Assembly: GCF_900186535.1 (NCBI RefSeq)
Contig: NZ_FYDE01000005.1
Coordinates: forward strand, 286,895-350,894
Length of the DNA stretch: 64,000 nt
Source of the DNA: Marasmitruncus massiliensis
Lineage (GTDB): Bacteria; Bacillota; Clostridia; Oscillospirales; Ruminococcaceae
Direction of reading: 5' to 3'
Made by a program: the position numbers and the translations under genes. This document shows, piece after piece, positions 1 to 64,000 of this stretch. A model generated the notes under the pieces. It was given only the letters and a program-made list of their open reading frames with translations, was not told the DNA's origin and ran no database searches. The number at the start of each line of letters is the position of its first letter. Position 1 is the first letter of the stretch.

Positions 1-1
1 C

Positions 2-43
2 GCTGCTGCCACCGATGGAACACAGAACGGGGCGGCGCATTAA
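2..43 (+). CDS. 3' end of an upstream gene (partial, tentative)
   Basis: An open frame enters from the left edge and ends at TAA 41-43, giving an Ala-rich tail (AAATDGTQNGAAH). A hairpin with GGCACAC (44-50) and GTGTGCC (85-91) arms followed by TTTT lies directly behind the stop, as expected for a gene end. Only 13 residues are visible, so no function can be given and the assignment is tentative. Confidence 0.3.
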   Translation, partial: AAATDGTQNGAAH

Positions 44-96
44 GGCACACACCCGTCCCCCAGCGTTGCCCTCTGTTCGCCCCCGTGTGCCGTTTT
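44..96 (+). terminator. Possible terminator after the left-edge gene
   Basis: GGCACAC at 44-50 pairs with GTGTGCC at 85-91, then gTTTT. The 34-nt loop is large, which weakens the call. Confidence 0.35.
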
Positions 97-423
97 CAGG
101 ACAGAGGTGGCATCCATCACCCATCACGCCCCAAACGGCAACGTGAAGGCTTTGTGCAAGGCGTTTGGAAAGGCACATCGGCTCCCGAATCCGGCAGCTT
201 CCTACGGTCGAAAAAAGAGCAGGATAAAGACGGGTGGTCGCAAGCGACCGCCCGCCGCCCACTTCGCCCAGCAGTGCTGGGCGTTTTTCGCACTTCCCCA
301 TGAGGTGGTCGGATTGCAGGTTTGTCACAGCCGGGGTGGTCGAAATCAGAGAAACCGCAGGAAAACAAAGGCTTTCTGACCGTCACCTTCGGGGTAGACG
401 GCAGGCGTTAGGAGGATTTGCCG
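97..423 (+). other. Non-coding leader of the transfer operon; candidate oriT region
   Basis: About 330 bp with no convincing gene lies upstream of the relaxosome genes, the usual place for an origin of transfer. It holds an 11-bp inverted repeat with a 2-nt centre (CGGGTGGTCGC 231-241 / GCGACCGCCCG 244-254, one G-T pair), a terminator-like hairpin at 265-283, and three direct copies of GGTGGTCG at 233-240, 304-311 and 335-342. Repeats next to an inverted repeat are typical of relaxosome binding sites, but no nic site can be named from sequence alone. Overlapping reading frames here lack good start signals. Confidence 0.4.
265..288 (+). terminator. Hairpin plus T-run upstream of the relaxosome operon
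   Basis: CGCCCAGCA (265-273) and TGCTGGGCG (275-283) are perfectly complementary and are followed by TTTTT (284-288). It could end an upstream transcript or attenuate the transfer operon, whose first gene starts 136 bp later. Confidence 0.6.
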
Positions 424-840
424 ATGAAAAACAACAAGGAAAGAACCGCCGTCTGGATGTATCCCGAAACCATGGACCGGATGGACGGCTGGCTGGATAA
501 GGACAACTGCAAGAGCCGCAGCGAGTTTATTGAGAAAGCACTCGGCTTTTACATGGGCTACCTTGGATCGGAGGACATCACCTCCTACCTCTCCAAAGCC
601 CTGCTCTCGTCCGTTGAGGGAACCTTGCAGAAAACCGAGAACCGGGTGGCGGCCAACCTCTTCCGTCTGTCGGTGGAGATCAGCATGATGATGCATCTGC
701 TGGCAACCACGCTCAATATCACTGATGATGAACTGCGCCGGCTCCGCGGCCGCTGCGTTGCCGAGGTGAAAAAGACCAGGGGCAAGATCCGTCTGGATGA
801 TGCGGTGGACTTCCAGAGCAGCCAGGATGATGAAGAATAA
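424..840 (+). CDS. Ribbon-helix-helix relaxosome accessory protein (MobC-like role)
   Basis: A 138-aa protein. The first 45 residues fit a CopG/Arc-type ribbon-helix-helix fold: a short beta strand (RTAVWMYPE) followed by two helices ending in a hydrophobic segment with SRSEFIEKAL. Such proteins bind oriT and help load the relaxase. The C-terminal half is helical and acidic. ATG 424 was chosen because GGAGG at 411-415 sits 8 nt before it; an in-frame TTG lies two codons upstream. Its TAA overlaps the relaxase ATG by one base, so the two are probably translationally coupled. The family is inferred from pattern and context, and a purely regulatory role is possible. Confidence 0.7.
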   Translation: MKNNKERTAVWMYPETMDRMDGWLDKDNCKSRSEFIEKALGFYMGYLGSEDITSYLSKALLSSVEGTLQKTENRVAANLFRLSVEISMMMHLLATTLNITDDELRRLRGRCVAEVKKTRGKIRLDDAVDFQSSQDDEE

Positions 841-3713
841 TGGCCCGCATTATTCTCAAGTGCCCCTACCTCAAAGGCGGGGAAAAGAATGCCGCCCATC
901 TGAATAACCTGGTCAAGTATATTGCCACCCGTGACGGTGTGGATAAAATAAAGAGCGGCCGTGAGCTTTGGCACGCCACGAAAAAACAGCAGGCGCTCGT
1001 GGGGGAAATCCTCCGGGAGTTTCCCGACACCAGGGAGCTGTTCGAGTACGAGGACTATCTGGCATACTCGAACCGGGAAAACGCCTCGGAGTTTATCACC
1101 ATCGCATTGGAACAGCAGCTTGATAAAATTGGTGACAGGGAAAAATATCTGGACTACATTGCCAACCGTCCCCGCGTCGAAAAGTTTGACAGCCACGGTC
1201 TGTTCACGGGCGGCGATGATCCACTGGTCTTAAATCAAGTTGCGGATGAGCTGTCCGTATATACCGGAAATGTGTGGATGCCGATTATTTCTCTCCGGCG
1301 TGAGGATGCCTCCCGGCTGGGGTATGACAATGCGCTTGCATGGAAGGCCCTGCTTTCCTCCAAGGCTTTGGAGATTGCGGAGAATCTGAAAATCCATCCG
1401 GACCATCTGAAATGGTACGCTGCCTTTCATAATGAAAGCCACCATCCCCATGTCCATATGCTCTGCTATAGCACCGACCCCAAAGAGGGATACCTCACCA
1501 GGCAGGGCATTAAAAAAATGAAGTCCTCACTGGCAAATGATATCTTCCGTCAGGAGCTCATTCCGCTCTACGGTGAAAAGTCCCAGCGGCGGGATGACCT
1601 GAAGGAACGGGCGGCCGAGTCCCTGCGGGAGCTGATCCGTCAGATGAAAGGGGGTGTTTTGCAGAGCGACCGCATGGAGCAGCTCATCACACACCTTGCC
1701 GAGCGTCTGCAAACGGTGGGAGGCAAAAAACAGTATGGATACCTCAAGGCAGAGCTGAAAAATATCGTGGACGAAATCGTGGATGAGCTGGCGCAGGACA
1801 GTCGTGTCGCGGAAGCCTACCGCCTGTGGTGGGAAACCAGGGGCCGAATCGAATCCATCTATACCGAAACCCCATCCGAGCCGCCGACTCTTTCCCGCTG
1901 TGATGATTTTAAGCCCATCCGCAACATGGTCATTCAGGAAACCTTGCGCCTTGGGACCATGACCTTCGAAGAACCGGCATCCGTGGAAACAGCTCCGCCG
2001 GAGCCGGAGAATGATCTGGAGATACCCTCCGCCGATACGGAGGATGAAGAAGATCGGGAGCCGGCAAATGATGAGGAACGGTCCACAAGGGAAAAAACCC
2101 CTGACGGCAAGGAATCCTCCGACTCATGGTGGTCGGATAACTATAAGCAGGCAAAGCAATATCTGTACGGCGATGAGGATGCCGGAATCCCACAGGACTT
2201 TGAAAAAGCCCGTGAACTCTTCCTTGCGGAAGCAGATGCGGACAATCCGCTTGCTCTGTATGACCTTGGCCGAATGACCGCCGATGGTCTTGGCTGCGAA
2301 GCGGACGCCGGGGAAGCATACCGCTGGTATGAAAAAGCCCTTGCCGTTTTCCATGCCGCCGAGGAAGAAAAGCCGTGGAAGTACACCGAATACCGAATCG
2401 GCAAAATGGTTGCCGCAGGGCTTGGCACCGAGCAGGACTATCTGCAGGCGGCAGATTGGCTCACCCTTTCTGCGGATGAGAACTACAAATACGCGCAATA
2501 TTCCCTTGGCGGTCTGTATTACCACGGCAAGGGCGTGGAGCAGGATCATGAAACCGCCTTTGCCCTTTATACCCGCTCGGCAGATCAGAGCTTTCCCTAT
2601 GCCTCATTCGAGCTTGGAAAAATGCTGCGGGACGGAATCGGCTGTGAAAAAAATCAGCAGGACTCTGACCGCCGCTTCAACGAAGCCTTCCTCGGCTTTG
2701 TTTCCATGGAGGAACAGAGGCACGACGACAAGCTCCAGTACCGCCTTGGCTGGATGCTTCTGAATGGTGTTGGTACCGACAAGGATGAGACAAAAGCAAA
2801 GGAATACTTTGAAAAGGCGGCATCTGTTGGAAACCTCTTTGCCTGTTTTCAGCTTGCCAAACTCATCCTCTCGGATGAAAAAGCACAGCCGCAGGATGTG
2901 GAGAAAGCCCTCGGCTATCTCAGAAAAGCGGTGGAGGCTGAAAATCCCTATGCCGCATATTTTCTTGGAAAGCTCTATGAGAAAGGGCAGCATGTTCCGC
3001 AGAATACCGCCGAGGCGATACGGCTCTATACACTGTCGGCAGAACAGGACAATGACTTTGCCGCATACCGGCTCGGCAAGCTGTACCTCGGCGGTGAGGG
3101 CGTGCTGAAGGATGTGGAGTCAGCCGTCCGCTGGCTGACCTTTGCCGCAGACAGAAAAAATCAGTTTGCGGAATACGCCCTCGGCGTCCTCTACTTCAAG
3201 GGGGAGGATGTCCCGAAGGATATTTCCAAAGCTCTGGAGTACCTGAAACGGTCTGCCGGTCAGGGAAACCAGTTTGCACAATACCGGCTCGGCAAGATTT
3301 ACCTCATGGGCGAGGATGTGTCAAAGGATGTACAGGCAGCCCTTGGGTTTCTGACTGCCGCCGCTGAACAGGGAAATCAATATGCGCAGTACACCCTCGG
3401 CAAGCTGTGTCTGATGGGAAAGGATGTCCCAAAGGACAAAGATACCGCTGTCCGCTGGTTTACCCTCTCGGCAGCGCAGGGCAACATCTACGCTCAGTTT
3501 TTCCTCGACCATATGGATAGCTTTAAAGATCCCTCCGTCCTGCTGGCGGGGACACGGCTCCTGAATCACATGAGCCGTATTTTTTCTGACAACACGCCGC
3601 CCTTAAAGCCGCCAGGCCCTCGCATTGACCGAAAACGGCGCCTCAAGCTGAATGAGAAAAAGCGTGCGGCCGGTCATGCCCAGGGGGACCACGAACAGAC
3701 TATGTCGCTATAA
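840..3713 (+). CDS. MobP-type relaxase with C-terminal Sel1 repeats
   Basis: A 957-aa protein. The N-terminal third looks like a MobP3/MobL relaxase: it has a histidine cluster for metal binding (H197, H201-H202, H204, H206, in HNESHHPHVH) after a conserved ISLRREDA segment. A relaxase nicks oriT through a tyrosine and pilots the strand to the recipient. Residues 370-435 form an acidic linker. From about 445 to 925 there are a dozen Sel1-type repeats of about 36 aa (pattern A-x-x-x-L-G-x-L-Y/C-x-x-G), an alpha-solenoid for protein contacts. The Sel1 tail may recruit the coupling protein; that is inference. It overlaps the preceding gene by one base. Confidence 0.82.
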   Translation: MARIILKCPYLKGGEKNAAHLNNLVKYIATRDGVDKIKSGRELWHATKKQQALVGEILREFPDTRELFEYEDYLAYSNRENASEFITIALEQQLDKIGDREKYLDYIANRPRVEKFDSHGLFTGGDDPLVLNQVADELSVYTGNVWMPIISLRREDASRLGYDNALAWKALLSSKALEIAENLKIHPDHLKWYAAFHNESHHPHVHMLCYSTDPKEGYLTRQGIKKMKSSLANDIFRQELIPLYGEKSQRRDDLKERAAESLRELIRQMKGGVLQSDRMEQLITHLAERLQTVGGKKQYGYLKAELKNIVDEIVDELAQDSRVAEAYRLWWETRGRIESIYTETPSEPPTLSRCDDFKPIRNMVIQETLRLGTMTFEEPASVETAPPEPENDLEIPSADTEDEEDREPANDEERSTREKTPDGKESSDSWWSDNYKQAKQYLYGDEDAGIPQDFEKARELFLAEADADNPLALYDLGRMTADGLGCEADAGEAYRWYEKALAVFHAAEEEKPWKYTEYRIGKMVAAGLGTEQDYLQAADWLTLSADENYKYAQYSLGGLYYHGKGVEQDHETAFALYTRSADQSFPYASFELGKMLRDGIGCEKNQQDSDRRFNEAFLGFVSMEEQRHDDKLQYRLGWMLLNGVGTDKDETKAKEYFEKAASVGNLFACFQLAKLILSDEKAQPQDVEKALGYLRKAVEAENPYAAYFLGKLYEKGQHVPQNTAEAIRLYTLSAEQDNDFAAYRLGKLYLGGEGVLKDVESAVRWLTFAADRKNQFAEYALGVLYFKGEDVPKDISKALEYLKRSAGQGNQFAQYRLGKIYLMGEDVSKDVQAALGFLTAAAEQGNQYAQYTLGKLCLMGKDVPKDKDTAVRWFTLSAAQGNIYAQFFLDHMDSFKDPSVLLAGTRLLNHMSRIFSDNTPPLKPPGPRIDRKRRLKLNEKKRAAGHAQGDHEQTMSL

Positions 3714-3729
3714 CGATTGGAGGATAACT

Positions 3730-3849
3730 GTGAAGAAACAGAAAAATAAAATCAAGCAGCAGCCCATCAAGGGGAAATTGCTCCAGAACCATTGCCGTCC
3801 TGTAAAAAGGGCGGCTTTTTTTCATAGAATCGGCAATCGCCACAGGTAG
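3730..3849 (+). CDS. Possible 39-aa basic peptide (tentative)
   Basis: GTG 3730 has a good Shine-Dalgarno (GGAGG 3719-3723, 6-nt spacing) and opens a very basic 39-residue frame (VKKQKNKIKQQ...). A terminator-like hairpin lies inside the frame, so it may be a fortuitous ORF in the relaxase 3' UTR or a peptide whose translation disturbs the terminator. No family is recognised. Confidence 0.25.
   Translation: MKKQKNKIKQQPIKGKLLQNHCRPVKRAAFFHRIGNRHR
3794..3822 (+). terminator. Intrinsic terminator after the relaxase gene
   Basis: GCCGTCC (3794-3800) pairs with GGGCGGC (3809-3815, one G-T pair), followed by seven T (3816-3822). It lies between the relaxase and the TOPRIM gene. Confidence 0.7.
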
Positions 3850-3860
3850 GAGGTGCATCT

Positions 3861-5279
3861 ATGGGTGTCTATGTGCATTTTACAGATGAGCAGAAGTACC
3901 GCGCCAATAATGTGGATCTTGTGGACTTCCTCCAGCGGCGCGGTGAGAAGCTGATTCCCAGCGGCCGGGATAAAAGGTTGGCGTCCGACCGCAGCATCAC
4001 CGTCCGGGGAAACGAGTGGTACGATCATTCCGCGGAGAGCGGCGGGTATTCCATTGACTTTGTACGAAACTTTTACGGTCTCACTTTTCCCGAAGCCGTG
4101 ACCATGCTGCTGGGTGGTGAGCAGGGGGAGGTCTATCTGCCCGCCTCACAAAAGAAGCAGGAGCCGAAAAAGCCCTTTGCTCTTCCGGCTCCCCACAGCG
4201 ATATGCGCCGTGTCTATGCCTACCTTACAAAAACCCGGCTTATCGACCGTGAAGTGGTCAGTTACTTTGCCAGAGTAAAGCTCCTGTACGAGAGCTGCGA
4301 AAAGTCCAAGGACTGCACGAAGGAATACCATAACGCCGTATTTGTAGGATTCGATGAAAACGGTGTGCCCCGCCATGCCCACAAGCGGGGGCTCTATACC
4401 GATGGACCCGGCTTCAAAGGCAACGTGGATAGCTGCGATCCAAACTACAGCTTCCACCACATCGGCACAAGTGGCCGCCTCTATGTATTCGAGGCGCCCA
4501 TCGACCTGCTGTCTTATATCACCCTGCATCCCCAGGACTGGCAAAGTCACAGCTATGTGGCGCTCTGCGGTGTTTCCGAATACGCCATGCTGAAGATGCT
4601 GGAGCTGTATCCAAACCTAAACCATGTGATTCTGTGCCTGGACCATGATGAGGCGGGAATCGAAGCGTCGGAGAAATACCAAGACCTGCTGTACACAAAA
4701 GGGATTCCATGTGAGATGGAGTTGTCCATGCACAAGGACTGGAACGAGGATATCAAGGCCAAGCACGGAGTGCCGGCCATCCCCGCCGAGGAACATCCCC
4801 AGCATATGCTTCGGGATGAACTCTGCCGGCAGCTTATGGAATCGGGATTGCCTGCGAAATCCGGCTGCTCCGCGGATACCCTGTCCGCCCTGCTCATAAA
4901 AGTCCGTTCCCATCTGCATTGGGGGCGGTTTTCCGAGGCGGATGACTGTCTGCGGGAGATGTGCCTCCACGCTATAGCCGGCGCCGTGAGGGAGTACCGG
5001 CAGATGGATCACAGCCGGGATCTTTCCGCTGTGCAGACAAGGCTCCGCAATGGGTTCAGAACCTATGAAAACCGCGGGCATCTGAAAACCCGGCTGGATT
5101 TACTGGAGTCCGATATCATGTCCCTGCGGGGCTATGAGCATGTGGTGTCCGCCGCCGAAAAGGAAAAGCTGGCAGAGTGCTATGAACACATTGCCGCCCA
5201 CGGTCTCAAGGGCGCCATCCTGCTGGAGAAACACCGGCAAAAGATGGAGCAGAATCAGGAAATGAAGCTGTCCATGTAA
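3861..5279 (+). CDS. DUF3991/TOPRIM domain protein (primase-like)
   Basis: A 472-aa protein with the layout of the DUF3991-TOPRIM proteins common in Firmicutes conjugative elements. The N-terminal 90 residues resemble the CHC2-like DNA-binding part (SITVRGNEWYDHSAESGGYSIDFVRNF). The TOPRIM signature follows: catalytic Glu E211 (VFEAPID) and the metal-binding D261/D263 pair (CLDHDEAG). The C-terminus is helical. A role in priming or processing transferred DNA is likely but inferred. The start has AGGAGG 9 nt upstream. It follows a terminator, so it may have its own promoter. Confidence 0.8.
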   Translation: MGVYVHFTDEQKYRANNVDLVDFLQRRGEKLIPSGRDKRLASDRSITVRGNEWYDHSAESGGYSIDFVRNFYGLTFPEAVTMLLGGEQGEVYLPASQKKQEPKKPFALPAPHSDMRRVYAYLTKTRLIDREVVSYFARVKLLYESCEKSKDCTKEYHNAVFVGFDENGVPRHAHKRGLYTDGPGFKGNVDSCDPNYSFHHIGTSGRLYVFEAPIDLLSYITLHPQDWQSHSYVALCGVSEYAMLKMLELYPNLNHVILCLDHDEAGIEASEKYQDLLYTKGIPCEMELSMHKDWNEDIKAKHGVPAIPAEEHPQHMLRDELCRQLMESGLPAKSGCSADTLSALLIKVRSHLHWGRFSEADDCLREMCLHAIAGAVREYRQMDHSRDLSAVQTRLRNGFRTYENRGHLKTRLDLLESDIMSLRGYEHVVSAAEKEKLAECYEHIAAHGLKGAILLEKHRQKMEQNQEMKLSM

Positions 5280-5297
5280 AGCCCGGCAATAGCACTG

Positions 5298-5345
5298 CCT
5301 CCGCTTCTGACATTTCAAGTCGTCAGAAGAATAAGGAGGATCTCT
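5298..5345 (+). promoter_or_regulatory. Leader hairpin that can bury the coupling-protein SD
   Basis: CCTCC (5298-5302) is complementary to the SD GGAGG (5335-5339), and between them TTCTGAC (5305-5311) pairs with GTCAGAA (5322-5328). The folded leader would hide the ribosome-binding site of the gene at 5346. A homologous leader precedes the sigma-like gene at 59423. Confidence 0.6.
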
Positions 5346-7160
5346 ATGCAATCTCAGGTTTACATCTTGATTGGCGCCGCAGCCATTATGTTCGCCGTCA
5401 TCGGCGGCTTGTCTCTGCTGGCGCATTATTATACTTTAAACGGCATCAAATCCCGCACGGTGGGTGACGGTCAGCATGGTACGGCACGGTTCGCATCAAA
5501 ACAGGAGATCAAAAACACCTATAAGCACGTTCCGTTTCAGCCGGAGCTGTGGAGGCGGGGCGAAAGCCTCCCTACCGAGCAGGGAGTCATACTCGGAAGC
5601 AAAGGCGAGAAAAATGCGGTCACCGCATTGGTGGATACGGACGATGTTCACATTTTGATGATCGGCGCATCCGGCGTGGGAAAAACAGCGTTCTTCCTTT
5701 ACCCAAACATGGAGTATGCCTGTGCCAGCGGGATGAGTTTCCTGGCGCTGGATACCAAGGGGGATCTTGCACGCAACTATGGAAGCATTGCTCAAAATTA
5801 CTATGGTTACAATGTGTCAGTCATAGACCTGCGGAACCCCAGCCGCTCAGATGGTAACAATCTGCTCACCCTTATCAACCGCTACATGGATATCTGCCGC
5901 AAGGAGCCGAATAATCTGGCCGCCAGAGCCAAGGCGGAAAAGTATGCTAAGATTTTGGCTAAGACCATTGTCAATCCGGAGGGGGACGCTTCCACCTATG
6001 GTCAGAATGCTTTCTTTTACGATGCTGCCGAGGGGCTGTTGACAGCGGTCATTCTTCTGTTGGCCGAGTATCTGCCGCCCACCGAGGAAAACCCGCAGGA
6101 GCAGCGGCACATCATTTCCGTTTTTAAGCTGGTGCAGGATTTGCTGGAGCCATCTAAGGTGAAGGGCAAAAGCCAGTTTCAGCTTTTGATGAATAAACTG
6201 CCCGGAGAGCACAAAGCCCGCTGGTTTGCCGGTGCCGCCTTGAACAGTGCGGAGCAGGCGATGGCGTCGGTTATGTCCACGGTACTGTCGCGTCTGAACG
6301 CTTTTTTAGATTCCGAGCTGGAGCAGGTGATGTGCTTTGACAGCGCCATTGACGCCGAAACCTTTGCAAACGAGAAATCAGCCATCTTCTTAATTCTTCC
6401 GGAGGAAGATCAGACAAAAAATTTCATGGCCGGACTTATGATCCAGAACCTGTCCCGTGAGCTGTTTTCCGTAGCTGACGAGAACGGCGGTAAGCTGAAA
6501 AACCGCGTGGTTCTCTTCTGTGACGAGCTGGGCACCATGCCTCCGTTTGATATCCTGCCCCTGTTTTCGGCAGGGCGCTCTCGCCGCCTGACTCTGGTAC
6601 CAATCATCCAGAGCCTTGCACAGCTCGAAAAGAACTACGGCAGAGAAGGCAGTGAAATCGTGCAGGACAACTGCCAGGACACCATCTTCGGCGGTTTCGC
6701 TCCCAACAGCCAGACTGCCGAGGTACTCTCCAAAGCAATGGGCAGCCGCACCGTGATGAGCGGCAGCATCAGCCGCGGAAAGAATGACCCCAGCCAGTCC
6801 TTGCAGATGATGGAGCGCCCGCTCATGACGCCCGATGAACTCAAATCCATTCCAAAGGGCAGCTTTGTTGTGATGAAAACCGGTACCCATCCCATGCGGA
6901 CAAAGCTGCGGCTGTTCCTTGATTGGGGTATTCGTTTCGGGGAGCCTTATACCGTGGAGGAAAAGGCAAACCGGAAAGTGGCCTATGCCGATAAGCAGGC
7001 ACTGGAGGAAAATATCGTCCGTAAGCACACGGCCTGCATGATGGTGGATGAGGAAACCGGGGAAATACTGGAGCCGCCGGTGGGAACAGGAACCCTTCAT
7101 ACCCCGGCAGCAGAACCATCTGAAAACACCATGCGCCGCCGATCCATACTCAAAACGTAA
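5346..7160 (+). CDS. VirD4/TraG-family type IV coupling protein
   Basis: A 604-aa protein that would couple the relaxase-DNA complex to the secretion channel. Residues 5-29 form an N-terminal membrane segment. Walker A is GASGVGKT (107-114); Walker B is VVLFCDELG (388-396, D393/E394). The TraG/VirD4 landmarks GTARFA (45-50) and a C-terminal FVVMKTGTHPMRTKL stretch are present. Its length is typical of Firmicutes VirD4-like proteins. The SD AAGGAGG lies 6 nt before the ATG but can be sequestered by the leader hairpin. T4SS channel genes that often follow are absent here; only a small HTH gene comes next. Confidence 0.9.
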   Translation: MQSQVYILIGAAAIMFAVIGGLSLLAHYYTLNGIKSRTVGDGQHGTARFASKQEIKNTYKHVPFQPELWRRGESLPTEQGVILGSKGEKNAVTALVDTDDVHILMIGASGVGKTAFFLYPNMEYACASGMSFLALDTKGDLARNYGSIAQNYYGYNVSVIDLRNPSRSDGNNLLTLINRYMDICRKEPNNLAARAKAEKYAKILAKTIVNPEGDASTYGQNAFFYDAAEGLLTAVILLLAEYLPPTEENPQEQRHIISVFKLVQDLLEPSKVKGKSQFQLLMNKLPGEHKARWFAGAALNSAEQAMASVMSTVLSRLNAFLDSELEQVMCFDSAIDAETFANEKSAIFLILPEEDQTKNFMAGLMIQNLSRELFSVADENGGKLKNRVVLFCDELGTMPPFDILPLFSAGRSRRLTLVPIIQSLAQLEKNYGREGSEIVQDNCQDTIFGGFAPNSQTAEVLSKAMGSRTVMSGSISRGKNDPSQSLQMMERPLMTPDELKSIPKGSFVVMKTGTHPMRTKLRLFLDWGIRFGEPYTVEEKANRKVAYADKQALEENIVRKHTACMMVDEETGEILEPPVGTGTLHTPAAEPSENTMRRRSILKT

Positions 7161-7171
7161 AGGAGGGTCCC

Positions 7172-7438
7172 ATGAGCTACTTCGACCACATTTACACCGC
7201 CTCGCCCGATGAGCTCCCCCATCGGGCGAGAGCTGTTTATATATACCTTCGTGACCGCACAGGCCAGGGGCAGGACTGCTGGCCTGCTGTAAAAACCATT
7301 GCCTCCGATTTGCAGCTCTCCCGCAGCACCGTCAAGCGCGCCCTCCATGATCTGGTCAAGGTGGAGCTCATCGAAAAGGAACCACGCTACCGGGAAAATG
7401 GGAGCAATACCAGTAATAGACTCATTTTACGGAAATAG
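7172..7438 (+). CDS. Small helix-turn-helix protein
   Basis: An 88-aa protein. Residues 15-75 form a winged-HTH of the kind found in replication initiators and GntR/MarR-like regulators (recognition helix near LQLSRSTVKRALHDLVKVELI). It starts 11 nt after the coupling gene with SD AAGGAGGG, so it probably belongs to the same transcript. It is too short for an effector domain. A role in element regulation or replication is plausible but unproven. Confidence 0.75.
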   Translation: MSYFDHIYTASPDELPHRARAVYIYLRDRTGQGQDCWPAVKTIASDLQLSRSTVKRALHDLVKVELIEKEPRYRENGSNTSNRLILRK

Positions 7439-7450
7439 CTGCAGTATTCA

Positions 7451-7491
7451 AAAAGGACAGTCTTCCCGCCAAGGGGAATGACTGTCCTTTT
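7451..7491 (+). terminator. Terminator closing the transfer module
   Basis: AAAAGGACAGTC (7451-7462) pairs with GACTGTCCTTTT (7480-7491). It is bidirectional in form. A closely related hairpin sits at 32254-32294 inside the cargo, with about 80% similar bases including the loop. Confidence 0.8.
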
Positions 7492-7614
7492 GCTGAACCG
7501 AGGTGTGGTTCACTGTGAACCCACCAGAACCTCTCACTCTAAGAATCTTTATTACAGAAAAAGAACAAAGTGTATCTTCGTATATTTCCAAACATTTTTT
7601 GTTGGTCAAATTGA
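7492..7614. other. Junction between transfer backbone and surface cargo
   Basis: A short AT-rich non-coding stretch holding a perfect palindrome, GGTTCAC-T-GTGAACC (7507-7521), just behind the terminator. No gene is seen. It marks the change from conjugation genes to cargo and could be a remnant of an insertion boundary. Confidence 0.35.
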
Positions 7615-7839
7615 TCAAACCATCTTTTCATGAATTTGTTGATCCAGAAAGATTTTGCGTTCAGACAGCACTATAGGTAATGGATCTATATTGTTGTTAC
7701 CTCCTATGCTGGGAGGCAAAACTGTTCCATTAAGACCTTGGGTTTGCACTCCGTATCCCAGTAATACCCCGATTCCCAACGAAGAAATACAGGATAATGC
7801 AAATAGCAACGTTTTTTCTTTTCTTTTTTAAGCCATCAT
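7615..7839 (-). pseudogene. Small exported or membrane peptide with an early in-frame stop
   Basis: On the minus strand an SD (AAGGAG) and two ATGs (7839 and 7836) lead into M-M-A and then TAA (7830-7828); the same frame continues as KRKEKTLLFALSCISSLGIG..., a basic stretch plus hydrophobic segment resembling a signal peptide, ending at 7615. A TTG at 7809 could restart translation but has no good SD. One base change would restore a 74-aa protein. It lies 20 nt behind the TetR gene, so the two were probably an operon. Function is unknown. Confidence 0.45.
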
Positions 7840-7858
7840 TACTTCTCCTTTTGAATGA

Positions 7859-8482
7859 TTAATGGGCTTGAATCCCTTCTATTAGCAGACGGATATGCGC
7901 TATCGTATGCTCTCTTAAATCAAAATCAGGATAGCGGACACACCATTCATAACTAACGCCCCTTATTGCCATCACAAAATGTCGGGAAAGAGCCTCGGGC
8001 GGCAATGCAGATGTGATCTCACCGAGCCGGATGCCCTTGTCCAATATGCTGTAAAATAGCAAATAAAGCTCTCTGCCATAGCCCTTGACCGCTTCGGTGT
8101 CCACGGTTCCCGTCAGCAGCATCTGATAGATTTTTTTCATATTCTCGCAGCCGATGGTATCCGCAAGTTCATCGGCTATCTTTTGGGTCAGGGCAAGGAT
8201 CACCTCTGAGGCTGGCATCTCATTGGGCAGTGCTTCCACAAAGGTTTTGTAATTCGTATCGGCACTGGCTACGTAGTCTGCAATTAAACTGGCAATCAGA
8301 GCATCCTTAGACTCGAAATGCACATAAAAAGCTCCCTTGGTGATACCGGCTTCATCCGTGATGTCCTCTACACTTACGTCAGAGAAGTTGCGCTCTGAAA
8401 ACTGCTTTTTCGCAATCTCGTACAGCTTCTTTCTCGTTTCTGCTCCTTGCACTTTTCTCTTGTCAGGCTTTTTTTCTCTCAT
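7859..8482 (-). CDS. TetR/AcrR-family transcriptional regulator
   Basis: A 207-aa protein. Residues 15-60 carry the TetR N-terminal HTH (VSVEDITDEAGITKGAFYVHFESKDAL), which binds a palindromic operator as a dimer. The variable all-helical C-terminal domain would hold a ligand pocket; the ligand cannot be predicted. It is transcribed divergently from the giant SLH gene at 8711, and an 18-bp imperfect palindrome lies between them, so control of itself and of the surface protein is likely. The length is typical of the family. Confidence 0.9.
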   Translation of the reverse strand: MREKKPDKRKVQGAETRKKLYEIAKKQFSERNFSDVSVEDITDEAGITKGAFYVHFESKDALIASLIADYVASADTNYKTFVEALPNEMPASEVILALTQKIADELADTIGCENMKKIYQMLLTGTVDTEAVKGYGRELYLLFYSILDKGIRLGEITSALPPEALSRHFVMAIRGVSYEWCVRYPDFDLREHTIAHIRLLIEGIQAH

Positions 8483-8535
8483 GTTTCCTCTCCTCTATTG
8501 AATTTTCTTAAAAAGTAAAGTATAATAAATCATAT

Positions 8536-8553
8536 TAGTAACCACGTTCACTA
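8536..8553. promoter_or_regulatory. Candidate TetR operator in the divergent promoter region
   Basis: An 18-bp imperfect palindrome with TAGT/ACTA ends lies between the divergent TetR and SLH genes. It is placed where a TetR dimer would block the regulator's own promoter. The binding partner is inferred from position. Confidence 0.4.
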
Positions 8554-8710
8554 AGTTGGGTCATTATAATTTTAGTATAGCACCTGACAGTCTTAAATTC
8601 AAGCAGTCTGGCTAAAACGATCCCAGTTCTTCGAGTTTTGCTTGGCGAAGTGTGCGGGAGCAGTTGTAGATTCAATAGGAGTTTTTATAGTACGAAATGG
8701 AGGAAATAGT

Positions 8711-11700
8711 ATGAGCAGAAAAAAAGCGTTTCACAAAATCACAGCCATGCTGCTGTCCGCAATCATGGTTGTGGGAATGACACCTGTGCCAGCATCGGCG
8801 GATACAGGTATGCTTTCAAATGGTGCAAGCGGCGAGATTATTGCCTTTGAAGCACTGAAATCAGATATTGCGGAGCAGAGCGTTCCCCTTGGCACATCTG
8901 AGGCGGATTTGGAGCTGCCGGATTCCCTGACATCGACCATACGGCTTGCGGCTTCTACGGAAGAACCGGTACTGGATTCAGGGGAACCGGATGAGAATTC
9001 AGGCAACGCTGATACGGTAAGCGGGTCAGCGATTGGTATGGATGAAATAGGTGATACCGAAGCTGGAGCAGGGGCGCAAATTGCCTCCCCCTCCGATGCA
9101 CAAGAAGATGGGGGTTACTTTGAAGCCGAACCCACGGAGAAAACCGTGGACAGCGTGACGGAAATCACCGTCCCCCTGCCTGTCACATGGGGTTCCTCGC
9201 CGGAATACGACAGCGAAGCGGCGGGTACATATATTTTTACTCCCGAGCCGCCGAAGGTATTTACTCTTGCCAGCAGCGTGGAAGTCCCGGCAATCACCGT
9301 GACCGTTGGTGCGGTTACCATTATAGGCGCAGTGACAGCCTTTGACGAACTGCCCGACGACATTCGCTGGCAGAACACCACCGCACCGGAATTCCCGGAA
9401 ACCGTAAGCGGTACGGTCGAGGGCGAAGCGGTCGAAATCCCGGTGACGTGGGAGGCCGACCATGACTATGACGCCGAGGCTCCCCAGCGCGGCCTGTATG
9501 TGTTCACCGCTGTTTTAGGCGAGGGTTATGGCCTTGCCGATGACGTGGAGCTGCCCCGTATCACGGTGTATATTCCCCAGACGGAGGGCAGGATGGGGCG
9601 CATGGCAGGCGGCGGCACAGATACAAGCCCGCTGGAAATCACCACGGCGGCGCAGCTTGCCGAGATCGCCGCGCTGGTGAATGCCCGCTTAAACGGGCTG
9701 GAGCTGTTTTTATTCAACAACGCGGACGCAAGTGTCAGTCTAAAGCTTATGAACGATATCGACCTCTCGTCGTACTCTAAAAGCGAGGGGTGGATGCCCA
9801 TTGGTACAAGCGAATTTCCTTTTACCGGTATCTTTGACGGTAACGATAAAAGCATCCTTGGCTTGTACATTAACCGAAACGTTGATTATCAGGGCTTGTT
9901 CGGCTATGTTGGAAATGAGGGAGCAGTGAAAAGCCTGGGCGTGATAAATGTAAATATCATCGGCCGAATTAATGTCGGCAGCGTGGCGGGATGGGTTCGC
10001 GGAACAGTGCAAAATTGCTACAGCACCGGCAATGTTACCGGCAGCAGTTATGTTGGCGGCGTGGCGGGAGAGGTTGACGAGGGCATGTTGGAAAACTGCT
10101 ACAGCATCAGCAACGTCACCTGTACAGGCTCCGGTACAAGCGGCGCTGTTGGCGGTGTGGCGGGGTGGGTTTCCGGAACGGTGCAAAACTGCTACAACAC
10201 CGGCAACGTCACGGGTGCAGGTACCAGTGTCACGATAGGAGGCATAGCAGGATGGGTCACTAATACCGGTATAATACAAAACTGCCTCAACACGGGCAGC
10301 CTCACCGCATCCGCCACAGGTACAGGCATTCTTAGAATTTGTGTCGGTGGTGTAGCGGGGTGGGTTTATGGGACGGTGCAAAATTGCTACAACACCGGTA
10401 GCATTACAGGCACAGGCATAGGCCCATCTATAAGCGCTTATGTGGGCGGTGTGACGGGAACTGTTTACGGCACGATACAAAACTGTGCCGCGCTGAATCC
10501 TTCAGTTATCGGTTTAAGTGCTGTCGGGCGCGTGGCAGGCAGCATCTCCGGTTCCGGCTCACTGATAGGCAATATTGCCTTTGGCGGGATGACCGACCCC
10601 GGAGCGGGCAAATTCGGCGGAACTTCAGGCAGCGATGATAAAAACGGCGAAACCAAAACAGCATCAGACATCAAGGCGGCAGGCTTCTTTGAAGAGTTGT
10701 TTGACAACGATACTGTATGGACATATGAGGAAGGCGAGCTGCCCGGCTTCGGCGCGGCAATCGATATGCCTTCGCATATCGTAGATGGCAGCGATCCGAA
10801 TTTCTTTGGTGTCGGCACCAGCGAAAATCCTTACCAAATCAGCACCCCCGCCCAGCTCGCCAAGCTGGCGGAGCTTGTAAACGCGGGGAACGCAAGCTAT
10901 ACTGCTGCGTATTATAGGCTTGAAAATGATATTAATCTTTCCGGTTACGCCGCTGAGGCGGGATGGGTGCCCATCGGTACCTACAGCAACCGATTCACAG
11001 GCACCTTTGACGGCAATGGCAATAAAATTACTAACCTAACCATCAACCGCGACACAGGCGAATATCAAGGACTATTCGGGTATATAGGCAGTGGCGGAGC
11101 GGTGAAAAACCTTGGTTTGGCAGGCATCAGCATCAATGGTACAAAAATGGTCGGCGGCATCGCAGGCTTTATGGAAACCGCCACATTACAAAATTGTTAC
11201 ACTATGGGCAATATCACGGCTTTAGGCTTTGTCGGTGGTGTGGTCGGTTATGTGGACAACAGCAGTACGGTGGAATACTGCTATAGCACCTGTGAGATCA
11301 AGAGCACCGGGAGTGCTCCTGACCAATGCCTGGGCGGCGTGGCGAGTTTAGTTCGCATAGGCAGCACGCTGCAGAACTGCTACAGCACCGGAAATGTTTC
11401 CCGCACAGGCACAGTCCAAAATGGTTATGCCGGTGGGGTGGTGGGCAGTGTAGCCGCAGCCAGCGTACAAAATTGCTACAGCACCGGCAATGTCTCCGGT
11501 GCCTCGCAGGCCGGCGGCGTGGCAGGTGGGGTTTCTTCCGGTTTAACTCGCGGTATGGTCAAAAACTGCTACAGCACCGGCATCGTCTCTGACAGCTACA
11601 AAGCCGGCGGTGTAGTGGGTCAAATCCGAGACACCACGGTAGAAAATTGCGTTGCACTTAACCCCTCAGTCAGTGGTTCAGGCTATGTCGAGCGCGTGTC

Positions 11701-14700
11701 GACACTATATGAGGAGGGGACTCTAAGTGGTAATTTGGCTTTTGATGGTGTGGAAGTCTTGAAAAATACTGCCTCGCAATCCATTACCAGCGATGCAGAT
11801 GGCGTAGACGGGTTATCCAAAACCGCCGCCGAAATCAGCGCTGCGGGATTTTGGACGACGGCAAGCGGCTTTACAGCAAATTGGGATACCGACACATGGA
11901 CGATAGAAACCGGCAAGCTGCCCATCCTCAAGGGCATTGCAGGGCAGGATGCTTCCATGCCGGCACATCTGCTCCCGGCGGGCGCCAGCTTTTTTGAGGG
12001 CGCGGGCACAAGCGATAGCGACCCCTACCTCATCAAAACCGCCGCCGACCTTGCCAAGCTGGCGGGGCTGGTAAATGCGGGAGCCTCACCTTATGCGAGT
12101 TCAGGAAGGTATTACAGGCTGGAAAAAGACATCGAGCTTTCCGCCTATGCAAGCGGGGATGGCTGGATGCCCATTGGAATAAATGCGAGCTACGGATTCA
12201 ATGGCAGCTTTGACGGCAACAACAAAACCATTACCGGGCTGACGATCAACCGTCCGGCGGCTGATTATACCGGTTTATTTGGCTATCTCTACGTCGACAG
12301 CAAAGTGCAGAATATCAGAATCATCGACGCAAACGTCATCGGAAAAGCCCGTGTCGGCGGTGTAGCTGGAAGTGCCTGGGGTGCAACCGTAGAGAACTGC
12401 GCCGTTATTGGCAACGTATCCGGTTTGGAGAGTGTCGGCGGAACAGTGGGTCGTGCCTCAAGCAGTACGTTAGAAAACTGCTACAGCTCCGGCCGTGTAA
12501 CCGGCAGCGGCAACTATGTTGGCGGTATAATAGGGTATCTTGAAATTGCTGTCACTACGGTGCAGCGCTGCTACAGCGACAGCAGCGTTTCCGGTGCGGA
12601 GAGTGTCGGCGGCGTTGCGGGATTCGTTGGAGCTGCTGCCGTGCAAAATTGCTACAGCACCGGCAATGTCACAGGCACTCGCTTTGTCGGTGGCGTTGCG
12701 GGAGATATTAGCAGCGGCAGCGTGCAAAATTGCTACAGCACCGGCAGTGTTCGGGGAACGGAGCATGTTAGCGGTGTGCTGGGTTTTCTCGGCGGCGGCA
12801 CAGCAAAAAATAGCGTAGCGCTGAACCCTTCCATCAACGCAGGCGAATACAATTATGGGCGCATGGTGGGCAATAACACCTCCGGCATTCTCTTAAACAA
12901 CTATGCGTTCAGCCGCATTCCCGGCACATGGGCAAAGAAGGGTCTAAATGCAAAAGACGGTGCGGATGTGACATCGCAGGCCCTGTTTGGCGACAGCTTC
13001 TGGACGACGGCGGAGAATTGGAATACATCTGCCTGGGACAGCGACGTTTGGACATTCGCCGAGGGTAAGCTGCCCACGCTAAAAGGGCTTGCGGGGCAGA
13101 ACGGCGACGGCGGGCTGTATCTGACGGCGCGGGATATCGGGTACGCCACAGCAAGCACGAACCCCCTAATTTATAACGGCAGTGAGCAAATTCCAACTAT
13201 TACCTTTGACGGCGAGACGCTGGTAAAGGGCACGGACTACACCGTCTCTATCACCAGCACGGACGGCAGCGGAACCAGCGCGGGTACAAACGCCGGAACG
13301 GTGACCCTGACCCTCACCGGCATCGGCAGCTTTTACGGAACAAAGAACCTTACCTATACCATAAGCAAAAAGTCGGTTACCATCACGCCCAACTCCGGTC
13401 AGAGTAAAAAATACGGCGCAACTGATCCCACGCTGACCTTTACATCCCTGCCTCTGCTGTTTGGCATGGATTCCTTCACTGGCGTGCTCACCCGCACAGA
13501 GGGCGCTGATGTAGGAACCTACGCCATTTCCCTCGGCACTTTAAGTGCGGGCGGCAACTACGCGCTCTCACTCGCTTCCAGTACGGTCTATTTCACCATT
13601 GAACAGGCCAAGGTGGCGAGCATCAGCACAATTATGGCCAATGTCAGCAGAACCGCCTATCAAATGCGCACTGCCACAACCGCGCAAGCGGTGGTGGATT
13701 CGGTGGGTCTGCCGTCAGATGTAAGTGTCATCACCGATGGCGGCACGGCAATGCTGCCAATCACATGGGGAACTGCCACAATGTACAACGCAAAGGGTGC
13801 GGAGTATGCGGCAACCGGTACGCTCACAGGCAACAGCAATATTGATCCAAACGGCGTGATTGCGAGTCTAACCGTTACCGTTGCGCCGGTTACGGCGGTA
13901 AACCCCACCTTCAGCGACACGTTGGTGGTCACAAACAGCGACAGCTCGGCTACAGCCGCTGAATTGGGAAGCGCCATTCTCCCCGCAAGCGGCAGCATTG
14001 CCGTTGAGGGCCAAAGCATTGCCTATACCATAAACTGGAACGGCGGCGAAATGCTGGACAGAACGGCTGTAGGCACCGAGCAGACCTTTACAGGCGCCGT
14101 CAGCTACATAGCTCCACCCGCATGGCTGACCCTGCCGGGTGACCATTCCGTCAGTCGCAAGGTATCTGTTACGGCAAAGCAACCCGTTACCATTGGCGGC
14201 ATCACAACCACCAATAAAACCTATGACGGCGCGGCATATGCCCCAAGCGGCACGGTGACCGTTGCAGGCGGCTCTGTTCCGGTAAATCAACTGGAATGGC
14301 TGTATGAATCCACAGACGGTGCAGGCTACAGCAATAGCACCGCGCCCACAAACACAGGCGCATATAGGTTGACCATTTCTGTGCCGGAAGGTAACCCCAA
14401 TTATGCAGGCGGCGAGATATTCAACTTTATCATCGCAAAGCGGGAAATCACCCTTGTTGCCGATAACAAGACGGTCATTAAGGGCGGCAGCCTGCCGGAG
14501 CTTACCTATACAGTAGGCAATTTGGCTCCCGGCAAGACCAAAGCGGATGCCTTGAGTGCCGAGCCTGTGCTGTCTTGTTCGACCTTTAACGGCAATGCGG
14601 TGGGCAGTTACGCCATTACTCTCACAGGCGGCACGGCAACAGATAACTACACCATTACAACTCGCACGAACGGTACCCTTACCGTTACGGAGCAGACCTA

Positions 14701-16552
14701 TACTGTTACCTTTAACTTGAACGGTGGCAGCCGCACAGGAGGGGGCGAGCTGTCACAGACCATCGCGGAGGGTGGAGCGGCAACTGCTCCCATCGTTACC
14801 CGAAATGGCTATACCTTTACCGGGTGGGATAAAGCCTTTACCAATGTGGCCTCCAATCTGGCCGTTACGGCGGGCTGGAGCTACAACGGCGGCGGTGGCG
14901 GTGGAGGCGGTTCCTCCACTGTGCCGAGCGCTCCAAGTGTTCCTGAAAAGAAGCCGGATCAGCCAGTGACGGCAACGGCTCCTGTCACAGCAACAACGGG
15001 AACAAATGGCACAGCCAGCGCAGCTATCCCGGATAAAGCCATCACCGATGCCATTGCCAAGGCGCAAGCTGACGCCAAGGCACAGGGCAAAACTGCAAAC
15101 GGTATTTCTGTGGAGCTGAACGTCACCATGCCGCAAGGCGGAACCTCCCTGACGGCTACCCTGACCCAAAACGCTCTGAACAGCCTTGTGAGCGCAGGGG
15201 TGTCCCAGCTTGAACTGGATGGGACGCCGGTTTCCCTCGGACTTGATTTGAACGCCCTCAAGGAAATTCAGAAGCAAAGCAGCGGCAATGTCAGCATCAC
15301 CATCGCCCCGGCGACAGGGCTCTCCAAAGAGGCAAAAGCCCTTCTTGGAAACAGGCCGGTATACAGCGTCACCATCAGCTATGTTGATAAAAACGGAAAA
15401 GCACAGACCATCACCAGCCTCGGCAGCGGAACAGCTACCCTTTCAATTCCTTATACACCGGGCAAGAATGAGGCTATCGGCTACCTGTTCGGTGTGTATG
15501 TGGACGCCAACGGAAAAGCACAGCGCATTGACGGTTCCGCTTATGACGCAAACAGCGGAAGCCTGCTGATCCCCACCGGCCACTTCTCCGTATACGGCGT
15601 GGGCTACACGGCTCCAAGCGCCAAGTTTACCGACATCGGAACCCATTGGGGAAAAGAAGCCATTGATTATGTAGTCGGCAGAGGACTTCTCTCCGGTACA
15701 TCAAAAACTACTTTTGCACCTGACACCGCCATGACACGGGGAATGCTGGTGACGGCTCTCGGCAGACTGGACGGTGTGGATACGAAAGCATACACCACCA
15801 ATAGCTTTACCGATGTGAAAACGGACAGCGTCTTCCGTCCCTATATCGAATGGGCGTACAAGAAAAGCATTGTGCAGGGCATCGGCAACCAACAGTTTGC
15901 ACCTGACCGGGCTATCACCCGTGAGGAAATTGCGGTTATCTTCGCAAACTACGCAAAAGCCACCGGCTACAAGCTGCCTGTGACCCGTGAGGCCACCGCC
16001 TATGCGGACGCTTCCAGCATCGGCAGTGTTTACCAAACAGCAGTAACAGCCATGCAGCAGGCGGGCATCATGATGGGCGGCACGAACAACCAGTTTAATC
16101 CGCAGTCCAGCGCCACCCGCGCGGAGGTCAGCTCCATGCTTCACCGCTATATCAAGCTGACCATTGACCCTAATACTGCACAGGGTTGGGCGAAAAACGA
16201 TGCCGGACAGTATCTGTATTACACGGACGGCAAAGCCCTTACCGGCACACAGACCATCGACGGCGTGAAGTATTTCTTTGAAACCACCGGCGTACTGAAA
16301 ACAGGCTGGATAAAGGACGGCGACAACTGGCGGTTCTACTCCGGCAACAAGGCGTTGGTCGGCTGGTGGAATATAGGCAGCGGCGATGCCCAAAAGACCT
16401 ATTATTTCACCAAGGACGGCCTGATGGTGTCCGGCAAGTGGCTCCAGATCGACAGCAAATGGTATTACTTCTACTCTGACGGCGCTCTCGCCAAGAACAC
16501 CAAGGTTGACGGCTACGAGGTAGACAAAAACGGTGTGAGAAAGACGAAGTAA
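8711..16552 (+). CDS. Giant SLH surface protein 1 (GLUG/MBG modules)
   Basis: A 2613-aa exported protein. ATG 8711 was chosen (GGAGG 8699-8703, 7-nt spacing); a TTG 69 nt upstream is unlikely. A signal peptide covers residues 1-32. Two Ig-like segments (about 145-285) precede three blocks of GLUG repeats (about 310-1455; units like VQNCYSTGNVTG..VGGVAG), each block opening with an AQLAELxxLVNA segment. MBG/Ig-like domains follow (1485-1995), then an InlB-B-like repeat, a poly-Gly linker, a conserved pre-SLH domain (about 2080-2300), three SLH domains (2304-2487) that bind pyruvylated wall polymer, and choline-binding-type repeats (2490-2611). It is likely an adhesin or S-layer-associated protein. 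A c-di-GMP aptamer sits in its 3' UTR. Confidence 0.88.
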   Translation: MSRKKAFHKITAMLLSAIMVVGMTPVPASADTGMLSNGASGEIIAFEALKSDIAEQSVPLGTSEADLELPDSLTSTIRLAASTEEPVLDSGEPDENSGNADTVSGSAIGMDEIGDTEAGAGAQIASPSDAQEDGGYFEAEPTEKTVDSVTEITVPLPVTWGSSPEYDSEAAGTYIFTPEPPKVFTLASSVEVPAITVTVGAVTIIGAVTAFDELPDDIRWQNTTAPEFPETVSGTVEGEAVEIPVTWEADHDYDAEAPQRGLYVFTAVLGEGYGLADDVELPRITVYIPQTEGRMGRMAGGGTDTSPLEITTAAQLAEIAALVNARLNGLELFLFNNADASVSLKLMNDIDLSSYSKSEGWMPIGTSEFPFTGIFDGNDKSILGLYINRNVDYQGLFGYVGNEGAVKSLGVINVNIIGRINVGSVAGWVRGTVQNCYSTGNVTGSSYVGGVAGEVDEGMLENCYSISNVTCTGSGTSGAVGGVAGWVSGTVQNCYNTGNVTGAGTSVTIGGIAGWVTNTGIIQNCLNTGSLTASATGTGILRICVGGVAGWVYGTVQNCYNTGSITGTGIGPSISAYVGGVTGTVYGTIQNCAALNPSVIGLSAVGRVAGSISGSGSLIGNIAFGGMTDPGAGKFGGTSGSDDKNGETKTASDIKAAGFFEELFDNDTVWTYEEGELPGFGAAIDMPSHIVDGSDPNFFGVGTSENPYQISTPAQLAKLAELVNAGNASYTAAYYRLENDINLSGYAAEAGWVPIGTYSNRFTGTFDGNGNKITNLTINRDTGEYQGLFGYIGSGGAVKNLGLAGISINGTKMVGGIAGFMETATLQNCYTMGNITALGFVGGVVGYVDNSSTVEYCYSTCEIKSTGSAPDQCLGGVASLVRIGSTLQNCYSTGNVSRTGTVQNGYAGGVVGSVAAASVQNCYSTGNVSGASQAGGVAGGVSSGLTRGMVKNCYSTGIVSDSYKAGGVVGQIRDTTVENCVALNPSVSGSGYVERVSTLYEEGTLSGNLAFDGVEVLKNTASQSITSDADGVDGLSKTAAEISAAGFWTTASGFTANWDTDTWTIETGKLPILKGIAGQDASMPAHLLPAGASFFEGAGTSDSDPYLIKTAADLAKLAGLVNAGASPYASSGRYYRLEKDIELSAYASGDGWMPIGINASYGFNGSFDGNNKTITGLTINRPAADYTGLFGYLYVDSKVQNIRIIDANVIGKARVGGVAGSAWGATVENCAVIGNVSGLESVGGTVGRASSSTLENCYSSGRVTGSGNYVGGIIGYLEIAVTTVQRCYSDSSVSGAESVGGVAGFVGAAAVQNCYSTGNVTGTRFVGGVAGDISSGSVQNCYSTGSVRGTEHVSGVLGFLGGGTAKNSVALNPSINAGEYNYGRMVGNNTSGILLNNYAFSRIPGTWAKKGLNAKDGADVTSQALFGDSFWTTAENWNTSAWDSDVWTFAEGKLPTLKGLAGQNGDGGLYLTARDIGYATASTNPLIYNGSEQIPTITFDGETLVKGTDYTVSITSTDGSGTSAGTNAGTVTLTLTGIGSFYGTKNLTYTISKKSVTITPNSGQSKKYGATDPTLTFTSLPLLFGMDSFTGVLTRTEGADVGTYAISLGTLSAGGNYALSLASSTVYFTIEQAKVASISTIMANVSRTAYQMRTATTAQAVVDSVGLPSDVSVITDGGTAMLPITWGTATMYNAKGAEYAATGTLTGNSNIDPNGVIASLTVTVAPVTAVNPTFSDTLVVTNSDSSATAAELGSAILPASGSIAVEGQSIAYTINWNGGEMLDRTAVGTEQTFTGAVSYIAPPAWLTLPGDHSVSRKVSVTAKQPVTIGGITTTNKTYDGAAYAPSGTVTVAGGSVPVNQLEWLYESTDGAGYSNSTAPTNTGAYRLTISVPEGNPNYAGGEIFNFIIAKREITLVADNKTVIKGGSLPELTYTVGNLAPGKTKADALSAEPVLSCSTFNGNAVGSYAITLTGGTATDNYTITTRTNGTLTVTEQTYTVTFNLNGGSRTGGGELSQTIAEGGAATAPIVTRNGYTFTGWDKAFTNVASNLAVTAGWSYNGGGGGGGGSSTVPSAPSVPEKKPDQPVTATAPVTATTGTNGTASAAIPDKAITDAIAKAQADAKAQGKTANGISVELNVTMPQGGTSLTATLTQNALNSLVSAGVSQLELDGTPVSLGLDLNALKEIQKQSSGNVSITIAPATGLSKEAKALLGNRPVYSVTISYVDKNGKAQTITSLGSGTATLSIPYTPGKNEAIGYLFGVYVDANGKAQRIDGSAYDANSGSLLIPTGHFSVYGVGYTAPSAKFTDIGTHWGKEAIDYVVGRGLLSGTSKTTFAPDTAMTRGMLVTALGRLDGVDTKAYTTNSFTDVKTDSVFRPYIEWAYKKSIVQGIGNQQFAPDRAITREEIAVIFANYAKATGYKLPVTREATAYADASSIGSVYQTAVTAMQQAGIMMGGTNNQFNPQSSATRAEVSSMLHRYIKLTIDPNTAQGWAKNDAGQYLYYTDGKALTGTQTIDGVKYFFETTGVLKTGWIKDGDNWRFYSGNKALVGWWNIGSGDAQKTYYFTKDGLMVSGKWLQIDSKWYYFYSDGALAKNTKVDGYEVDKNGVRKTK
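9640..13080 (+). repeat. GLUG-repeat coding region of giant protein 1
   Basis: Dozens of degenerate coding repeats of about 60-75 bp around the codons for N-C-Y-S-T-G-N-V and V-G-G-V-A-G, grouped in three blocks. Such near-identical units invite recombination and slippage that would change repeat number. Confidence 0.8.
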
Positions 16553-16570
16553 GAAAAACAAATCAATATA

Positions 16571-16651
16571 GACAAGGGCAAACCTGCTGAAAGGCAGGGA
16601 CGCAAAGCCGAGGGTCTAAGGCGTCTTAGGACGTGATGATAGTCTGGCCGC
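16571..16651 (+). ncRNA. GEMM-I c-di-GMP riboswitch aptamer, copy 1 (3' UTR)
   Basis: The sequence matches the GEMM-I landmarks in order: GGGCAAACC (16576-16584), a stem capped by a GAAA tetraloop, GGGACGCAAAGCC, GGGTCTAAGG, a second stem, then ATGATAGTCTGGC. The family binds c-di-GMP. It lies 19 nt after the stop of giant gene 1 on the same strand, not before a gene, and a terminator begins 13 nt later. The next gene is convergent. Confidence 0.85.
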
Positions 16652-16663
16652 TGAAAGTCAAGC

Positions 16664-16700
16664 AAAGCCTGCCCTCTTACGTGGAGGGCAGGCTTTTACG
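16664..16700 (+). terminator. Terminator behind riboswitch copy 1
   Basis: AAAGCCTGCCCTC (16664-16676) pairs perfectly with GAGGGCAGGCTTT (16684-16696), then T. This is the expression platform expected for a transcriptional riboswitch. It could also end the convergent kinase operon. Confidence 0.85.
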
Positions 16701-16796
16701 GCTTTTTACAACTATTATCGGTGGCATCAGACAGGACTTTCGCTATGAATGATGATGAAAGAGTTTAATAAGAAGATTTATATATAAAACAACCTC

Positions 16797-18068
16797 CTAT
16801 GCAGTAGCCTGAAATATAAACCAGCCATCCTTAACCGAAAACTGAAATACACCGCCATGCTTTTCTACGATATGAGCGATGCTTTTTGTGCCAAAGCCAT
16901 GCTCCTGTTCTTTTGATACTGGAAACCCTTGCCTAAATATCGGCTCTGCCTGAAAGCTATTGTGCAGATCAATGCACAGCTTATTATTTTTGGAATACAT
17001 ACGCAGCCGGATGATACGTTTGTTGCTATCAGGTATCTGTTCACAGGCATGGATCGCATTTTCCAAAGCGTTGGACAGAAGCGAGCAAAGCTCAGTATCG
17101 CTAAAGGGAAGCAAATCAGGTAGTTTCGCATCTACTGTCAGCAAGATTGACCCTTGTTTCGCTTTCGCAGCGAAAGCGGACAAAATCAAGTTGACGGTTT
17201 CGTTTCCACAAAAGCGTGTGGGCGTGATGGCATCCATGTCGGACTGGGCAGTTTGTAGGTACTCTTTGATCCCCTCGATGTGTTCTTTGGAGGCCAGTCC
17301 CTGTAAAAGAGCAAAATGGTGGCGCATATCATGCCGATAGGATGCGGCGTTCTGCTGTAACTGCCGCAGAGAAGCAAACTCTGTCTGCGCCAGTCTAAAC
17401 TGTGCATCCAGCATATCCTTTTCTCTTTGAAGGCTTGCCTGTTTTTGTGTCTCAGCGTAGTAAAGGATCACAAACACAAAATAGAAAACAGATATTGTTG
17501 AGGGCATGAACTGTACCGCCCATTCGGCGCCGCTGTAAAGCACATCGGTGTAGATGGCGGTCATATAGTCAAACAGATAGTAAAAAAGCGGAACTCCGCC
17601 TAAAAATAAGCAGGATTTCGTGGACTTCTCCATCAACTGCCGAACAGATCCGGCTACATATCTTTTCAAGAAATAATAGGCCAAAAACACGAATGCTATG
17701 TAAAAAATATGGTCTGCAAGCCTGCTGTCTAAAGCGGCTCCTGCAAGGAAACCAAACCAGCGCGGCGCTTGACAGCAAAGATAACCGGAAAGCACGCTGA
17801 CGGCGGATATGAGCCATGGCCGTTTATGGTACAGCGAGAATATCACAATCAGCGGCAGGTGGATAATCAGCGGATACAGCTTTGATGTCAAATCCAAGCC
17901 CAAAAGCCAATAGCTGGCGGTCTGGACAGAAAGAAAAATGACACAGAGCAGGCCGGTGACGAGCCTGTTTTTCTTTGTGGGTTCTATTCCTGCAAAGAGA
18001 ACGGACACCGTGAGGCCAAAGACCAAAGAAACACCAAATCGCAAGAGTCCTATCACTGTTACTGCCAT
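16797..18068 (-). CDS. GHKL sensor histidine kinase (AgrC/ComD-like)
   Basis: A 423-aa membrane kinase. About six N-terminal transmembrane segments (residues 1-205) are followed by a coiled stretch and the catalytic part: H-box YRHDMRHHF with phospho-acceptor H246, N-box LLSNALENAIHA (N333/N337), and G-box HGFGTKSI (390-397). This is the HATPase_c_5 type paired with LytTR regulators that often sense peptides. ATG 18068 is preferred, with a G-rich SD 8 nt upstream; it follows the regulator stop by one base. No peptide pheromone gene is recognised nearby. The gene converges on riboswitch copy 1. Confidence 0.88.
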   Translation of the reverse strand: MAVTVIGLLRFGVSLVFGLTVSVLFAGIEPTKKNRLVTGLLCVIFLSVQTASYWLLGLDLTSKLYPLIIHLPLIVIFSLYHKRPWLISAVSVLSGYLCCQAPRWFGFLAGAALDSRLADHIFYIAFVFLAYYFLKRYVAGSVRQLMEKSTKSCLFLGGVPLFYYLFDYMTAIYTDVLYSGAEWAVQFMPSTISVFYFVFVILYYAETQKQASLQREKDMLDAQFRLAQTEFASLRQLQQNAASYRHDMRHHFALLQGLASKEHIEGIKEYLQTAQSDMDAITPTRFCGNETVNLILSAFAAKAKQGSILLTVDAKLPDLLPFSDTELCSLLSNALENAIHACEQIPDSNKRIIRLRMYSKNNKLCIDLHNSFQAEPIFRQGFPVSKEQEHGFGTKSIAHIVEKHGGVFQFSVKDGWFIFQATA

Positions 18069-18069
18069 T

Positions 18070-18798
18070 TTAAGCACCCCCCTCCATTTGATAATTCAGA
18101 TATTGCTGCTTCATCTCCTTTGCCTTGCCCTGTGCAACAGGAACAGAGGAAAGGGTCTGCAAGGTAATCTGAAGGTTTTCAATGGTATCCACATACTGCA
18201 TATTCACAAGATAGGAGCGGTGGGGCTTCATAAAACACCCATATTTCATCAGATTATCGCAGACAGGGGAAAAGGCTTCCGTACATTCGATGACTTTACC
18301 GGAGCGCAGATGATAGAGCACGTTTCTGCCGATGACCTCGGCAAAGATCAAATTGGAGATCAATATTTTTTGAATACCCTCATTGCCCTTTATAATAACT
18401 GCATCCTCATCCTTTTCCAATTTAATCTGCTCCAGCAGCTCGTCAAAAGTGAAGAATAGTTTTTCTTTTGAGATTGGTTTGAGTACATAGTTGATAGCCT
18501 TCACCGAATAGCTTTCCAAAGCAAACTCAGGCGATGAGGTAAAGAATAAAATCGGTGCGGTTTTGTCAAAGGTGCGAATTTCCTTTGCCGCATCAATGCC
18601 GGTAAAGCCCGGCATCATAATATCCAGACAGTATATATCAAACCGCTTTCCTTTTTCCAAGGCTGAAATCAATTCAAACCCGTTTGGAAATACAGCGTGT
18701 TCGCAGTTTAGATGTCTTGATGTTCGGTACAGGTCGATGAGCTGTACCATATTGGATAGCTCGTCAATATTATCGTCACAGACCGCAATATGCAGCAT
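18070..18798 (-). CDS. LytTR-family response regulator
   Basis: A 242-aa protein with a receiver domain (1-120: acidic D8/D9, phospho-acceptor D59 in YCLDIMMPG, T87, K107) and a C-terminal LytTR DNA-binding domain (about 135-235, with the RSYLVN motif). LytTR dimers bind two direct repeats about two helical turns apart; exactly such repeats lie before the genes at 19407 and 21565, so these are its probable targets. The start at ATG 18798 has GGAGGG 6 nt upstream. It is in an operon with the XRE gene (20-bp gap) and the kinase. Confidence 0.9.
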   Translation of the reverse strand: MLHIAVCDDNIDELSNMVQLIDLYRTSRHLNCEHAVFPNGFELISALEKGKRFDIYCLDIMMPGFTGIDAAKEIRTFDKTAPILFFTSSPEFALESYSVKAINYVLKPISKEKLFFTFDELLEQIKLEKDEDAVIIKGNEGIQKILISNLIFAEVIGRNVLYHLRSGKVIECTEAFSPVCDNLMKYGCFMKPHRSYLVNMQYVDTIENLQITLQTLSSVPVAQGKAKEMKQQYLNYQMEGGA

Positions 18799-18818
18799 AA
18801 GCAACCCTCCATGTTCTA

Positions 18819-19109
18819 TTAGACTTCTTTGGAAACTCTCGCAGGCTCGCTCTCCTGCAAATCGGGTAGTTGCCGATTACCAGGTTCAGATTGTATAACG
18901 GCATTTTCATCAGGAACATACTCCATGATGTCGCCGAAGTCGCAGCCCAAAACACTGCAAATCCGAACCAAAATATCGACATATATATTTTCATCTTTTG
19001 AGATTTTCAGAAGCGAGCCGCTGCTGATACCCGCCGCCTTGCACAGCTCGCCTTTTCTTATTTTTCTGTCGATCATCAGTTTGAATAATTTGTTATAACT
19101 GACACCCAT
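18819..19109 (-). CDS. Small XRE (Cro/CI-type) regulator
   Basis: A 96-aa protein with an HTH of the YozG-like XRE class in residues 1-65 (KGELCKAAGISSGSLLKISKDENI...). The tail is short and acidic. ATG 19109 is chosen over GTG 19121 because GAGG lies just upstream of it. It is first in the XRE-LytTR-kinase operon. A perfect palindrome sits 24-38 bp before its start, suggesting autoregulation. Confidence 0.82.
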   Translation of the reverse strand: MGVSYNKLFKLMIDRKIRKGELCKAAGISSGSLLKISKDENIYVDILVRICSVLGCDFGDIMEYVPDENAVIQSEPGNRQLPDLQESEPARVSKEV

Positions 19110-19132
19110 AACACGCCTCACTTCTTTCTGAA

Positions 19133-19147
19133 AAACGAAAATCGTTT
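19133..19147. promoter_or_regulatory. Candidate XRE operator
   Basis: Perfect 6-bp arms AAACGA / TCGTTT separated by AAA, between the XRE promoter and its start codon. This is suited to autorepression. Confidence 0.4.
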
Positions 19148-19165
19148 ATGTAAATATTAGATTAC

Positions 19166-19194
19166 AGTATATCATCAAATTATGACAAATACAA
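19166..19194 (-). promoter_or_regulatory. Promoter of the XRE-LytTR-kinase operon
   Basis: On the minus strand, -35 TTGTAT (19194-19189), a 17-bp spacer and -10 TATACT (19171-19166), a good sigma-A match about 57 bp before the XRE start. Confidence 0.6.
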
Positions 19195-19288
19195 GATAAA
19201 ATTCGCGAGAACGCATCTATTTTCGTGCAATATTGTGTTTTTCACATCTAAAAGCAAAAAAGGCAGGAGTGTGCTTTCCTCCAAAATC

Positions 19289-19319
19289 ATGTTTCATGTC
19301 GAAAAAATTATGTTTCATG
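19289..19319 (+). promoter_or_regulatory. LytTR-type direct-repeat operator A1
   Basis: ATGTTTCATG occurs at 19289-19298 and 19310-19319, a 21-bp period (two helical turns), upstream of the exported protein at 19407. About 28 bp further is a weak -10 (TAGATT) with a poor -35, as at an activated promoter. The same arrangement recurs at 21446. Confidence 0.72.
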
Positions 19320-19406
19320 CAGCGGACGGTTTTGCAGAGATATTCCTGATAGATTGAATGTGGAGAAATAGATGTTATTTCGTTCAATCAAAAAGGAGGA
19401 AAAACT

Positions 19407-21407
19407 ATGAAAAAGCAATTTATGGGCATACTGCTCACTCTGTGTATGGCGCTTACCCTGCTGCCGAGCACGGCGTTTGCGGCGGAAAATGTGACCATAC
19501 TGTCATACCCCGCAAAAACCGAGTATACGGTTGGCGAGGGATTTGACCGAACCGGGATTAAAGCGGAGGTTACAATAGGCGGCGGGAAAAAGGACATCTC
19601 AAGCGAAATCAGTTTCAGAAATTCCGGAAACGTGACGTTAGAACAAGGTACGGTATTCGCGTACACTGCGGGAAAGCAGGAGATTACCCTGCGGTGGACA
19701 GCTCCGGGCGAAAAAACGAGCCAAATCGTGGGGAAATATACAGTTACATCAACCGGCACATATGTTCCACCCGCGCAGGCTGCACCTAAGCCAAATGATA
19801 CTACTTATAAACTGTATGACGCCATGGACAACGGCTGGTACAGCATCCGTCTGGGCCCCATTGGCGGTGGCGGTGGCGGTCTGATGTACGCCGGTGGGAA
19901 CGACACTTTTATTAATATCGACTCCGCAGGCAAGGCATTCTTACGCACTGGAGGAAGGGCCACGAAATTTTATGTTGAGAAAAAGCGCGTTGTAGACCGT
20001 GACTGGGCTGAGATAACCATAAAAATGGCGGATGGGCGCTATTTGGGAATTGCGGGCGAAATAGATAACAGAGCAATGTATAAAGTCGGAACGAACCCGG
20101 TCTACCGTGCAAAGCCGGATGGCGACATTGTCGGGGAGTTTCCATCAGGCACCATTCTGGAAGTTACCGAGATCAAGGGCGACTGGGCGAAGGTGAAGCA
20201 TGAAGGCCGAGAGTATTATATGTGGGCTGCCAGACTGACAAAAGTGAATGCGGGCGGCACGCGGGTAGCGGCTGTGGATAAGCCTTATCTATGGCAGATA
20301 TCCTTCGGCAACAATGTTGCTATGCGCCCCTCCGAGAATCCTAAAATGATGGTCCGTCCTGCGGAAAAAGGATATCCGGACGGAGCGGGGGTTGTCCTGT
20401 CCGAATACATCGCCAACTATACCGATATATCATTTGAGGACTGGAGCAGACCCATCAGCAATGCTGAAATGGCGGGGTTATTCTGGGATGCGTTCAGTAT
20501 TTTAGGATACCATTACCCTGCAGAAGGTCCGAAAGGTTTGCATGAGAGTTTGCGCAAAGAAGGGGGGCAAGCCGAGGAATACAGGGGCAGTATTGTGCTT
20601 TGTTACGCTTGGGGTGTCTTTACTGATAAAAATATGAATTGGAGTGCGAATCCCACCTACGGGGAGTTTACCTCTTACTTAATTAAGCTCATGGACTATA
20701 ACAAAAGCAGGAACAGTACCAAATTTGCCGCTTTCACCAAGGACACCATCAAGAGCTTTGCCATCAGCGGCGACACAAGCGCAAACGCCAAAATAACATG
20801 GGAGCAGGCAGCGGCTCTCCAATACAAAACCATCCATTGGGCGGCAGCAGAACATTTGAGGTTAGGTGAATGGAGTGGCCTTTTGGATAGGGTGGAATCG
20901 CTCATTTCGGCCGTGCCGAAGAACCTAACGTCCTCTGGGAGCGCATCCGGACAGACACCCGCTCCGGCGCCGACACCCACCAACACCGTTACGGCAACAC
21001 CCACCAACACCAAGTTTATGTTAAACGGTGCGGAAGTCGCGCTGCCCGCTTACAGCATCGGCGGCAACAACTACGTCAAGCTGCGGGATGTGGGCGCGTT
21101 GCTTAAAACACGCTTTGATGTGCGTTTTGAGGATGGCAAGGCAAAGCTGTATAACCATGCGGCGTACACCAAGACGAGCGGCGAGCTTGCCGCAATCGGC
21201 AAAGACAGTAAAAATGCTACACTGAGTACCACAGCCTTTGTATGGGGTGACACCGGTGCGGCGGTGACGGGGCTGACCGCCTATACTATCGGTGGCAACA
21301 ACTATATCAAGCTGCGGGACATCGCAAAGCTGTTTGACTTCGATGTGGATTGGCGTGACGGCAAAGCGTGGATCGAGCCTGATGTGTCGCCGTACACGGA
21401 GGACTAA
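19407..21407 (+). CDS. Exported protein with Ig-like, SH3-like and copper-amine-oxidase-N-like domains
   Basis: A 666-aa protein. Signal peptide 1-25 (cleavage after AFAA). Residues 30-118 look like a Big_3-type Ig domain (YPAKTEYTVGEGFDRTGIKAEV). A bacterial SH3-like segment follows around 220-285 (TILEVTEIKGDWAKVKHEGREYYMWA). A middle domain (290-510) is unrecognised. A Pro/Thr linker leads to two copper-amine-oxidase-N-type motifs (IGGNNYVKLRDVGALL and IGGNNYIKLRDIAKLF, about 550-655) seen in clostridial wall proteins. SD AAGGAGG precedes the ATG. A LytTR-type operator lies 88 bp upstream. Likely wall-associated; function unknown. Confidence 0.75.
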   Translation: MKKQFMGILLTLCMALTLLPSTAFAAENVTILSYPAKTEYTVGEGFDRTGIKAEVTIGGGKKDISSEISFRNSGNVTLEQGTVFAYTAGKQEITLRWTAPGEKTSQIVGKYTVTSTGTYVPPAQAAPKPNDTTYKLYDAMDNGWYSIRLGPIGGGGGGLMYAGGNDTFINIDSAGKAFLRTGGRATKFYVEKKRVVDRDWAEITIKMADGRYLGIAGEIDNRAMYKVGTNPVYRAKPDGDIVGEFPSGTILEVTEIKGDWAKVKHEGREYYMWAARLTKVNAGGTRVAAVDKPYLWQISFGNNVAMRPSENPKMMVRPAEKGYPDGAGVVLSEYIANYTDISFEDWSRPISNAEMAGLFWDAFSILGYHYPAEGPKGLHESLRKEGGQAEEYRGSIVLCYAWGVFTDKNMNWSANPTYGEFTSYLIKLMDYNKSRNSTKFAAFTKDTIKSFAISGDTSANAKITWEQAAALQYKTIHWAAAEHLRLGEWSGLLDRVESLISAVPKNLTSSGSASGQTPAPAPTPTNTVTATPTNTKFMLNGAEVALPAYSIGGNNYVKLRDVGALLKTRFDVRFEDGKAKLYNHAAYTKTSGELAAIGKDSKNATLSTTAFVWGDTGAAVTGLTAYTIGGNNYIKLRDIAKLFDFDVDWRDGKAWIEPDVSPYTED

Positions 21408-21445
21408 CCGCGCTGCCCCCACGGTACAAACTAACCCCTATAATT

Positions 21446-21476
21446 ATGTTTCATGTCGAAAAAATCATGTTTCATG
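21446..21476 (+). promoter_or_regulatory. LytTR-type direct-repeat operator A2
   Basis: ATGTTTCATG occurs at 21446-21455 and 21467-21476, the same 21-bp period and nearly the same spacer as operator A1. It is followed by the shared ACGGTTTT and a GATAGA -10-like element before the lipoprotein gene at 21565. Confidence 0.72.
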
Positions 21477-21564
21477 CAGCAGACGGTTTTCTGTGGCAGG
21501 GTTTTGATAGAGTGAGCACAGGGAATCTCCCCTATAAAACCCAACAGAAAACGGAGGATTTAGA

Positions 21565-21987
21565 ATGAAAAAGTTACTGGTACTTATGATGGCGCTTGTC
21601 ATGACAATGAGCCTTGCAGCCTGCGGAGGCAATGCTGAACCCCCTGCATCCACGCCGGAATCCACCCCCGCCGCTGCGGAACGGAAAGACAATGTAACCC
21701 CCGAGCAGGCAGCGGCCATTGTAGACATCATGGCGAAGATGGGACCGCTGTACGAAGAGGCGGCGGCAGCGGCCACGGCAAACGGCTGGGATCAGGACGA
21801 GCTGGCGGTGCAGGAGCTGAACGCTGTATATGCCATTATGGACTCTGCAAGGGTTGGACTTGGAGAGCTTGACGGATACGGAGACACCAGCACAGAGGAT
21901 ATTGACGCCGTTATTGAACAGTATCAGACTATGCTGGACGAAATGCCCAACTTAGTCGCCAAGTACAGCGAGCCCTACAGCAACTAA
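21565..21987 (+). CDS. Small lipoprotein
   Basis: A 140-aa protein with a classic lipoprotein signal: basic start, hydrophobic core and lipobox LAAC with the lipidated Cys at position 20, then a Pro/Thr/Ser/Ala linker. The mature part (45-140) is acidic and helical, with no recognised domain. SD GGAGG is present. It lies behind LytTR-type operator A2 and ahead of the LemA operon, separated by a strong hairpin. Function unknown. Confidence 0.8.
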   Translation: MKKLLVLMMALVMTMSLAACGGNAEPPASTPESTPAAAERKDNVTPEQAAAIVDIMAKMGPLYEEAAAAATANGWDQDELAVQELNAVYAIMDSARVGLGELDGYGDTSTEDIDAVIEQYQTMLDEMPNLVAKYSEPYSN

Positions 21988-22033
21988 TCACTGCGTTTTA
22001 TCAAATGGATAAACCATAAAAAATAATCTCATG

Positions 22034-22070
22034 GCAAAAGCGGATGCGGAACACCCGCATCCGCTTTTGC
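22034..22070 (+). terminator. Perfect 16-bp hairpin between lipoprotein and lemA
   Basis: GCAAAAGCGGATGCGG (22034-22049) pairs perfectly with 22055-22070 around a 5-nt loop. T residues lie in the 3' arm, with A after it. It probably ends or attenuates the lipoprotein transcript, and it argues against starting the next gene at 22044. Confidence 0.65.
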
Positions 22071-22088
22071 AAAAAGGAGGAAATGACT

Positions 22089-22643
22089 ATGCTGCCAACT
22101 TTCATCACAATCGCCGTAATTATTGCGGTTATTGTTCTATGGATTATCTCCACGCAGCGCAGACTGGTAGTGCTGGATGAGAATATCAGCAATGCCATGA
22201 GCCAGATCGGGGTGCAGCTTTCCAGCCGCTTTGATGCGCTGACGGCCCTTTTGGATTTGACAAAGGGCTACGCCAAGCACGAAAGCGAAACTCTGATTGA
22301 AACAATCAAATCAAGAAGAAGCGTCATCACGGCAAAATCCACGCCGGACGAGGTGATGCGTCAGGAAGGGGTTATTTCCGAAGCCCTTGGCAGGATTTCC
22401 ATGGTGACGGAGCAGTACCCCGATCTGAAAGCCAATCAAAATTACATCAAAACCATGGATGCGGTGCAGACCTTTGAAAACATGGTTCGCACCAGCCGTC
22501 TGATCTACAACGACAGTGTAACAAAGCTGAACCGTGAAATCCGAATGTTCCCGGTCTCCATGGCCGCCGGAATGCTGGGTTTTAGGCAAAGAGACTATCT
22601 TGTGGAGCAGGCTGACAAGGCGAATATGCCCAGCATGAAATGA
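22089..22643 (+). CDS. lemA: LemA family protein
   Basis: A 184-aa protein. One N-terminal transmembrane segment (3-22) is followed by the LemA helical domain (LVVLDENISNAMSQIGVQLSSRFDALTALLDLTKGYAKHE; VQTFENMVRTSRLIYNDSVTKLNREI). LemA proteins are membrane-anchored helical bundles of unclear role, often beside DUF2207 proteins, as here. ATG 22089 has GGAGG with 8-nt spacing; an ATG 6 nt upstream is too close to the SD. Its stop overlaps the first possible start of the next gene (ATGA). Confidence 0.88.
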   Translation: MLPTFITIAVIIAVIVLWIISTQRRLVVLDENISNAMSQIGVQLSSRFDALTALLDLTKGYAKHESETLIETIKSRRSVITAKSTPDEVMRQEGVISEALGRISMVTEQYPDLKANQNYIKTMDAVQTFENMVRTSRLIYNDSVTKLNREIRMFPVSMAAGMLGFRQRDYLVEQADKANMPSMK

Positions 22644-22651
22644 GGTGCCCG

Positions 22652-24337
22652 ATGCGTAAAAAGGTGAGCAGCCTAATTCTATGCTTTGCCTTATTATTTG
22701 CCCTCCCTCTCCCGGCTTTTGCGGCAAATCAGGTCAATACCATGGATATTCAGGCGGTCATTTACGAGGACGGCTCCATGTATGTGACACAGGTGTGGGA
22801 GGGAGATTTTAACGAGGGAACCGAAAGCTACATTCCCATGAACGCACCCGACTATCTGACCATCAGCCAGCTTACGGTCTCCGACCAAAACGGTGCTTAT
22901 GAAACCGTACCGGAGTGGAATATTGATTGGAGCTTTGAAGAAAAGGCGAGAAAATGCGGCATCCATGATACGGACAGTGGGTATGAAATTTGCTTTGGCA
23001 TCAGCCGGTATGGACAAAACCGCTATGCGATTGAATATAAGCTGGACAATGCGGTGGGCGGTTACAGCGACAGGGACGGCGTAAACTTCCGATTTGTAAA
23101 CGATGGGATGAACACCACACCCACCGATGTGAAGGTTGAAATCCGGCTGGCGGACGGCACACCCATCACCGATGAAACCGCCGACATATGGGGTTTTGGC
23201 TATGATGGACAGGTGGAATTTTCAGACGGCGCTATTCTGGCCTACACGGAAAGCCCCATTGCTCCTGAAAACCATGTGACGGTACTGTTTTCTCTGGAGA
23301 AAGGAATCCTGTCCCCCTCACGGCAGGAACCGGGCAGCTTTGAGGAAGTAAAAGAAGCTGCCTTTTCAGGCAGCGATTACGATGATACCGGCGAAGAAGT
23401 ATCCACATTTGAAGCGATTGTCACGATGCTTTTGTCCATCGGACTTCCCATCGGGTTGATGATTTGGTTTTTCAGAATGAAAAAGAAACGTGCGGAGAAA
23501 AAAAGGCAACGATTTGCAGAGCGGTTCGGGTATTTCAGGGACATTCCCAACGACGGCAATCTGAGTGCCACCTATGCGCTGGGACGGCTGTTTGATGTGT
23601 GTGAGGACGGTGCGATTCTTTCCACAGGAATGCTGCGGCTGATTCAGCTTGGCTGCCTGTCCCCCGTGGAAACGCAGCAGATCGGTTTGAGGGGCAAAAC
23701 CAAAGAAACCGTAAGCCTGCGGCTGGTGGGCAGCAATCATAGCAGTATGAACGAATTTGACGAGTACCTTTATACGGTGCTCGAAAGCGCGGCCGGTTCG
23801 GATTCTACTTTGCAGGCAAAGGAACTGGAACACTTTGCAAATCAAAACGACAAACTGCTGCGTGCCTACATACAGAAATGCGAAAACGCAGGCAGAACTT
23901 GGCTGAATCAAAAAATCTGCCTGAAACGGTGGGATATGCCCGCAAAGCTGACGTATTTGACGCCAACTGGTGAACAGGAGCTGGGCGAGCTGATGGGGCT
24001 GAAACGGTATCTGACGGATTTTTCACTCATTGCCGAGCGCGGCGTCAAGGAAATGCCGATTTGGAGGGAACTGCTGACCTATGCCATGCTGTTTGGCATC
24101 GCCGATCAGGTGGCGGAGCAGATGAAAGAGCTGTACCCCCAAATTTCTGCCGAGCTGACCGATTACAGCGGGAGCATGGCGGCCGCCTATTCCTACCACT
24201 ACTTGCTTTACAGCAATATGAAGCAAGCCGAACAGCGGCGTGAGCAGGAAAAACGCAGCGGCGGGGGCGGCGGATTTGCTTCCCTTGGCGGGGGCGGCGG
24301 CTCTATTGGCGGTGGATCAGGCGGCGGAACAAGATAA
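22652..24337 (+). CDS. DUF2207 membrane protein
   Basis: A 561-aa protein: signal peptide, extracellular DUF2207 domain (about 25-230), one transmembrane segment near 250-270 (TMLLSIGLPIGLMIWFF), a basic stop-transfer, a cytoplasmic helical domain, and a C-terminal poly-Gly tail (GGGGGFASLGGGGGSIGGGSGGG) as in YciT/TPM-type partners. ATG 22652 has GAGGTG 5 nt upstream; ATG 22640, overlapping the lemA stop, is the alternative. LemA and DUF2207 are a recurrent pair, presumably a membrane complex. The biochemical role is unknown. Confidence 0.85.
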   Translation: MRKKVSSLILCFALLFALPLPAFAANQVNTMDIQAVIYEDGSMYVTQVWEGDFNEGTESYIPMNAPDYLTISQLTVSDQNGAYETVPEWNIDWSFEEKARKCGIHDTDSGYEICFGISRYGQNRYAIEYKLDNAVGGYSDRDGVNFRFVNDGMNTTPTDVKVEIRLADGTPITDETADIWGFGYDGQVEFSDGAILAYTESPIAPENHVTVLFSLEKGILSPSRQEPGSFEEVKEAAFSGSDYDDTGEEVSTFEAIVTMLLSIGLPIGLMIWFFRMKKKRAEKKRQRFAERFGYFRDIPNDGNLSATYALGRLFDVCEDGAILSTGMLRLIQLGCLSPVETQQIGLRGKTKETVSLRLVGSNHSSMNEFDEYLYTVLESAAGSDSTLQAKELEHFANQNDKLLRAYIQKCENAGRTWLNQKICLKRWDMPAKLTYLTPTGEQELGELMGLKRYLTDFSLIAERGVKEMPIWRELLTYAMLFGIADQVAEQMKELYPQISAELTDYSGSMAAAYSYHYLLYSNMKQAEQRREQEKRSGGGGGFASLGGGGGSIGGGSGGGTR

Positions 24338-24361
24338 TGCGAACAAAAGGAGGAACGGAAT

Positions 24362-25270
24362 ATGGGCTTATTTTCTAAAAAACCCCCTTGCCCCATCTGC
24401 GGCGGCAAGATTCCACTGATTCTGCCATCGAAAATCGAGGGAGAATATATTTGCAACGATTGTTACAACAAGATTGATATGGGTGCCGACAAGGAAAGCA
24501 ATCTGACCATGCAGGGCTTTCGGGAGTATCTGGCATTCTACGATCAAAACCAAATACTGAAAGGCCAGTTCGTGGTTTCTGAGCGGATTGATTTCGGCCT
24601 TTGGGATACTAAAATCATCTTTGATTACCAGAACAAGCTACTGTGTATGAGCAAAAACCCGGATAAAACCGTGTTTGAAGGAAGGCAATTGAAATCCTTT
24701 ACCATCAGGGAGGACAGTACCCCTCTGTTTGAGGGTTCAGCGGCAGGCATACGCCGCTATACCAGCACCGTAACAGAGCGGGCTATGGCGATGGCGCCGC
24801 AAATCGCACAGATTGCAGCGAACAAGCGGATGGCACGAACCCTTGACAGGCTGGACGACGGCAAGGTAAATAACTCCGCACCGGTGCAGTATTTTGATAT
24901 TCCTGAACCCTTTCAGGCGTTTCACGTGGAGCTGCATTTCGACCACCCTTACTGGACGGTGCTCAAATGTGATATGGACGGTCCCCGGTTTAATAACACC
25001 CTCCCGGATGTGAACAACTACCTCCGCTCCTATCAGCAAAGTATAGAAGAAATTGAAAAGCTGGTGGCTGCACTTAGGACGGTAGCCTTTTCCGGCGTGG
25101 CCGAGCAGTCTGTTGGCCACGGTATGATGGGAATGGGGGCGTTACATACCAACATGGCTCCGCCTACCGACGCCATCGAAGAAATCAAAAAATACAAGGC
25201 GCTCATGGAAGACGGCGTGATTTCACAGCAGGAGTTTGAGGCAAAGAAAAAGCAGCTCCTTGGGATTTGA
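24362..25270 (+). CDS. DUF4428-like zinc finger protein with SHOCT domain
   Basis: A 302-aa cytoplasmic protein. An N-terminal treble-clef finger has CPIC (10-13) and CNDC (32-35). The middle (50-220) is a beta-rich domain found with such fingers. Residues 272-301 are a SHOCT motif (AIEEIKKYKALMEDGVISQQEFEAKKKQLL), an oligomerisation helix pair. SD AAGGAGG. It lies 24 bp behind the DUF2207 gene in the same operon. The role is unknown; co-occurrence suggests an adaptor for the LemA/DUF2207 complex. Confidence 0.78.
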   Translation: MGLFSKKPPCPICGGKIPLILPSKIEGEYICNDCYNKIDMGADKESNLTMQGFREYLAFYDQNQILKGQFVVSERIDFGLWDTKIIFDYQNKLLCMSKNPDKTVFEGRQLKSFTIREDSTPLFEGSAAGIRRYTSTVTERAMAMAPQIAQIAANKRMARTLDRLDDGKVNNSAPVQYFDIPEPFQAFHVELHFDHPYWTVLKCDMDGPRFNNTLPDVNNYLRSYQQSIEEIEKLVAALRTVAFSGVAEQSVGHGMMGMGALHTNMAPPTDAIEEIKKYKALMEDGVISQQEFEAKKKQLLGI

Positions 25271-25307
25271 AGAAAATCAGCCTGTCTATGCGGAAGGGGG
25301 ACATGAC

Positions 25308-25487
25308 ATGACTTACGCCTGCGAGGACTGCGGCTTTTTATTCTGCCGGGTGGGAGCGGTAAAGGAATGCCCTTCCTGTGAAAGACCCCATATTCGCTCT
25401 GCCACCGGGGAAGAAATCGGGAGGCTGGAAAAACTTTTGGAACAAGGAAAAACAAGTTTAGAAATCAAGGAGGGACAGACCTTATGA
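25308..25487 (+). CDS. 59-aa zinc-ribbon protein
   Basis: Residues 5-30 form a rubredoxin-like ribbon (CEDC...C..CPSC), followed by a helix. GGGGG lies 7 nt before the ATG. Its TGA overlaps the ATG of giant gene 2 (ATGA at 25484-25487), so its translation is coupled to that of the surface protein. Function unknown. Confidence 0.65.
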   Translation: MTYACEDCGFLFCRVGAVKECPSCERPHIRSATGEEIGRLEKLLEQGKTSLEIKEGQTL

Positions 25488-28400
25488 ACAAACGACTATT
25501 AAGTATGTTTCTTGCGCTGTGCATGATTGTGACCATGCTGCCGGTATCGGCAATGGCGGAAGAAATACATACGGCCATTGGCGGGAGGGTCGAAATTATC
25601 AGCTTTGCACCGCTGACAGAAACCAAAAAAGCAGTATCACTCGGAACATCCATTGAAGATTTGGAATTGCCCGAAACGCTGACCGCCACAGTGCGGACAG
25701 CCGTGCCTGCCGATGAAAATTCCACACAGGATTCCGGCAGCCCGGAAACGGCAACTCCCACAACGGCCGCCGAGCCTGAATGGGAAGAAACCACCGGGGA
25801 TATTCCAGTGGAATGGGATTCGCCTGACTATGACATGGATACCGAGGGCGTTTATATCTTCACCCCGGTGATTGTGGGTTATACGGTCAGCGCCCCGCTA
25901 CCGGAGCTTACCGTGACGGTGGGTGAACCCGTACTTGATATGCGGGGAATCGGGCTGTTGTCGATTGAAGACACCGATGTTGCCGCAATCGACGACACAG
26001 GCTATGCCACCCTGCAAGAGGCTGTGAATGCCGTTGCAGAGGGGCAGACTATTAAGCTGCTGGATGACATCAACCTCACAGCTACTGTCGAAACCCTTTC
26101 TTCTTCGACTAAGAGCTTCACCCTTGACCTCAACGGCAAGATGCTGAGGTCATCAGACAAGTTGAACCTCCTGCACCGTGGCAGCGGCACACTAACCGTT
26201 ACCGATAGCAAAGGTGGCGGCAAGATAGAGCATGGCTCCATCTGGCAAGCCATTAGTAACCTGAACTACGGAACCATCATCGTATCTGATACCGAGATAA
26301 TAACCACCAGCGGAGATGGACGTGGAATTGTCAACGTCGCTGGAACCCTCGTCGTTTCTCGCAGCAAGGTAAGCGGAGGTACCGGTATTGAAAACAGTTC
26401 CGGTACAGTGACTATTTCCAACAGTACAATAACGGGAACATCATCTTCCGGTAACGCTTATGGCATTTATAGCATACAAAAATGCACTATAAATATTTCC
26501 GGCAGCACAATATCGGGAGAAGGAAACGGCTCCGGTCTATACGGCATTAGAAATACAAACGGCGGCACAGTGAATGTTTCCGGAAGTCCCTCCGTCATCA
26601 AAGGCAAAAGCTATGCTATGCATGGTGTGACGCCGACGCTGAACGGCGTAATAGCCACGGCAAGCGCCGACTACGATGGGGGCAGTGCAGTCGCTTATGA
26701 CGCGGGGAGCATCGCAAGCTACAAATACTTAAAATTTGAGCCTGCCCCTGTTGTCAACTATGACCTATGGGTGGGCGGCGTGCGGGTTACCAGCGATAAC
26801 AAAGATGGTATCACCGGCGCAGGTATTACTGGAACCGTCATCTATGACAGTGACACAAATACCCTCACACTAAACGGCGCTACTATCAACGGGGCCTATG
26901 AAGGGACATGGATTGACAGTACTACATCCGCCTATTACGGCATTTACGCCGACACCGCTTTGAAGATTGAGATGGTGGGAGACAGCACCATCATGGGCAA
27001 AAATCTGGCCAATATCGCCAGCATCGGCATCTATACCGGTAGCACGCTGAACCTCTCCGGTAGCGGCAGCTTGTACGTCAGCGGCGGCACAGGAAAATTT
27101 AGCGTCGGCATATACAGCGGGGGAAGTATCACAATTGAAGGCGGAAGGGTTACGGCTGTCGGCGCAGCAGCAACCCAGACCTCCATCGGCATAGCCTCTA
27201 ATGGCAATATAACGATTCACGATGGAGAAGTAGAAGCGTTAGCGAACACTGGTGCAAGCATATCTTGGGGAATGATGGCAACCAACGCTATCACGATTAA
27301 CGATGGCGAGGTAACTGCAAGCGGAAAAACAGGCTTGCACACAAATGCAGCAGCAGGCTCCGTCACAATCTCCGACGGCATGGTAACTGCAAATGGCTCT
27401 GAGGTAGGCATAGCCGGTGCGGTAACTGTCACAGGCGGCACGGTGACAGTCAAAAGTGATGCGAAGGCGCTGAACGGCAGCTTAACGACTTCGGGTTATG
27501 AGGGATGCATCGTTACTGCGGGAGCCAATAAAAACGGAGATGGTGCGGGTGCGTATAATGCGGAGAATCTCGCAACCTACAAATATATCAAGGTTGAGCC
27601 GGGCGTTGCGAGCACAAATGTTGCCCAAATTGGCAGCACAGGCTACCCAACCCTGCAAGCAGCAGTTGATGCCGTTTCAGATGGGCAGACAATTACGCTG
27701 CTGGATGACATTAACCTCACAACTACTGTCGAAATCCCCAGCACTATGGTCAAGAGCTTCGCCCTTGACTTGAACGGCAAAACGCTTAGTGCCAATAAAA
27801 GCACCGTCATCACACATCTGGGCACCGGAACGCTGACCATTGCTGACAGCGTCAGCGGCGGCATGGTGATTGGACACGCAAATTCATCTACAATTAATAA
27901 TTTCGGAATAATGCATATTTCCGGTGGCACAGTGAGTTCAACCTATATTAATACAACCACAATTTTTAGTAGTGGCTCCCTACATGTTTCCGGCGGCATA
28001 GTGCGCCAAGATGGGGGTGGTTCACAAACAATTTACAACACTGGCACTGTAACCGTTTCCGGCGGAATGATAGAACATCAAAATGGCAGTGCGATTATTA
28101 ACTATGACAGTGGCAACATCATAATTGCAAGTGGTACGCCCGTTATTAAGGGCAGCCATATGGTAATGAACACCCCCCCGGATTTGAGTGGTTATGCTAA
28201 TGTGCGGATTACGGCAAGCAAGACGAAAATAGATGGCACGGAAACCTCTGTAATTACAAAAGAGGATATTGATACCAACATAAAGGTTGGGGCTTATAAA
28301 TACCTCAAGTTTGAGCCTGACGTCATATCGCCTGTGCTTTCGGCAGGGAGCGTAGACCGCACAAGCGACATAGCGGCTACAATCGGCTTTACCACCGACA

Positions 28401-31400
28401 AGGCTGGTACAGCGTATTACCTTGTTACGGACAGCGGCGCAGCCGCTCCGGTGAGCATGGCGGTAAAAGCGGGTACTTCTCTCGGTTCCGTAAACGGAAC
28501 AGTGACGGGCAAAGCCGTTACTCTGACGGCGGGGGCGAAAGATATTTATGTGGTCGTGGAGGATTCGGCGGGTAATATCAGCACCCCATTAAAAATCGAG
28601 GCGGCGGCGTATGTCGCGCCTGATACCACAGCTCCCGTCGTCTCTTCGGTAACGGTGCCTACCAACGGAACTTATTTGCCCGGAACTTATTTGGACTTCA
28701 CAGTAAATTTCAGTGAGAGTGTGGCTGTCACCGGCTCACCGTACATCTCGCTGACGATTGGTTTAGATTCTAGAAATGCAATTTATCAAAGCGGCAGCGG
28801 CACAACGGCGCTGGTCTTTCGTTATACGGTACAGGCGGACGACAGCGACAGCGACGGCATCACCGTCGGCACGTCGTTAAACGCCAGCGGCGGCACCATC
28901 CGGGATGCCGCAGGAAACGATGCAAATTTGGCGCTGAACAGCGTGGGCAGCACGGGCGGCGTACTGGTGAATCCCCCGGCTCCTTCTATCAGCGGCCAGC
29001 CATCCCCTCAAATGGTGGATGAGGGTCAGACGGCTACTTTCTCGGTTACGGCAACCGGAGAGGGTTTAACCTACAAGTGGCAGGTTGACACCGGCAGCGG
29101 CTTTTCCTACATTCCAAACGGTGGAGTATACAGCGGAGCCACAACGGCGACGCTGACCATCACAGGAATAACCGCAGGGATGAACGGCTATCAATACCGC
29201 GCCGTCGTTGCAGGCACCTACCTGCCTGCCGTTACCTCAAACTCGGTCCTGCTAACGGTAAACGCCGCCCCTACCTACACCATCACCGCCGCCCCGACCA
29301 GCAAAGATTTTGGTTCACTGGCAGTGGGCTACAGTGCCCCGGCAACGCAGACCGTGACCATCACAAACACCGGAAACTCCAGCGTGACGCTGACCCAGCC
29401 GACCAGCACCAACTACTCCATCGGCGCACTCAGCACCACCACACTGGCGGCAAACGGCACGGCTACCTTTACCGTTGCACCGAAAGCCAGTCTTGCAGTG
29501 GGTAATTATAATGAAACGCTGACCGTAAGCACCAACCACAGCACCAATGCTACGGTAGAACTGAGTTTCTCTGTAACGGCGGTTCCCACTTACACCATTA
29601 CAGCCGACCCGGTAACCAAGGATTTCGGATCGCTGACAATCGGCTATATTGCCCCGGCAGCGCAGACCGTCACCATCACAAACACCGGAAACTCCAGCGT
29701 GACCCTGACCCAGCCGACCAGCACCAACTATACCATCGGGACACTCAGTACCACCACACTGGCGGCAAACGGGACGGCCACCTTTACCATTACGCCGAAA
29801 ACCGGTCTTGCAGTGGGGAATTATAATGAAACCCTGACCGTAAGCACCAACCACAGCACCAATGCTACGGTAAGTTTAAGTTTTTCTGTGACGGCGGCTC
29901 CTACCTACACCATCACCGCCGACCCGGTAACCAAGGATTTTGGATCGCTGACAATCGGCTACATTGCCCCAGCAGCGCAGACTGTCACCATCACAAACAC
30001 CGGAAACTCCAGCGTGACGCTGATCCAGCCGACCAGCACCAACTATACCATCGGGACACTCAGTACCACCACACTGGCGGCAAACGGCACAGCTACCTTT
30101 ACCGTTGCACCGAAAGCTGGTCTTGCAGTGGGGAATTATAATGAAACGCTGACCGTAAGCACCAACCAAAGCACCAATGCTACGGTAAGTTTAAGTTTCT
30201 CTGTGACGGCGGCTCCGAACTACACCGTCACCTTCAACCCGAACGACGGCACGGTCAGTGAAACTTCACGCTTGGTTGCACCCGGTGCTGCGGTAGGAAC
30301 GCTCCCGACACCGACACGCTCTGGCAGTTACAGCTTTGACGGCTGGTATACGGCGGCAAGCGGCGGAATTCAAATCTCCGCAGGCACAACCGTCAGTGCA
30401 AATGTGACCTACTATGCTCATTGGACTTACACCGGTGGCGGTGGAGGTGGCGGCGGCAGCTCCTCAAACGACAACAGCAGCCCTGTCATCGTCACCCCAC
30501 CCGCACCGGATAAGCCGAATTCACCCACTCAGGGGGAAATCAAGGTTCCCGGCACAGTGGACGGCAAGGGCAATGTCACAGTGAGCCTCACTGACAAAAC
30601 TGTGACTGACGCTTTTGATAAAGCATTGGCTGAGGCCAAGAAAAACGGCACGGAGCAAAATGGCATCACGGTGGTTCTCCGTGTGGACACCGGTAGCAAG
30701 ACCGGTTCTCATGTTACGGTCAATCTGCCAAAGGCCGTGCAGGATGCCATCATTGCAAAGAAAATCGTCAACACCATTGTGGTGGTAGATAACCCCGACA
30801 TCAGAGTCGGTATGGATTTGGCGACCGTACAGGAAATCAATAAGCAGGCAAAATCTGATGTAAATATCACCGCCACCCGCACGGACAGCGGTAAGCTGAC
30901 GACCGAGGCGAAAAAGGCGATTGGTAGCCGTCCGGTATTTGACCTCAAGGTGAACTACGGCAACGGCAAGGCGGTCAGCAGTTTCGGCTCAGGCAGCGTA
31001 TCGGTAACCATCCCATATACCCTCGGTGCAAATGAAAAGGCGGGGAATGTGCAGGCTGTGTATGTGGACAGCAAGGGTAAGGTGCATTGGCTGATAAACT
31101 CGGTCTATGACAGTGCGGAAAAGGTACTGCGCTTCAGCACAGATCATTTTTCCACCTACGGCATCGGCTATAAACAGGCCAACACCGCATTTACTGACAT
31201 TGCAGGCCATTGGGCAAAGGAAGATATTGAGTTTGTGGCAAGCCGTGGGCTGTTCAGCGGAACTTCTGAAACCAAGTTCAGCCCGAACACCGCTATGACA
31301 AGAGGAATGTTCGTCACGGCACTGGGGAGGCTTGCAAACGCCGATGTGAGCGGCTACGCAAAGAGCACCTTCAGCGATGTGAAAGACGACGCCTACTATA

Positions 31401-32035
31401 TGGGTTACATTGAGTGGGCAAGTAAAAACAACATTGTAAACGGGGTTGGCAATGGAAAGTTTGCCCCGGATCAGTCCATCACCCGTGAGCAAATGGCGGT
31501 CATTATGAGCAATTATGCCAAGACCATCGGTTGTACTCTGCCGAAGGTCCATGTGGAAAATATCTTTGCCGACAACGGCAAAATCAGTACCTACGCCAAG
31601 GAAGCCGTGAAGCAGATGCAAATGGCAGGCGTGATCAGCGGCAAAAACGGCAATCTCTATGATCCGCAGGGTACAGCCACAAGAGCCGAGGTGTCCGCTG
31701 TTCTGCGCCGCTTTGTGAAGCTGGCGATCTCCAGCGACACAGCGCAGGGCTGGTCCATGAACGATTCCGGCAAATGGATGTACTTCAAGGACGGCAAGCC
31801 CCTCACCGGCAAGCAGGACATCGACGGGGCGACCTATACCTTTGACCAGTACGGTGTGACAGCGGATGTGCCGAAGAATTTGCGGTACACCACCTACACC
31901 GTGCAAAAGGGCGATAGCTTCTGGAGCATATCCCGCAAGCTGGGCTGCCCCATGAGCGAGCTGGAACGACTGAACAACAAGAGCCGGTTTTCTCTTATTC
32001 TCCCCGGCGAGGTGCTGAGAGTACCGGAGAAGTAA
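25484..32035 (+). CDS. Giant SLH surface protein 2 (beta-helix/ASH modules, LysM end)
   Basis: A 2183-aa exported protein. Signal peptide 1-27; Ig-like segment about 100-150; two beta-helix regions of pectate-lyase-like turns (about 165-420 and 450-940); Ig/cadherin-like domains (945-1262); three nearly identical 105-aa choice-of-anchor/ASH-type repeats (1265-1579); an InlB-B-like repeat; poly-Gly linker; the conserved pre-SLH domain (about 1673-1890); three SLH domains (1899-2083); one choline-binding-type unit; and a LysM domain (2136-2183) that binds peptidoglycan. Only this giant ends in LysM. It is translationally coupled to the zinc-ribbon gene and so to the LemA operon. A GEMM-I-like element follows. 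Confidence 0.88.
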   Translation: MNKRLLSMFLALCMIVTMLPVSAMAEEIHTAIGGRVEIISFAPLTETKKAVSLGTSIEDLELPETLTATVRTAVPADENSTQDSGSPETATPTTAAEPEWEETTGDIPVEWDSPDYDMDTEGVYIFTPVIVGYTVSAPLPELTVTVGEPVLDMRGIGLLSIEDTDVAAIDDTGYATLQEAVNAVAEGQTIKLLDDINLTATVETLSSSTKSFTLDLNGKMLRSSDKLNLLHRGSGTLTVTDSKGGGKIEHGSIWQAISNLNYGTIIVSDTEIITTSGDGRGIVNVAGTLVVSRSKVSGGTGIENSSGTVTISNSTITGTSSSGNAYGIYSIQKCTINISGSTISGEGNGSGLYGIRNTNGGTVNVSGSPSVIKGKSYAMHGVTPTLNGVIATASADYDGGSAVAYDAGSIASYKYLKFEPAPVVNYDLWVGGVRVTSDNKDGITGAGITGTVIYDSDTNTLTLNGATINGAYEGTWIDSTTSAYYGIYADTALKIEMVGDSTIMGKNLANIASIGIYTGSTLNLSGSGSLYVSGGTGKFSVGIYSGGSITIEGGRVTAVGAAATQTSIGIASNGNITIHDGEVEALANTGASISWGMMATNAITINDGEVTASGKTGLHTNAAAGSVTISDGMVTANGSEVGIAGAVTVTGGTVTVKSDAKALNGSLTTSGYEGCIVTAGANKNGDGAGAYNAENLATYKYIKVEPGVASTNVAQIGSTGYPTLQAAVDAVSDGQTITLLDDINLTTTVEIPSTMVKSFALDLNGKTLSANKSTVITHLGTGTLTIADSVSGGMVIGHANSSTINNFGIMHISGGTVSSTYINTTTIFSSGSLHVSGGIVRQDGGGSQTIYNTGTVTVSGGMIEHQNGSAIINYDSGNIIIASGTPVIKGSHMVMNTPPDLSGYANVRITASKTKIDGTETSVITKEDIDTNIKVGAYKYLKFEPDVISPVLSAGSVDRTSDIAATIGFTTDKAGTAYYLVTDSGAAAPVSMAVKAGTSLGSVNGTVTGKAVTLTAGAKDIYVVVEDSAGNISTPLKIEAAAYVAPDTTAPVVSSVTVPTNGTYLPGTYLDFTVNFSESVAVTGSPYISLTIGLDSRNAIYQSGSGTTALVFRYTVQADDSDSDGITVGTSLNASGGTIRDAAGNDANLALNSVGSTGGVLVNPPAPSISGQPSPQMVDEGQTATFSVTATGEGLTYKWQVDTGSGFSYIPNGGVYSGATTATLTITGITAGMNGYQYRAVVAGTYLPAVTSNSVLLTVNAAPTYTITAAPTSKDFGSLAVGYSAPATQTVTITNTGNSSVTLTQPTSTNYSIGALSTTTLAANGTATFTVAPKASLAVGNYNETLTVSTNHSTNATVELSFSVTAVPTYTITADPVTKDFGSLTIGYIAPAAQTVTITNTGNSSVTLTQPTSTNYTIGTLSTTTLAANGTATFTITPKTGLAVGNYNETLTVSTNHSTNATVSLSFSVTAAPTYTITADPVTKDFGSLTIGYIAPAAQTVTITNTGNSSVTLIQPTSTNYTIGTLSTTTLAANGTATFTVAPKAGLAVGNYNETLTVSTNQSTNATVSLSFSVTAAPNYTVTFNPNDGTVSETSRLVAPGAAVGTLPTPTRSGSYSFDGWYTAASGGIQISAGTTVSANVTYYAHWTYTGGGGGGGGSSSNDNSSPVIVTPPAPDKPNSPTQGEIKVPGTVDGKGNVTVSLTDKTVTDAFDKALAEAKKNGTEQNGITVVLRVDTGSKTGSHVTVNLPKAVQDAIIAKKIVNTIVVVDNPDIRVGMDLATVQEINKQAKSDVNITATRTDSGKLTTEAKKAIGSRPVFDLKVNYGNGKAVSSFGSGSVSVTIPYTLGANEKAGNVQAVYVDSKGKVHWLINSVYDSAEKVLRFSTDHFSTYGIGYKQANTAFTDIAGHWAKEDIEFVASRGLFSGTSETKFSPNTAMTRGMFVTALGRLANADVSGYAKSTFSDVKDDAYYMGYIEWASKNNIVNGVGNGKFAPDQSITREQMAVIMSNYAKTIGCTLPKVHVENIFADNGKISTYAKEAVKQMQMAGVISGKNGNLYDPQGTATRAEVSAVLRRFVKLAISSDTAQGWSMNDSGKWMYFKDGKPLTGKQDIDGATYTFDQYGVTADVPKNLRYTTYTVQKGDSFWSISRKLGCPMSELERLNNKSRFSLILPGEVLRVPEK
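29276..30220 (+). repeat. Three tandem 315-bp coding repeats
   Basis: Units start at 29276, 29591 and 29906, an exact 315-bp period (105 aa) with very high identity, especially between units 2 and 3. Each encodes a DFGSLTIGY...VTITNTGNSSVTL type ASH-like domain. The high identity points to recent duplication or gene conversion. Confidence 0.9.
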
Positions 32036-32052
32036 AATAACAAATAAATAAA

Positions 32053-32132
32053 GCTATGGGCAAACCCGGTTAAAGCCGGGGTCGAAAGCCGAGGGTCTAA
32101 GGTGTCTTAGGACGCTATGATAGTCTGGCTGC
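32053..32132 (+). ncRNA. GEMM-I c-di-GMP riboswitch aptamer, copy 2 (core altered)
   Basis: Same landmarks as copies 1 and 3 (GGGCAAACC, GGGTCTAAGG, ATGATAGTCTGGCTGC), but the core strand reads GTCGAAAGCC instead of GACGCAAAGCC: one substitution and one deleted base. The P2 loop is TAAA. It sits about 18 nt behind giant gene 2. Ligand binding may be lost. Confidence 0.75.
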
Positions 32133-32141
32133 AAAGAAGCT

Positions 32142-32186
32142 GCAAGGGCCTGCTCTCTATTCTAAGGGCGGGCCCTTGCCATATTT
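32142..32186 (+). terminator. Terminator behind riboswitch copy 2
   Basis: GCAAGGGCC (32142-32150) pairs with GGCCCTTGC (32171-32179), with further pairing inside, then ATATTTT. Confidence 0.7.
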
Positions 32187-32253
32187 TACGGCCATTTGCG
32201 TTATTAGGAAAATGAAAAAAACAAGCTGATTTTAAGAAAACAGCCACAACAGC

Positions 32254-32294
32254 AAAAAGGCAGCCTTTCCGCCGAAGGGAATGACTGCCTTTTT
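32254..32294 (-). terminator. Bidirectional terminator of the kinase 2 operon
   Basis: AAAAAGGCAG (32254-32263) pairs with CTGCCTTTTT (32285-32294), placed after the stop of the minus-strand kinase. The hairpin and loop resemble the one at 7451-7491. Confidence 0.75.
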
Positions 32295-32330
32295 CGATAA
32301 AACCAGATACGGTTTACTGCGCATCCACAG

Positions 32331-34265
32331 CTACCTTGGTAAGGGCTCCCTTTGCTCTACCCCTATTGGCAGGGATACTTCCGCATGGAAGCCCTTTTTA
32401 TCCGCATACAAATTGATTACCCCGCCGTACCGTTCCACCGTTTCCAGCACTGATGGGATACCTAAACCAAAGCCGGAGCGTTTGGAGGATACATATTTTC
32501 CTCCTCGGATGTTCAACTTCCCATCAAAGCTGTTGTCCACCACAAACTCCAGCTGTCCGTCCTGCAACCGCCCTGCGATAAAAATTGTTTTTTCATTATT
32601 CTTCTGACGCTGGCAGGCTTCTGTCGCGTTCTCCAGCAGGTTTCCGAGAAGTCCGCATAAATCGACCATGGGAAAGTCCAGCTTTGCAGGTAGCATCAGT
32701 CTGGAGCGGAACCGGATGTCTCTGGACTGCGCCAGACCGCTGTAATATTGCACCAACGCATCCAGTTCAATGTTCTCGGTGAGGCGCCCGATACGGGTAC
32801 CCTCATTGATAACCGTAATTCCGCGGATATAGTTTTCGAGCTCCTCCCGGTGTCCATCCCCGGAAAGTGCCATCAGGGTGCGAAGATGATGCCGGAAGTC
32901 ATGGCGCAGCTTGGCGCTTTCCTCAACCTTTTGGTTGATTTGGCGCAGATGCTCCACCTGCATGGCAAGTTGGCGCTTCATCTGGCGCTGCTCCTCGGCA
33001 TAAATCAGGCTGTGCTGGTAGCCCATGGCAACGTCCTTCCATAAGACCATGCCCACGGAGAGAACCAGTCCAAGACCTCCCCATTCCTGAAACCATCCGC
33101 CCAACACAGGTTCGTAGTTGGGTAGCAGACGATCCCATGCAAAAGCGCAGGCATACAGAATATCTGTATAAAGCAGAAGCGCCGCATTCTCCATATTGCG
33201 CCGTACTGCCATAATGGCTGTTCCCAAAAGATAGAGAGCTGTTAAAAGCTTGAAAGCGAAAATTACATGGGAAAAGACAAGCATCACAGGCAACGTGAGT
33301 TGTGAGGCAAATGCGCCGTACAGCAAGGCCAGCGTGCTGATTGAACCGGCCGCAATTCCGCTGACAAACCGAAGCCGCCTTTCGGTGTCACAAATACGAT
33401 TGTGAAGCAGGAGGACAAGCAACGTCATCAGATACCCGCTTACCAGTTCCACCGTATACCATGGCTGTACAGGCAACGCAAGAATCCCATGTACAATGGA
33501 GTAAGAAAGAAATACGGAGGCGGTCAGACATAAAAGGGCAAAAAGCCAGATATTGTTCCTGCGGCGGGTACGCAGAGCGAGATAAAGGCTGAAAACAGCC
33601 ATCATCAGGGTGGCCGTCACCACAATCAGGCAGATTCCAATCCGCAGCCCCCGTGTGGTGTTTACGTGCAAGGGCTCTCCGAAAGCGGGCGGATAGACAA
33701 GACCGCTGTATACCCAGGAGTGGTCGCTGACCGCCAGCAGAAGAGTTGCCTTGCCGGAGGCCTCAAAGGTGATGATGCGGCATTGGGTCTGATCCCGGTA
33801 GCTTTGCGAATCCGGCTCGCCCATCTGCAGCTTTAGCTTGTCATTGACATAAAACCGGTATGCGGAATAGATTTCCGGTAGTTCAATGGCGTATGTGTGC
33901 TCCGTTTCCGGCAGGTAAAGGGTTATGGCATAGCTGGCGCTGCCGTGGGGGGAGTGGCGGAAGTCACCTGCGGCAAGATTGGATTCTTCTCCGATGGACA
34001 GGTACTGATAATTGTCTCCCTGCCGCTTCAGGGTTTCCGGTGTCAGCAAGCGGTCCGGATAGTAACGCCAGCCGTCCCGCAGGTAGCGAATCGGCATGTC
34101 CGTCCAGTCTGTTTCCGAAAGATAGAGCGTGCCGTTGATGGCTTGCGAGGCGTCTTTTGTGTACTTATTATCGAAATGATACAGGATGAGGAAAAAAGCG
34201 GAGGAAAGGACGACCATCAAAAGCATCGCCAGAGAGCGCCGCAGAATGAAAGCTTTTTTATCCAT
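32331..34265 (-). CDS. GHKL sensor histidine kinase with extracellular 7TMR-DISM-like domain
   Basis: A 644-aa kinase. One N-terminal membrane segment is followed by a large extracellular domain (about 35-200) with a jelly-roll-like pattern, then about seven transmembrane segments (205-410), an arrangement like 7TMR-DISM receptors that bind carbohydrate-type ligands. The cytoplasmic part has H-box LRHDFRHH (H455), N-box [12 protein letters not shown] and G-box [13 protein letters not shown] 34265 has GGAGG 4 nt upstream. The gene overlaps the end of the LPXTG gene by 8 bp, so surface protein and sensor are co-produced. It converges on riboswitch copy 2. Confidence 0.87.
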
Positions 34266-36528
34266 GGCGCCTCCTCTTGAAAAACACAACTCCCCCGGCG
34301 GCCAGAAGCAGACCGCCTGTTACAGGAAGCAGTGGGGGCAGACCCTCCTCTTTTTCGGATGCCTCTGCCGTATCCAAAATGGTATAGGTTCCGGTTTGAT
34401 TGACCGTAAACTGAAGAATGCTATCCTCATAAATCGTATCCACAAGCTGTTCACCCGACCCATTACGAACAGATATTTCAGCATTCTCTGAAACAGGCGT
34501 ATAGCGGAGGCGTATGATGGTGCCGGGAAGCTCCGTAACTACGGTTCCGGCGGCCTCCACAGAAAAAAGAATCTTCCTGTCTTCCGGCTGAGTCAGTATG
34601 ACCGTCAGAGTATCCGTATCCGACAGGTTCAGCGCTAAAAGCAGCTTGCTTGGAATGCTGACGGTTACATCGCCGGAGCCAAACACCACGTTTTCTTCCT
34701 CTGTGCAGAGATCCCCCAGACGCAGACCGGAAATGACGGTTTGGGTGGGAGAATAGGATTCGTAAACTGCGGCAGACTCCTGAGAACCCGAAATTTCCTC
34801 TTGGGGTGTCTTGTTTCCATCTGGCAACGGGTTCAGCACTGCCTTGACATTGCTATCGGGCTGTGATGCCACATGATTTTCCGGTTCCAGCGAAGCATCA
34901 TTTACCGCTTCATGAGAATGGGAGACATCGGAATACACCGGTACCGCCGATGGGGCTACCACGGCAGGAGTTCCGGCTGCCGGTTTTTCTGTCACAGGAG
35001 CCTGCACAGATAAATTGTTATCGCTGTTATCCTTTTCGTTCTTTTGAGAGTCGTCTGGTGTCTGTGAAGCGGTTGGAGCCGGTCCGGTTTCACCGGATGC
35101 GGAATCCTGATTTTCCTGCGGCTTTTTTGATTCTCCCGGAGCGGAGCCGGAATCCTGTGCCGCATCATTGGACTCGGAGGATGAATTATCCGGAGCAGGC
35201 GTGTGATTACCTCCGCTCTGATGATTATCATCCTTGGAATTACCGGGTGTCTGCGGAGCAGTTGGGGCTGGCTGGGTACCTGACCCTGCATTGCTGCCGC
35301 CTGCGTCGCCGCCGTCCCGGTCACCGCCGGAATAATCGAGGATACTCAGTTCACCGTCATATTGAAATGTCAGAACACCCGTCTGACCGCCGGGATAGGT
35401 CACCTTTAACTCATAAGTGCTTCCGCCCTCAAAGATTCGCTGGGAGAGCTGGAGGCCGTCGGAAACAAACAGGAATCCATCACTTAAGCTTACCCATTCC
35501 TCGCCATCCTGCCGCAGCCACACAGCAAATTCATCCAGCTGTTCCTCCTGTGCAGAAGAAAGCACCCATGGAAAACGCAGGAAGCCCCGTCCGGCGACGC
35601 AGCAGTTGATGTCCGGCTCTCCGGGCGTTTGGATCGAGACAGCGCAAAGCTGCCTGGGCAGAGAAACACCGTCTGCCAGTGTATATTCCGTTCCCAAATC
35701 GGGCGACGTCCATGCGTAATAAACGTTAGCCGAAGTCGTATCCACGGCATCCAAATTCCATTCGCCGGACGTCAAATCGTAATAATTGCCCTGTGCATCA
35801 TAGCCGGAAAAGCCCATGACAGACGCGGAAAACCAGTCGGTAAGCGTCTCCTGTGAGGTTCCAATGGCAAATGCCACGGCATCTGTTCGGTCGGGTTCAT
35901 CAAAGCCGGTCAGAGTGATTGCCGCAGGTGTTACGGTAGACATCGGAGCGGATATTTGTACGGAAATTGAGATAGTATCCGCCAGCCCATCTGCCAGCGC
36001 CGCTCCTTCCGGAATGACAATCGTTCCGACAGCGGTGTATCTTCCGGGCACTTCTGCATCCACAGTACTGAAATCCCATGTGACAGGCATTGAAATCTCA
36101 TAGGCAGTGCCGTCTTTCTCTGCTGTACCGGAAATAGCAACAGAGTCGAGTGCGTTATGTAACTGCGTAAAACCGGTATCGCCGCGAACCATGTCCAATG
36201 TACCCATGAGGGCATCCGGTACAGTATAGGAAATGACACTGCCGGTATAATCAAAACTTCCGGGTGATAAATCATCTTCGACCGTATCCGGTATATCTGT
36301 GCTGTCATTTGTTTCGGCAGGACTGCCGACTGTATCGACCGGTTCAGATTCGGAAGGTGTGGCGGTTCCGACGGGAATGTCCGAACCGGTACCGTTGCCG
36401 GAATCGGTAAGTATATCTAAAATTTCTGTTTCGGCAGAAACCAAGGGTGCATTTGCCGCCAGTACGGAAGGTGCGAGCATTCCGCAGAGCAAGAGAACGA
36501 TTAAAATCAGTGTAAGTATCCGCTTCAT
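34258..36528 (-). CDS. LPXTG-anchored surface protein between kinase and regulator genes
   Basis: A 756-aa protein. Signal peptide 1-24; Ig-like segment about 95-200 with the same PVTWDFSTVDAEVPGRY pattern as in the giant proteins; middle beta-rich domain to about 385; a long low-complexity Gly/Asn/Ser/Pro linker (390-580); a C-terminal beta domain; and a sorting signal: LPVTG (about 734-738), hydrophobic stretch, KRRRHG tail. Sortase would attach it to peptidoglycan; no sortase is in the window. ATGA overlap with the regulator and 8-bp overlap with the kinase show a tight operon. It may sense or present the kinase's signal (inference). Confidence 0.82.
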   Translation of the reverse strand: MKRILTLILIVLLLCGMLAPSVLAANAPLVSAETEILDILTDSGNGTGSDIPVGTATPSESEPVDTVGSPAETNDSTDIPDTVEDDLSPGSFDYTGSVISYTVPDALMGTLDMVRGDTGFTQLHNALDSVAISGTAEKDGTAYEISMPVTWDFSTVDAEVPGRYTAVGTIVIPEGAALADGLADTISISVQISAPMSTVTPAAITLTGFDEPDRTDAVAFAIGTSQETLTDWFSASVMGFSGYDAQGNYYDLTSGEWNLDAVDTTSANVYYAWTSPDLGTEYTLADGVSLPRQLCAVSIQTPGEPDINCCVAGRGFLRFPWVLSSAQEEQLDEFAVWLRQDGEEWVSLSDGFLFVSDGLQLSQRIFEGGSTYELKVTYPGGQTGVLTFQYDGELSILDYSGGDRDGGDAGGSNAGSGTQPAPTAPQTPGNSKDDNHQSGGNHTPAPDNSSSESNDAAQDSGSAPGESKKPQENQDSASGETGPAPTASQTPDDSQKNEKDNSDNNLSVQAPVTEKPAAGTPAVVAPSAVPVYSDVSHSHEAVNDASLEPENHVASQPDSNVKAVLNPLPDGNKTPQEEISGSQESAAVYESYSPTQTVISGLRLGDLCTEEENVVFGSGDVTVSIPSKLLLALNLSDTDTLTVILTQPEDRKILFSVEAAGTVVTELPGTIIRLRYTPVSENAEISVRNGSGEQLVDTIYEDSILQFTVNQTGTYTILDTAEASEKEEGLPPLLPVTGGLLLAAGGVVFFKRRRHG

Positions 36529-37250
36529 ATCTCATCCCCCCGCAGCGAGCCTGCTGAAAGACTCAGACGCTGCTGCTGTACCTGCTTTTGCAGGCGGCGG
36601 CTGATAGGCAGCCGTTCCCCGTTTTTCAGGATAAGTGAATCGGCGGCAAGCTCCCGAACTTCCTTTAAATTGACCACAACACCCTTAAAGCAGGACATAA
36701 ATTGCGGATAAACTGTGAGCTGCTCGGACAGTTCTGCAAAGCTTCCCGATACAGGGACAAGGCAGTCCTTTAAATGGACACAGGCACAGCGGTTCTGGTA
36801 ATCGGCATAAAGAATACAGCTCAGGGAAATTTCCAGCGGCTGGTTTTTGGTTATAACCGAAACGGAGGGGTCGCTGACCGGTTCTGCAATTTTACAGTAA
36901 TGCAAGGCCCGGGAGAGTTTTTCCAGTGTAGCAGGTTTTACGATGTAATCCGCCGCCCGGACGTCGTAGCTTTTTACGCCGAATTCCGAGCTGGTGGTAA
37001 GGAATATCAGATTGACCTTCTCATCAAGCTGCCGCAGCTTCAGTGCGCAGTCCACGCCGTTTTCGTTATTCAAAAAAATATCCATAAACACAACATCATA
37101 GCTGCCCGGTATGTAATCAGCAAGCAGTTGACTGCCGCTGTGAAACTCTGTGATATGTATGGTCTGCCGCTCTGTTTCTTCATATTGCTTTAAAAGGCTG
37201 CGGAGTATTTCACACTCATCCGCCATATCATCTACAATTGCCGCATTCAT
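36525..37250 (-). CDS. LytTR-family response regulator 2
   Basis: A 241-aa protein: receiver domain (1-118; D7/D8, phospho-acceptor D57 in VVFMDIF, T85/T86, K105) and LytTR domain (about 135-235; FMSCFKGVVVNLKEV in the position of the usual RS-YLVN motif). ATG 37250 is preferred over upstream starts because GAGGAGGG lies 7 nt before it. GACCGCTTG direct repeats lie at the -35 of its own promoter and are repeated before two more cassettes, so autoregulation and control of three surface-protein cassettes is the simplest reading. Confidence 0.88.
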   Translation of the reverse strand: MNAAIVDDMADECEILRSLLKQYEETERQTIHITEFHSGSQLLADYIPGSYDVVFMDIFLNNENGVDCALKLRQLDEKVNLIFLTTSSEFGVKSYDVRAADYIVKPATLEKLSRALHYCKIAEPVSDPSVSVITKNQPLEISLSCILYADYQNRCACVHLKDCLVPVSGSFAELSEQLTVYPQFMSCFKGVVVNLKEVRELAADSLILKNGERLPISRRLQKQVQQQRLSLSAGSLRGDEI

Positions 37251-37289
37251 TTGAAATCCCTCCTCTGCATACAATTTTCCATTTAACAT

Positions 37290-37320
37290 TATACCATAAA
37301 TCCCGGAAAAATGTTGACCG
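37290..37320 (-). promoter_or_regulatory. Promoter of regulator 2 operon
   Basis: On the minus strand a perfect -10 TATAAT and, 18 bp upstream, TCAACA as -35 (4/6). The direct-repeat operator at 37316-37344 abuts or overlaps this -35, consistent with autoregulation. Confidence 0.55.
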
Positions 37321-37344
37321 CTTGTGCAGATTTTCGACCGCTTG
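37316..37344 (+). promoter_or_regulatory. Direct-repeat operator B1 (LytTR-type)
   Basis: GACCGCTTG occurs at 37316-37324 and 37336-37344, a 20-bp period. It lies between the regulator 2 promoter (minus) and the cassette 1 promoter (plus: TTGAAA 37356-37361, 17-bp spacer, TACCCT 37379-37384). Repeated exactly at 43162 and 50406. Confidence 0.7.
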
Positions 37345-37390
37345 ATCATAACCCGTTGAAAACCTCTTGACAAAATGCTACCCTAATAAA

Positions 37391-37435
37391 AACTACCAGA
37401 CTTCCGAAAAAGGGGGTCTGGTAGTTGTTTTTTTT
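37391..37435 (+). terminator. Leader hairpin/attenuator of cassette 1
   Basis: AACTACCAGAC (37391-37401) pairs perfectly with GTCTGGTAGTT (37416-37426), then g and eight T (37428-37435). It is downstream of the cassette promoter and 31 bp before the first ATG, with no upstream plus-strand gene to terminate, so it reads as an attenuator or a 5' stability hairpin. Confidence 0.72.
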
Positions 37436-37465
37436 AGATTTTCTATAAGGAAAGGAGGACTTCAA

Positions 37466-37927
37466 ATGAATCTTGCACTGTGCGGTATCAAAGAGGAAAC
37501 TGCCCATGAACTGGAACAGCATGACGAATACTGTATCTTGCGTTTTTATGATGAGCCGGAGCGGCGCGGGGATGTGAAGCTGGCTTATTTTCTGCGGGAT
37601 GGTCCACCCGTTGACCTCGCCGTGGTAGGTTATCCCGGAGCCGAAGGGCTTGCTGCCTGCGATTATCTGCGGACGCAGAGCCGTGCGTTGCCTATCTTGT
37701 GGCTGTGCGACAGGAGAGAATTCGAGCCGGAAGCAAAACGGCTTGGTGTAGCCTTTTACAGCACCGGTCCACCCGGTATTGAGCGCCTTGTAGCAGGAAT
37801 GCTTCGTGCCCGCCCTCCGACCGAGGTCGGATCGACTGCCCTATTAAGGCAAATCAGAACAAAAATAACAATTCAATGCTACTTCAAAAACAAGGGCATT
37901 GAGCAATGGAGGGAATTATGGAAATAA
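37466..37927 (+). CDS. Pseudo-receiver protein, type II (cassette 1)
   Basis: A 153-aa cytoplasmic protein without a signal peptide. Residues 1-115 follow the CheY-like alternation of strands and helices (VDLAVVGYPGAEGLAACDYLRTQ, then ALPILWLCDR), but the phospho-acceptor position is G/V instead of Asp and the conserved Lys is missing, so it should not be phosphorylated. There is no output domain. ATG 37466 has GGAGG 5 nt upstream; the leader hairpin rules out the earlier in-frame ATG. Its end overlaps the giant gene by 10 bp. The role is unknown; homologues sit in cassettes 2 and 3. Confidence 0.7.
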   Translation: MNLALCGIKEETAHELEQHDEYCILRFYDEPERRGDVKLAYFLRDGPPVDLAVVGYPGAEGLAACDYLRTQSRALPILWLCDRREFEPEAKRLGVAFYSTGPPGIERLVAGMLRARPPTEVGSTALLRQIRTKITIQCYFKNKGIEQWRELWK

Positions 37928-40900
37928 AACAAATGGCAGAGCGCCTGAACAGCGTCCCTGTCAGAAAAAAAGCAAAGAGATTATTGGCGGTAACGCTGGC
38001 GGTCCTGATAGTAAACCCGGTTACAGGCTACGGTGTTTCCGCCCATGCACAGGAGGCGGAAACCATCACAGCCTTTGCGGAGCTGTCAGGAGAGGTCGCC
38101 AGCCAGCAGCTTGCGGTAGGTGCGGAGGAATCCGACATTCATCTGCCGGATACACTGGAGGTAACAATCGGTGTTTCTTCCGCCGATACGGCGGATGACA
38201 ATGCGGAAGAATCCCAACCCGACGAAAGCGTTGTGGAGGAACCGCAGACGGATGAACCCTCTGACGGGGATTCCACTGTTTCGGGAAATGACACGGCAGA
38301 ACAGCAGGATGAAGCAAATGATGCAGAGGACGCCACGGCTACGGACAGTAACGCCACGCCAGTCGTGGACAGCGGCGCGGCGCCCACTGTAGAAACTACG
38401 ACCAATTCCGTAATTCATACGGACACGGAAGATACGGAATCAGGTTCAGCGGAAACGACACAAGCCGTCACGCTGAAGAATATCGAATGGAAGATTGATG
38501 CGGACACCAGCAGCTCCGACACCTTTGATTCCAGTGAAAACGGCGATTATTATACCTATGTGCCGGTTCTGCCGGCAGGCTATGTCCTCGCGGACGGCGC
38601 TAGTCTGCCGGAGATCAGCGTACTGATTGGCAGCGCTAGGATGCGAACAGCACTTGGGGCCACGGAAATTCCCATTGGCGATACCGTTACCATTGACGGT
38701 ATCGACTATACCTATCAGGGTGACATCAGCGAGGCAGGACTTAACCTGAGCACCGCCCCCACAGAAGCCACCTATTACAAGGCCGGGGACGGCTATGCGC
38801 TGTTCACGCCTGCAAACGGCAGCACGCCCGCAACACTGGTTCTGCATGGTGCGACAATCAGCAGCGCTGCCACCAATACGCTGTACTTGGGCGCAGACAC
38901 TGTCATCAAGCTGGAGGGTGACAGCACCTTAACCAATAGCACCGTTGGAAGTGGAATAGGCATTTTTGCAGGTGCAGCCGATACGGCTATGTCCATCACC
39001 ATTGAGGGTAGTAGCCAAGCTTCCTTAACGGTGAATGCACACCAATGCACAAATGTTGGCGCTTTGACCCTCTCCGGCGGCAGCGTTACCATGAATGGTA
39101 CAGCCTACGGCATGCTTACCACGGGAGATGTCATGTTAAAAGACGGTGCCAAGGTGTCCCTTTCCGGGGGCGAATTTGGAGGAGCGCTGCAAGTCGGTAT
39201 GCCGCCAATGGGTAGCGGTATGTCCGGTCCTTCTCCCTCCGTTACAATGCAAGGGGACAGTACCCTCACCACGAACGGAGACACAATGATTGTCGGTGGT
39301 TTAAAGGTAGAGAGCGGAAGCACCATTACAATACCGGCAGGCAAACGCTTTAGCGTCTTGGGACTAAATGGCAGTGCCATCACAAACAGTGGCACGATTG
39401 ACAATAACGGCACCGTTTTCTTGCCCTTCACGCTTACCGTAGAACAGCTGACCGCACTGGGCATCGGCGGTGAGGTGATACTGATTGACCCGAATACTCC
39501 TGGAAATGAATACATCTATGTAGGTGAAAAGCGCTATCTGCGTGTGGAACTTAAGAGCAGTGGAGGATTTCCGCCAGCCCCAGTAAAATTAGACCTCTCC
39601 GCAGCTCTGCCTGCCGAGGCTACCTATTATGAGGGAAATCCCGACACCCCACGCACAAGCTATATTCTCTTTACACCGTCAACAGAGGGTAAACCCCCTG
39701 TTCTGACACTTCACGATATGGATAATATCGGTTATCTCATGGGCGGCATTGCATTGCCCGATGCTGCCATTACCATTCATTTAGAGGGAGTAAATATAAT
39801 AGACTCTATAACTGGTGAAGGCAACATTGCCATTACAGGTGACGGCAAATTGGAGAGCGTAATTAGCCGTATAGGTCATAATGCCACCTTAGCAATCGCT
39901 CAGACAGCCACGGCAAATGTGTTGCACAAATTGGGTGCAACGAGTGAAGCTGTTAAATACACGATTTATGGCAGCTATTCACATACCATTGGAGTAGGCA
40001 AAAATGGAAAGCTGATTCTGGCTGACGGGGCGGTTTTGACACTGGAAGCTGCCTTTAGGCAAACGCTATCTTTCGATGAAGGTACCACGCTTGACAATCA
40101 TTTGGAAATCGGCAAAGGTGCTAGGATTGTGAACAATTCTGCTGTTATTCTTCCAAAAGGCACCACGCCAGAACAAATAAAGGCACTTCCTCTTTCGGGA
40201 ACTGGCTTGGTAACAGTGCCAACCGCATATGGCGATGAGGGAGAGCCTACGGCAGCCGATATCTACCGTAACGACGGAACAAGAATCAATCCAATTAATG
40301 GACTGGATGTAACCATAGGTGACCACACCAGCAAAACGGTGGGAAAGGACGGTTATGCGTGGGATGCTTCCACTAACACCTTGACATTGGGCAATGCCGC
40401 ATTGGGCGGTGAAATTAAACTCCCTGCAACGGTAACTATTAATACTATCGAACCTTCTACCATTGTGGGTGGTTTGGATGCACCATTCGGTGAAGTACTC
40501 AACCTGACGCTTAGCGGAATAGCCCCACTGAATATCATGGGCGGAATAAGTGGTAGCGCAGACGGTGACACCTTAACAGTGCAGGGCGGCGCAAAGGTTA
40601 CCGCAGGGCGCATTTCCATAGGTGGTTCAGGTGGATCCAACGGCACGCTTAGTATCGAAGGTGCAGGCACAAGTCTGACTGTTTCGGAGCAATACTCCTC
40701 AGCGGTATATTGCCAAACGGTTAATGTGACGGACGGTGCTACACTTACCGCAAGCAGTGAGCATGGTGTAGGCGTTATGGCAATGAGCGGTAATGTTACC
40801 GTGACAGGTGGCTCTACGTTAACCACCAACTGCAGCTACGGTGTTTATATCATAGATGGTAAGCTGACAGTAGATACAAACAGCAAGCTGATTACCAACG

Positions 40901-43059
40901 CCACAATTGCGCCCTTCTGCATTGTGGACAGAACCTCGGATAAACCGCAGAACGATGTGCTTACACTGGCGGGAGTTCCCTCCGATACGGAAATTGCTTC
41001 TGTAACAGGCAGTTCGGCAAAATACTGGAGCCTTGTAACCATGGGCAACGACCTGACGGTATCCAATGAAAACAGCGAGCCGGTCACCTTGACAGGTGCG
41101 GTACAGGGTCAGAAGCTGGACTTTTCCAAGCCCTCACCCATCAACCATTCTGTCACTGTGCAACATGATGGAAATGGCACGGCAAGCGCAACCCCTGCCT
41201 ATGCAAAGCAGGGAGCGGAAATCACGCTGACCGCCACTCCGAAGGAAGGCTACAAGTTCAAGGAATGGCAGGTAATCAGCGGCGGTGTGACGATTACGAA
41301 CAACAAATTCACCATGCCGGATGGAGAAGTGACGGTGAAGGCAATTTTTGAATCCACCTCCGGCAACAATGACAATGGCGGCGGTAACAATAATAATGGC
41401 GGCAACAACGATAATGGTGGTGGCAACAACAACGGCAGCGGCGGCTCGTCCTCTGGCGACAGTTCTTCCGCTGTGACAATATCAGAAAAGAAGCCCGATC
41501 AGCCTGTTATCGGCAGCGTCAATGCCAGCGGCAAGGTTTCAGATAATCATGCGGTTATCATCATTACCGACAGCATGGTGAAAACAGCTATTGAAAAGGC
41601 ACAGTCTGACGCAAAAGCGCAAGGAAAAACGGTGAACGGCATCGGTGCGGAGATTTCCCTTTCTGCTCTCGGTGCAAAAAGCTTCACAATCATAACAGAA
41701 CGCGCCGCGTTGGATAGATTAGTCAGCACAAATGTAAAACTGTTTCAGATTGTCGGTCTGCCGGTTAATATCTGCTTTGATCAGGCTTCCCTGAAACAAC
41801 AGCAGACACAAGGCAGCGGTGATATTACAATGACGCTAAAACCTGTCACGGTCAAAAATATCCGCAACGCTTATGACATTGCGCTAAGCACAGTAAAAGA
41901 CGGGAAAACCGTGAACATTACTTCTATGGGTAAGGGAACCGCGACCGTATCTATCCCCTACACACCGGGCAAGGGCGAAGCAATCGGCGGTCTGTACGCG
42001 GTTTCTGTGGACGCAAAGGGCAACGCCACCCGTATCGCAGGCTCCGCCTATGATACGAACAGCAAGAGCATGATTTTTGCTGCCAATCACTTCTCGGTGT
42101 ATGGCATCAGCTATACGGCACCAAGTGCAAAGTTCACGGATATTTCAAACCATTGGGCAAAGGAAGCCATTGACTATGTGGTTGGCAGAGGGCTTCTCTC
42201 CGGCACATCGGAAACCACCTTTGCGCCGAACAGCGCCATGACCCGCGGAATGCTGGTAACAGCCCTCGGCAGACTGGCCGGTGTGGATACCAAGGCGTAC
42301 GCTACAGGCAGCTTCACGGATGTAAAGGCAGACAGCGCCTTCCGTCCCTACATTGAATGGGCGTACAAAAAAGGCATTGTGCAGGGTACCGGTAACGGCA
42401 AGTTTGAACCTGACCGTGCTGTCACCCGTGAGGAAATCGCGGTAATCTTTGCGAATTATGCAAAAGCCACCGGCTACACACTACCTGTGACGCGCACCGC
42501 CACAACTTATGCGGATGCCTCCGGCATCGGTAGCGCCTACAAAACAGCGGTTACAGCTATGCAGCAGGCAGGCATCATGATGGGCGGCACCAACAACAGG
42601 TTCAATCCGAAAGCCAGCGCCACCCGCGCGGAGGTTTCCTCCATGCTGAGCCGCTATATTAAGCTGACCATTGATCCTGATACGGCACAGGGCTGGGCGA
42701 AAAACGATGCCGGACAGTATCTGTACTACAAGGACGGCAAGGCTCTCGCCGGCACACAGACCATCGACGGCGTGAAGTATTTCTTCAACACCGACGGTTC
42801 ACTGAAAACCGGCTGGGTAAAGGACGGCGGCAACTGGCGCTTTTACTCTGGCAAAACCATGCTGGTAGGCTGGTGGGATCTTGGTGCGAATGGCAGCAAT
42901 AAGACCTATTACTTCACCAAGGACGGTCTGATGGTATCCGGCAAGTGGCTTGAGATCGATGGTAAATGGTATTATTTTTACACCGACGGCTCCCTTGCCA
43001 GAAGCACCAAAATCGACGAGTACGAGGTGGATGAGAACGGAGTGAGAAAAATAAAGTAA
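37918..43059 (+). CDS. Giant SLH surface protein 3 (beta-helix type; cassette 1)
   Basis: A 1713-aa exported protein. ATG 37918 is preferred (GGAGGG 4 nt upstream) over ATG 37906. A long signal peptide (about 1-45, basic VRKKAKRLLAV then hydrophobic core) is followed by a Thr/Ser/Asp/Glu-rich stretch, an Ig-like segment (about 185-240), beta-helix-type repeats (about 265-1070), a divergent InlB-B-type repeat (1075-1145), an Asn/Gly linker, the conserved pre-SLH domain (about 1190-1400), three SLH domains (1405-1585) and choline-binding-type repeats (1590-1710). The nucleotide sequence of the last 445 bp is identical to giant gene 4. No riboswitch follows. Confidence 0.87.
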   Translation: MEIKQMAERLNSVPVRKKAKRLLAVTLAVLIVNPVTGYGVSAHAQEAETITAFAELSGEVASQQLAVGAEESDIHLPDTLEVTIGVSSADTADDNAEESQPDESVVEEPQTDEPSDGDSTVSGNDTAEQQDEANDAEDATATDSNATPVVDSGAAPTVETTTNSVIHTDTEDTESGSAETTQAVTLKNIEWKIDADTSSSDTFDSSENGDYYTYVPVLPAGYVLADGASLPEISVLIGSARMRTALGATEIPIGDTVTIDGIDYTYQGDISEAGLNLSTAPTEATYYKAGDGYALFTPANGSTPATLVLHGATISSAATNTLYLGADTVIKLEGDSTLTNSTVGSGIGIFAGAADTAMSITIEGSSQASLTVNAHQCTNVGALTLSGGSVTMNGTAYGMLTTGDVMLKDGAKVSLSGGEFGGALQVGMPPMGSGMSGPSPSVTMQGDSTLTTNGDTMIVGGLKVESGSTITIPAGKRFSVLGLNGSAITNSGTIDNNGTVFLPFTLTVEQLTALGIGGEVILIDPNTPGNEYIYVGEKRYLRVELKSSGGFPPAPVKLDLSAALPAEATYYEGNPDTPRTSYILFTPSTEGKPPVLTLHDMDNIGYLMGGIALPDAAITIHLEGVNIIDSITGEGNIAITGDGKLESVISRIGHNATLAIAQTATANVLHKLGATSEAVKYTIYGSYSHTIGVGKNGKLILADGAVLTLEAAFRQTLSFDEGTTLDNHLEIGKGARIVNNSAVILPKGTTPEQIKALPLSGTGLVTVPTAYGDEGEPTAADIYRNDGTRINPINGLDVTIGDHTSKTVGKDGYAWDASTNTLTLGNAALGGEIKLPATVTINTIEPSTIVGGLDAPFGEVLNLTLSGIAPLNIMGGISGSADGDTLTVQGGAKVTAGRISIGGSGGSNGTLSIEGAGTSLTVSEQYSSAVYCQTVNVTDGATLTASSEHGVGVMAMSGNVTVTGGSTLTTNCSYGVYIIDGKLTVDTNSKLITNATIAPFCIVDRTSDKPQNDVLTLAGVPSDTEIASVTGSSAKYWSLVTMGNDLTVSNENSEPVTLTGAVQGQKLDFSKPSPINHSVTVQHDGNGTASATPAYAKQGAEITLTATPKEGYKFKEWQVISGGVTITNNKFTMPDGEVTVKAIFESTSGNNDNGGGNNNNGGNNDNGGGNNNGSGGSSSGDSSSAVTISEKKPDQPVIGSVNASGKVSDNHAVIIITDSMVKTAIEKAQSDAKAQGKTVNGIGAEISLSALGAKSFTIITERAALDRLVSTNVKLFQIVGLPVNICFDQASLKQQQTQGSGDITMTLKPVTVKNIRNAYDIALSTVKDGKTVNITSMGKGTATVSIPYTPGKGEAIGGLYAVSVDAKGNATRIAGSAYDTNSKSMIFAANHFSVYGISYTAPSAKFTDISNHWAKEAIDYVVGRGLLSGTSETTFAPNSAMTRGMLVTALGRLAGVDTKAYATGSFTDVKADSAFRPYIEWAYKKGIVQGTGNGKFEPDRAVTREEIAVIFANYAKATGYTLPVTRTATTYADASGIGSAYKTAVTAMQQAGIMMGGTNNRFNPKASATRAEVSSMLSRYIKLTIDPDTAQGWAKNDAGQYLYYKDGKALAGTQTIDGVKYFFNTDGSLKTGWVKDGGNWRFYSGKTMLVGWWDLGANGSNKTYYFTKDGLMVSGKWLEIDGKWYYFYTDGSLARSTKIDEYEVDENGVRKIK

Positions 43060-43083
43060 AACAGCCTATTTCACGGATAATCA
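42615..43083 (+). repeat. 3'-end repeat shared with 49908-50376
   Basis: The end of giant gene 3, its stop and 24 bp beyond are identical, as far as read by eye, to 49908-50376. The flanks on both sides differ, as after gene conversion or module exchange. Confidence 0.85.
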
Positions 43084-43089
43084 ATAACC

Positions 43090-43134
43090 TTGCAGGAGTC
43101 TACCCTCTTTATGGGGCAGGCTCCTGCAACTGTT
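43090..43134 (+). terminator. Terminator after giant gene 3
   Basis: TTGCAGGAG (43090-43098) pairs with CTCCTGCAA (43121-43129), then CTGTTT. The T-run is weak. The equivalent place after giant gene 4 lacks this hairpin. Confidence 0.55.
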
Positions 43135-43161
43135 TATTGCCATGAAATCAGGTGAAGTTTT

Positions 43162-43190
43162 GACCGCTTGTGCAGATTTTCGACCGCTTG
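43162..43190 (+). promoter_or_regulatory. Direct-repeat operator B2 and cassette 2 promoter region
   Basis: GACCGCTTG at 43162-43170 and 43182-43190 (20-bp period). The promoter follows: TTGAAA 43202-43207, 17-bp spacer, TACCCT 43225-43230. Spacing is identical to B1 and B3. Confidence 0.7.
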
Positions 43191-43236
43191 ATCATAACCC
43201 ATTGAAAACCTCTTGACAAAATGCTACCCTAATAAA

Positions 43237-43275
43237 AACTACCAGACTTCTGAAAAAGGAGATCTGGTAGTTTTT
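43237..43275 (+). terminator. Leader hairpin/attenuator of cassette 2
   Basis: AACTACCAGA (43237-43246) pairs with TCTGGTAGTT (43263-43272), then T. Same place and stem as in cassettes 1 and 3, although the loop differs. Confidence 0.7.
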
Positions 43276-43304
43276 CGTTTTTGATAAGGAAAGGAGGAGG
43301 TCGT

Positions 43305-43679
43305 ATGAATGTTGCGTTGTGCGCAGATTTTTTGGAAGAAGATGTTTGGGGAAGCCGTCTGTGTGCGGCCGCTTTTCCGCAAAAGCTTGACATTACGGAA
43401 TGCAACAGCGCTCAGGCGCTTTTACGGATACTGGAGCTAAAGCCGTTCTCTTTTTTGACGGTAGCCTTAAATGGCGTGGCCGGATTGGAAGCGGTTCGGC
43501 AGCTCCGGTCGAAAGCGCCGGACATCCCTATTTTGTGGATTTCCGACGAGGACTACAGTCTGTTTGGGTATCAGTACCGTGTGACCAGTTTTCTGTGCAG
43601 ACCTGTACCGGACACAGAGCTTCGGGACGCGGTTTCAAGCTGTATGCGACTTGTGGAGAAAGGAGCGGGAAACTTATGA
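43305..43679 (+). CDS. Pseudo-receiver protein, type I (cassette 2)
   Basis: A 124-aa stand-alone CheY-like domain (FLTVALNGVAGLEAVRQLRSKAPDIPILWISDED...FLCRPVPDTELRDAV). The position of the phospho-acceptor Asp is Ala/Leu, the acidic N-terminal pair is reduced to one Asp, and the conserved Lys is Arg (CRPV for KPV), so phosphorylation is unlikely. There is no output domain. ATG 43305 has GGAGGAGG upstream. Its TGA overlaps the next ATG (ATGA). Function unknown; possibly a docking or anti-activator protein for the LytTR regulator. Confidence 0.72.
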   Translation: MNVALCADFLEEDVWGSRLCAAAFPQKLDITECNSAQALLRILELKPFSFLTVALNGVAGLEAVRQLRSKAPDIPILWISDEDYSLFGYQYRVTSFLCRPVPDTELRDAVSSCMRLVEKGAGNL

Positions 43680-44098
43680 AACGCACGATTGCGCTTTGTG
43701 GCACAGATGAAAGTACCGCCCATGAGCTGGCGTGTTGCGGCAGATACCTTGTTTTGAACTTTATTGAAGAACCGGAACGGCGCGGGGATGTGAAACTGGC
43801 CTATTTCCTACGGGACGGCCCACTGGTGTCGCTGGCCGTCGTGGGCTATCCAGGCGCCGAGGGGCTTTCCGCTTGTGATTATTTGCGGTCGCAGAGCGGT
43901 ACGCTGCCCATCCTGTGGTTATGCGACAGAATGGAATTTGAACCGGAAGCAAAGCGGCTGGATGTCTGCTTTTGTGGCACCGGGCCGCCCGGAGCAGAGC
44001 GGCTTGCCGTATATTTCATTTTCACCGGTATCAATGGATTGGCCGTTACCAGTGCGGATAGACAAAATAGGAAAACAATAAGAAGAACCATGCCTTGA
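43676..44098 (+). CDS. Pseudo-receiver protein, type II (cassette 2)
   Basis: A 140-aa protein homologous to the cassette 1 protein (shared EPERRGDVKLAYFLRDGP, VVGYPGAEGL, LPILWLCDR). It is receiver-like without the catalytic Asp. It overlaps the type I gene by 4 bp and ends 26 bp before giant gene 4. This is the full-length reference for the truncated copy in cassette 3. The residues after about 112 differ from cassette 1. Confidence 0.68.
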   Translation: MKRTIALCGTDESTAHELACCGRYLVLNFIEEPERRGDVKLAYFLRDGPLVSLAVVGYPGAEGLSACDYLRSQSGTLPILWLCDRMEFEPEAKRLDVCFCGTGPPGAERLAVYFIFTGINGLAVTSADRQNRKTIRRTMP

Positions 44099-44124
44099 AA
44101 AGGCACGGAGCAATGGAGGTTATT

Positions 44125-47100
44125 ATGGAAATAAAACGAATGGCGGAGCAGATAAACAGCGTTTCCGTCCGAAAAAAAGCAAAGCGGCTATTGGCGGCGG
44201 CGCTTGCTCTGCTGATGGTGAACCCGATTACAGGATATGGTGTTTCTGCTCATGAACAGGAAACAGAAATAATCACCGCTTTCGCGCAGCTGTCCGATGG
44301 AATTGCCACACAGCAGCTGCCGGTAGGCGCGGAGGAATCGGACATTCATCTGCCCGATACGCTGAATGTGACAGTCAGTATTTCTTCTTCCGATACGGCA
44401 AAAAGCACTGAGGAGGAATCCCAACCTGATGAAAACATTGTGGAAGAACCGCAGACGGATGAAACCTCTGACGGGGATTCTACCGTTTCGGGAAACGATG
44501 CGGAAGAACCGCAGGAAGATGAGAACAGCACAGTGGACAGCACCGCTACCGACAGCGAGGCAACGGTGGTTTTGGACAGCGGCGAGGTGCCTTTAGTAGC
44601 AACCGCCACCGGCTCTGCAATCAGCGCGGATTTAGAGGCTACGGAAACCGAGCAGACGGAAACCGAGGAAATCACCTCAGAAGAGCGGACGCTGACGGGC
44701 ATCACATGGCAAATCAATGCGGAGCGCAGCGGTTCGGACACCTTTGATTCCGAAAGCGCAGGTGCGGTATTCTTCTATGAGCCGGTTCTGCGGTCGGGCT
44801 ATGCCCTGGCGGATGGCGTGAGTCTGCCGCAGATTGAGGTTCGGATTGAGGATGGCGGCAGGTGGACATTTAGCCAAAGCCAGACCATAGACGGCATAGA
44901 AATCACTGTTAAGGCGGAAAAAGACGTGTTTCCGGAGGGAGCTGTTCTTCATGCCGAGAAGGTGACCAGCACAGAGGACAAAGAGAAAATCCAAAGTGCG
45001 GTCAGCAAAGAAGTACAATCCACGGATACCGCTAAAACCGTAATGGAGCTGGTTTCCTTTGACATCACCATCACCGATGCGGAGGGCAACGAGCTTCAGC
45101 CAGACACCAGTAAAGGCGAGGTAAAGGTTTCCTTTGCACAGCTGCCTATGGTTACGGAGGACACCTCACCCACGCAGGAGCTGAAGGTTTTTCACATGGA
45201 TGACACCTTAAGTGACGCACAGGGCTTGGACACCACTGTGGATCAGGAGGACGGAACGCTGGAAGCGCCTGCCGAGCATTTTTCGCTGTATACGGTGGCG
45301 TTGCTGACAGCTACAGCTGAGGACGGCGAAGCCAGCGTGACCAACGCAGAGGGCGCAATTACCTACCATGCCACCGTTGAGGAAGCCGTCGTAGCGGCAC
45401 TGGGCATGGAGGGTGCCACCGTTACTCTGTTGAAGGATCCGGCTGTATATGTATCTATTGTAGATATGAAGGGAGAATTTACACTTGACCTAAACGGAAA
45501 AACTTGGAGTGGTCTTGGTTTGGATGTAGGTATTGCCTCTGGCTCGCTAAAGGTACATGTCAAAGACAGCGTGGGTAGTGGCAAAATGGGAACCCTTGCA
45601 TGTGGAATGCGTTCAAGCGCAACTCTTGCAGGTGGCTCATATGATAAGCTTGATTTTTCTAAATTCACCCACACTACGGTAACCCTTGATAGTATACTTG
45701 AGGACGGATATGTTTATAAGAATACTGATGGTACGATTCATCATGTAACCGAAGATGAACACTCGGACAAAATAATCAAAAATGTCAGTGTAAAGCGACA
45801 GGTATCTGCGACACTCTATGATGGAACGGTGGTGTATTGTCGTAGTATAGATGAAGCATTAACAAAACCGAATCTTGTAACAATTAAGCTGCTGGATGAT
45901 ATCGTCCGTGACGATTACGTGGCTGCTACCACTGAAGCCCGTACAATAGATTTGAATGGAAAAAGCTGGACTTGTAGAACAGCAGGAACAGCGCTTATAC
46001 TCAGAGATTGCAGAAATATTACTATTACGGACAGTAGCGCCGAGGCTATCGGTAGAATCTCCAGCACTGGGGGTGAAGCTGTAATCAGTATTACAGGGTC
46101 TAACACAGAAAACATCGTAATTGAAAAAGGAAGATATTCCAATACAGGTGGCATGGCGATAAAGCTGGATGCTGATAACAGCAGAATGCAGTTAAGGATT
46201 AATGGCGGCACATTTATCAATGAAACTGGTGGTTCTGTTGCAATCCTTAATGGTGGGACTTGCCATATCTTCGGCGGTACATTTAGCGGAGAGCTATCCG
46301 CTAACACAAGTGTACGCCTAAGTGGCGGTAGCTTTTCAAAGATTCGCCTGTCAAGCAACTATGGTAGCCCTTTAAATCATATTCTTGGAAGCGAGCGCTG
46401 CTACAAGGCGAACGATGGTCAAAAGCTTACAGGGGAAGGGACAACATATCTTGAAAATGTAGAAGTCATACAAGCACCCATTACGATTACGGGGCAAAAC
46501 AATCCCAATACGCAAGAACAAATAGCAACAGTTCCCCTTTCGGTCAATGTAAAAAAAGCCGCAACAGCCGTGGGAGAAATTACCTATCAATGGTATCAAA
46601 GACACAATGGCTCTGAATATACTAAGATAGCAGGGGCGACTACGGCACAATATTTTTTGCAAGGAAGCTTTCTTCCGGGGAGCTATAATTTCCATTGTGT
46701 TGTTGCCTGCGACGGGCTTGAGTTAACCGCACGAGAGAGTAGTAACTTGGTTATTGAGAAAATAACCCCTACCATTTCGCTAAAGCTGTTTGAAAAAGAC
46801 GGAACCGAGATACCCAATGGTGGAAAATGCACAACCGATGCGTATTTTAAGGTATGGCTTAAATACCCGGATGGAACGCCTGCAGAAGTTAACGGCATTA
46901 GATTGAGCCGACTTGGACAGGAATCCAATGACAGCAAACCAGCAACTTGGGATGGAACTGAAGGCTGCTACATTACCGGTGCTCTTGGTGATTTATATGC
47001 AGGTGAGGTGACGCTAAGGGCTGGCTTTAGAGATTTTTCTCATGAAACCTTTAATGCGGTATGGAGCGAGGAGTTTACCTTTACTGCAACAAAAGTTAAA

Positions 47101-50100
47101 AAGGATCAGAATCCTCTAAGCACCGAATGGGAGATGAGCACTTACAACAATACCACCAAATATGGTACCGGAAACGGTAAGCTGGCTTGGCTCCAACTTG
47201 ATGGTGGACCGTCAGGTTTTCATGGAATGTATTTTTATGTACAAAAGGATAATGGCGTTTTAACCGGATACGAGAATCCTAATTATGAGGGAGTATATAC
47301 CTCCCCATTTAATGTGATAGGTGCAGGAACTGTTACTGTTACTGCTGTGCGTGTGGGTGACGCGGATTACAACGATGCCACAGTCAGCAAGGAAATCACC
47401 ATTGCAAAGGGCGATGCACCAAGCATTACTTATCCTACAGCGAGTAATATTGCATACGGACAAAAACTGTCTGACAGCAGCTTGACAGGTGGTAGCACAC
47501 AGTACGGTACATTCGCATGGACAAACGGTGATATTATTCCGACGGTTTCTAACAGCGGCTATGAGGTTACATTTACGCCAAACGCAGACACGATAAAAAA
47601 TTATGAAACTATTTCCGGCGTCACCGGCAATGTCAGCATTTCTGTAAGCAGGGCAACTCCTGTCGTTACCGTTAGCGCGGCAATTTCCGGAAATACGGGG
47701 AGCCGTCAGGCAACCCTGACCGCAACGGTGACCGGCTCGGGCGACGGAGATGTTCCTGCCGGTACGGTGCAGTTTGTCAATACCACCGGTGCCACCGGTG
47801 GCAGCTCGGTGAATATAGGCAGTGCCATAACGCTTGAAAATGGCACCGCATCCTTTGACTGGACAGGGCTTGCAGATCAGAGCTACACGGTCAAGGCAGT
47901 TTACAGCGGAAACAGCAATTACAATACCGCCGACAGTTCGGAGATGGAAGTGGATATTCGCAAGCAGAATCAGGCGGCGCTTGTCATTGGCAGCATCAGT
48001 CCCAAGACCTATGGAGACAACAACTTTGTCCTTTCCGCCACCGGAGGCAGCGGAACCGGAGCTGTGACCTTTGAAAGCTCTGACCCAACCATCGTCAGCA
48101 TTGCCGGTACCACAGCAACGATTCACAAGGCTGGTACCGTGACCATCACCTCTACCAAGGCGGCAAACAGCACCTATAATGAAGCAATCGCATCGGTATC
48201 CCTGACTGTTGGCAAAAAGACGCTGACCATTAAGGCGAATGATCAGCTGAACATTATCAAGGGTGCGGCAATGCCAGCGCTTACCTATATCGCAACAGGG
48301 CTTGTGGGCAGTGATACCTTTACCAGCCCGACCATATCAACTACAGCGACGGATACCGGCACCGTTGGAGAGTATGCCATTACGATCAGTGGCGGCACTC
48401 TTGCCAATGCTGACAGCTATTCCGTCACCTATACGAACGGCAAGCTGACGGTGGTCAACGTGGTTTACGCCGTAACTGTGACAAACGGAACCGGAGGCAG
48501 CAGCTACAGTGAGGGTCAGACCGTGACTATTACAGCAGATAGCCGAAACGGCTATACCTTCACCGGCTGGAGCAGTAGCGACGGGGTCACCTTTGCAAAC
48601 AGCACAGCAAGCACAACAACCTTTATTATGCCGGACAAGGCAGTTACTGTCACGGCAAATTACAGCAAAAACAACAGCGGTGACGGTGGCGGTTCTTCTG
48701 GTGGCGGCAGTTCTTCCTCTGGAGGAAGCTCTACTACAACGCCTGCCGCAACGCCGGAAAAGAAACCTGACCAGCCGGTAACGGCGGCGGCTCATGTTAC
48801 AGCAACAGCGGGGACGAATGGCGCGGCAAGCGCGTCCATCCCCGATAAAGCGGTAACCGACGCGATTGCGAAAGCACAAGCGGACGCAAGGACACAGGGC
48901 AAAACCGCAAACGGCATCTCCGTGGAGCTGAACGTCACCATGCCAAAGGGCGCAACCTCCCTGACGGCGGCTCTCACACGCAGCTCTTTGAATAGCCTTG
49001 TGAGTGCAGGCGTAAGCAGCCTTGAAATAGGCGGCTCCCTTGTCTCGGTAAGCTTTGATAAAAAGGCGCTGGCTGAAATCCAGAAGCAGAGCACCGGCAA
49101 TATCAGCATTGCCATTGCACCTAAGACAAACCTTTCCGTAGCGGCCAAAACCATGATTGGTACAAGACCGGTGTATGACATCACCGTGGGCTATGGCAGC
49201 GGCAAGAGTGTAGCAAGCTTCGGCGGTGGAATGGCGACGGTATCCATCCCTTATACACTGGGCAAGGGCGAAGCAGTCGGCGGCCTGTATGCGGTCTATG
49301 TAGACGCAAAGGGCAATGCGGCCCGTATTGCAGGTTCTGCCTATGACACAAACAGCGGCTGTGTGATTTTTACAACCACCCATTTCTCCCAGTACGGTAT
49401 CGGCTACACCGCACCGACAGCAAAGTTTACAGATATCAGCTCCCATTGGGCAAAGGAATCCATTGACTATGTGGTAGGCAGCGGGCTCCTCTCCGGCACC
49501 TCGGCAACCACCTTTGCGCCTGACACCGCCATGACCCGCGGAATGCTGGTAACGGCTCTCGGCAGACTGGCAGGCGTTGATGTGAAAGCATATACCACCA
49601 ACAGCTTTACCGATGTCAAACTCGGCAGCACGTTCCAGCCTTACATTGAATGGGCATACAAGAAAGGCATTGTGCAGGGAATCGGAAATCAGCAGTTTGC
49701 ACCGGACAGGGCGATTACCCGTGAGGAAATCGCGGTCATCTTTGCAAACTACGCAAAAGCAACCGGCTATACCCTGCCTGTGATGCGCAATGCCGCCACC
49801 TACGCGGATGCTTCCAGCATTGGCAGCACCTACAAAACGGCGGTCACAGCCATGCAGCAGGCGGGCATCATGATGGGTGGCACAGGCAATAAATTCAATC
49901 CAAAAACCAGTGCCACCCGCGCGGAGGTTTCCTCCATGCTGAGCCGCTATATTAAGCTGACCATTGATCCTGATACGGCACAGGGCTGGGCGAAAAACGA
50001 TGCCGGACAGTATCTGTACTACAAGGACGGCAAGGCTCTCGCCGGCACACAGACCATCGACGGCGTGAAGTATTTCTTCAACACCGACGGTTCACTGAAA

Positions 50101-50352
50101 ACCGGCTGGGTAAAGGACGGCGGCAACTGGCGCTTTTACTCTGGCAAAACCATGCTGGTAGGCTGGTGGGATCTTGGTGCGAATGGCAGCAATAAGACCT
50201 ATTACTTCACCAAGGACGGTCTGATGGTATCCGGCAAGTGGCTTGAGATCGATGGTAAATGGTATTATTTTTACACCGACGGCTCCCTTGCCAGAAGCAC
50301 CAAAATCGACGAGTACGAGGTGGATGAGAACGGAGTGAGAAAAATAAAGTAA
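44125..50352 (+). CDS. Giant SLH surface protein 4 (ZU5/beta-helix/Ig type; cassette 2)
   Basis: A 2075-aa exported protein starting at ATG 44125 (GGAGG 5 nt upstream; an in-frame TTG at 44095 is less likely). The signal peptide and acidic stretch are nearly identical to giant 5. From about residue 240 the sequence departs: a ZU5-like segment (240-390), a beta-helix region (400-780), Ig-like domains (785-1090), Big/MBG-type domains (1095-1450), an InlB-B-type repeat, Ser/Gly linker, the conserved pre-SLH domain (about 1555-1755), three SLH domains and choline-binding-type repeats. Its 3' end is identical to giant gene 3, so it looks like a mosaic of its two neighbours' ends. Confidence 0.87.
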   Translation: MEIKRMAEQINSVSVRKKAKRLLAAALALLMVNPITGYGVSAHEQETEIITAFAQLSDGIATQQLPVGAEESDIHLPDTLNVTVSISSSDTAKSTEEESQPDENIVEEPQTDETSDGDSTVSGNDAEEPQEDENSTVDSTATDSEATVVLDSGEVPLVATATGSAISADLEATETEQTETEEITSEERTLTGITWQINAERSGSDTFDSESAGAVFFYEPVLRSGYALADGVSLPQIEVRIEDGGRWTFSQSQTIDGIEITVKAEKDVFPEGAVLHAEKVTSTEDKEKIQSAVSKEVQSTDTAKTVMELVSFDITITDAEGNELQPDTSKGEVKVSFAQLPMVTEDTSPTQELKVFHMDDTLSDAQGLDTTVDQEDGTLEAPAEHFSLYTVALLTATAEDGEASVTNAEGAITYHATVEEAVVAALGMEGATVTLLKDPAVYVSIVDMKGEFTLDLNGKTWSGLGLDVGIASGSLKVHVKDSVGSGKMGTLACGMRSSATLAGGSYDKLDFSKFTHTTVTLDSILEDGYVYKNTDGTIHHVTEDEHSDKIIKNVSVKRQVSATLYDGTVVYCRSIDEALTKPNLVTIKLLDDIVRDDYVAATTEARTIDLNGKSWTCRTAGTALILRDCRNITITDSSAEAIGRISSTGGEAVISITGSNTENIVIEKGRYSNTGGMAIKLDADNSRMQLRINGGTFINETGGSVAILNGGTCHIFGGTFSGELSANTSVRLSGGSFSKIRLSSNYGSPLNHILGSERCYKANDGQKLTGEGTTYLENVEVIQAPITITGQNNPNTQEQIATVPLSVNVKKAATAVGEITYQWYQRHNGSEYTKIAGATTAQYFLQGSFLPGSYNFHCVVACDGLELTARESSNLVIEKITPTISLKLFEKDGTEIPNGGKCTTDAYFKVWLKYPDGTPAEVNGIRLSRLGQESNDSKPATWDGTEGCYITGALGDLYAGEVTLRAGFRDFSHETFNAVWSEEFTFTATKVKKDQNPLSTEWEMSTYNNTTKYGTGNGKLAWLQLDGGPSGFHGMYFYVQKDNGVLTGYENPNYEGVYTSPFNVIGAGTVTVTAVRVGDADYNDATVSKEITIAKGDAPSITYPTASNIAYGQKLSDSSLTGGSTQYGTFAWTNGDIIPTVSNSGYEVTFTPNADTIKNYETISGVTGNVSISVSRATPVVTVSAAISGNTGSRQATLTATVTGSGDGDVPAGTVQFVNTTGATGGSSVNIGSAITLENGTASFDWTGLADQSYTVKAVYSGNSNYNTADSSEMEVDIRKQNQAALVIGSISPKTYGDNNFVLSATGGSGTGAVTFESSDPTIVSIAGTTATIHKAGTVTITSTKAANSTYNEAIASVSLTVGKKTLTIKANDQLNIIKGAAMPALTYIATGLVGSDTFTSPTISTTATDTGTVGEYAITISGGTLANADSYSVTYTNGKLTVVNVVYAVTVTNGTGGSSYSEGQTVTITADSRNGYTFTGWSSSDGVTFANSTASTTTFIMPDKAVTVTANYSKNNSGDGGGSSGGGSSSSGGSSTTTPAATPEKKPDQPVTAAAHVTATAGTNGAASASIPDKAVTDAIAKAQADARTQGKTANGISVELNVTMPKGATSLTAALTRSSLNSLVSAGVSSLEIGGSLVSVSFDKKALAEIQKQSTGNISIAIAPKTNLSVAAKTMIGTRPVYDITVGYGSGKSVASFGGGMATVSIPYTLGKGEAVGGLYAVYVDAKGNAARIAGSAYDTNSGCVIFTTTHFSQYGIGYTAPTAKFTDISSHWAKESIDYVVGSGLLSGTSATTFAPDTAMTRGMLVTALGRLAGVDVKAYTTNSFTDVKLGSTFQPYIEWAYKKGIVQGIGNQQFAPDRAITREEIAVIFANYAKATGYTLPVMRNAATYADASSIGSTYKTAVTAMQQAGIMMGGTGNKFNPKTSATRAEVSSMLSRYIKLTIDPDTAQGWAKNDAGQYLYYKDGKALAGTQTIDGVKYFFNTDGSLKTGWVKDGGNWRFYSGKTMLVGWWDLGANGSNKTYYFTKDGLMVSGKWLEIDGKWYYFYTDGSLARSTKIDEYEVDENGVRKIK

Positions 50353-50405
50353 AACAGCCTATTTCACGGATAATCATTTAGCACCATGAAATCAGACGGA
50401 TTTTT

Positions 50406-50434
50406 GACCGCTTGTGCAGATTTTCGACCGCTTG
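50406..50434 (+). promoter_or_regulatory. Direct-repeat operator B3 and cassette 3 promoter region
   Basis: GACCGCTTG at 50406-50414 and 50426-50434; TTGAAA 50446-50451, 17-bp spacer, TACCCT 50469-50474. It lies only about 50 bp after the stop of giant gene 4, with no separate terminator. Confidence 0.7.
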
Positions 50435-50480
50435 ATCATAACCCATTGAAAACCTCTTGACAAAATGCTACCCTAATAAA

Positions 50481-50520
50481 AACTACCAGACTTCTGAAAA
50501 AGGAGGTCTGGTAGTTTTTT
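50481..50520 (+). terminator. Leader hairpin/attenuator of cassette 3
   Basis: AACTACCAGAC (50481-50491) pairs perfectly with GTCTGGTAGTT (50506-50516), then TTTT. Here it could also stop read-through from giant gene 4. Confidence 0.72.
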
Positions 50521-50549
50521 CGTTTCTGATAAGGGAAGGAGGAGGTTGT

Positions 50550-50924
50550 GTGAATGTTGCGTTGTGTGCGACATTTTTAGAAGAAGATGTTTGGGGAAGC
50601 CGTCTGTGTGCGGCCGCTTTTCCGCAAAAGCTTGACATTACGGAATGCAACAGCGCTCAGGCGCTTTTACGGATACTGGAGCTAAAGCCGTTCTCTTTTT
50701 TGACGGTAGCCTTAAATGGCGTGGCCGGATTGGAAGCGGTTCGGCAGCTCCGGTCGAAAGCGCCGGACATCCCTATTTTGTGGATTTCCGACGAGGACTA
50801 CAGTCTGTTTGGGTATCAGTACCGTGTGACCAGTTTTCTGTGCAGACCTGTACCGGACACAGAGCTTCGGGACGCGGTTTCAAGCTGTATGCGACTTGTG
50901 GAGAAAGGAGCGGGAAACTTATGA
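50550..50924 (+). CDS. Pseudo-receiver protein, type I (cassette 3)
   Basis: A 124-aa protein almost identical to the cassette 2 type I protein (differences near residue 8). It starts at GTG 50550 in place of ATG, with GGAGG 4 nt upstream, which may lower expression. The same catalytic residues are missing. Confidence 0.7.
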   Translation: MNVALCATFLEEDVWGSRLCAAAFPQKLDITECNSAQALLRILELKPFSFLTVALNGVAGLEAVRQLRSKAPDIPILWISDEDYSLFGYQYRVTSFLCRPVPDTELRDAVSSCMRLVEKGAGNL

Positions 50925-51223
50925 AACGCACGATTGCGCTTTGTGGCACAGATGAAAGTACCGCCCATGAGCTGGCGTGTTGCGGCAGATACCTTGTTTT
51001 GAACTTTATTGAAGAACCTGAACGGCGCGGGGATGTGAAACTGGCCTATTTCCTACGGGACGGCCCACTGGTGTCGCTGGCCGTCGTGGGCTATCCAGGC
51101 GCCGAGGGGCTTTCCGCTTGTGATTATTTGCGGTCGCAGAGCGGCTTGCCGCATATTTCATTTTCACCGGTATCAATGGATTGGCCGTTACCAGTGCGGA
51201 TAGACAAAATAGGAAAACAATAA
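50921..51223 (+). pseudogene. Truncated type II pseudo-receiver (cassette 3)
   Basis: The first 75 residues match the cassette 2 protein; then a 103-bp deletion between two GCAGAGCGG direct repeats (compare 43891-43899 and 43994-44002) shifts the frame. The product is 100 aa with an unrelated 25-residue tail and lacks the second half of the receiver fold, so it is probably non-functional. The downstream giant gene keeps its own SD. Confidence 0.75.
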
Positions 51224-51266
51224 GAAGAACCATGCCTTGAAAAGGCACGGAGCAATGGAGGTTATT

Positions 51267-54200
51267 ATGGAAATAAAACGAATGGCGGAGCACATAAACA
51301 GCGTTTCCGTCCGAAAAAAAGCAAAGCGGCTATTGGCGGCGGCGCTTGCTCTGCTGATGGTGAACCCGATTACAGGATATGGTGTTTCTGCTCATGAACA
51401 GGAAACAGAAATAATCACCGCTTTCGCGCAGCTGTCCGATGGAATTGCCACACAGCAGCTGCCGGTAGGTGCGGAGGAATCGGACATTCATCTGCCCGAT
51501 ACGCTGAATGTGACAGTCAGTATTTCTTCTGCCGATACGGCAAAAAGCACTGAGGAGGAATCCCAACCCGACAAAACTGCTACGGAAGAATCCGAACCTG
51601 ACGAGAGCATTGCGGAAGAACCACAGACAGATGGAACCGCAGACAGGGATTCCACCGTTTCGGGAAATGACGCGGAGGAATCGCAGGAAGAAGAAAATAG
51701 CGCAGAGGACAACACCGCTACCGACAGCGAGGCTACAGTGGTCTTGGATAGCGGCGAAGTGCCTTTAGCCGCAAGCACCACCGGTTCTGCAATCAGCGCG
51801 GATTTAGAGGCTGCGGAAACCGAGCAGGCGGAAACTGAGGAAATCACCTCGGAAGAGCGGACGCTGACGGGCATCACATGGCAAATCAATGCGGAGCGCA
51901 GCGGTTCGGACACCTTTGATTCCGAAAGCGCAGGTGCGGTATTCTTCTATGAGCCGGTTCTGCGGTCGGGCTATGCCCTGGCGGATGGCGTGAGTCTGCC
52001 GCAGATTACTGTGACGGTGGGCGCACCCGTAGTGGTAGGGCTGGTCACCGCCTTTAATGCGCTTGCGGACGATATCCGCTGGCAGTCGGTGGAGTATGGC
52101 ACGGCGCAGGAGCAGTTAAACCTCCCCAAAACCCTGTCTGCCATGGCGGAGGGTGAAGCGGTGCAGGCTTCTGTAACATGGGAAGCCGAACCTGCCTATG
52201 ACGCAAATACCAAGGGTCTGTATCTCTTCACGGCAAGGCTTGCTGAGGGATTTCGCACCACAGCGGAGCTACCCCATCTCGCCGTTGTGGTGCGTGCACC
52301 AGAGATGCGGATGGCACGCAGCTTTGGCGGAGGCGCACAGGAAGCCGATCCATTCCTGATTGGCACGGCAGCGCAGCTTGCCGAGATTGCCGCGCTGACC
52401 AATGCTGGTCAGCTTGAAACGATCTTTCTTGGTACGTCCAGCGGCAAGGTATACTTAAAGCTGGACAATGACATTGACCTTTCGGGCTATAACGCCGACG
52501 GCGGCTGGACGCCCGTCGGAACTGGCACAAACAACTTCAAGGGCAGCTTTGACGGTGACAATCATATGATTACCGGGCTTACCCTTAATCGCCCCGATGA
52601 CTACTTTCAGGGGCTGTTCGGATATATCGGCAACGGCGGAATGGTGCAAAACATAGGTGTGGTGGATGCCAGTGTCAGTGGCAAAGACTATGTCGGCGGC
52701 GTGGCGGGATATGTTTATGGCGGCACGGTGCAAAACTGCTATGTCACCGGCAATGTCAGCGGCGCAGGCTTTGTCGGCGGCGTGGCGGGGCAGGTTGACA
52801 GCTACGGCACCATGAAAAACTGCTACAACACCGGCAGTGTCAGCGGCACAAGCAAGGTCGGCGGTGTGACAGGGCGTATTAACGGTGGCACCGTACAAAG
52901 TTGCTACAACACCGGCAGCGTCATCGGTACCGGAGACTATGTCGGCGGCGTGGCTGGGGATACTAGCGGCGGCGATGGGATGCAAAACTGCTACAACACC
53001 GGCAGCGTCAGCGGCGCAGGCTTTGTCGGCGGTGCGGTGGGCTTGCTTGACGGTGGCACCGCGCAAAGCTGCTACAGCACCGGCAGTGTCATCGGCACCG
53101 GTCAATATGTCGGCGGCGTAGCGGGACGGGCTGTAACCAGCACACTGCAAAACTGTGCTGCGCTGAACCCTTCTGTTTCTGGCGGCAGCAATGCGGGCCG
53201 TGTGGCGGGGAATATTATGGGCGGCACTCCCTCCGGCAACATCGCCTTTGGCGGCATGACGGTAAACGGCAGCACAGCAACAGGGGGTTCGGCAGACAAT
53301 AATAACGGCGCAGACACGACTGTTGCCGCCCTCAAGGCGGATACAGCCGGTGTGCTTTCTAGTCTATTCACCTCAGCAAACGGCTGGGAATACACAGCGG
53401 GCGGGCTGCCCATCCTCACCGGTTTTGCCGCGGATGTACAGGACAGCACCATGCCTGTGCACATCGCAGACGGCACCGATCCGAATTTCCGTGGCGAGGG
53501 CACGGAAGCAAACCCCTACCAAATCAGCACCCCTGCCCAGCTTGCCAAGCTGGCGGAGCTTGTGAATGATGCGGCTACCAACGCAGCTTATGGCGGTACA
53601 ATGGTTTATTATAAGCTGATGAATCCTCTCAATCTTTCGGGCTATGCCACGGGTGAGGGCTGGGTACCCATCGGAGTTCATTCAGCAAAACCGTTTAATG
53701 GTATATTTAACGGTAACGGCAACCAAATCACAGGGCTGACCATCAATCGTACCGGCAGTATAAATCAGGGGCTTTTCGGACATATCGGCGGTGGCGGCAT
53801 GGTGGAAAATCTTGGTGTGGTGAATGTCAGCGTCAACGGCGGGGATAATACCGGCGGCGTGGCAGGATATGTCGGTGGCGGCATAGTGGAAGATTGCTAT
53901 GTCACCGGCAGTGTCAGTGGTAATGATGCGGTAGGGGGCGTGACGGGATATGTCAATTTCGGTGGTAGGGTGCAAAGCTGCTATGCCACAGGGCAGGTAA
54001 CCGCCACAGGAAGCACCGTGAATGCCGGCGGCTTGGTAGGGCGTGTACAAGATGGCACGGTAACAAACTGCGCCGTACTGAACTCCGGTGTAACAGCGAT
54101 ATCCACCGCCCAGGGTATCGGCCGTGTAACGGGTCGTCTGCAAAGTGGCGGCCTCTCCGGCAACATCGCCTTTAGCGGCATGTCGGTGATGGTGGGCGGT

Positions 54201-57200
54201 ACTCCGAAAAGCATCACCGACAGCGCAACCGGCTTAGACGGCGCGGGCCAAAACAAAGCCGCACTGCAAACAGCGGACGCTTTCCCCGCAGTGTTTATAA
54301 ATAGCCCGTGGACATACACAGCAGGCAAGCTGCCCGGCTTGGGCGGCACAGCGGCGGATATGCCTGCGTACTTACAGGCGGAGGGCGCAGCCCCCTTTGA
54401 GGGTGCGGGAACTTCCAGTGAAAACCCCTTCCTTATCAAAACCGAGGAGGATCTCGCAAGGCTGGCGCAGTTTACAAATGCGGGGGATAACTTTTACTCC
54501 CAGTATTTTAGGCTGGAAAATAACCTTGACCTTTCAGGTTATGCAACCGGCGGGGGCTGGGTTCCCATTGGAACAGACGATATGGCAACCTTCAAGGGTA
54601 TCTTTAACGGCAACGGCAAGACGATAACAGGGCTGACCATCAACCGCCCCGATGCCAACTATCAGGGGCTGTTCGGATATATCGGCACAGGCGGCACGGT
54701 GCAAAGCTTAGGTATACTAAATGCTAGCGTCAGCGGAAAAATCTCCGGCAGCGTGGCGGGGCGAGTTGACGGCACGTTGGAAAACTGCTACAGCACTGGC
54801 AGCGTCAGCGGTGAAAGCAGTGTCGGCGGCGTGGCAGGTATGGTTGACGGCACGGTTAAAAACTGCTACAGCACCGGCAGCGTCAGCGGTATAAGCAATG
54901 TCGGCGGCGTGGCGGGGATTCTTTACGGCACGGTGATAAACTGCTACAGTACCGGCAGCATCAGCGGCACAAACTATATCGGCGGTGTGGCGGGGTATGT
55001 GACTACTGCCGCCAGCTCCGTGCAAAACTGCGCCGCGCTCAATCCCTCCGTTTCCGGCAGCAGCAATGTCGGTCGTGTTGCGGGGGATGTTTACAATGCA
55101 ACCCTCACAAGCAACTACGCCTACACCGGCATTTCCAGTACATGGGATAACAAAGGAATCAATGCAAAGGACGGTGCGGATTTAACCTCCGCCACCCTCT
55201 TTGGCGGCAATTTCTGGACGAATGCGGCCAACTGGGACACCTCCGCTTGGGATTCTGGCATATGGACTTTCGCAGACGGCAAGCTGCCCACCCTAAAGAA
55301 TATTGCAGGGCAAAGCGGCGCGCCGGAGCGGTATCTGCTTAATCTTTCTACCGATGCACTGTCTGTGATTCTTTCGGGAACGGATGTAAGCGGCAGCGGC
55401 AGTGCCTACACCGCCCTTGCCAGCGCCAACTCGCAGACGGTCACGGTAAACGTCACCGGCATGGAGCGCTGGACAGAACCGGATGTGACCATCACGGCAA
55501 AAAATGCGGCTGACAGCGGCGTCATAAGCGTGACCTCCGTAGAAAACGGCAGCGGCACGTTTGACATTCCTGCCGTTTTTTCCGGCGGTATCATCATCAC
55601 CACCCAATCGGTCAGCAATCCCAACAATAAGCAAGATGTCACCCTCACAGTAAACAAGAGGGAGTTGACGGCGGCGGACTTTACAATTGACCCGAGTGAC
55701 AGAATTACTCCCTATAGCGGTGTGATACAGTCGCTTCCCGTCATCGCACCCAGCGGAGCGGGTGCTGTAACGCTGAAATATGACGGCACAGCGACCCCTC
55801 CGGCAAATGCCGATACCTATGCGGTGACGGCGAATGTAACCGCTGGAACGGTGTATAACGTAGCAACCGATATTTCGCTGGGTAATTTCAGCATTGCGCC
55901 CAAGTCAGTTACCATCACAGGTGTAACCGCACCAGCCCGCACCTATGACGGTACCACCTCCGTTGCGCTTGCCGGCGGAAGCCTTACCGGCGTGGAGAGT
56001 GGCGATGCTGCAAACCTAAGCTTTACTCTCGGCACAGGCACAACAGAGGACGCAAATGCGGGAACTAACAAGCCGGTCACGATAACCGGCGTTGCCCTGA
56101 CCGGCACGGCTGCGGACAACTACACCCTAACGCAGCCTACCGGCGTAACGGTGAACATCACCCAAAAACCGCTGACCATTTCCTCCGCTACGGCAGCAAA
56201 CAAACAGTATGACGGTAATCTGGACGCTACGGTTACAGATGTGGTGTTTAGCGGTTTGGTTGACAGCGAGAATTTTGTGATTGGTACCGACTATACCGCC
56301 ACAGGCTCGTTTGACAACGCAGATGTTGGCACTGGAAAAACCGTCACCATAACACCCATACTCAATTCTACGGAAATGGCGAATAATTACAGCCTTCTCG
56401 GCACGGTTAATGCAACCGCCAATATCACCGCCAAACAGATTGACGGCACGGTTTCCATCGTCGTAACCCAAGGCGGCGGCGATTCTGGCAGAATCGATGC
56501 GGGTGATACCCTCACGGCGAACACCGGCGGCATTACGCCCCATGATGCAACCCTTTCCTACCAGTGGTATCGGAATGGAACCCCAATCAGCAGTGCCACC
56601 GGTACAACCTACACGATAGCAGGCATAGGCACCGACCCGGTTGGTTCACTCATCACTGTGCGGGTAACGGGAACGGGCAACTATGCGGGCAGCAAGACGA
56701 GCGACCCGGTGGAAATCGGCAGAATCCCACTGGGAGGCAGTGTTTCCATCGACGGAACAACCGCCTTGGGCGAAACGCTGACGCTGAATACCGCTTCCCT
56801 GACACCGAGCGACGCAACCACCTCCATCGAGTGGCTTCGTGAGGGCAGCATAATCAGTGGTGCGGTCGGCAGCAGTTACACCATCACCAGAAGTGATCTT
56901 GGAAAAATAATCTCCGTGCAGGCGACCGGCACAGGTAATTACAACGGCACAATAACCGCAGAAAAGGCAGTCCCTGCAGTCGTGCCCGATGCGCCGGTAC
57001 TGACCGCCACGGCGGGCAACACGCAAATTACGCTGAACTGGACAGTGCCCTTTAACGGCGGCAGCGCGATTACGAAATATCAAATTTCCAGCGATAACGG
57101 CACGAATTGGACGGATGCCGGACTTGTGACCACCCATACCGTTACCGGGCTGACCAATGGCACAGCCTATACCTTTAAGCTTCGGGCAGTCAATGGAGTT

Positions 57201-58904
57201 GGTAACGGTGCAGAAGCTTCCGCAGCGAGTACGCCTGCTGCGCCTCACTCCGGTGGTGGCGGTTCTTCTTCTGGAGGAAGCTCTGCTACAGCACCTGCCA
57301 TAACGCCGGAAAAGACACCGAACCAGCCGGTAACGGCGGCGGCTCCCGTCACGGCAGCAGCAGGAAAGAACGGTTCGGCAAGTGCGTCCATCCCGGAGAA
57401 ATCCGTAACGGATGCCATTGCCAAGGCGCAGGCTGATGCAAAAGCGCAGGGCAAAACCGCTAATGGGATCTCTGTGAAGCTGAACGTTACCATGCCTAAG
57501 GGTTCTACTTCCCTGACGGCAACGCTAACCCGCAATTCTCTGAACAGTCTTGTGAGCGCGGGAGTAACCAGCCTTGAACTGAATGGCTCGCCTGTGACGG
57601 TTTCCTTTGATAAAAAGGCGCTGGCGGAAATCCAGAAGCAAAGCACCGGTGACATCAAAATTGCTGTTGCACCTAAAATCAACCTTTCTAAGGGCGCGAT
57701 AAAAATCATCGGCACAAGACCGGTCTATGACATCACTGTAGGTTATGGAAACGGTAAGACCGTATCCAGCTTTAGCGGTGGAATTGCGACCGTATCTATT
57801 CCGTATGTGCTGGGCAAGAACGAAGCAGACGGAGGTCTGTATGCCGTTTACGTAGATGCAAAGGGCAACGCCACCCGTATCGCAGGCTCTGCCTATGATA
57901 CGAACAGCGGATGCGTCATTTTCACAACAACACATTTTTCACAGTACGGCATCGGTTATACGGCTCCCAGCGCTAAACTGGCGGATATCTCCTTCCATTG
58001 GGCAAAGGAAAGCATTGACTATGTGGTCAGTAGAGGGCTTCTCTCCGGCACATCGGAAACCACCTTTGAGCCGAACAGCGCCATGACCCGCGGAATGCTG
58101 GTGACGGCACTTGGCAGATTAGCAGATGTAAATGTGAAATCCTACAGCACAAACAGCTTCACCGATGTCAAAATCGGAAGCACATTCCAGCCTTACATTG
58201 AGTGGGCGTACAAAAAAGGCATTGTGCAGGGTACTGGTAACGGCAAGTTTGAACCTGACCGTGCTGTCACCCGTGAGGAAATTGCGGTAATCTTTGCAAA
58301 TTACGCCAAGGCAACCGGCTACACCCTGCCTGTGACGCGCACCGCGACAACTTATACGGATGCCTCTGGCATTGGAAATGCCTACAAGACAGCAGTCACA
58401 GCCATGCAGCAGGCAGGCATCATGATGGGCGGTACAGGTAATAAATTCAATCCGAAAGCCAGTGCCACACGCGCGGAGGTTTCCTCTATGCTGAGTCGCT
58501 ACATCAAACTGACCATTGATCCGGATACAGCACAGGGCTGGGCGAAAAACGACGTTGGACAGTACCTGTACTACAAGGACGGCAAGGCTCTCGCCGGGAC
58601 ACAGACCATCAACGGCGTAAAGTATTTCTTTAACACCGACGGTACGCTGAAAACCGGCTGGGTAAAGGACGGCGGCAACTGGTGCTTTTACTCCGGCAAC
58701 ATCATGCTGGTAGGCTGGTGGGATCTTGGTGCAAACGGAAACAACAAGACCTATTACTTTTCCAAGGACGGCCTGATGGTATCCGGCAAGTGGCTGGAAA
58801 TCGACGGCAAGTGGTATTACTTCTATGCCGATGGCTCCCTTGCCAGAAGCTCTAAGGTGGACGGCTATGAGGTCGATGCAAACGGCATGAGAAAGACGCA
58901 GTAA
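51267..58904 (+). CDS. Giant SLH surface protein 5 (GLUG/MBG/fn3 type; cassette 3)
   Basis: A 2545-aa exported protein; ATG 51267 has GGAGG 5 nt upstream. The N-terminus (about 1-250) is nearly identical to giant 4. The middle then resembles giant 1: Ig-like segment, three GLUG-repeat blocks (about 355-1345), MBG-type domains (about 1470-1730), Big-type repeats (1730-1905) and a fibronectin type III domain (about 1908-1990, AYTFKLRAVNGVG). A Gly/Ser linker, the conserved pre-SLH domain (about 2015-2230), three SLH domains (2235-2420) and choline-binding-type repeats (2425-2545) follow. Probably an adhesin. A c-di-GMP aptamer follows the stop, as after giants 1 and 2. Confidence 0.87.
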   Translation: MEIKRMAEHINSVSVRKKAKRLLAAALALLMVNPITGYGVSAHEQETEIITAFAQLSDGIATQQLPVGAEESDIHLPDTLNVTVSISSADTAKSTEEESQPDKTATEESEPDESIAEEPQTDGTADRDSTVSGNDAEESQEEENSAEDNTATDSEATVVLDSGEVPLAASTTGSAISADLEAAETEQAETEEITSEERTLTGITWQINAERSGSDTFDSESAGAVFFYEPVLRSGYALADGVSLPQITVTVGAPVVVGLVTAFNALADDIRWQSVEYGTAQEQLNLPKTLSAMAEGEAVQASVTWEAEPAYDANTKGLYLFTARLAEGFRTTAELPHLAVVVRAPEMRMARSFGGGAQEADPFLIGTAAQLAEIAALTNAGQLETIFLGTSSGKVYLKLDNDIDLSGYNADGGWTPVGTGTNNFKGSFDGDNHMITGLTLNRPDDYFQGLFGYIGNGGMVQNIGVVDASVSGKDYVGGVAGYVYGGTVQNCYVTGNVSGAGFVGGVAGQVDSYGTMKNCYNTGSVSGTSKVGGVTGRINGGTVQSCYNTGSVIGTGDYVGGVAGDTSGGDGMQNCYNTGSVSGAGFVGGAVGLLDGGTAQSCYSTGSVIGTGQYVGGVAGRAVTSTLQNCAALNPSVSGGSNAGRVAGNIMGGTPSGNIAFGGMTVNGSTATGGSADNNNGADTTVAALKADTAGVLSSLFTSANGWEYTAGGLPILTGFAADVQDSTMPVHIADGTDPNFRGEGTEANPYQISTPAQLAKLAELVNDAATNAAYGGTMVYYKLMNPLNLSGYATGEGWVPIGVHSAKPFNGIFNGNGNQITGLTINRTGSINQGLFGHIGGGGMVENLGVVNVSVNGGDNTGGVAGYVGGGIVEDCYVTGSVSGNDAVGGVTGYVNFGGRVQSCYATGQVTATGSTVNAGGLVGRVQDGTVTNCAVLNSGVTAISTAQGIGRVTGRLQSGGLSGNIAFSGMSVMVGGTPKSITDSATGLDGAGQNKAALQTADAFPAVFINSPWTYTAGKLPGLGGTAADMPAYLQAEGAAPFEGAGTSSENPFLIKTEEDLARLAQFTNAGDNFYSQYFRLENNLDLSGYATGGGWVPIGTDDMATFKGIFNGNGKTITGLTINRPDANYQGLFGYIGTGGTVQSLGILNASVSGKISGSVAGRVDGTLENCYSTGSVSGESSVGGVAGMVDGTVKNCYSTGSVSGISNVGGVAGILYGTVINCYSTGSISGTNYIGGVAGYVTTAASSVQNCAALNPSVSGSSNVGRVAGDVYNATLTSNYAYTGISSTWDNKGINAKDGADLTSATLFGGNFWTNAANWDTSAWDSGIWTFADGKLPTLKNIAGQSGAPERYLLNLSTDALSVILSGTDVSGSGSAYTALASANSQTVTVNVTGMERWTEPDVTITAKNAADSGVISVTSVENGSGTFDIPAVFSGGIIITTQSVSNPNNKQDVTLTVNKRELTAADFTIDPSDRITPYSGVIQSLPVIAPSGAGAVTLKYDGTATPPANADTYAVTANVTAGTVYNVATDISLGNFSIAPKSVTITGVTAPARTYDGTTSVALAGGSLTGVESGDAANLSFTLGTGTTEDANAGTNKPVTITGVALTGTAADNYTLTQPTGVTVNITQKPLTISSATAANKQYDGNLDATVTDVVFSGLVDSENFVIGTDYTATGSFDNADVGTGKTVTITPILNSTEMANNYSLLGTVNATANITAKQIDGTVSIVVTQGGGDSGRIDAGDTLTANTGGITPHDATLSYQWYRNGTPISSATGTTYTIAGIGTDPVGSLITVRVTGTGNYAGSKTSDPVEIGRIPLGGSVSIDGTTALGETLTLNTASLTPSDATTSIEWLREGSIISGAVGSSYTITRSDLGKIISVQATGTGNYNGTITAEKAVPAVVPDAPVLTATAGNTQITLNWTVPFNGGSAITKYQISSDNGTNWTDAGLVTTHTVTGLTNGTAYTFKLRAVNGVGNGAEASAASTPAAPHSGGGGSSSGGSSATAPAITPEKTPNQPVTAAAPVTAAAGKNGSASASIPEKSVTDAIAKAQADAKAQGKTANGISVKLNVTMPKGSTSLTATLTRNSLNSLVSAGVTSLELNGSPVTVSFDKKALAEIQKQSTGDIKIAVAPKINLSKGAIKIIGTRPVYDITVGYGNGKTVSSFSGGIATVSIPYVLGKNEADGGLYAVYVDAKGNATRIAGSAYDTNSGCVIFTTTHFSQYGIGYTAPSAKLADISFHWAKESIDYVVSRGLLSGTSETTFEPNSAMTRGMLVTALGRLADVNVKSYSTNSFTDVKIGSTFQPYIEWAYKKGIVQGTGNGKFEPDRAVTREEIAVIFANYAKATGYTLPVTRTATTYTDASGIGNAYKTAVTAMQQAGIMMGGTGNKFNPKASATRAEVSSMLSRYIKLTIDPDTAQGWAKNDVGQYLYYKDGKALAGTQTINGVKYFFNTDGTLKTGWVKDGGNWCFYSGNIMLVGWWDLGANGNNKTYYFSKDGLMVSGKWLEIDGKWYYFYADGSLARSSKVDGYEVDANGMRKTQ
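52340..55300 (+). repeat. GLUG-repeat coding region of giant protein 5
   Basis: Many degenerate 60-75 bp coding units (NCYNTGSVSG...VGGVAG), in three blocks, closely related to those at 9640-13080. This is ready substrate for homologous exchange. Confidence 0.8.
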
Positions 58905-58920
58905 GCAGAACAAATCAATA

Positions 58921-59004
58921 GAGCTATGGGCAAACCCGGTTAAAGCCGGGGACGCAAAGCCGAGGGTCTAAGGTGTCTTAGGATGCTATGATAGTCTGGC
59001 TGCG
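58921..59004 (+). ncRNA. GEMM-I c-di-GMP riboswitch aptamer, copy 3 (3' UTR)
   Basis: GGGCAAACC, stem with TAAA loop, GGGGACGCAAAGCC, GGGTCTAAGG, second stem, ATGATAGTCTGGCTGC: an intact core. It begins 17 nt after the stop of giant gene 5. The next plus-strand gene (sigma-like) is about 420 bp away, behind two terminators. Confidence 0.85.
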
Positions 59005-59013
59005 AAGTTAGTC

Positions 59014-59051
59014 AAAAGCCTGCCCTTCGCAATTTTGAAGGGCAGGCTTTT
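59014..59051 (+). terminator. Terminator behind riboswitch copy 3
   Basis: AAAAGCCTGCCCTTC (59014-59028) pairs perfectly with GAAGGGCAGGCTTTT (59037-59051). The layout is the same as copy 1. Confidence 0.85.
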
Positions 59052-59363
59052 GCGGCTTTTAACGGATGCTTCAGGTATCAGGATATCGGCTTTCGCTGGG
59101 CTATGGCGAGAGAGGTATCCGCATGAAGATATTTAGGTTTCGTCCCTTTCCGAGGTGTAAATAGAGACAGAGCAACTCGTACATATCCTCCTTCACCTCT
59201 ACAATTTAATTATACAAGGTTAAAAAAGTTAGCACTTTGCCGTGGGCATCGTGCTGACTTTTTTCTTTCGACAAGAAAATCTATACAGCGACTAAATATT
59301 CCATATAATGGGATTTTTTTCGCTGTTTTTTATATAGGCGAAGTTATTCCGCACTGCCGCTCT
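59052..59363. other. Cargo/backbone junction without a gene
   Basis: About 310 bp, AT-rich in its right half, between the last surface gene and the sigma-like gene. It holds one terminator (59222-59264). Only a 27-codon minus-strand frame (59101-59184) is seen, with an SD too close to its ATG. No insertion sequence or clear attachment site is visible. Confidence 0.5.
59222..59266. terminator. Bidirectional terminator
   Basis: AAAAAAGTTAGCAC (59222-59235) pairs with GTGCTGACTTTTTT (59251-59264, one G-T pair); A-run and T-run flank it. Confidence 0.75.
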
Positions 59364-59422
59364 CCTCCGCTTCTGACATTTTGATTCACCATCAAAATTT
59401 CAGAAAACGGAGGACAAGCCAT
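59364..59422 (+). promoter_or_regulatory. Long SD-sequestering leader hairpin
   Basis: Nested stems: CCTCCG (59364-59369) with CGGAGG (59408-59413, containing the SD), TTCTGA (59371-59376) with TCAGAA (59400-59405), ATTTTGAT (59378-59385) with ATCAAAAT (59391-59398), loop of 5 nt. The ribosome-binding site would be fully buried. It shares CTCCGCTTCTGACATTT with the coupling-protein leader at 5299-5315. Confidence 0.7.
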
Positions 59423-59842
59423 ATGGCAGAGAAAAAAGAATATCGAATCAAGGTGCAGGGGCAGCTCGTCCCTGTCAGCGAAGAAGTCTATTTGACCTAT
59501 CACCGCATGAAGCGCCGCGAAACTTATCTGGAGGAAAGGGATACGACAAACGGCGTCTTTTATTACAGTGCCCTGGATACGGAGGGAACCAATGGTGAGG
59601 ATGTAATTCCAGACCTTGTTTCTCCCCGTGTGGAGGATGCCGCAGTGGACAAGCTGTTGGCAGAAAAGCTCCACCAGTGCCTCTCACAGCTCACCAAAGA
59701 AGAACAGGAGCTGATTTTTACTCTGTTTTTTCAGAATAAAAGTGAGCGTCAACTCGCTGCGGAAACCGGCATTCCACAGAAAACCATCAATGACCGGCGG
59801 CACAGAATTCTGGTCAAACTAAAAAAACTTATGAAAATTTAA
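59423..59842 (+). CDS. Sigma-70 region 4-like HTH protein
   Basis: A 139-aa protein of the short sigma-like type common in Firmicutes conjugative elements. Residues 85-139 look like sigma region 4 (LTKEEQELIFTLFFQNKSERQLAAETGIPQKTINDRRHRILVKLKKL), the -35-recognising HTH. There is no clear region 2, so it is more likely a regulator than a full sigma factor. ATG 59423 (GGAGG, 9-nt spacing) is preferred; its SD can be hidden by the leader hairpin. A strong terminator follows. It probably times expression of element genes. Confidence 0.8.
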   Translation: MAEKKEYRIKVQGQLVPVSEEVYLTYHRMKRRETYLEERDTTNGVFYYSALDTEGTNGEDVIPDLVSPRVEDAAVDKLLAEKLHQCLSQLTKEEQELIFTLFFQNKSERQLAAETGIPQKTINDRRHRILVKLKKLMKI

Positions 59843-59857
59843 AAATAAGTCCGCTCA

Positions 59858-59895
59858 ACCCCCTCACGAAATCGGCTTAGTAGTGAGGGGGTTTT
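59858..59895 (+). terminator. Terminator after the sigma-like gene
   Basis: CCCCCTCAC (59858-59866) pairs perfectly with GTGAGGGGG (59882-59890), then TTTTT. Confidence 0.85.
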
Positions 59896-60473
59896 TCTAT
59901 TCTCCCTCACGGCTCTTTGAAAACTTCATATCCGATGACCTGAATACGTTAGCTGACGGACCCCGAAAGGGAAAGCGACCCCGGAGGATGCGCCAAGACC
60001 ACCTGTAGGCAGGCAGCAAGAAAAGCGGAATCACTCATTTTTCTGTTCGCTCGTTTCTTTCTGCTCCTATCAAAGACGGCCAAATAAGGTGCAAAGCGGT
60101 ACCCATCCGGCCGGAAAACAGGCTGTGGCAGCCTGTCTCGCAATGACCCCGTCAGCCTATATTGATACTTCTGTCCAGTCACAGCCCCCCTTGACCGGGG
60201 GATCACGCAATGAGGGCAGCCGGCAGAGATCCTGGCGGGGGTGGAATTCCCATGATGCGGTGAAGCCAGCCGCAGTTCAGGCCGTCGCCTTTGTTGTGCA
60301 AGGCATTGCTTTGCACAGTGCGCTTGGGGAGTAGTGTCGAATTAAGCGCCTTGATTACAGAAAAAAGACTTAATGTCAGAAGCGATGGGGATCGCTCTGC
60401 CTTCACAGCAGGGCGGTCCCTATATTTGTGTCATTAAGAAAAAAGAGGATTTCACATCAAGGAGGTGTAAAGT
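59896..60473 (+). other. Structured intergenic region before the toxin/recombinase operon
   Basis: About 580 bp with no convincing gene but several hairpins: ACAGGCTG/CAGCCTGT (60118-60136), CCCC/GGGG around 60187-60200, TGTGCAA/TTGCACA (60295-60317) and a 13-bp stem at 60388-60420. It is GC-rich and element-like. It could hold a structured RNA, a long regulated leader or binding sites for element proteins; nothing decides between these. Confidence 0.45.
60388..60420 (+). terminator. Strong hairpin ahead of the toxin gene
   Basis: GGGATCGCTCTGC (60388-60400) pairs over all 13 bases, with G-T pairs, with GCAGGGCGGTCCC (60408-60420). It is followed by TATATTTG, so it may be an attenuator rather than a full terminator. 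Confidence 0.5.
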
Positions 60474-60860
60474 TTGGACACAATAAAGCAAGGTGTCAGC
60501 CGTGGCGATATTTACTACGCCGATTTAAACCCCGTTGTAGGCTGTGAGCAGGGAGGCATCCGCCCCGTACTTATCCTGCAAAACAATATCGGAAACCGCC
60601 ACAGCCCCACCACCATCGTCTGTGCCATCACCGGCAGGCCGAAAAAGCCCTTACCAACTCATACAGCTATTACCGGTGCGGGCAAATTGTCCAGGGAGTC
60701 CTTTGCACTTCTGGAGCAGATACGCACCATTGACCGGTTCCGGCTTCGGGGCTTTATCGGCAGGCTGGACGAGCAGGAGATGGAAGAAATCAACCAGGCA
60801 CTTTCTATCAGCGTCGGACTGAGTCCGGCGATTTTTTTATTTGGGAGGGAAACGCCATGA
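60474..60860 (+). CDS. MazF/PemK-family endoribonuclease toxin (no antitoxin seen)
   Basis: A 128-aa protein with the MazF/PemK fold markers: GDIYYADLNPVVGCEQGGIRPVLILQNNIGNRHSPTTIVCAIT near the N-terminus and ESFALLEQIRTIDRFRL in the middle. MazF toxins cut mRNA at short motifs. It starts at TTG 60474 with GGAGGT 8 nt upstream. No antitoxin-like gene precedes it; the overlapping 52-aa gene behind it is the only partner. It may work as a regulator or stabiliser of the element. Confidence 0.82.
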   Translation: MDTIKQGVSRGDIYYADLNPVVGCEQGGIRPVLILQNNIGNRHSPTTIVCAITGRPKKPLPTHTAITGAGKLSRESFALLEQIRTIDRFRLRGFIGRLDEQEMEEINQALSISVGLSPAIFLFGRETP

Positions 60861-61015
60861 CAAACACCCAGGTAACCGATAACCTTATGTTCGTTGCCGC
60901 CCTGCAGCAGCTCGTGCAGCTTGCGGCCGCCAAGGGCATGACGGAGTCGGAAATCGAAAAGGTCAAAAAGGACTTGGAACGCAGGCTGCGGCCCACCATT
61001 ATCGCTCCTTGCTGA
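60857..61015 (+). CDS. 52-aa helical protein coupled to the MazF-like gene
   Basis: ATG 60857 overlaps the toxin stop (ATGA), with GGGAGG upstream. The sequence (MTNTQVTDNLMFVAALQQL...GMTESEIEKVKKDLERRLRP) predicts two helices with a SHOCT-like E-I-E-x-V-K-x-D-L-E-R end. No known antitoxin family is recognised. Its position suggests either a toxin partner or an element-specific small protein. Confidence 0.65.
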   Translation: MTNTQVTDNLMFVAALQQLVQLAAAKGMTESEIEKVKKDLERRLRPTIIAPC

Positions 61016-61107
61016 CCCCCTGTCTTGTTTTCTGTTTGTTTTCAATGATTCAGTAGCTATGTGCGGGGAGGTGTGGTAGTGTATGTCGTTGAAAGGAGGG
61101 AAAAAAG

Positions 61108-62688
61108 ATGTATAACCCCAATTTAGCATCGGCGGAACCGCCGAAAATCACTGTCATATCAGCAAAATCGCAAGAGATCGCAAAGCTCCGCGTGGCGGCA
61201 TACGCCCGTGTGAGCAGCGACTCGGATGACCAGCAGAACTCCTACATCGCACAGGTGGACTACTACACCAAAAACATTGCCGCCCATGAGGGCTGGGAGC
61301 TGGCGGACATCTACGCCGACGAAGGCATTACCGGCCTTGTGGCAAGCAAACGGGACGATTTCAACCGCATGATACAGGACTGCCGGGACGGAAAAATCGA
61401 CCGCATCCTCGTTAAATCCATATCCCGCTTTGCGAGGAACACCAAGGAGTATATCCAGTATGTGAGGGAGCTCCTCCGACTGGGCGTCTCCATCCACTTT
61501 GAAAAGGAAAACATCGACACCGGCAAGATGACGTCGGAGCAGATCGCCACCATCTACGGCGCTTTCTCACAGATGGAATCCCAAAACCACTCGAACAATA
61601 TGCGGATCAGCGTCCGCATCCGAATGGAAAAGGGCGACTACGTTTCACCGACAACCCCCTACGGCTATAAGCTGGAGGAACGCACCCTGGTGATCATCCC
61701 GGAGCAGGCCGAGGTGGTGCGCCGCATTTTCACCGCCTATCTGAGCGGCCAGGGCAAGGAGGATATCGCAAACGAGCTGAACCGGCTGGGTATCCCCCGC
61801 ACGAAAGACCGAAAGATGTGGTATTCAACCACGATAGGGTATATCCTGACCAACATCTCCTACACCGGGGATATGGTCTGGCAAAAGAGCTTCGCTACCA
61901 ACGACATCCCCTTCCGGCAGGTACGGAATAAAGGAGAAAAGCCCAAATATTTCGTGGAGAACTGCCATGAGCCGATTATCTCCAAGGATGAATTCCAGCG
62001 GGTGCAGGCGCTTCTGGAAACTCGCAGGTTGCAGATAGCGGGCACGGTTTCCTCCGCACTGCTGAAAAAGAAACTCCACTGCGGAAACTGCGGTACCCTG
62101 TTCCGAAGGAAAATCGTCAATGAAAAGGTCTACTGGGCTTGCCGGAGGCATGACAGCCATAAAGACCTTTGCCCGATTTCTCAGGTACCGGAGGAACAGA
62201 TTATCACGGCAATCCTCCGAATGTACCACAAGCTGAAACGGCACCGTGAGCAAATCCTGTCGCCGCTCCTAAGTCAGCTCACTGAGCTGAGAGAAAAGGA
62301 ACTCCGTTCCAATCGAAAGATCAACGACATAGATAAGGAAATAGCACAGTTAACCGAGCAGAATCTCGTTCTTGTTCGACTCAAGTCGAAGGGATACGTA
62401 GATTCTGCTCTTTATTTATCCCAAACCGGCGATATCGACTTCAAGCTGCGGGAACTGCGCCGTCTGCGCCGCCGCATCATGGAAACTACCGGCGAGGATG
62501 GGCAGATCAAGGCCACGGAAACAATGCTGGATTATCTGGAGTCCAGCCCCGAACACTTAGGGGAGCTCACCGAGGAATTGTTTGAAGCCTTGGTGGAGAA
62601 CATCACCATCTCCTCGGAAACCGAGATGAACCTCACCCTTTACAACGGGCTCACCCTGAAGGAAACCATGGAAAGGACGGTGCGGTAG
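61108..62688 (+). CDS. Large serine recombinase 1
   Basis: A 526-aa site-specific recombinase. The N-terminal resolvase domain (27-170) has the catalytic Ser S36 in YARVSSDSDDQ and the conserved Arg cluster (SISRFARN). A recombinase domain (about 190-290, PYGYKLEE), a zinc ribbon (CGNCGTLF...C...C), a coiled coil (about 395-430) and a C-terminal domain follow. Such enzymes cut and join element ends through a phosphoserine link. SD AAAGGAGG. First of three recombinase genes in a row. Confidence 0.92.
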   Translation: MYNPNLASAEPPKITVISAKSQEIAKLRVAAYARVSSDSDDQQNSYIAQVDYYTKNIAAHEGWELADIYADEGITGLVASKRDDFNRMIQDCRDGKIDRILVKSISRFARNTKEYIQYVRELLRLGVSIHFEKENIDTGKMTSEQIATIYGAFSQMESQNHSNNMRISVRIRMEKGDYVSPTTPYGYKLEERTLVIIPEQAEVVRRIFTAYLSGQGKEDIANELNRLGIPRTKDRKMWYSTTIGYILTNISYTGDMVWQKSFATNDIPFRQVRNKGEKPKYFVENCHEPIISKDEFQRVQALLETRRLQIAGTVSSALLKKKLHCGNCGTLFRRKIVNEKVYWACRRHDSHKDLCPISQVPEEQIITAILRMYHKLKRHREQILSPLLSQLTELREKELRSNRKINDIDKEIAQLTEQNLVLVRLKSKGYVDSALYLSQTGDIDFKLRELRRLRRRIMETTGEDGQIKATETMLDYLESSPEHLGELTEELFEALVENITISSETEMNLTLYNGLTLKETMERTVR

Positions 62689-62689
62689 C

Positions 62690-63583
62690 ATGGCATGGCA
62701 GAGAAAAATCCCCTTCGGCTATATGATGAAAAACGGTGAAATCCTGTGCTGCCCCACGGAGTCGGCAGCCGTCAAAGAGATTTTCAGGCTTTACTCCGAG
62801 GGGGTGGCCTACAGCAAGATTGCCGATGAGATGATGCTCCGGGGCATTGCCTATCACAAGCACACCGACCAGTGGAATAAGCACATGGTCAAGCGCATCC
62901 TCGAAAATGAACGTTACCTCGGAGAAAAAGAGTATCCGTCGATTATCGAATCGGAAACCTTTATGCGTATCCAGCTTATCAGGGGAGATAAAAATACCTA
63001 CACCCCATGCCCGGAGTACATCAAGCCCATCCGTGAAAAGGCGGTCTGCGGTGTGTGCGGCGGGAAGATGGCCAGGGACACAAGAGCATCAAGCAAGGTT
63101 CGCTGGTACTGCCAGACGGAAGGCTGTACCAACCGCCGCTACATAGAGGACGAGGACATCCACACCGCCCTGACAGGACGGCTGAACACACTGGCTCAGA
63201 ACCCCGACCTCTTTGTCTGGCCCTTCCCAAAGCAGGCTGGAGAGCTGACGCTGGAGGCGGCCCGCATCCAGAATGAGGTGATCCGAGAGCTGAACAAAGC
63301 GGAGCCGGGTGTAGAATACACCAAAATGCTGATACTGGCCTGCGCCGCCGAGAAATACAGCGGACTGCCCGATGATACCCCTTATCACCAAATGAAGATA
63401 TTGCGGGAGAGAATCACAGAGCGCCCGATGGACGATGAGCTCCGCAATGAAATCCTCCAAACCGCCGTACAGGAAATCCGGTTTACAGAGGTTGGCTTGG
63501 AGCTGCGGCTCATCAACGGAGAAACCCTTGAAGCGAATGGAAAGGAGATTGGACGATGCCTGCGACAGCAACAAGGAAAGTAA
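62690..63583 (+). CDS. Serine recombinase 2 lacking the catalytic domain
   Basis: A 297-aa protein that begins at the recombinase domain (IPFGYMMKNGEILCCPTESAAVKEIFRLYSEG) and continues through a zinc ribbon (CGVCGGKM...C...C) to the C-terminal domain. The whole N-terminal resolvase domain with the active Ser is missing, and nothing upstream in frame suggests a recent truncation: it starts one base after the stop of recombinase 1. It could bind attachment-site DNA as a directionality or architectural partner of its neighbours. Confidence 0.85.
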   Translation: MAWQRKIPFGYMMKNGEILCCPTESAAVKEIFRLYSEGVAYSKIADEMMLRGIAYHKHTDQWNKHMVKRILENERYLGEKEYPSIIESETFMRIQLIRGDKNTYTPCPEYIKPIREKAVCGVCGGKMARDTRASSKVRWYCQTEGCTNRRYIEDEDIHTALTGRLNTLAQNPDLFVWPFPKQAGELTLEAARIQNEVIRELNKAEPGVEYTKMLILACAAEKYSGLPDDTPYHQMKILRERITERPMDDELRNEILQTAVQEIRFTEVGLELRLINGETLEANGKEIGRCLRQQQGK

Positions 63584-64000
63584 CGGTTATCCCTGCCGAT
63601 CCGATATACGCCCAAAAGGATATCCGCAAAAAAGCCCTGCGTGTGGCTCCTTACTGCCGGGTTTCCACCAGCTCCGAGGAACAGCTCGACAGCTATCAGG
63701 CGCAGATTGAATACTACACGGAAAGAATCGCCGCCCAGCCCGAATGGACCATGGTGGATATGTTCGCGGACGAGGGCAAAACCGCCACCTCCACCAAAAA
63801 GCGCAAGGATTTCCTGCGGATGATCAAAGCCTGTGAAAAAGGCAAGGTGGATCTGGTCATCACCAAATCGGTATCCCGGTTCTGCCGGAATACGCTGGAC
63901 GGCCTCGACTATGTCCGCAAGCTCAAGCGAATGGGCGTCGGGGTTTTCTTTGAAAAGGAGAATGTCAACACCCTCTACATGGACAATGAGATGATCCTCA
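63556..64000 (+). CDS. Large serine recombinase 3 (partial, runs off the window)
   Basis: ATG 63556 lies inside the end of recombinase 2 (28-bp overlap), with GGAG 8 nt upstream. The 148 visible codons give a resolvase domain with the catalytic Ser S37 in YCRVSTSSEEQ and the Arg-rich SVSRFCRN motif. The rest lies beyond the right edge. Confidence 0.9.
   Translation, partial: MPATATRKVTVIPADPIYAQKDIRKKALRVAPYCRVSTSSEEQLDSYQAQIEYYTERIAAQPEWTMVDMFADEGKTATSTKKRKDFLRMIKACEKGKVDLVITKSVSRFCRNTLDGLDYVRKLKRMGVGVFFEKENVNTLYMDNEMIL

Follow-up and report, generated by a model that had tools for sequence, protein, structure and literature searches.

Class I c-di-GMP aptamers behind giant genes of Marasmitruncus massiliensis suggest a sensor in the control region of a conjugative element

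The stretch of DNA analysed here (the window, 64,000 nt of contig NZ_FYDE01000005.1 of Marasmitruncus massiliensis) carries, by gene content, an integrative and conjugative element (ICE) of the MobL/VirD4 type, with a relaxase, a coupling protein and an integrase on one element. The plus-strand genes for the MobL relaxase (840-3713, Pfam MobL), a Toprim protein (3861-5279, Pfam Toprim_2) and the VirD4 coupling protein (5346-7160, Pfam T4SS-DNA_transf) form the left border of a cargo slot, and are 78-85% identical in G061 and G357, on contigs that also carry the aptamer leaders described below. Three giant genes are of concern here, all on the plus strand and with domains assigned by Pfam: giant 1 (8642-16552; SLH domains, GLUG, MBG_2 and C-terminal choline-binding repeats), giant 2 (25484-32035; SLH domains, Ig-like domains and a C-terminal LysM) and giant 5 (51237-58904; SLH domains, YDG, GLUG, fn3 and choline-binding repeats), the last position of each being the end of its stop codon.

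Just behind each of these giants, and on its coding strand, is a c-di-GMP-I (GEMM-I, RF01051) aptamer, at 16567-16655 (block 1, 75.0 bits, E 6.8e-13, core intact), 32049-32136 (block 2, 59.1 bits, E 5.3e-9) and 58919-59007 (block 5, 70.0 bits, E 1.1e-11), with membership judged by a covariance-model score above the gathering score of 35. A preliminary description of this DNA had proposed these three plus-strand aptamers, and the covariance model agrees with it in all but detail: the starts it gave (16571, 32053 and 58921) fall 2-4 nt inside the model, hence its distance of 17-19 nt from the stop codons, which is 14, 13 and 14 nt to the model. Across aptamer and following hairpin, 11 of 36 pairs are altered on both sides among 10 related blocks, a number reached by none of 500 shuffles, and in a larger set of 14 loci it is 14 of 38 pairs; the scores and this covariation together exclude chance for the aptamers. 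One further RF01051 match was found in the genome, in the canonical 5' position, where it precedes an 884-codon GGDEF frame by 65 nt, whilst a genome search for the class II c-di-GMP aptamer gave no match, but none in the controls either.

The putative ligand-contact G, central A and C are invariant across 14 aligned blocks, and we take them to be the contacts G20, A47 and C92 of Vc2; including these residues, the blocks share sequence and structure with the canonical riboswitch. The putative pocket residues are present in blocks 1 and 5. Block 2 is without the C of the conserved GACGC core, seen as an alignment gap at column pair 12/37, which is presumably the C45 that pairs with G20, and because this base is missing the block 2 aptamer is probably impaired.

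Blocks 1 and 2 each face a convergent GHKL kinase gene on the minus strand, 141 and 194 nt away respectively. Behind block 1 these are the sensor kinase (16797-18077) and a LytTR response regulator (18070-18804), and behind block 2 the kinase (32331-34289), a 756-aa protein with no Pfam or NCBIfam match (34258-36528) and a LytTR response regulator (36525-37373), the kinases and regulators being assigned by Pfam. Each aptamer is followed by a hairpin, hairpin 1, at 16664-16696 in block 1 (a covarying plus-strand hairpin, with stem coordinates from a simple terminator scan that lists it on the minus strand) and at 32142-32179 in block 2 (plus strand, same scan). What appears to be a decayed remnant of a leader lies 3' of hairpin 1 in block 1. 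An inverted repeat flanked by A and T runs can be seen by eye between block 2 and its kinase gene.

Neither block can be taken to control a sense gene from a 5' leader, as a simple ORF rule finds no sense ORF of at least 100 aa within 400 nt, unlike the canonical placement of RF01051. The combination of a co-directional stop within 60 nt upstream and no sense gene within 400 nt downstream was found for just 3 of 151 family aptamers, namely blocks 1 and 2 and L053, each behind an SLH giant. Block 1 may still influence 3'-end formation at giant 1, or it may reduce antisense transcription of the kinase gene that faces it.

In L230, block 1 and the end of the kinase gene recur behind a different giant, of the LysM kind, in DNA that is 92.9% identical along 1614 nt; the two aptamers score 75 and 79.1 bits. 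This conservation would fit a c-di-GMP-dependent read-through from giant 1 that gives an RNA antisense to the GHKL kinase gene and so links c-di-GMP to the two-component system, and there is a precedent in the C. difficile prophage riboswitches cdi1_4 and cdi1_5, for which the cited text describes a promoter of their own, P1, and a lead into an antitoxin antisense RNA (PMC7699646). However, there is a single conserved pair only, and block 2 faces a kinase gene too yet has lost its core base and has the inverted repeat in between. We consider such antisense control very unlikely.

The C. difficile set is also a close parallel for class I aptamers that have no coding sequence downstream. For Cdi-1-4, -5, -6, -7 and -10 no downstream gene was detected according to the reports cited, where two of these riboswitches, cdi1_4 and cdi1_5, are given as duplicates in homologous prophage regions (PMC6200980, PMC7699646). 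In contrast to those two, the blocks described here show no promoter, and the genes they follow are cargo of conjugative elements.

The preliminary description held that the blocks never stand just before a plus-strand gene, and whilst this is so for blocks 1 and 2 it fails for block 5, which has a sigma-70-like regulator gene 415 nt downstream in sense (59423-59842, plus strand; TIGR02937 48.1 bits against a cutoff of 42.9, Sigma70_r4_2), a linkage that recurs in relatives. Block 5 thus has the placement of a 5' leader. Its hairpin 1 (59014-59051, with the tail GCGGCUUUU, from sequence and covariation) is followed on the plus strand by a leader hairpin GGATATC...GGTATCC (59081-59120, RNAalifold on 7 leaders) that overlaps the Shine-Dalgarno of a mini-ORF, MKIFRFRPFPRCK (59123-59164, from leader comparison), and then by leader hairpin 3, AAAAAAGTTAGCAC...GTGCTGACTTTTTT (59222-59264), which is terminator-like by eye and absent from the output of the simple terminator scan. 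As a promoter-like site, TATACA-16-TATAAT, follows hairpin 3 at 59282-59309, the sigma-like gene may have a promoter of its own; an inverted repeat spans its Shine-Dalgarno. Further along the plus strand are a pemK RNA motif (60159-60255, RF02913 63.3 bits), a PemK toxin gene (60474-60860, PF02452), a large serine recombinase (61108-62688, Pfam Resolvase/Recombinase) and a recombinase-like protein (62690-63583, weak NCBIfam recombinase matches), the last two being 91% and 87% identical in L162.

Comparison of relatives gives this arrangement its weight. In 10 of the 18 related loci (block 5, L052, L064, L162, L163, L164, L185, L231, L233 and L234) the block opens a leader of 430-500 nt before a sigma-like gene, in the order aptamer, hairpin, mini-ORF, terminator-like hairpin and sigma-like gene, and an eleventh leader, L215, is cut at the aptamer by the contig end. 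The mini-ORF has 10-13 codons in 10 of the 11 leaders and 43 codons in L234. One leader type is common to two different sigma-like genes, and the module that follows comes in several versions, with PemK and serine recombinases, with PemK, Xis and a tyrosine integrase, or with a DinG-type region; in G061 an Xis-like protein and Int follow. When the search was started from the sigma-like genes the aptamer was found at 5 of 5 close homologues (at least 82%) with enough upstream DNA, whilst for 19 sigma homologues of lower similarity the flanking DNA examined contained no aptamer.

The gene upstream varies as well, as it may be a giant, asd, a diguanylate cyclase (53 nt upstream of the aptamer in one element), an Erm-like gene or another, and in 4 of the 10 module-linked loci the upstream gene is not a giant. 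VirD4 and the leader are on the same contig in four elements, those of the window, G061, G357 and Lacrimispora defluvii (G399:C75), and in these four the leader is the right border of the MobL/VirD4 ICE cargo slot. For the five leaders that precede the second sigma-like gene no VirD4 was found nearby, the only one on the 87-kb record of L185 being distant (29%). A BLAST of block and leader against plasmids and phages gave only one weak match, of 71 bases on a Ruminococcus albus plasmid and covering the upstream and aptamer part of the query; the end of giant 1 found no match in the viral contigs searched.

This linkage suggests a sensor that is part of the control region of a self-transferring DNA element and sits where cargo genes give way to mobility genes. 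The proposal in the preliminary description that the blocks are what is left of a tandem array, each having once controlled the surface gene after it, was rejected, as the module-linked intact copies are followed by a sigma-like gene and the upstream genes vary. The detached copies look like remnants of the ICE leader instead, because 6 of the 8 copies without the module score 0-62 bits.

The block is not primarily the 3' UTR of a giant gene. A 3' UTR riboswitch through which c-di-GMP would act on the 3'-end formation or the stability of the giant mRNA is improbable, although 14 of the 18 blocks lie behind giants with SLH-type C-termini (with a gap of 13-22 nt in the 12 giant-linked blocks measured), no promoter-like site is found for the aptamer, and block 1 and L230 are intact without the module, since against it stand the four module-linked blocks not behind a giant, the low scores of most giant-only copies, and several giants that have no block, including the giant of L186 and, by the RF01051 search, giants 3 and 4 of the window.

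In a scan that covered sigma-A-like sites only, none of 16 related blocks had a good site in the 80 nt upstream, whereas 84 of the 144 other aptamers of the family did; this is consistent with the 3' placement in the preliminary description and sets the blocks apart from canonical RF01051, as does their position after a stop codon. A promoter between stop codon and aptamer was considered and rejected, as 13-22 nt is too short and neither 80 nor 300 nt gave a signal beyond shuffles. Being placed 3' and having no promoter-like site of their own, the aptamers most likely owe their transcription to the gene upstream.

Hairpin 1, described previously as a terminator, is strong and GC-rich, but it has a poor U tract, and the simple scan calls it at full length as a plus-strand terminator-like site only in block 2. 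It coexists with the folded aptamer helix in all 10 blocks folded, at 0-1.8 kcal/mol from the best fold. The classic overlap of aptamer 3' strand and terminator arm was set aside, as it passed the shuffle test in just 1 of 10 blocks (35 of 145 other aptamers), or with a looser score in 4 of 10 (84 of 145), and pairing of GCGGC or CGGCUUU, which follow hairpin 1, with the aptamer was possible in some blocks but with inconsistent folds. Because hairpin 1 coexists with the aptamer and the overlap test mostly failed, no switching structure was found in the folds and overlap tests of these 10 blocks, and with no visible competition with the aptamer, a further difference from canonical RF01051, the expression platform is hypothetical.

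The reading we prefer, which we give about an even chance, is that transcription of cargo reads through into the ICE regulator module and that a promoterless c-di-GMP riboswitch gates this read-through, whilst detached copies travel with giants. The block would be the first part of a promoterless leader directly before the regulator and integration module, which in one MobL/VirD4 ICE family bounds the cargo slot on its right, and RNA polymerase would arrive by read-through from whichever cargo gene is upstream, here giant 5. If bound, c-di-GMP would alter, in either direction, the share of transcript that reaches the sigma-like gene past hairpin 1, the mini-ORF and hairpin 3, so that ICE gene expression would depend on a host signal tied to surface life. 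Giants may have been copied or moved along with the first part of the leader, giving detached copies such as blocks 1 and 2 that no longer face the module and would tend to drift, block 2 having lost a core base and block 1 being intact. What the sequences show of this is the aptamer with its covariation, the lack of a promoter-like site nearby, the linkage to the module and the lower scores where the module is missing, whilst binding of the ligand, switching in one direction or the other, and any effect on the sigma-like gene and on mobility are inferred.

Aptamer integrity is in keeping with this. All 10 module-linked copies score at least 70 bits against 2 of the 8 without the module, block 1 and L230, the other six all lying behind giants; the comparison was made first on 7 against 5 loci and redone as 10 against 8 with new loci, keeping block 1 and L230 and counting L178, which gave no match, as 0 bits, and because the 18 loci are related and several came from aptamer searches that favour intact copies, tests based on independence overstate its significance. 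It might be argued that the blocks are mere passengers, a conserved 3' sequence where cargo recombines, with an aptamer fold kept by descent, no regulation now and a hairpin 1 that helps to end transcripts. The switch point between differing upstream genes and common downstream DNA does lie a few nt from the stop codon in several pairs (including block 1/L230 and block 5/L233), two of the low-scoring copies without a module are close to an IS200/IS605-like gene, and the folds and overlap tests revealed no switch. We nonetheless hold this to be somewhat unlikely, as neutral drift would not preserve 10 of 10 module-linked aptamers at this level despite compensatory helix substitutions in their helices.

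For the gated read-through a comparison with Tn916 is instructive, where attenuation at orf12/tet(M) with read-through to orf7-xis-int has been proposed (PMC7288454). As there, the leaders here contain hairpins as well as a short ORF and are linked to a regulator and to the genes for excision and integration, but they differ in the added c-di-GMP aptamer, the position after a cargo gene and the varying downstream module. Open-access literature yielded no paper combining 'c-di-GMP riboswitch' with 'integrative and conjugative element', nor 'c-di-GMP-I riboswitch' with '3 UTR'.

In its widest form, put forward only tentatively, the proposal is that in a family of conjugative elements the promoterless riboswitch at the cargo/mobility border couples transcription of cargo, be it giant adhesin-like proteins or the ligand-producing diguanylate cyclase, to expression of the excision regulator, with transfer following the sessile or motile state, and that the 3' UTR copies are detached offshoots, one of which perhaps now gives, in dependence on c-di-GMP, an RNA antisense to a sensor kinase. 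With a working gate, c-di-GMP as a signal of surface attachment would directly set expression of a mobility regulator through RNA, with read-through from any cargo carried as its input, and riboswitches that are intergenic and promoterless could be tested there in a simple system. There is a warning in this as well, that a riboswitch behind a gene is not necessarily a 3' UTR regulator of that gene, its likely role emerging only from comparison of relatives. Placement after a stop is shared by two canonical family aptamers between GGDEF and sense genes, L054 and L066, which likewise lie 11-13 nt after a co-directional stop, but in these, unlike in the blocks, the aptamer 3' strand pairs into the terminator and the next sense gene is within 70 nt.

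The window holds three c-di-GMP-I (RF01051) aptamers and one pemK RNA at the Rfam gathering threshold. The aptamers lie behind the giant surface-protein genes 1, 2 and 5, whose stop codons they follow at a distance of 14, 13 and 14 nt respectively, so the earlier claim of real aptamers 3' of these giants is borne out. Each aptamer is followed by a GC-rich hairpin (hairpin 1), with which it forms a block, here W1, W2 and W5. The giants carry SLH domains, with C-terminal choline-binding repeats in giants 1 and 5 and LysM in giant 2. The rest of the genome has one more c-di-GMP-I match, in the normal 5' position ahead of a GGDEF gene, and as 12 GGDEF and 6 EAL matches are found in the genome c-di-GMP is plausible as the ligand. 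No block is found in the window at giants 3 and 4, which have a 3' flank common to both and different from the block (AACAGCCTATTTCACGGATAATCA, then an inverted repeat ending CTGGTAGTTTTT; 43060-43420 and 50353-50670), followed by frames of 232 or 192 codons without Pfam match; given these flanks, giants 4 and 5 look as if copied together with their 5' neighbour. The minus-strand stretch 34258-36528, flanked by a GHKL kinase gene and a LytTR regulator gene, encodes a 756-aa protein with no Pfam or NCBIfam match.

A search with RF01051 over 396 genomes of the family gave a match in at least 92, among the matches listed, and 148 aptamers outside the window (82 genomes, among the matches listed) plus the three of the window were surveyed, with genes called by a simple ORF rule. 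A sense gene of at least 100 aa lies within 400 nt downstream of 124 of the 151 aptamers, 12 follow the stop codon of a co-directional gene by no more than 60 nt, and only W1, W2 and L053, a locus of another genus, have such a stop and no sense gene within 400 nt. Tight abutment is by itself nothing special, given three aptamers (L054, L066, L081) that abut an upstream stop yet lie ahead of a sense gene. In another genus of the family four c-di-GMP-I aptamers lie within 12 kb on one strand (L036, G122:C2:2062000-2073566), each shortly ahead of a long frame (320-1063 codons, simple ORF rule), to all appearance a genuine array of 5' aptamers in tandem.

Searches with a core pattern, with giant ends and with RF01051 gathered 18 related blocks, the three of the window included. 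Fourteen are behind giants, those of L230, L231, L234, L237 and L238 being judged by sequence from the C-terminal part alone, and ten (W5, L052, L064, L162, L163, L164, L185, L231, L233, L234) lie before a common leader and a sigma-like gene that heads the regulator and integration genes (the module) of elements of the integrative and conjugative (ICE) type. The gene upstream of these ten is a giant in six. In that place L052 has asd, L064 a gene for an Erm-like methyltransferase (199.4 bits, slightly short of its cutoff of 212), L162 one for a diguanylate cyclase, and L233 another gene, at a distance of 287 nt. Downstream there are two different sigma-like genes, the first followed in the window and L162 by pemK RNA, PemK and serine recombinases, and in genome G061 by pemK RNA, PemK, an Xis-like HTH protein and a tyrosine integrase adjoining a tRNA gene; the second (L163, L164, L185) is followed by dinG RNA, and by a helicase too where looked at. 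As genes vary on both sides it is the leader that is the constant part, and an eleventh leader (L215) is truncated at the aptamer by a contig end. The pemK RNA (RF02913; window 60159-60255) or dinG RNA (RF03082) follows sigma-like genes in the window and six further loci (L163, L164, L185, L215, L216, L217), and also in many aptamer-less relatives, thus both motifs look like parts of the ICE regulator module.

After hairpin 1 the leader has a hairpin covering a Shine-Dalgarno, a mini-ORF (10-13 codons in 10 of 11 leaders, L215 counted; 43 codons in L234) and then another hairpin that resembles a terminator; at its end an inverted repeat covers the Shine-Dalgarno from which the sigma-like gene would be translated. 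The layout is like that of the attenuation leader proposed for Tn916 (PMC7288454), but with an aptamer added. The long inverted repeat (CCTCC...GGAGG; window 59375-59430 and related leaders) differs in sequence between the two kinds of sigma-like gene; translational control may here have reached the same solution twice.

The window's MobL, Toprim and VirD4 genes, which form the left border of the cargo slot, recur at 78-85% identity in genomes G061 and G357 on the same contigs as the leader, and one contig of Lacrimispora defluvii (G399:C75) has VirD4 (82%) and the leader. The slot from VirD4 to aptamer, computed from coordinates, is ~51.8 kb in the window, ~5.6 kb in G061, ~3.7 kb in G357 and ~15.8 kb in L. 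defluvii, so the giants are ICE cargo, and in these four elements the aptamer is the right end of the slot. The 87-kb record of L185 has a distant VirD4 match only (29%), therefore the second sigma-like gene may come from a different ICE family. The window blocks belong to an ICE leader, those that follow giants 1 and 2 being offshoots of it, and one of these two has lost a core base.

Among ten blocks two-sided changes are seen at 11 of 36 pairs, and 96.9% of cells are paired; no shuffle of 500 matches the two-sided changes, paired cells or covariation score, 13 of 500 match the number of further pair types, and slid structures give at most three pairs changing on both sides. With 14 blocks the two-sided changes are in 14 of 38 pairs, the badly damaged or doubtful L176, L178, L237 and L238 being omitted from the alignments. 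All ten module-linked aptamers score 70-84 bits, and those without a module score 75 (W1), 79.1 (L230), 62.2 (L237), 59.1 (W2), 56.9 (L053), 48.3 (L238) and 30.2 (L176, below the gathering score), with L178, which has no match, entered as 0. The difference (one-sided Fisher's exact test at 70 bits, p = 0.0015; rank test, p = 0.006) is taken as a trend, because the cutoff was picked post hoc, the loci are related to one another and searching by aptamer is biased to intact copies. The bias is smaller when the sigma-like genes are the starting point: all five close homologues (at least 82% identity) with enough upstream DNA have an intact aptamer (window, G061, G357, L185, L164) and one, L215, is truncated upstream; 19 more distant homologues that were fetched have no aptamer, nor a leader by BLAST, apart from 55 nt of L190 that match in the region of the Shine-Dalgarno. 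That the blocks are passengers, a reading with the low-scoring copies in its favour and the covariation against it, is rather doubtful.

W1 and L230 do not follow the trend, being intact without a module. They share a convergent GHKL kinase gene downstream, their giants are different and the homology starts at the giant's stop codon. Antisense control of the kinase, which would concern this arrangement, is very improbable, and 3' control of the giant, one of the actions put forward in the preliminary description, is hardly less so; in its favour are the giants before 14 of the 18 blocks, and against it the other genes before four of the module-linked ten.

A near-perfect TTGACA-17-TATAAT is common within 80 nt upstream of other family aptamers, with a score of at least 9.5 in 84 of 144 (one of 145 had insufficient upstream DNA), against 0 of 10 first blocks and 0 of all 16 blocks tested, L176 and L178 being left out; this threshold was set post hoc, and at 9.0 the counts are 91 of 144 against 1 of 10. 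Within 300 nt a score of 9.5 is reached in 3 of 16 blocks, none above shuffles. As no promoter-like site is near, transcription of the block most likely comes from the preceding gene, and on this point the preliminary description stands.

Folding and aptamer/terminator overlap tests on ten blocks identified no expression platform. Imposing the outer helix of the aptamer does not keep hairpin 1 from forming in any of the ten, and the energy stays within 0-1.8 kcal/mol of the best fold. The U tract of hairpin 1 is short at most. Only one of the ten blocks passes the shuffle test for the usual overlap, compared with 35 of 145 other aptamers; by a looser score it is 4 of 10 against 84 of 145. Class I switches of C. 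difficile are for the most part off switches (PMC6200980). Of the functions considered for the block the most likely is gating of read-through from a cargo gene into the mobility regulator, for which belief and doubt are about evenly balanced. No publication joining 'c-di-GMP riboswitch' with 'integrative and conjugative element' was found among the open-access papers searched.

Two damaged blocks, L178 (G061) and L238 (G400, aptamer truncated at its 3' end), have an IS200/IS605-type transposase gene close downstream, which is Y1_Tnp by Pfam at L178 (L201:8404-8874) and at L238 is presumed from a motif alone. About 1.1 kb past the aptamer, L234 has a second stretch with 88% identity to window 16639-17110, where block 1 ends and the end of the kinase gene lies, which gives the impression of recombination between two leaders.
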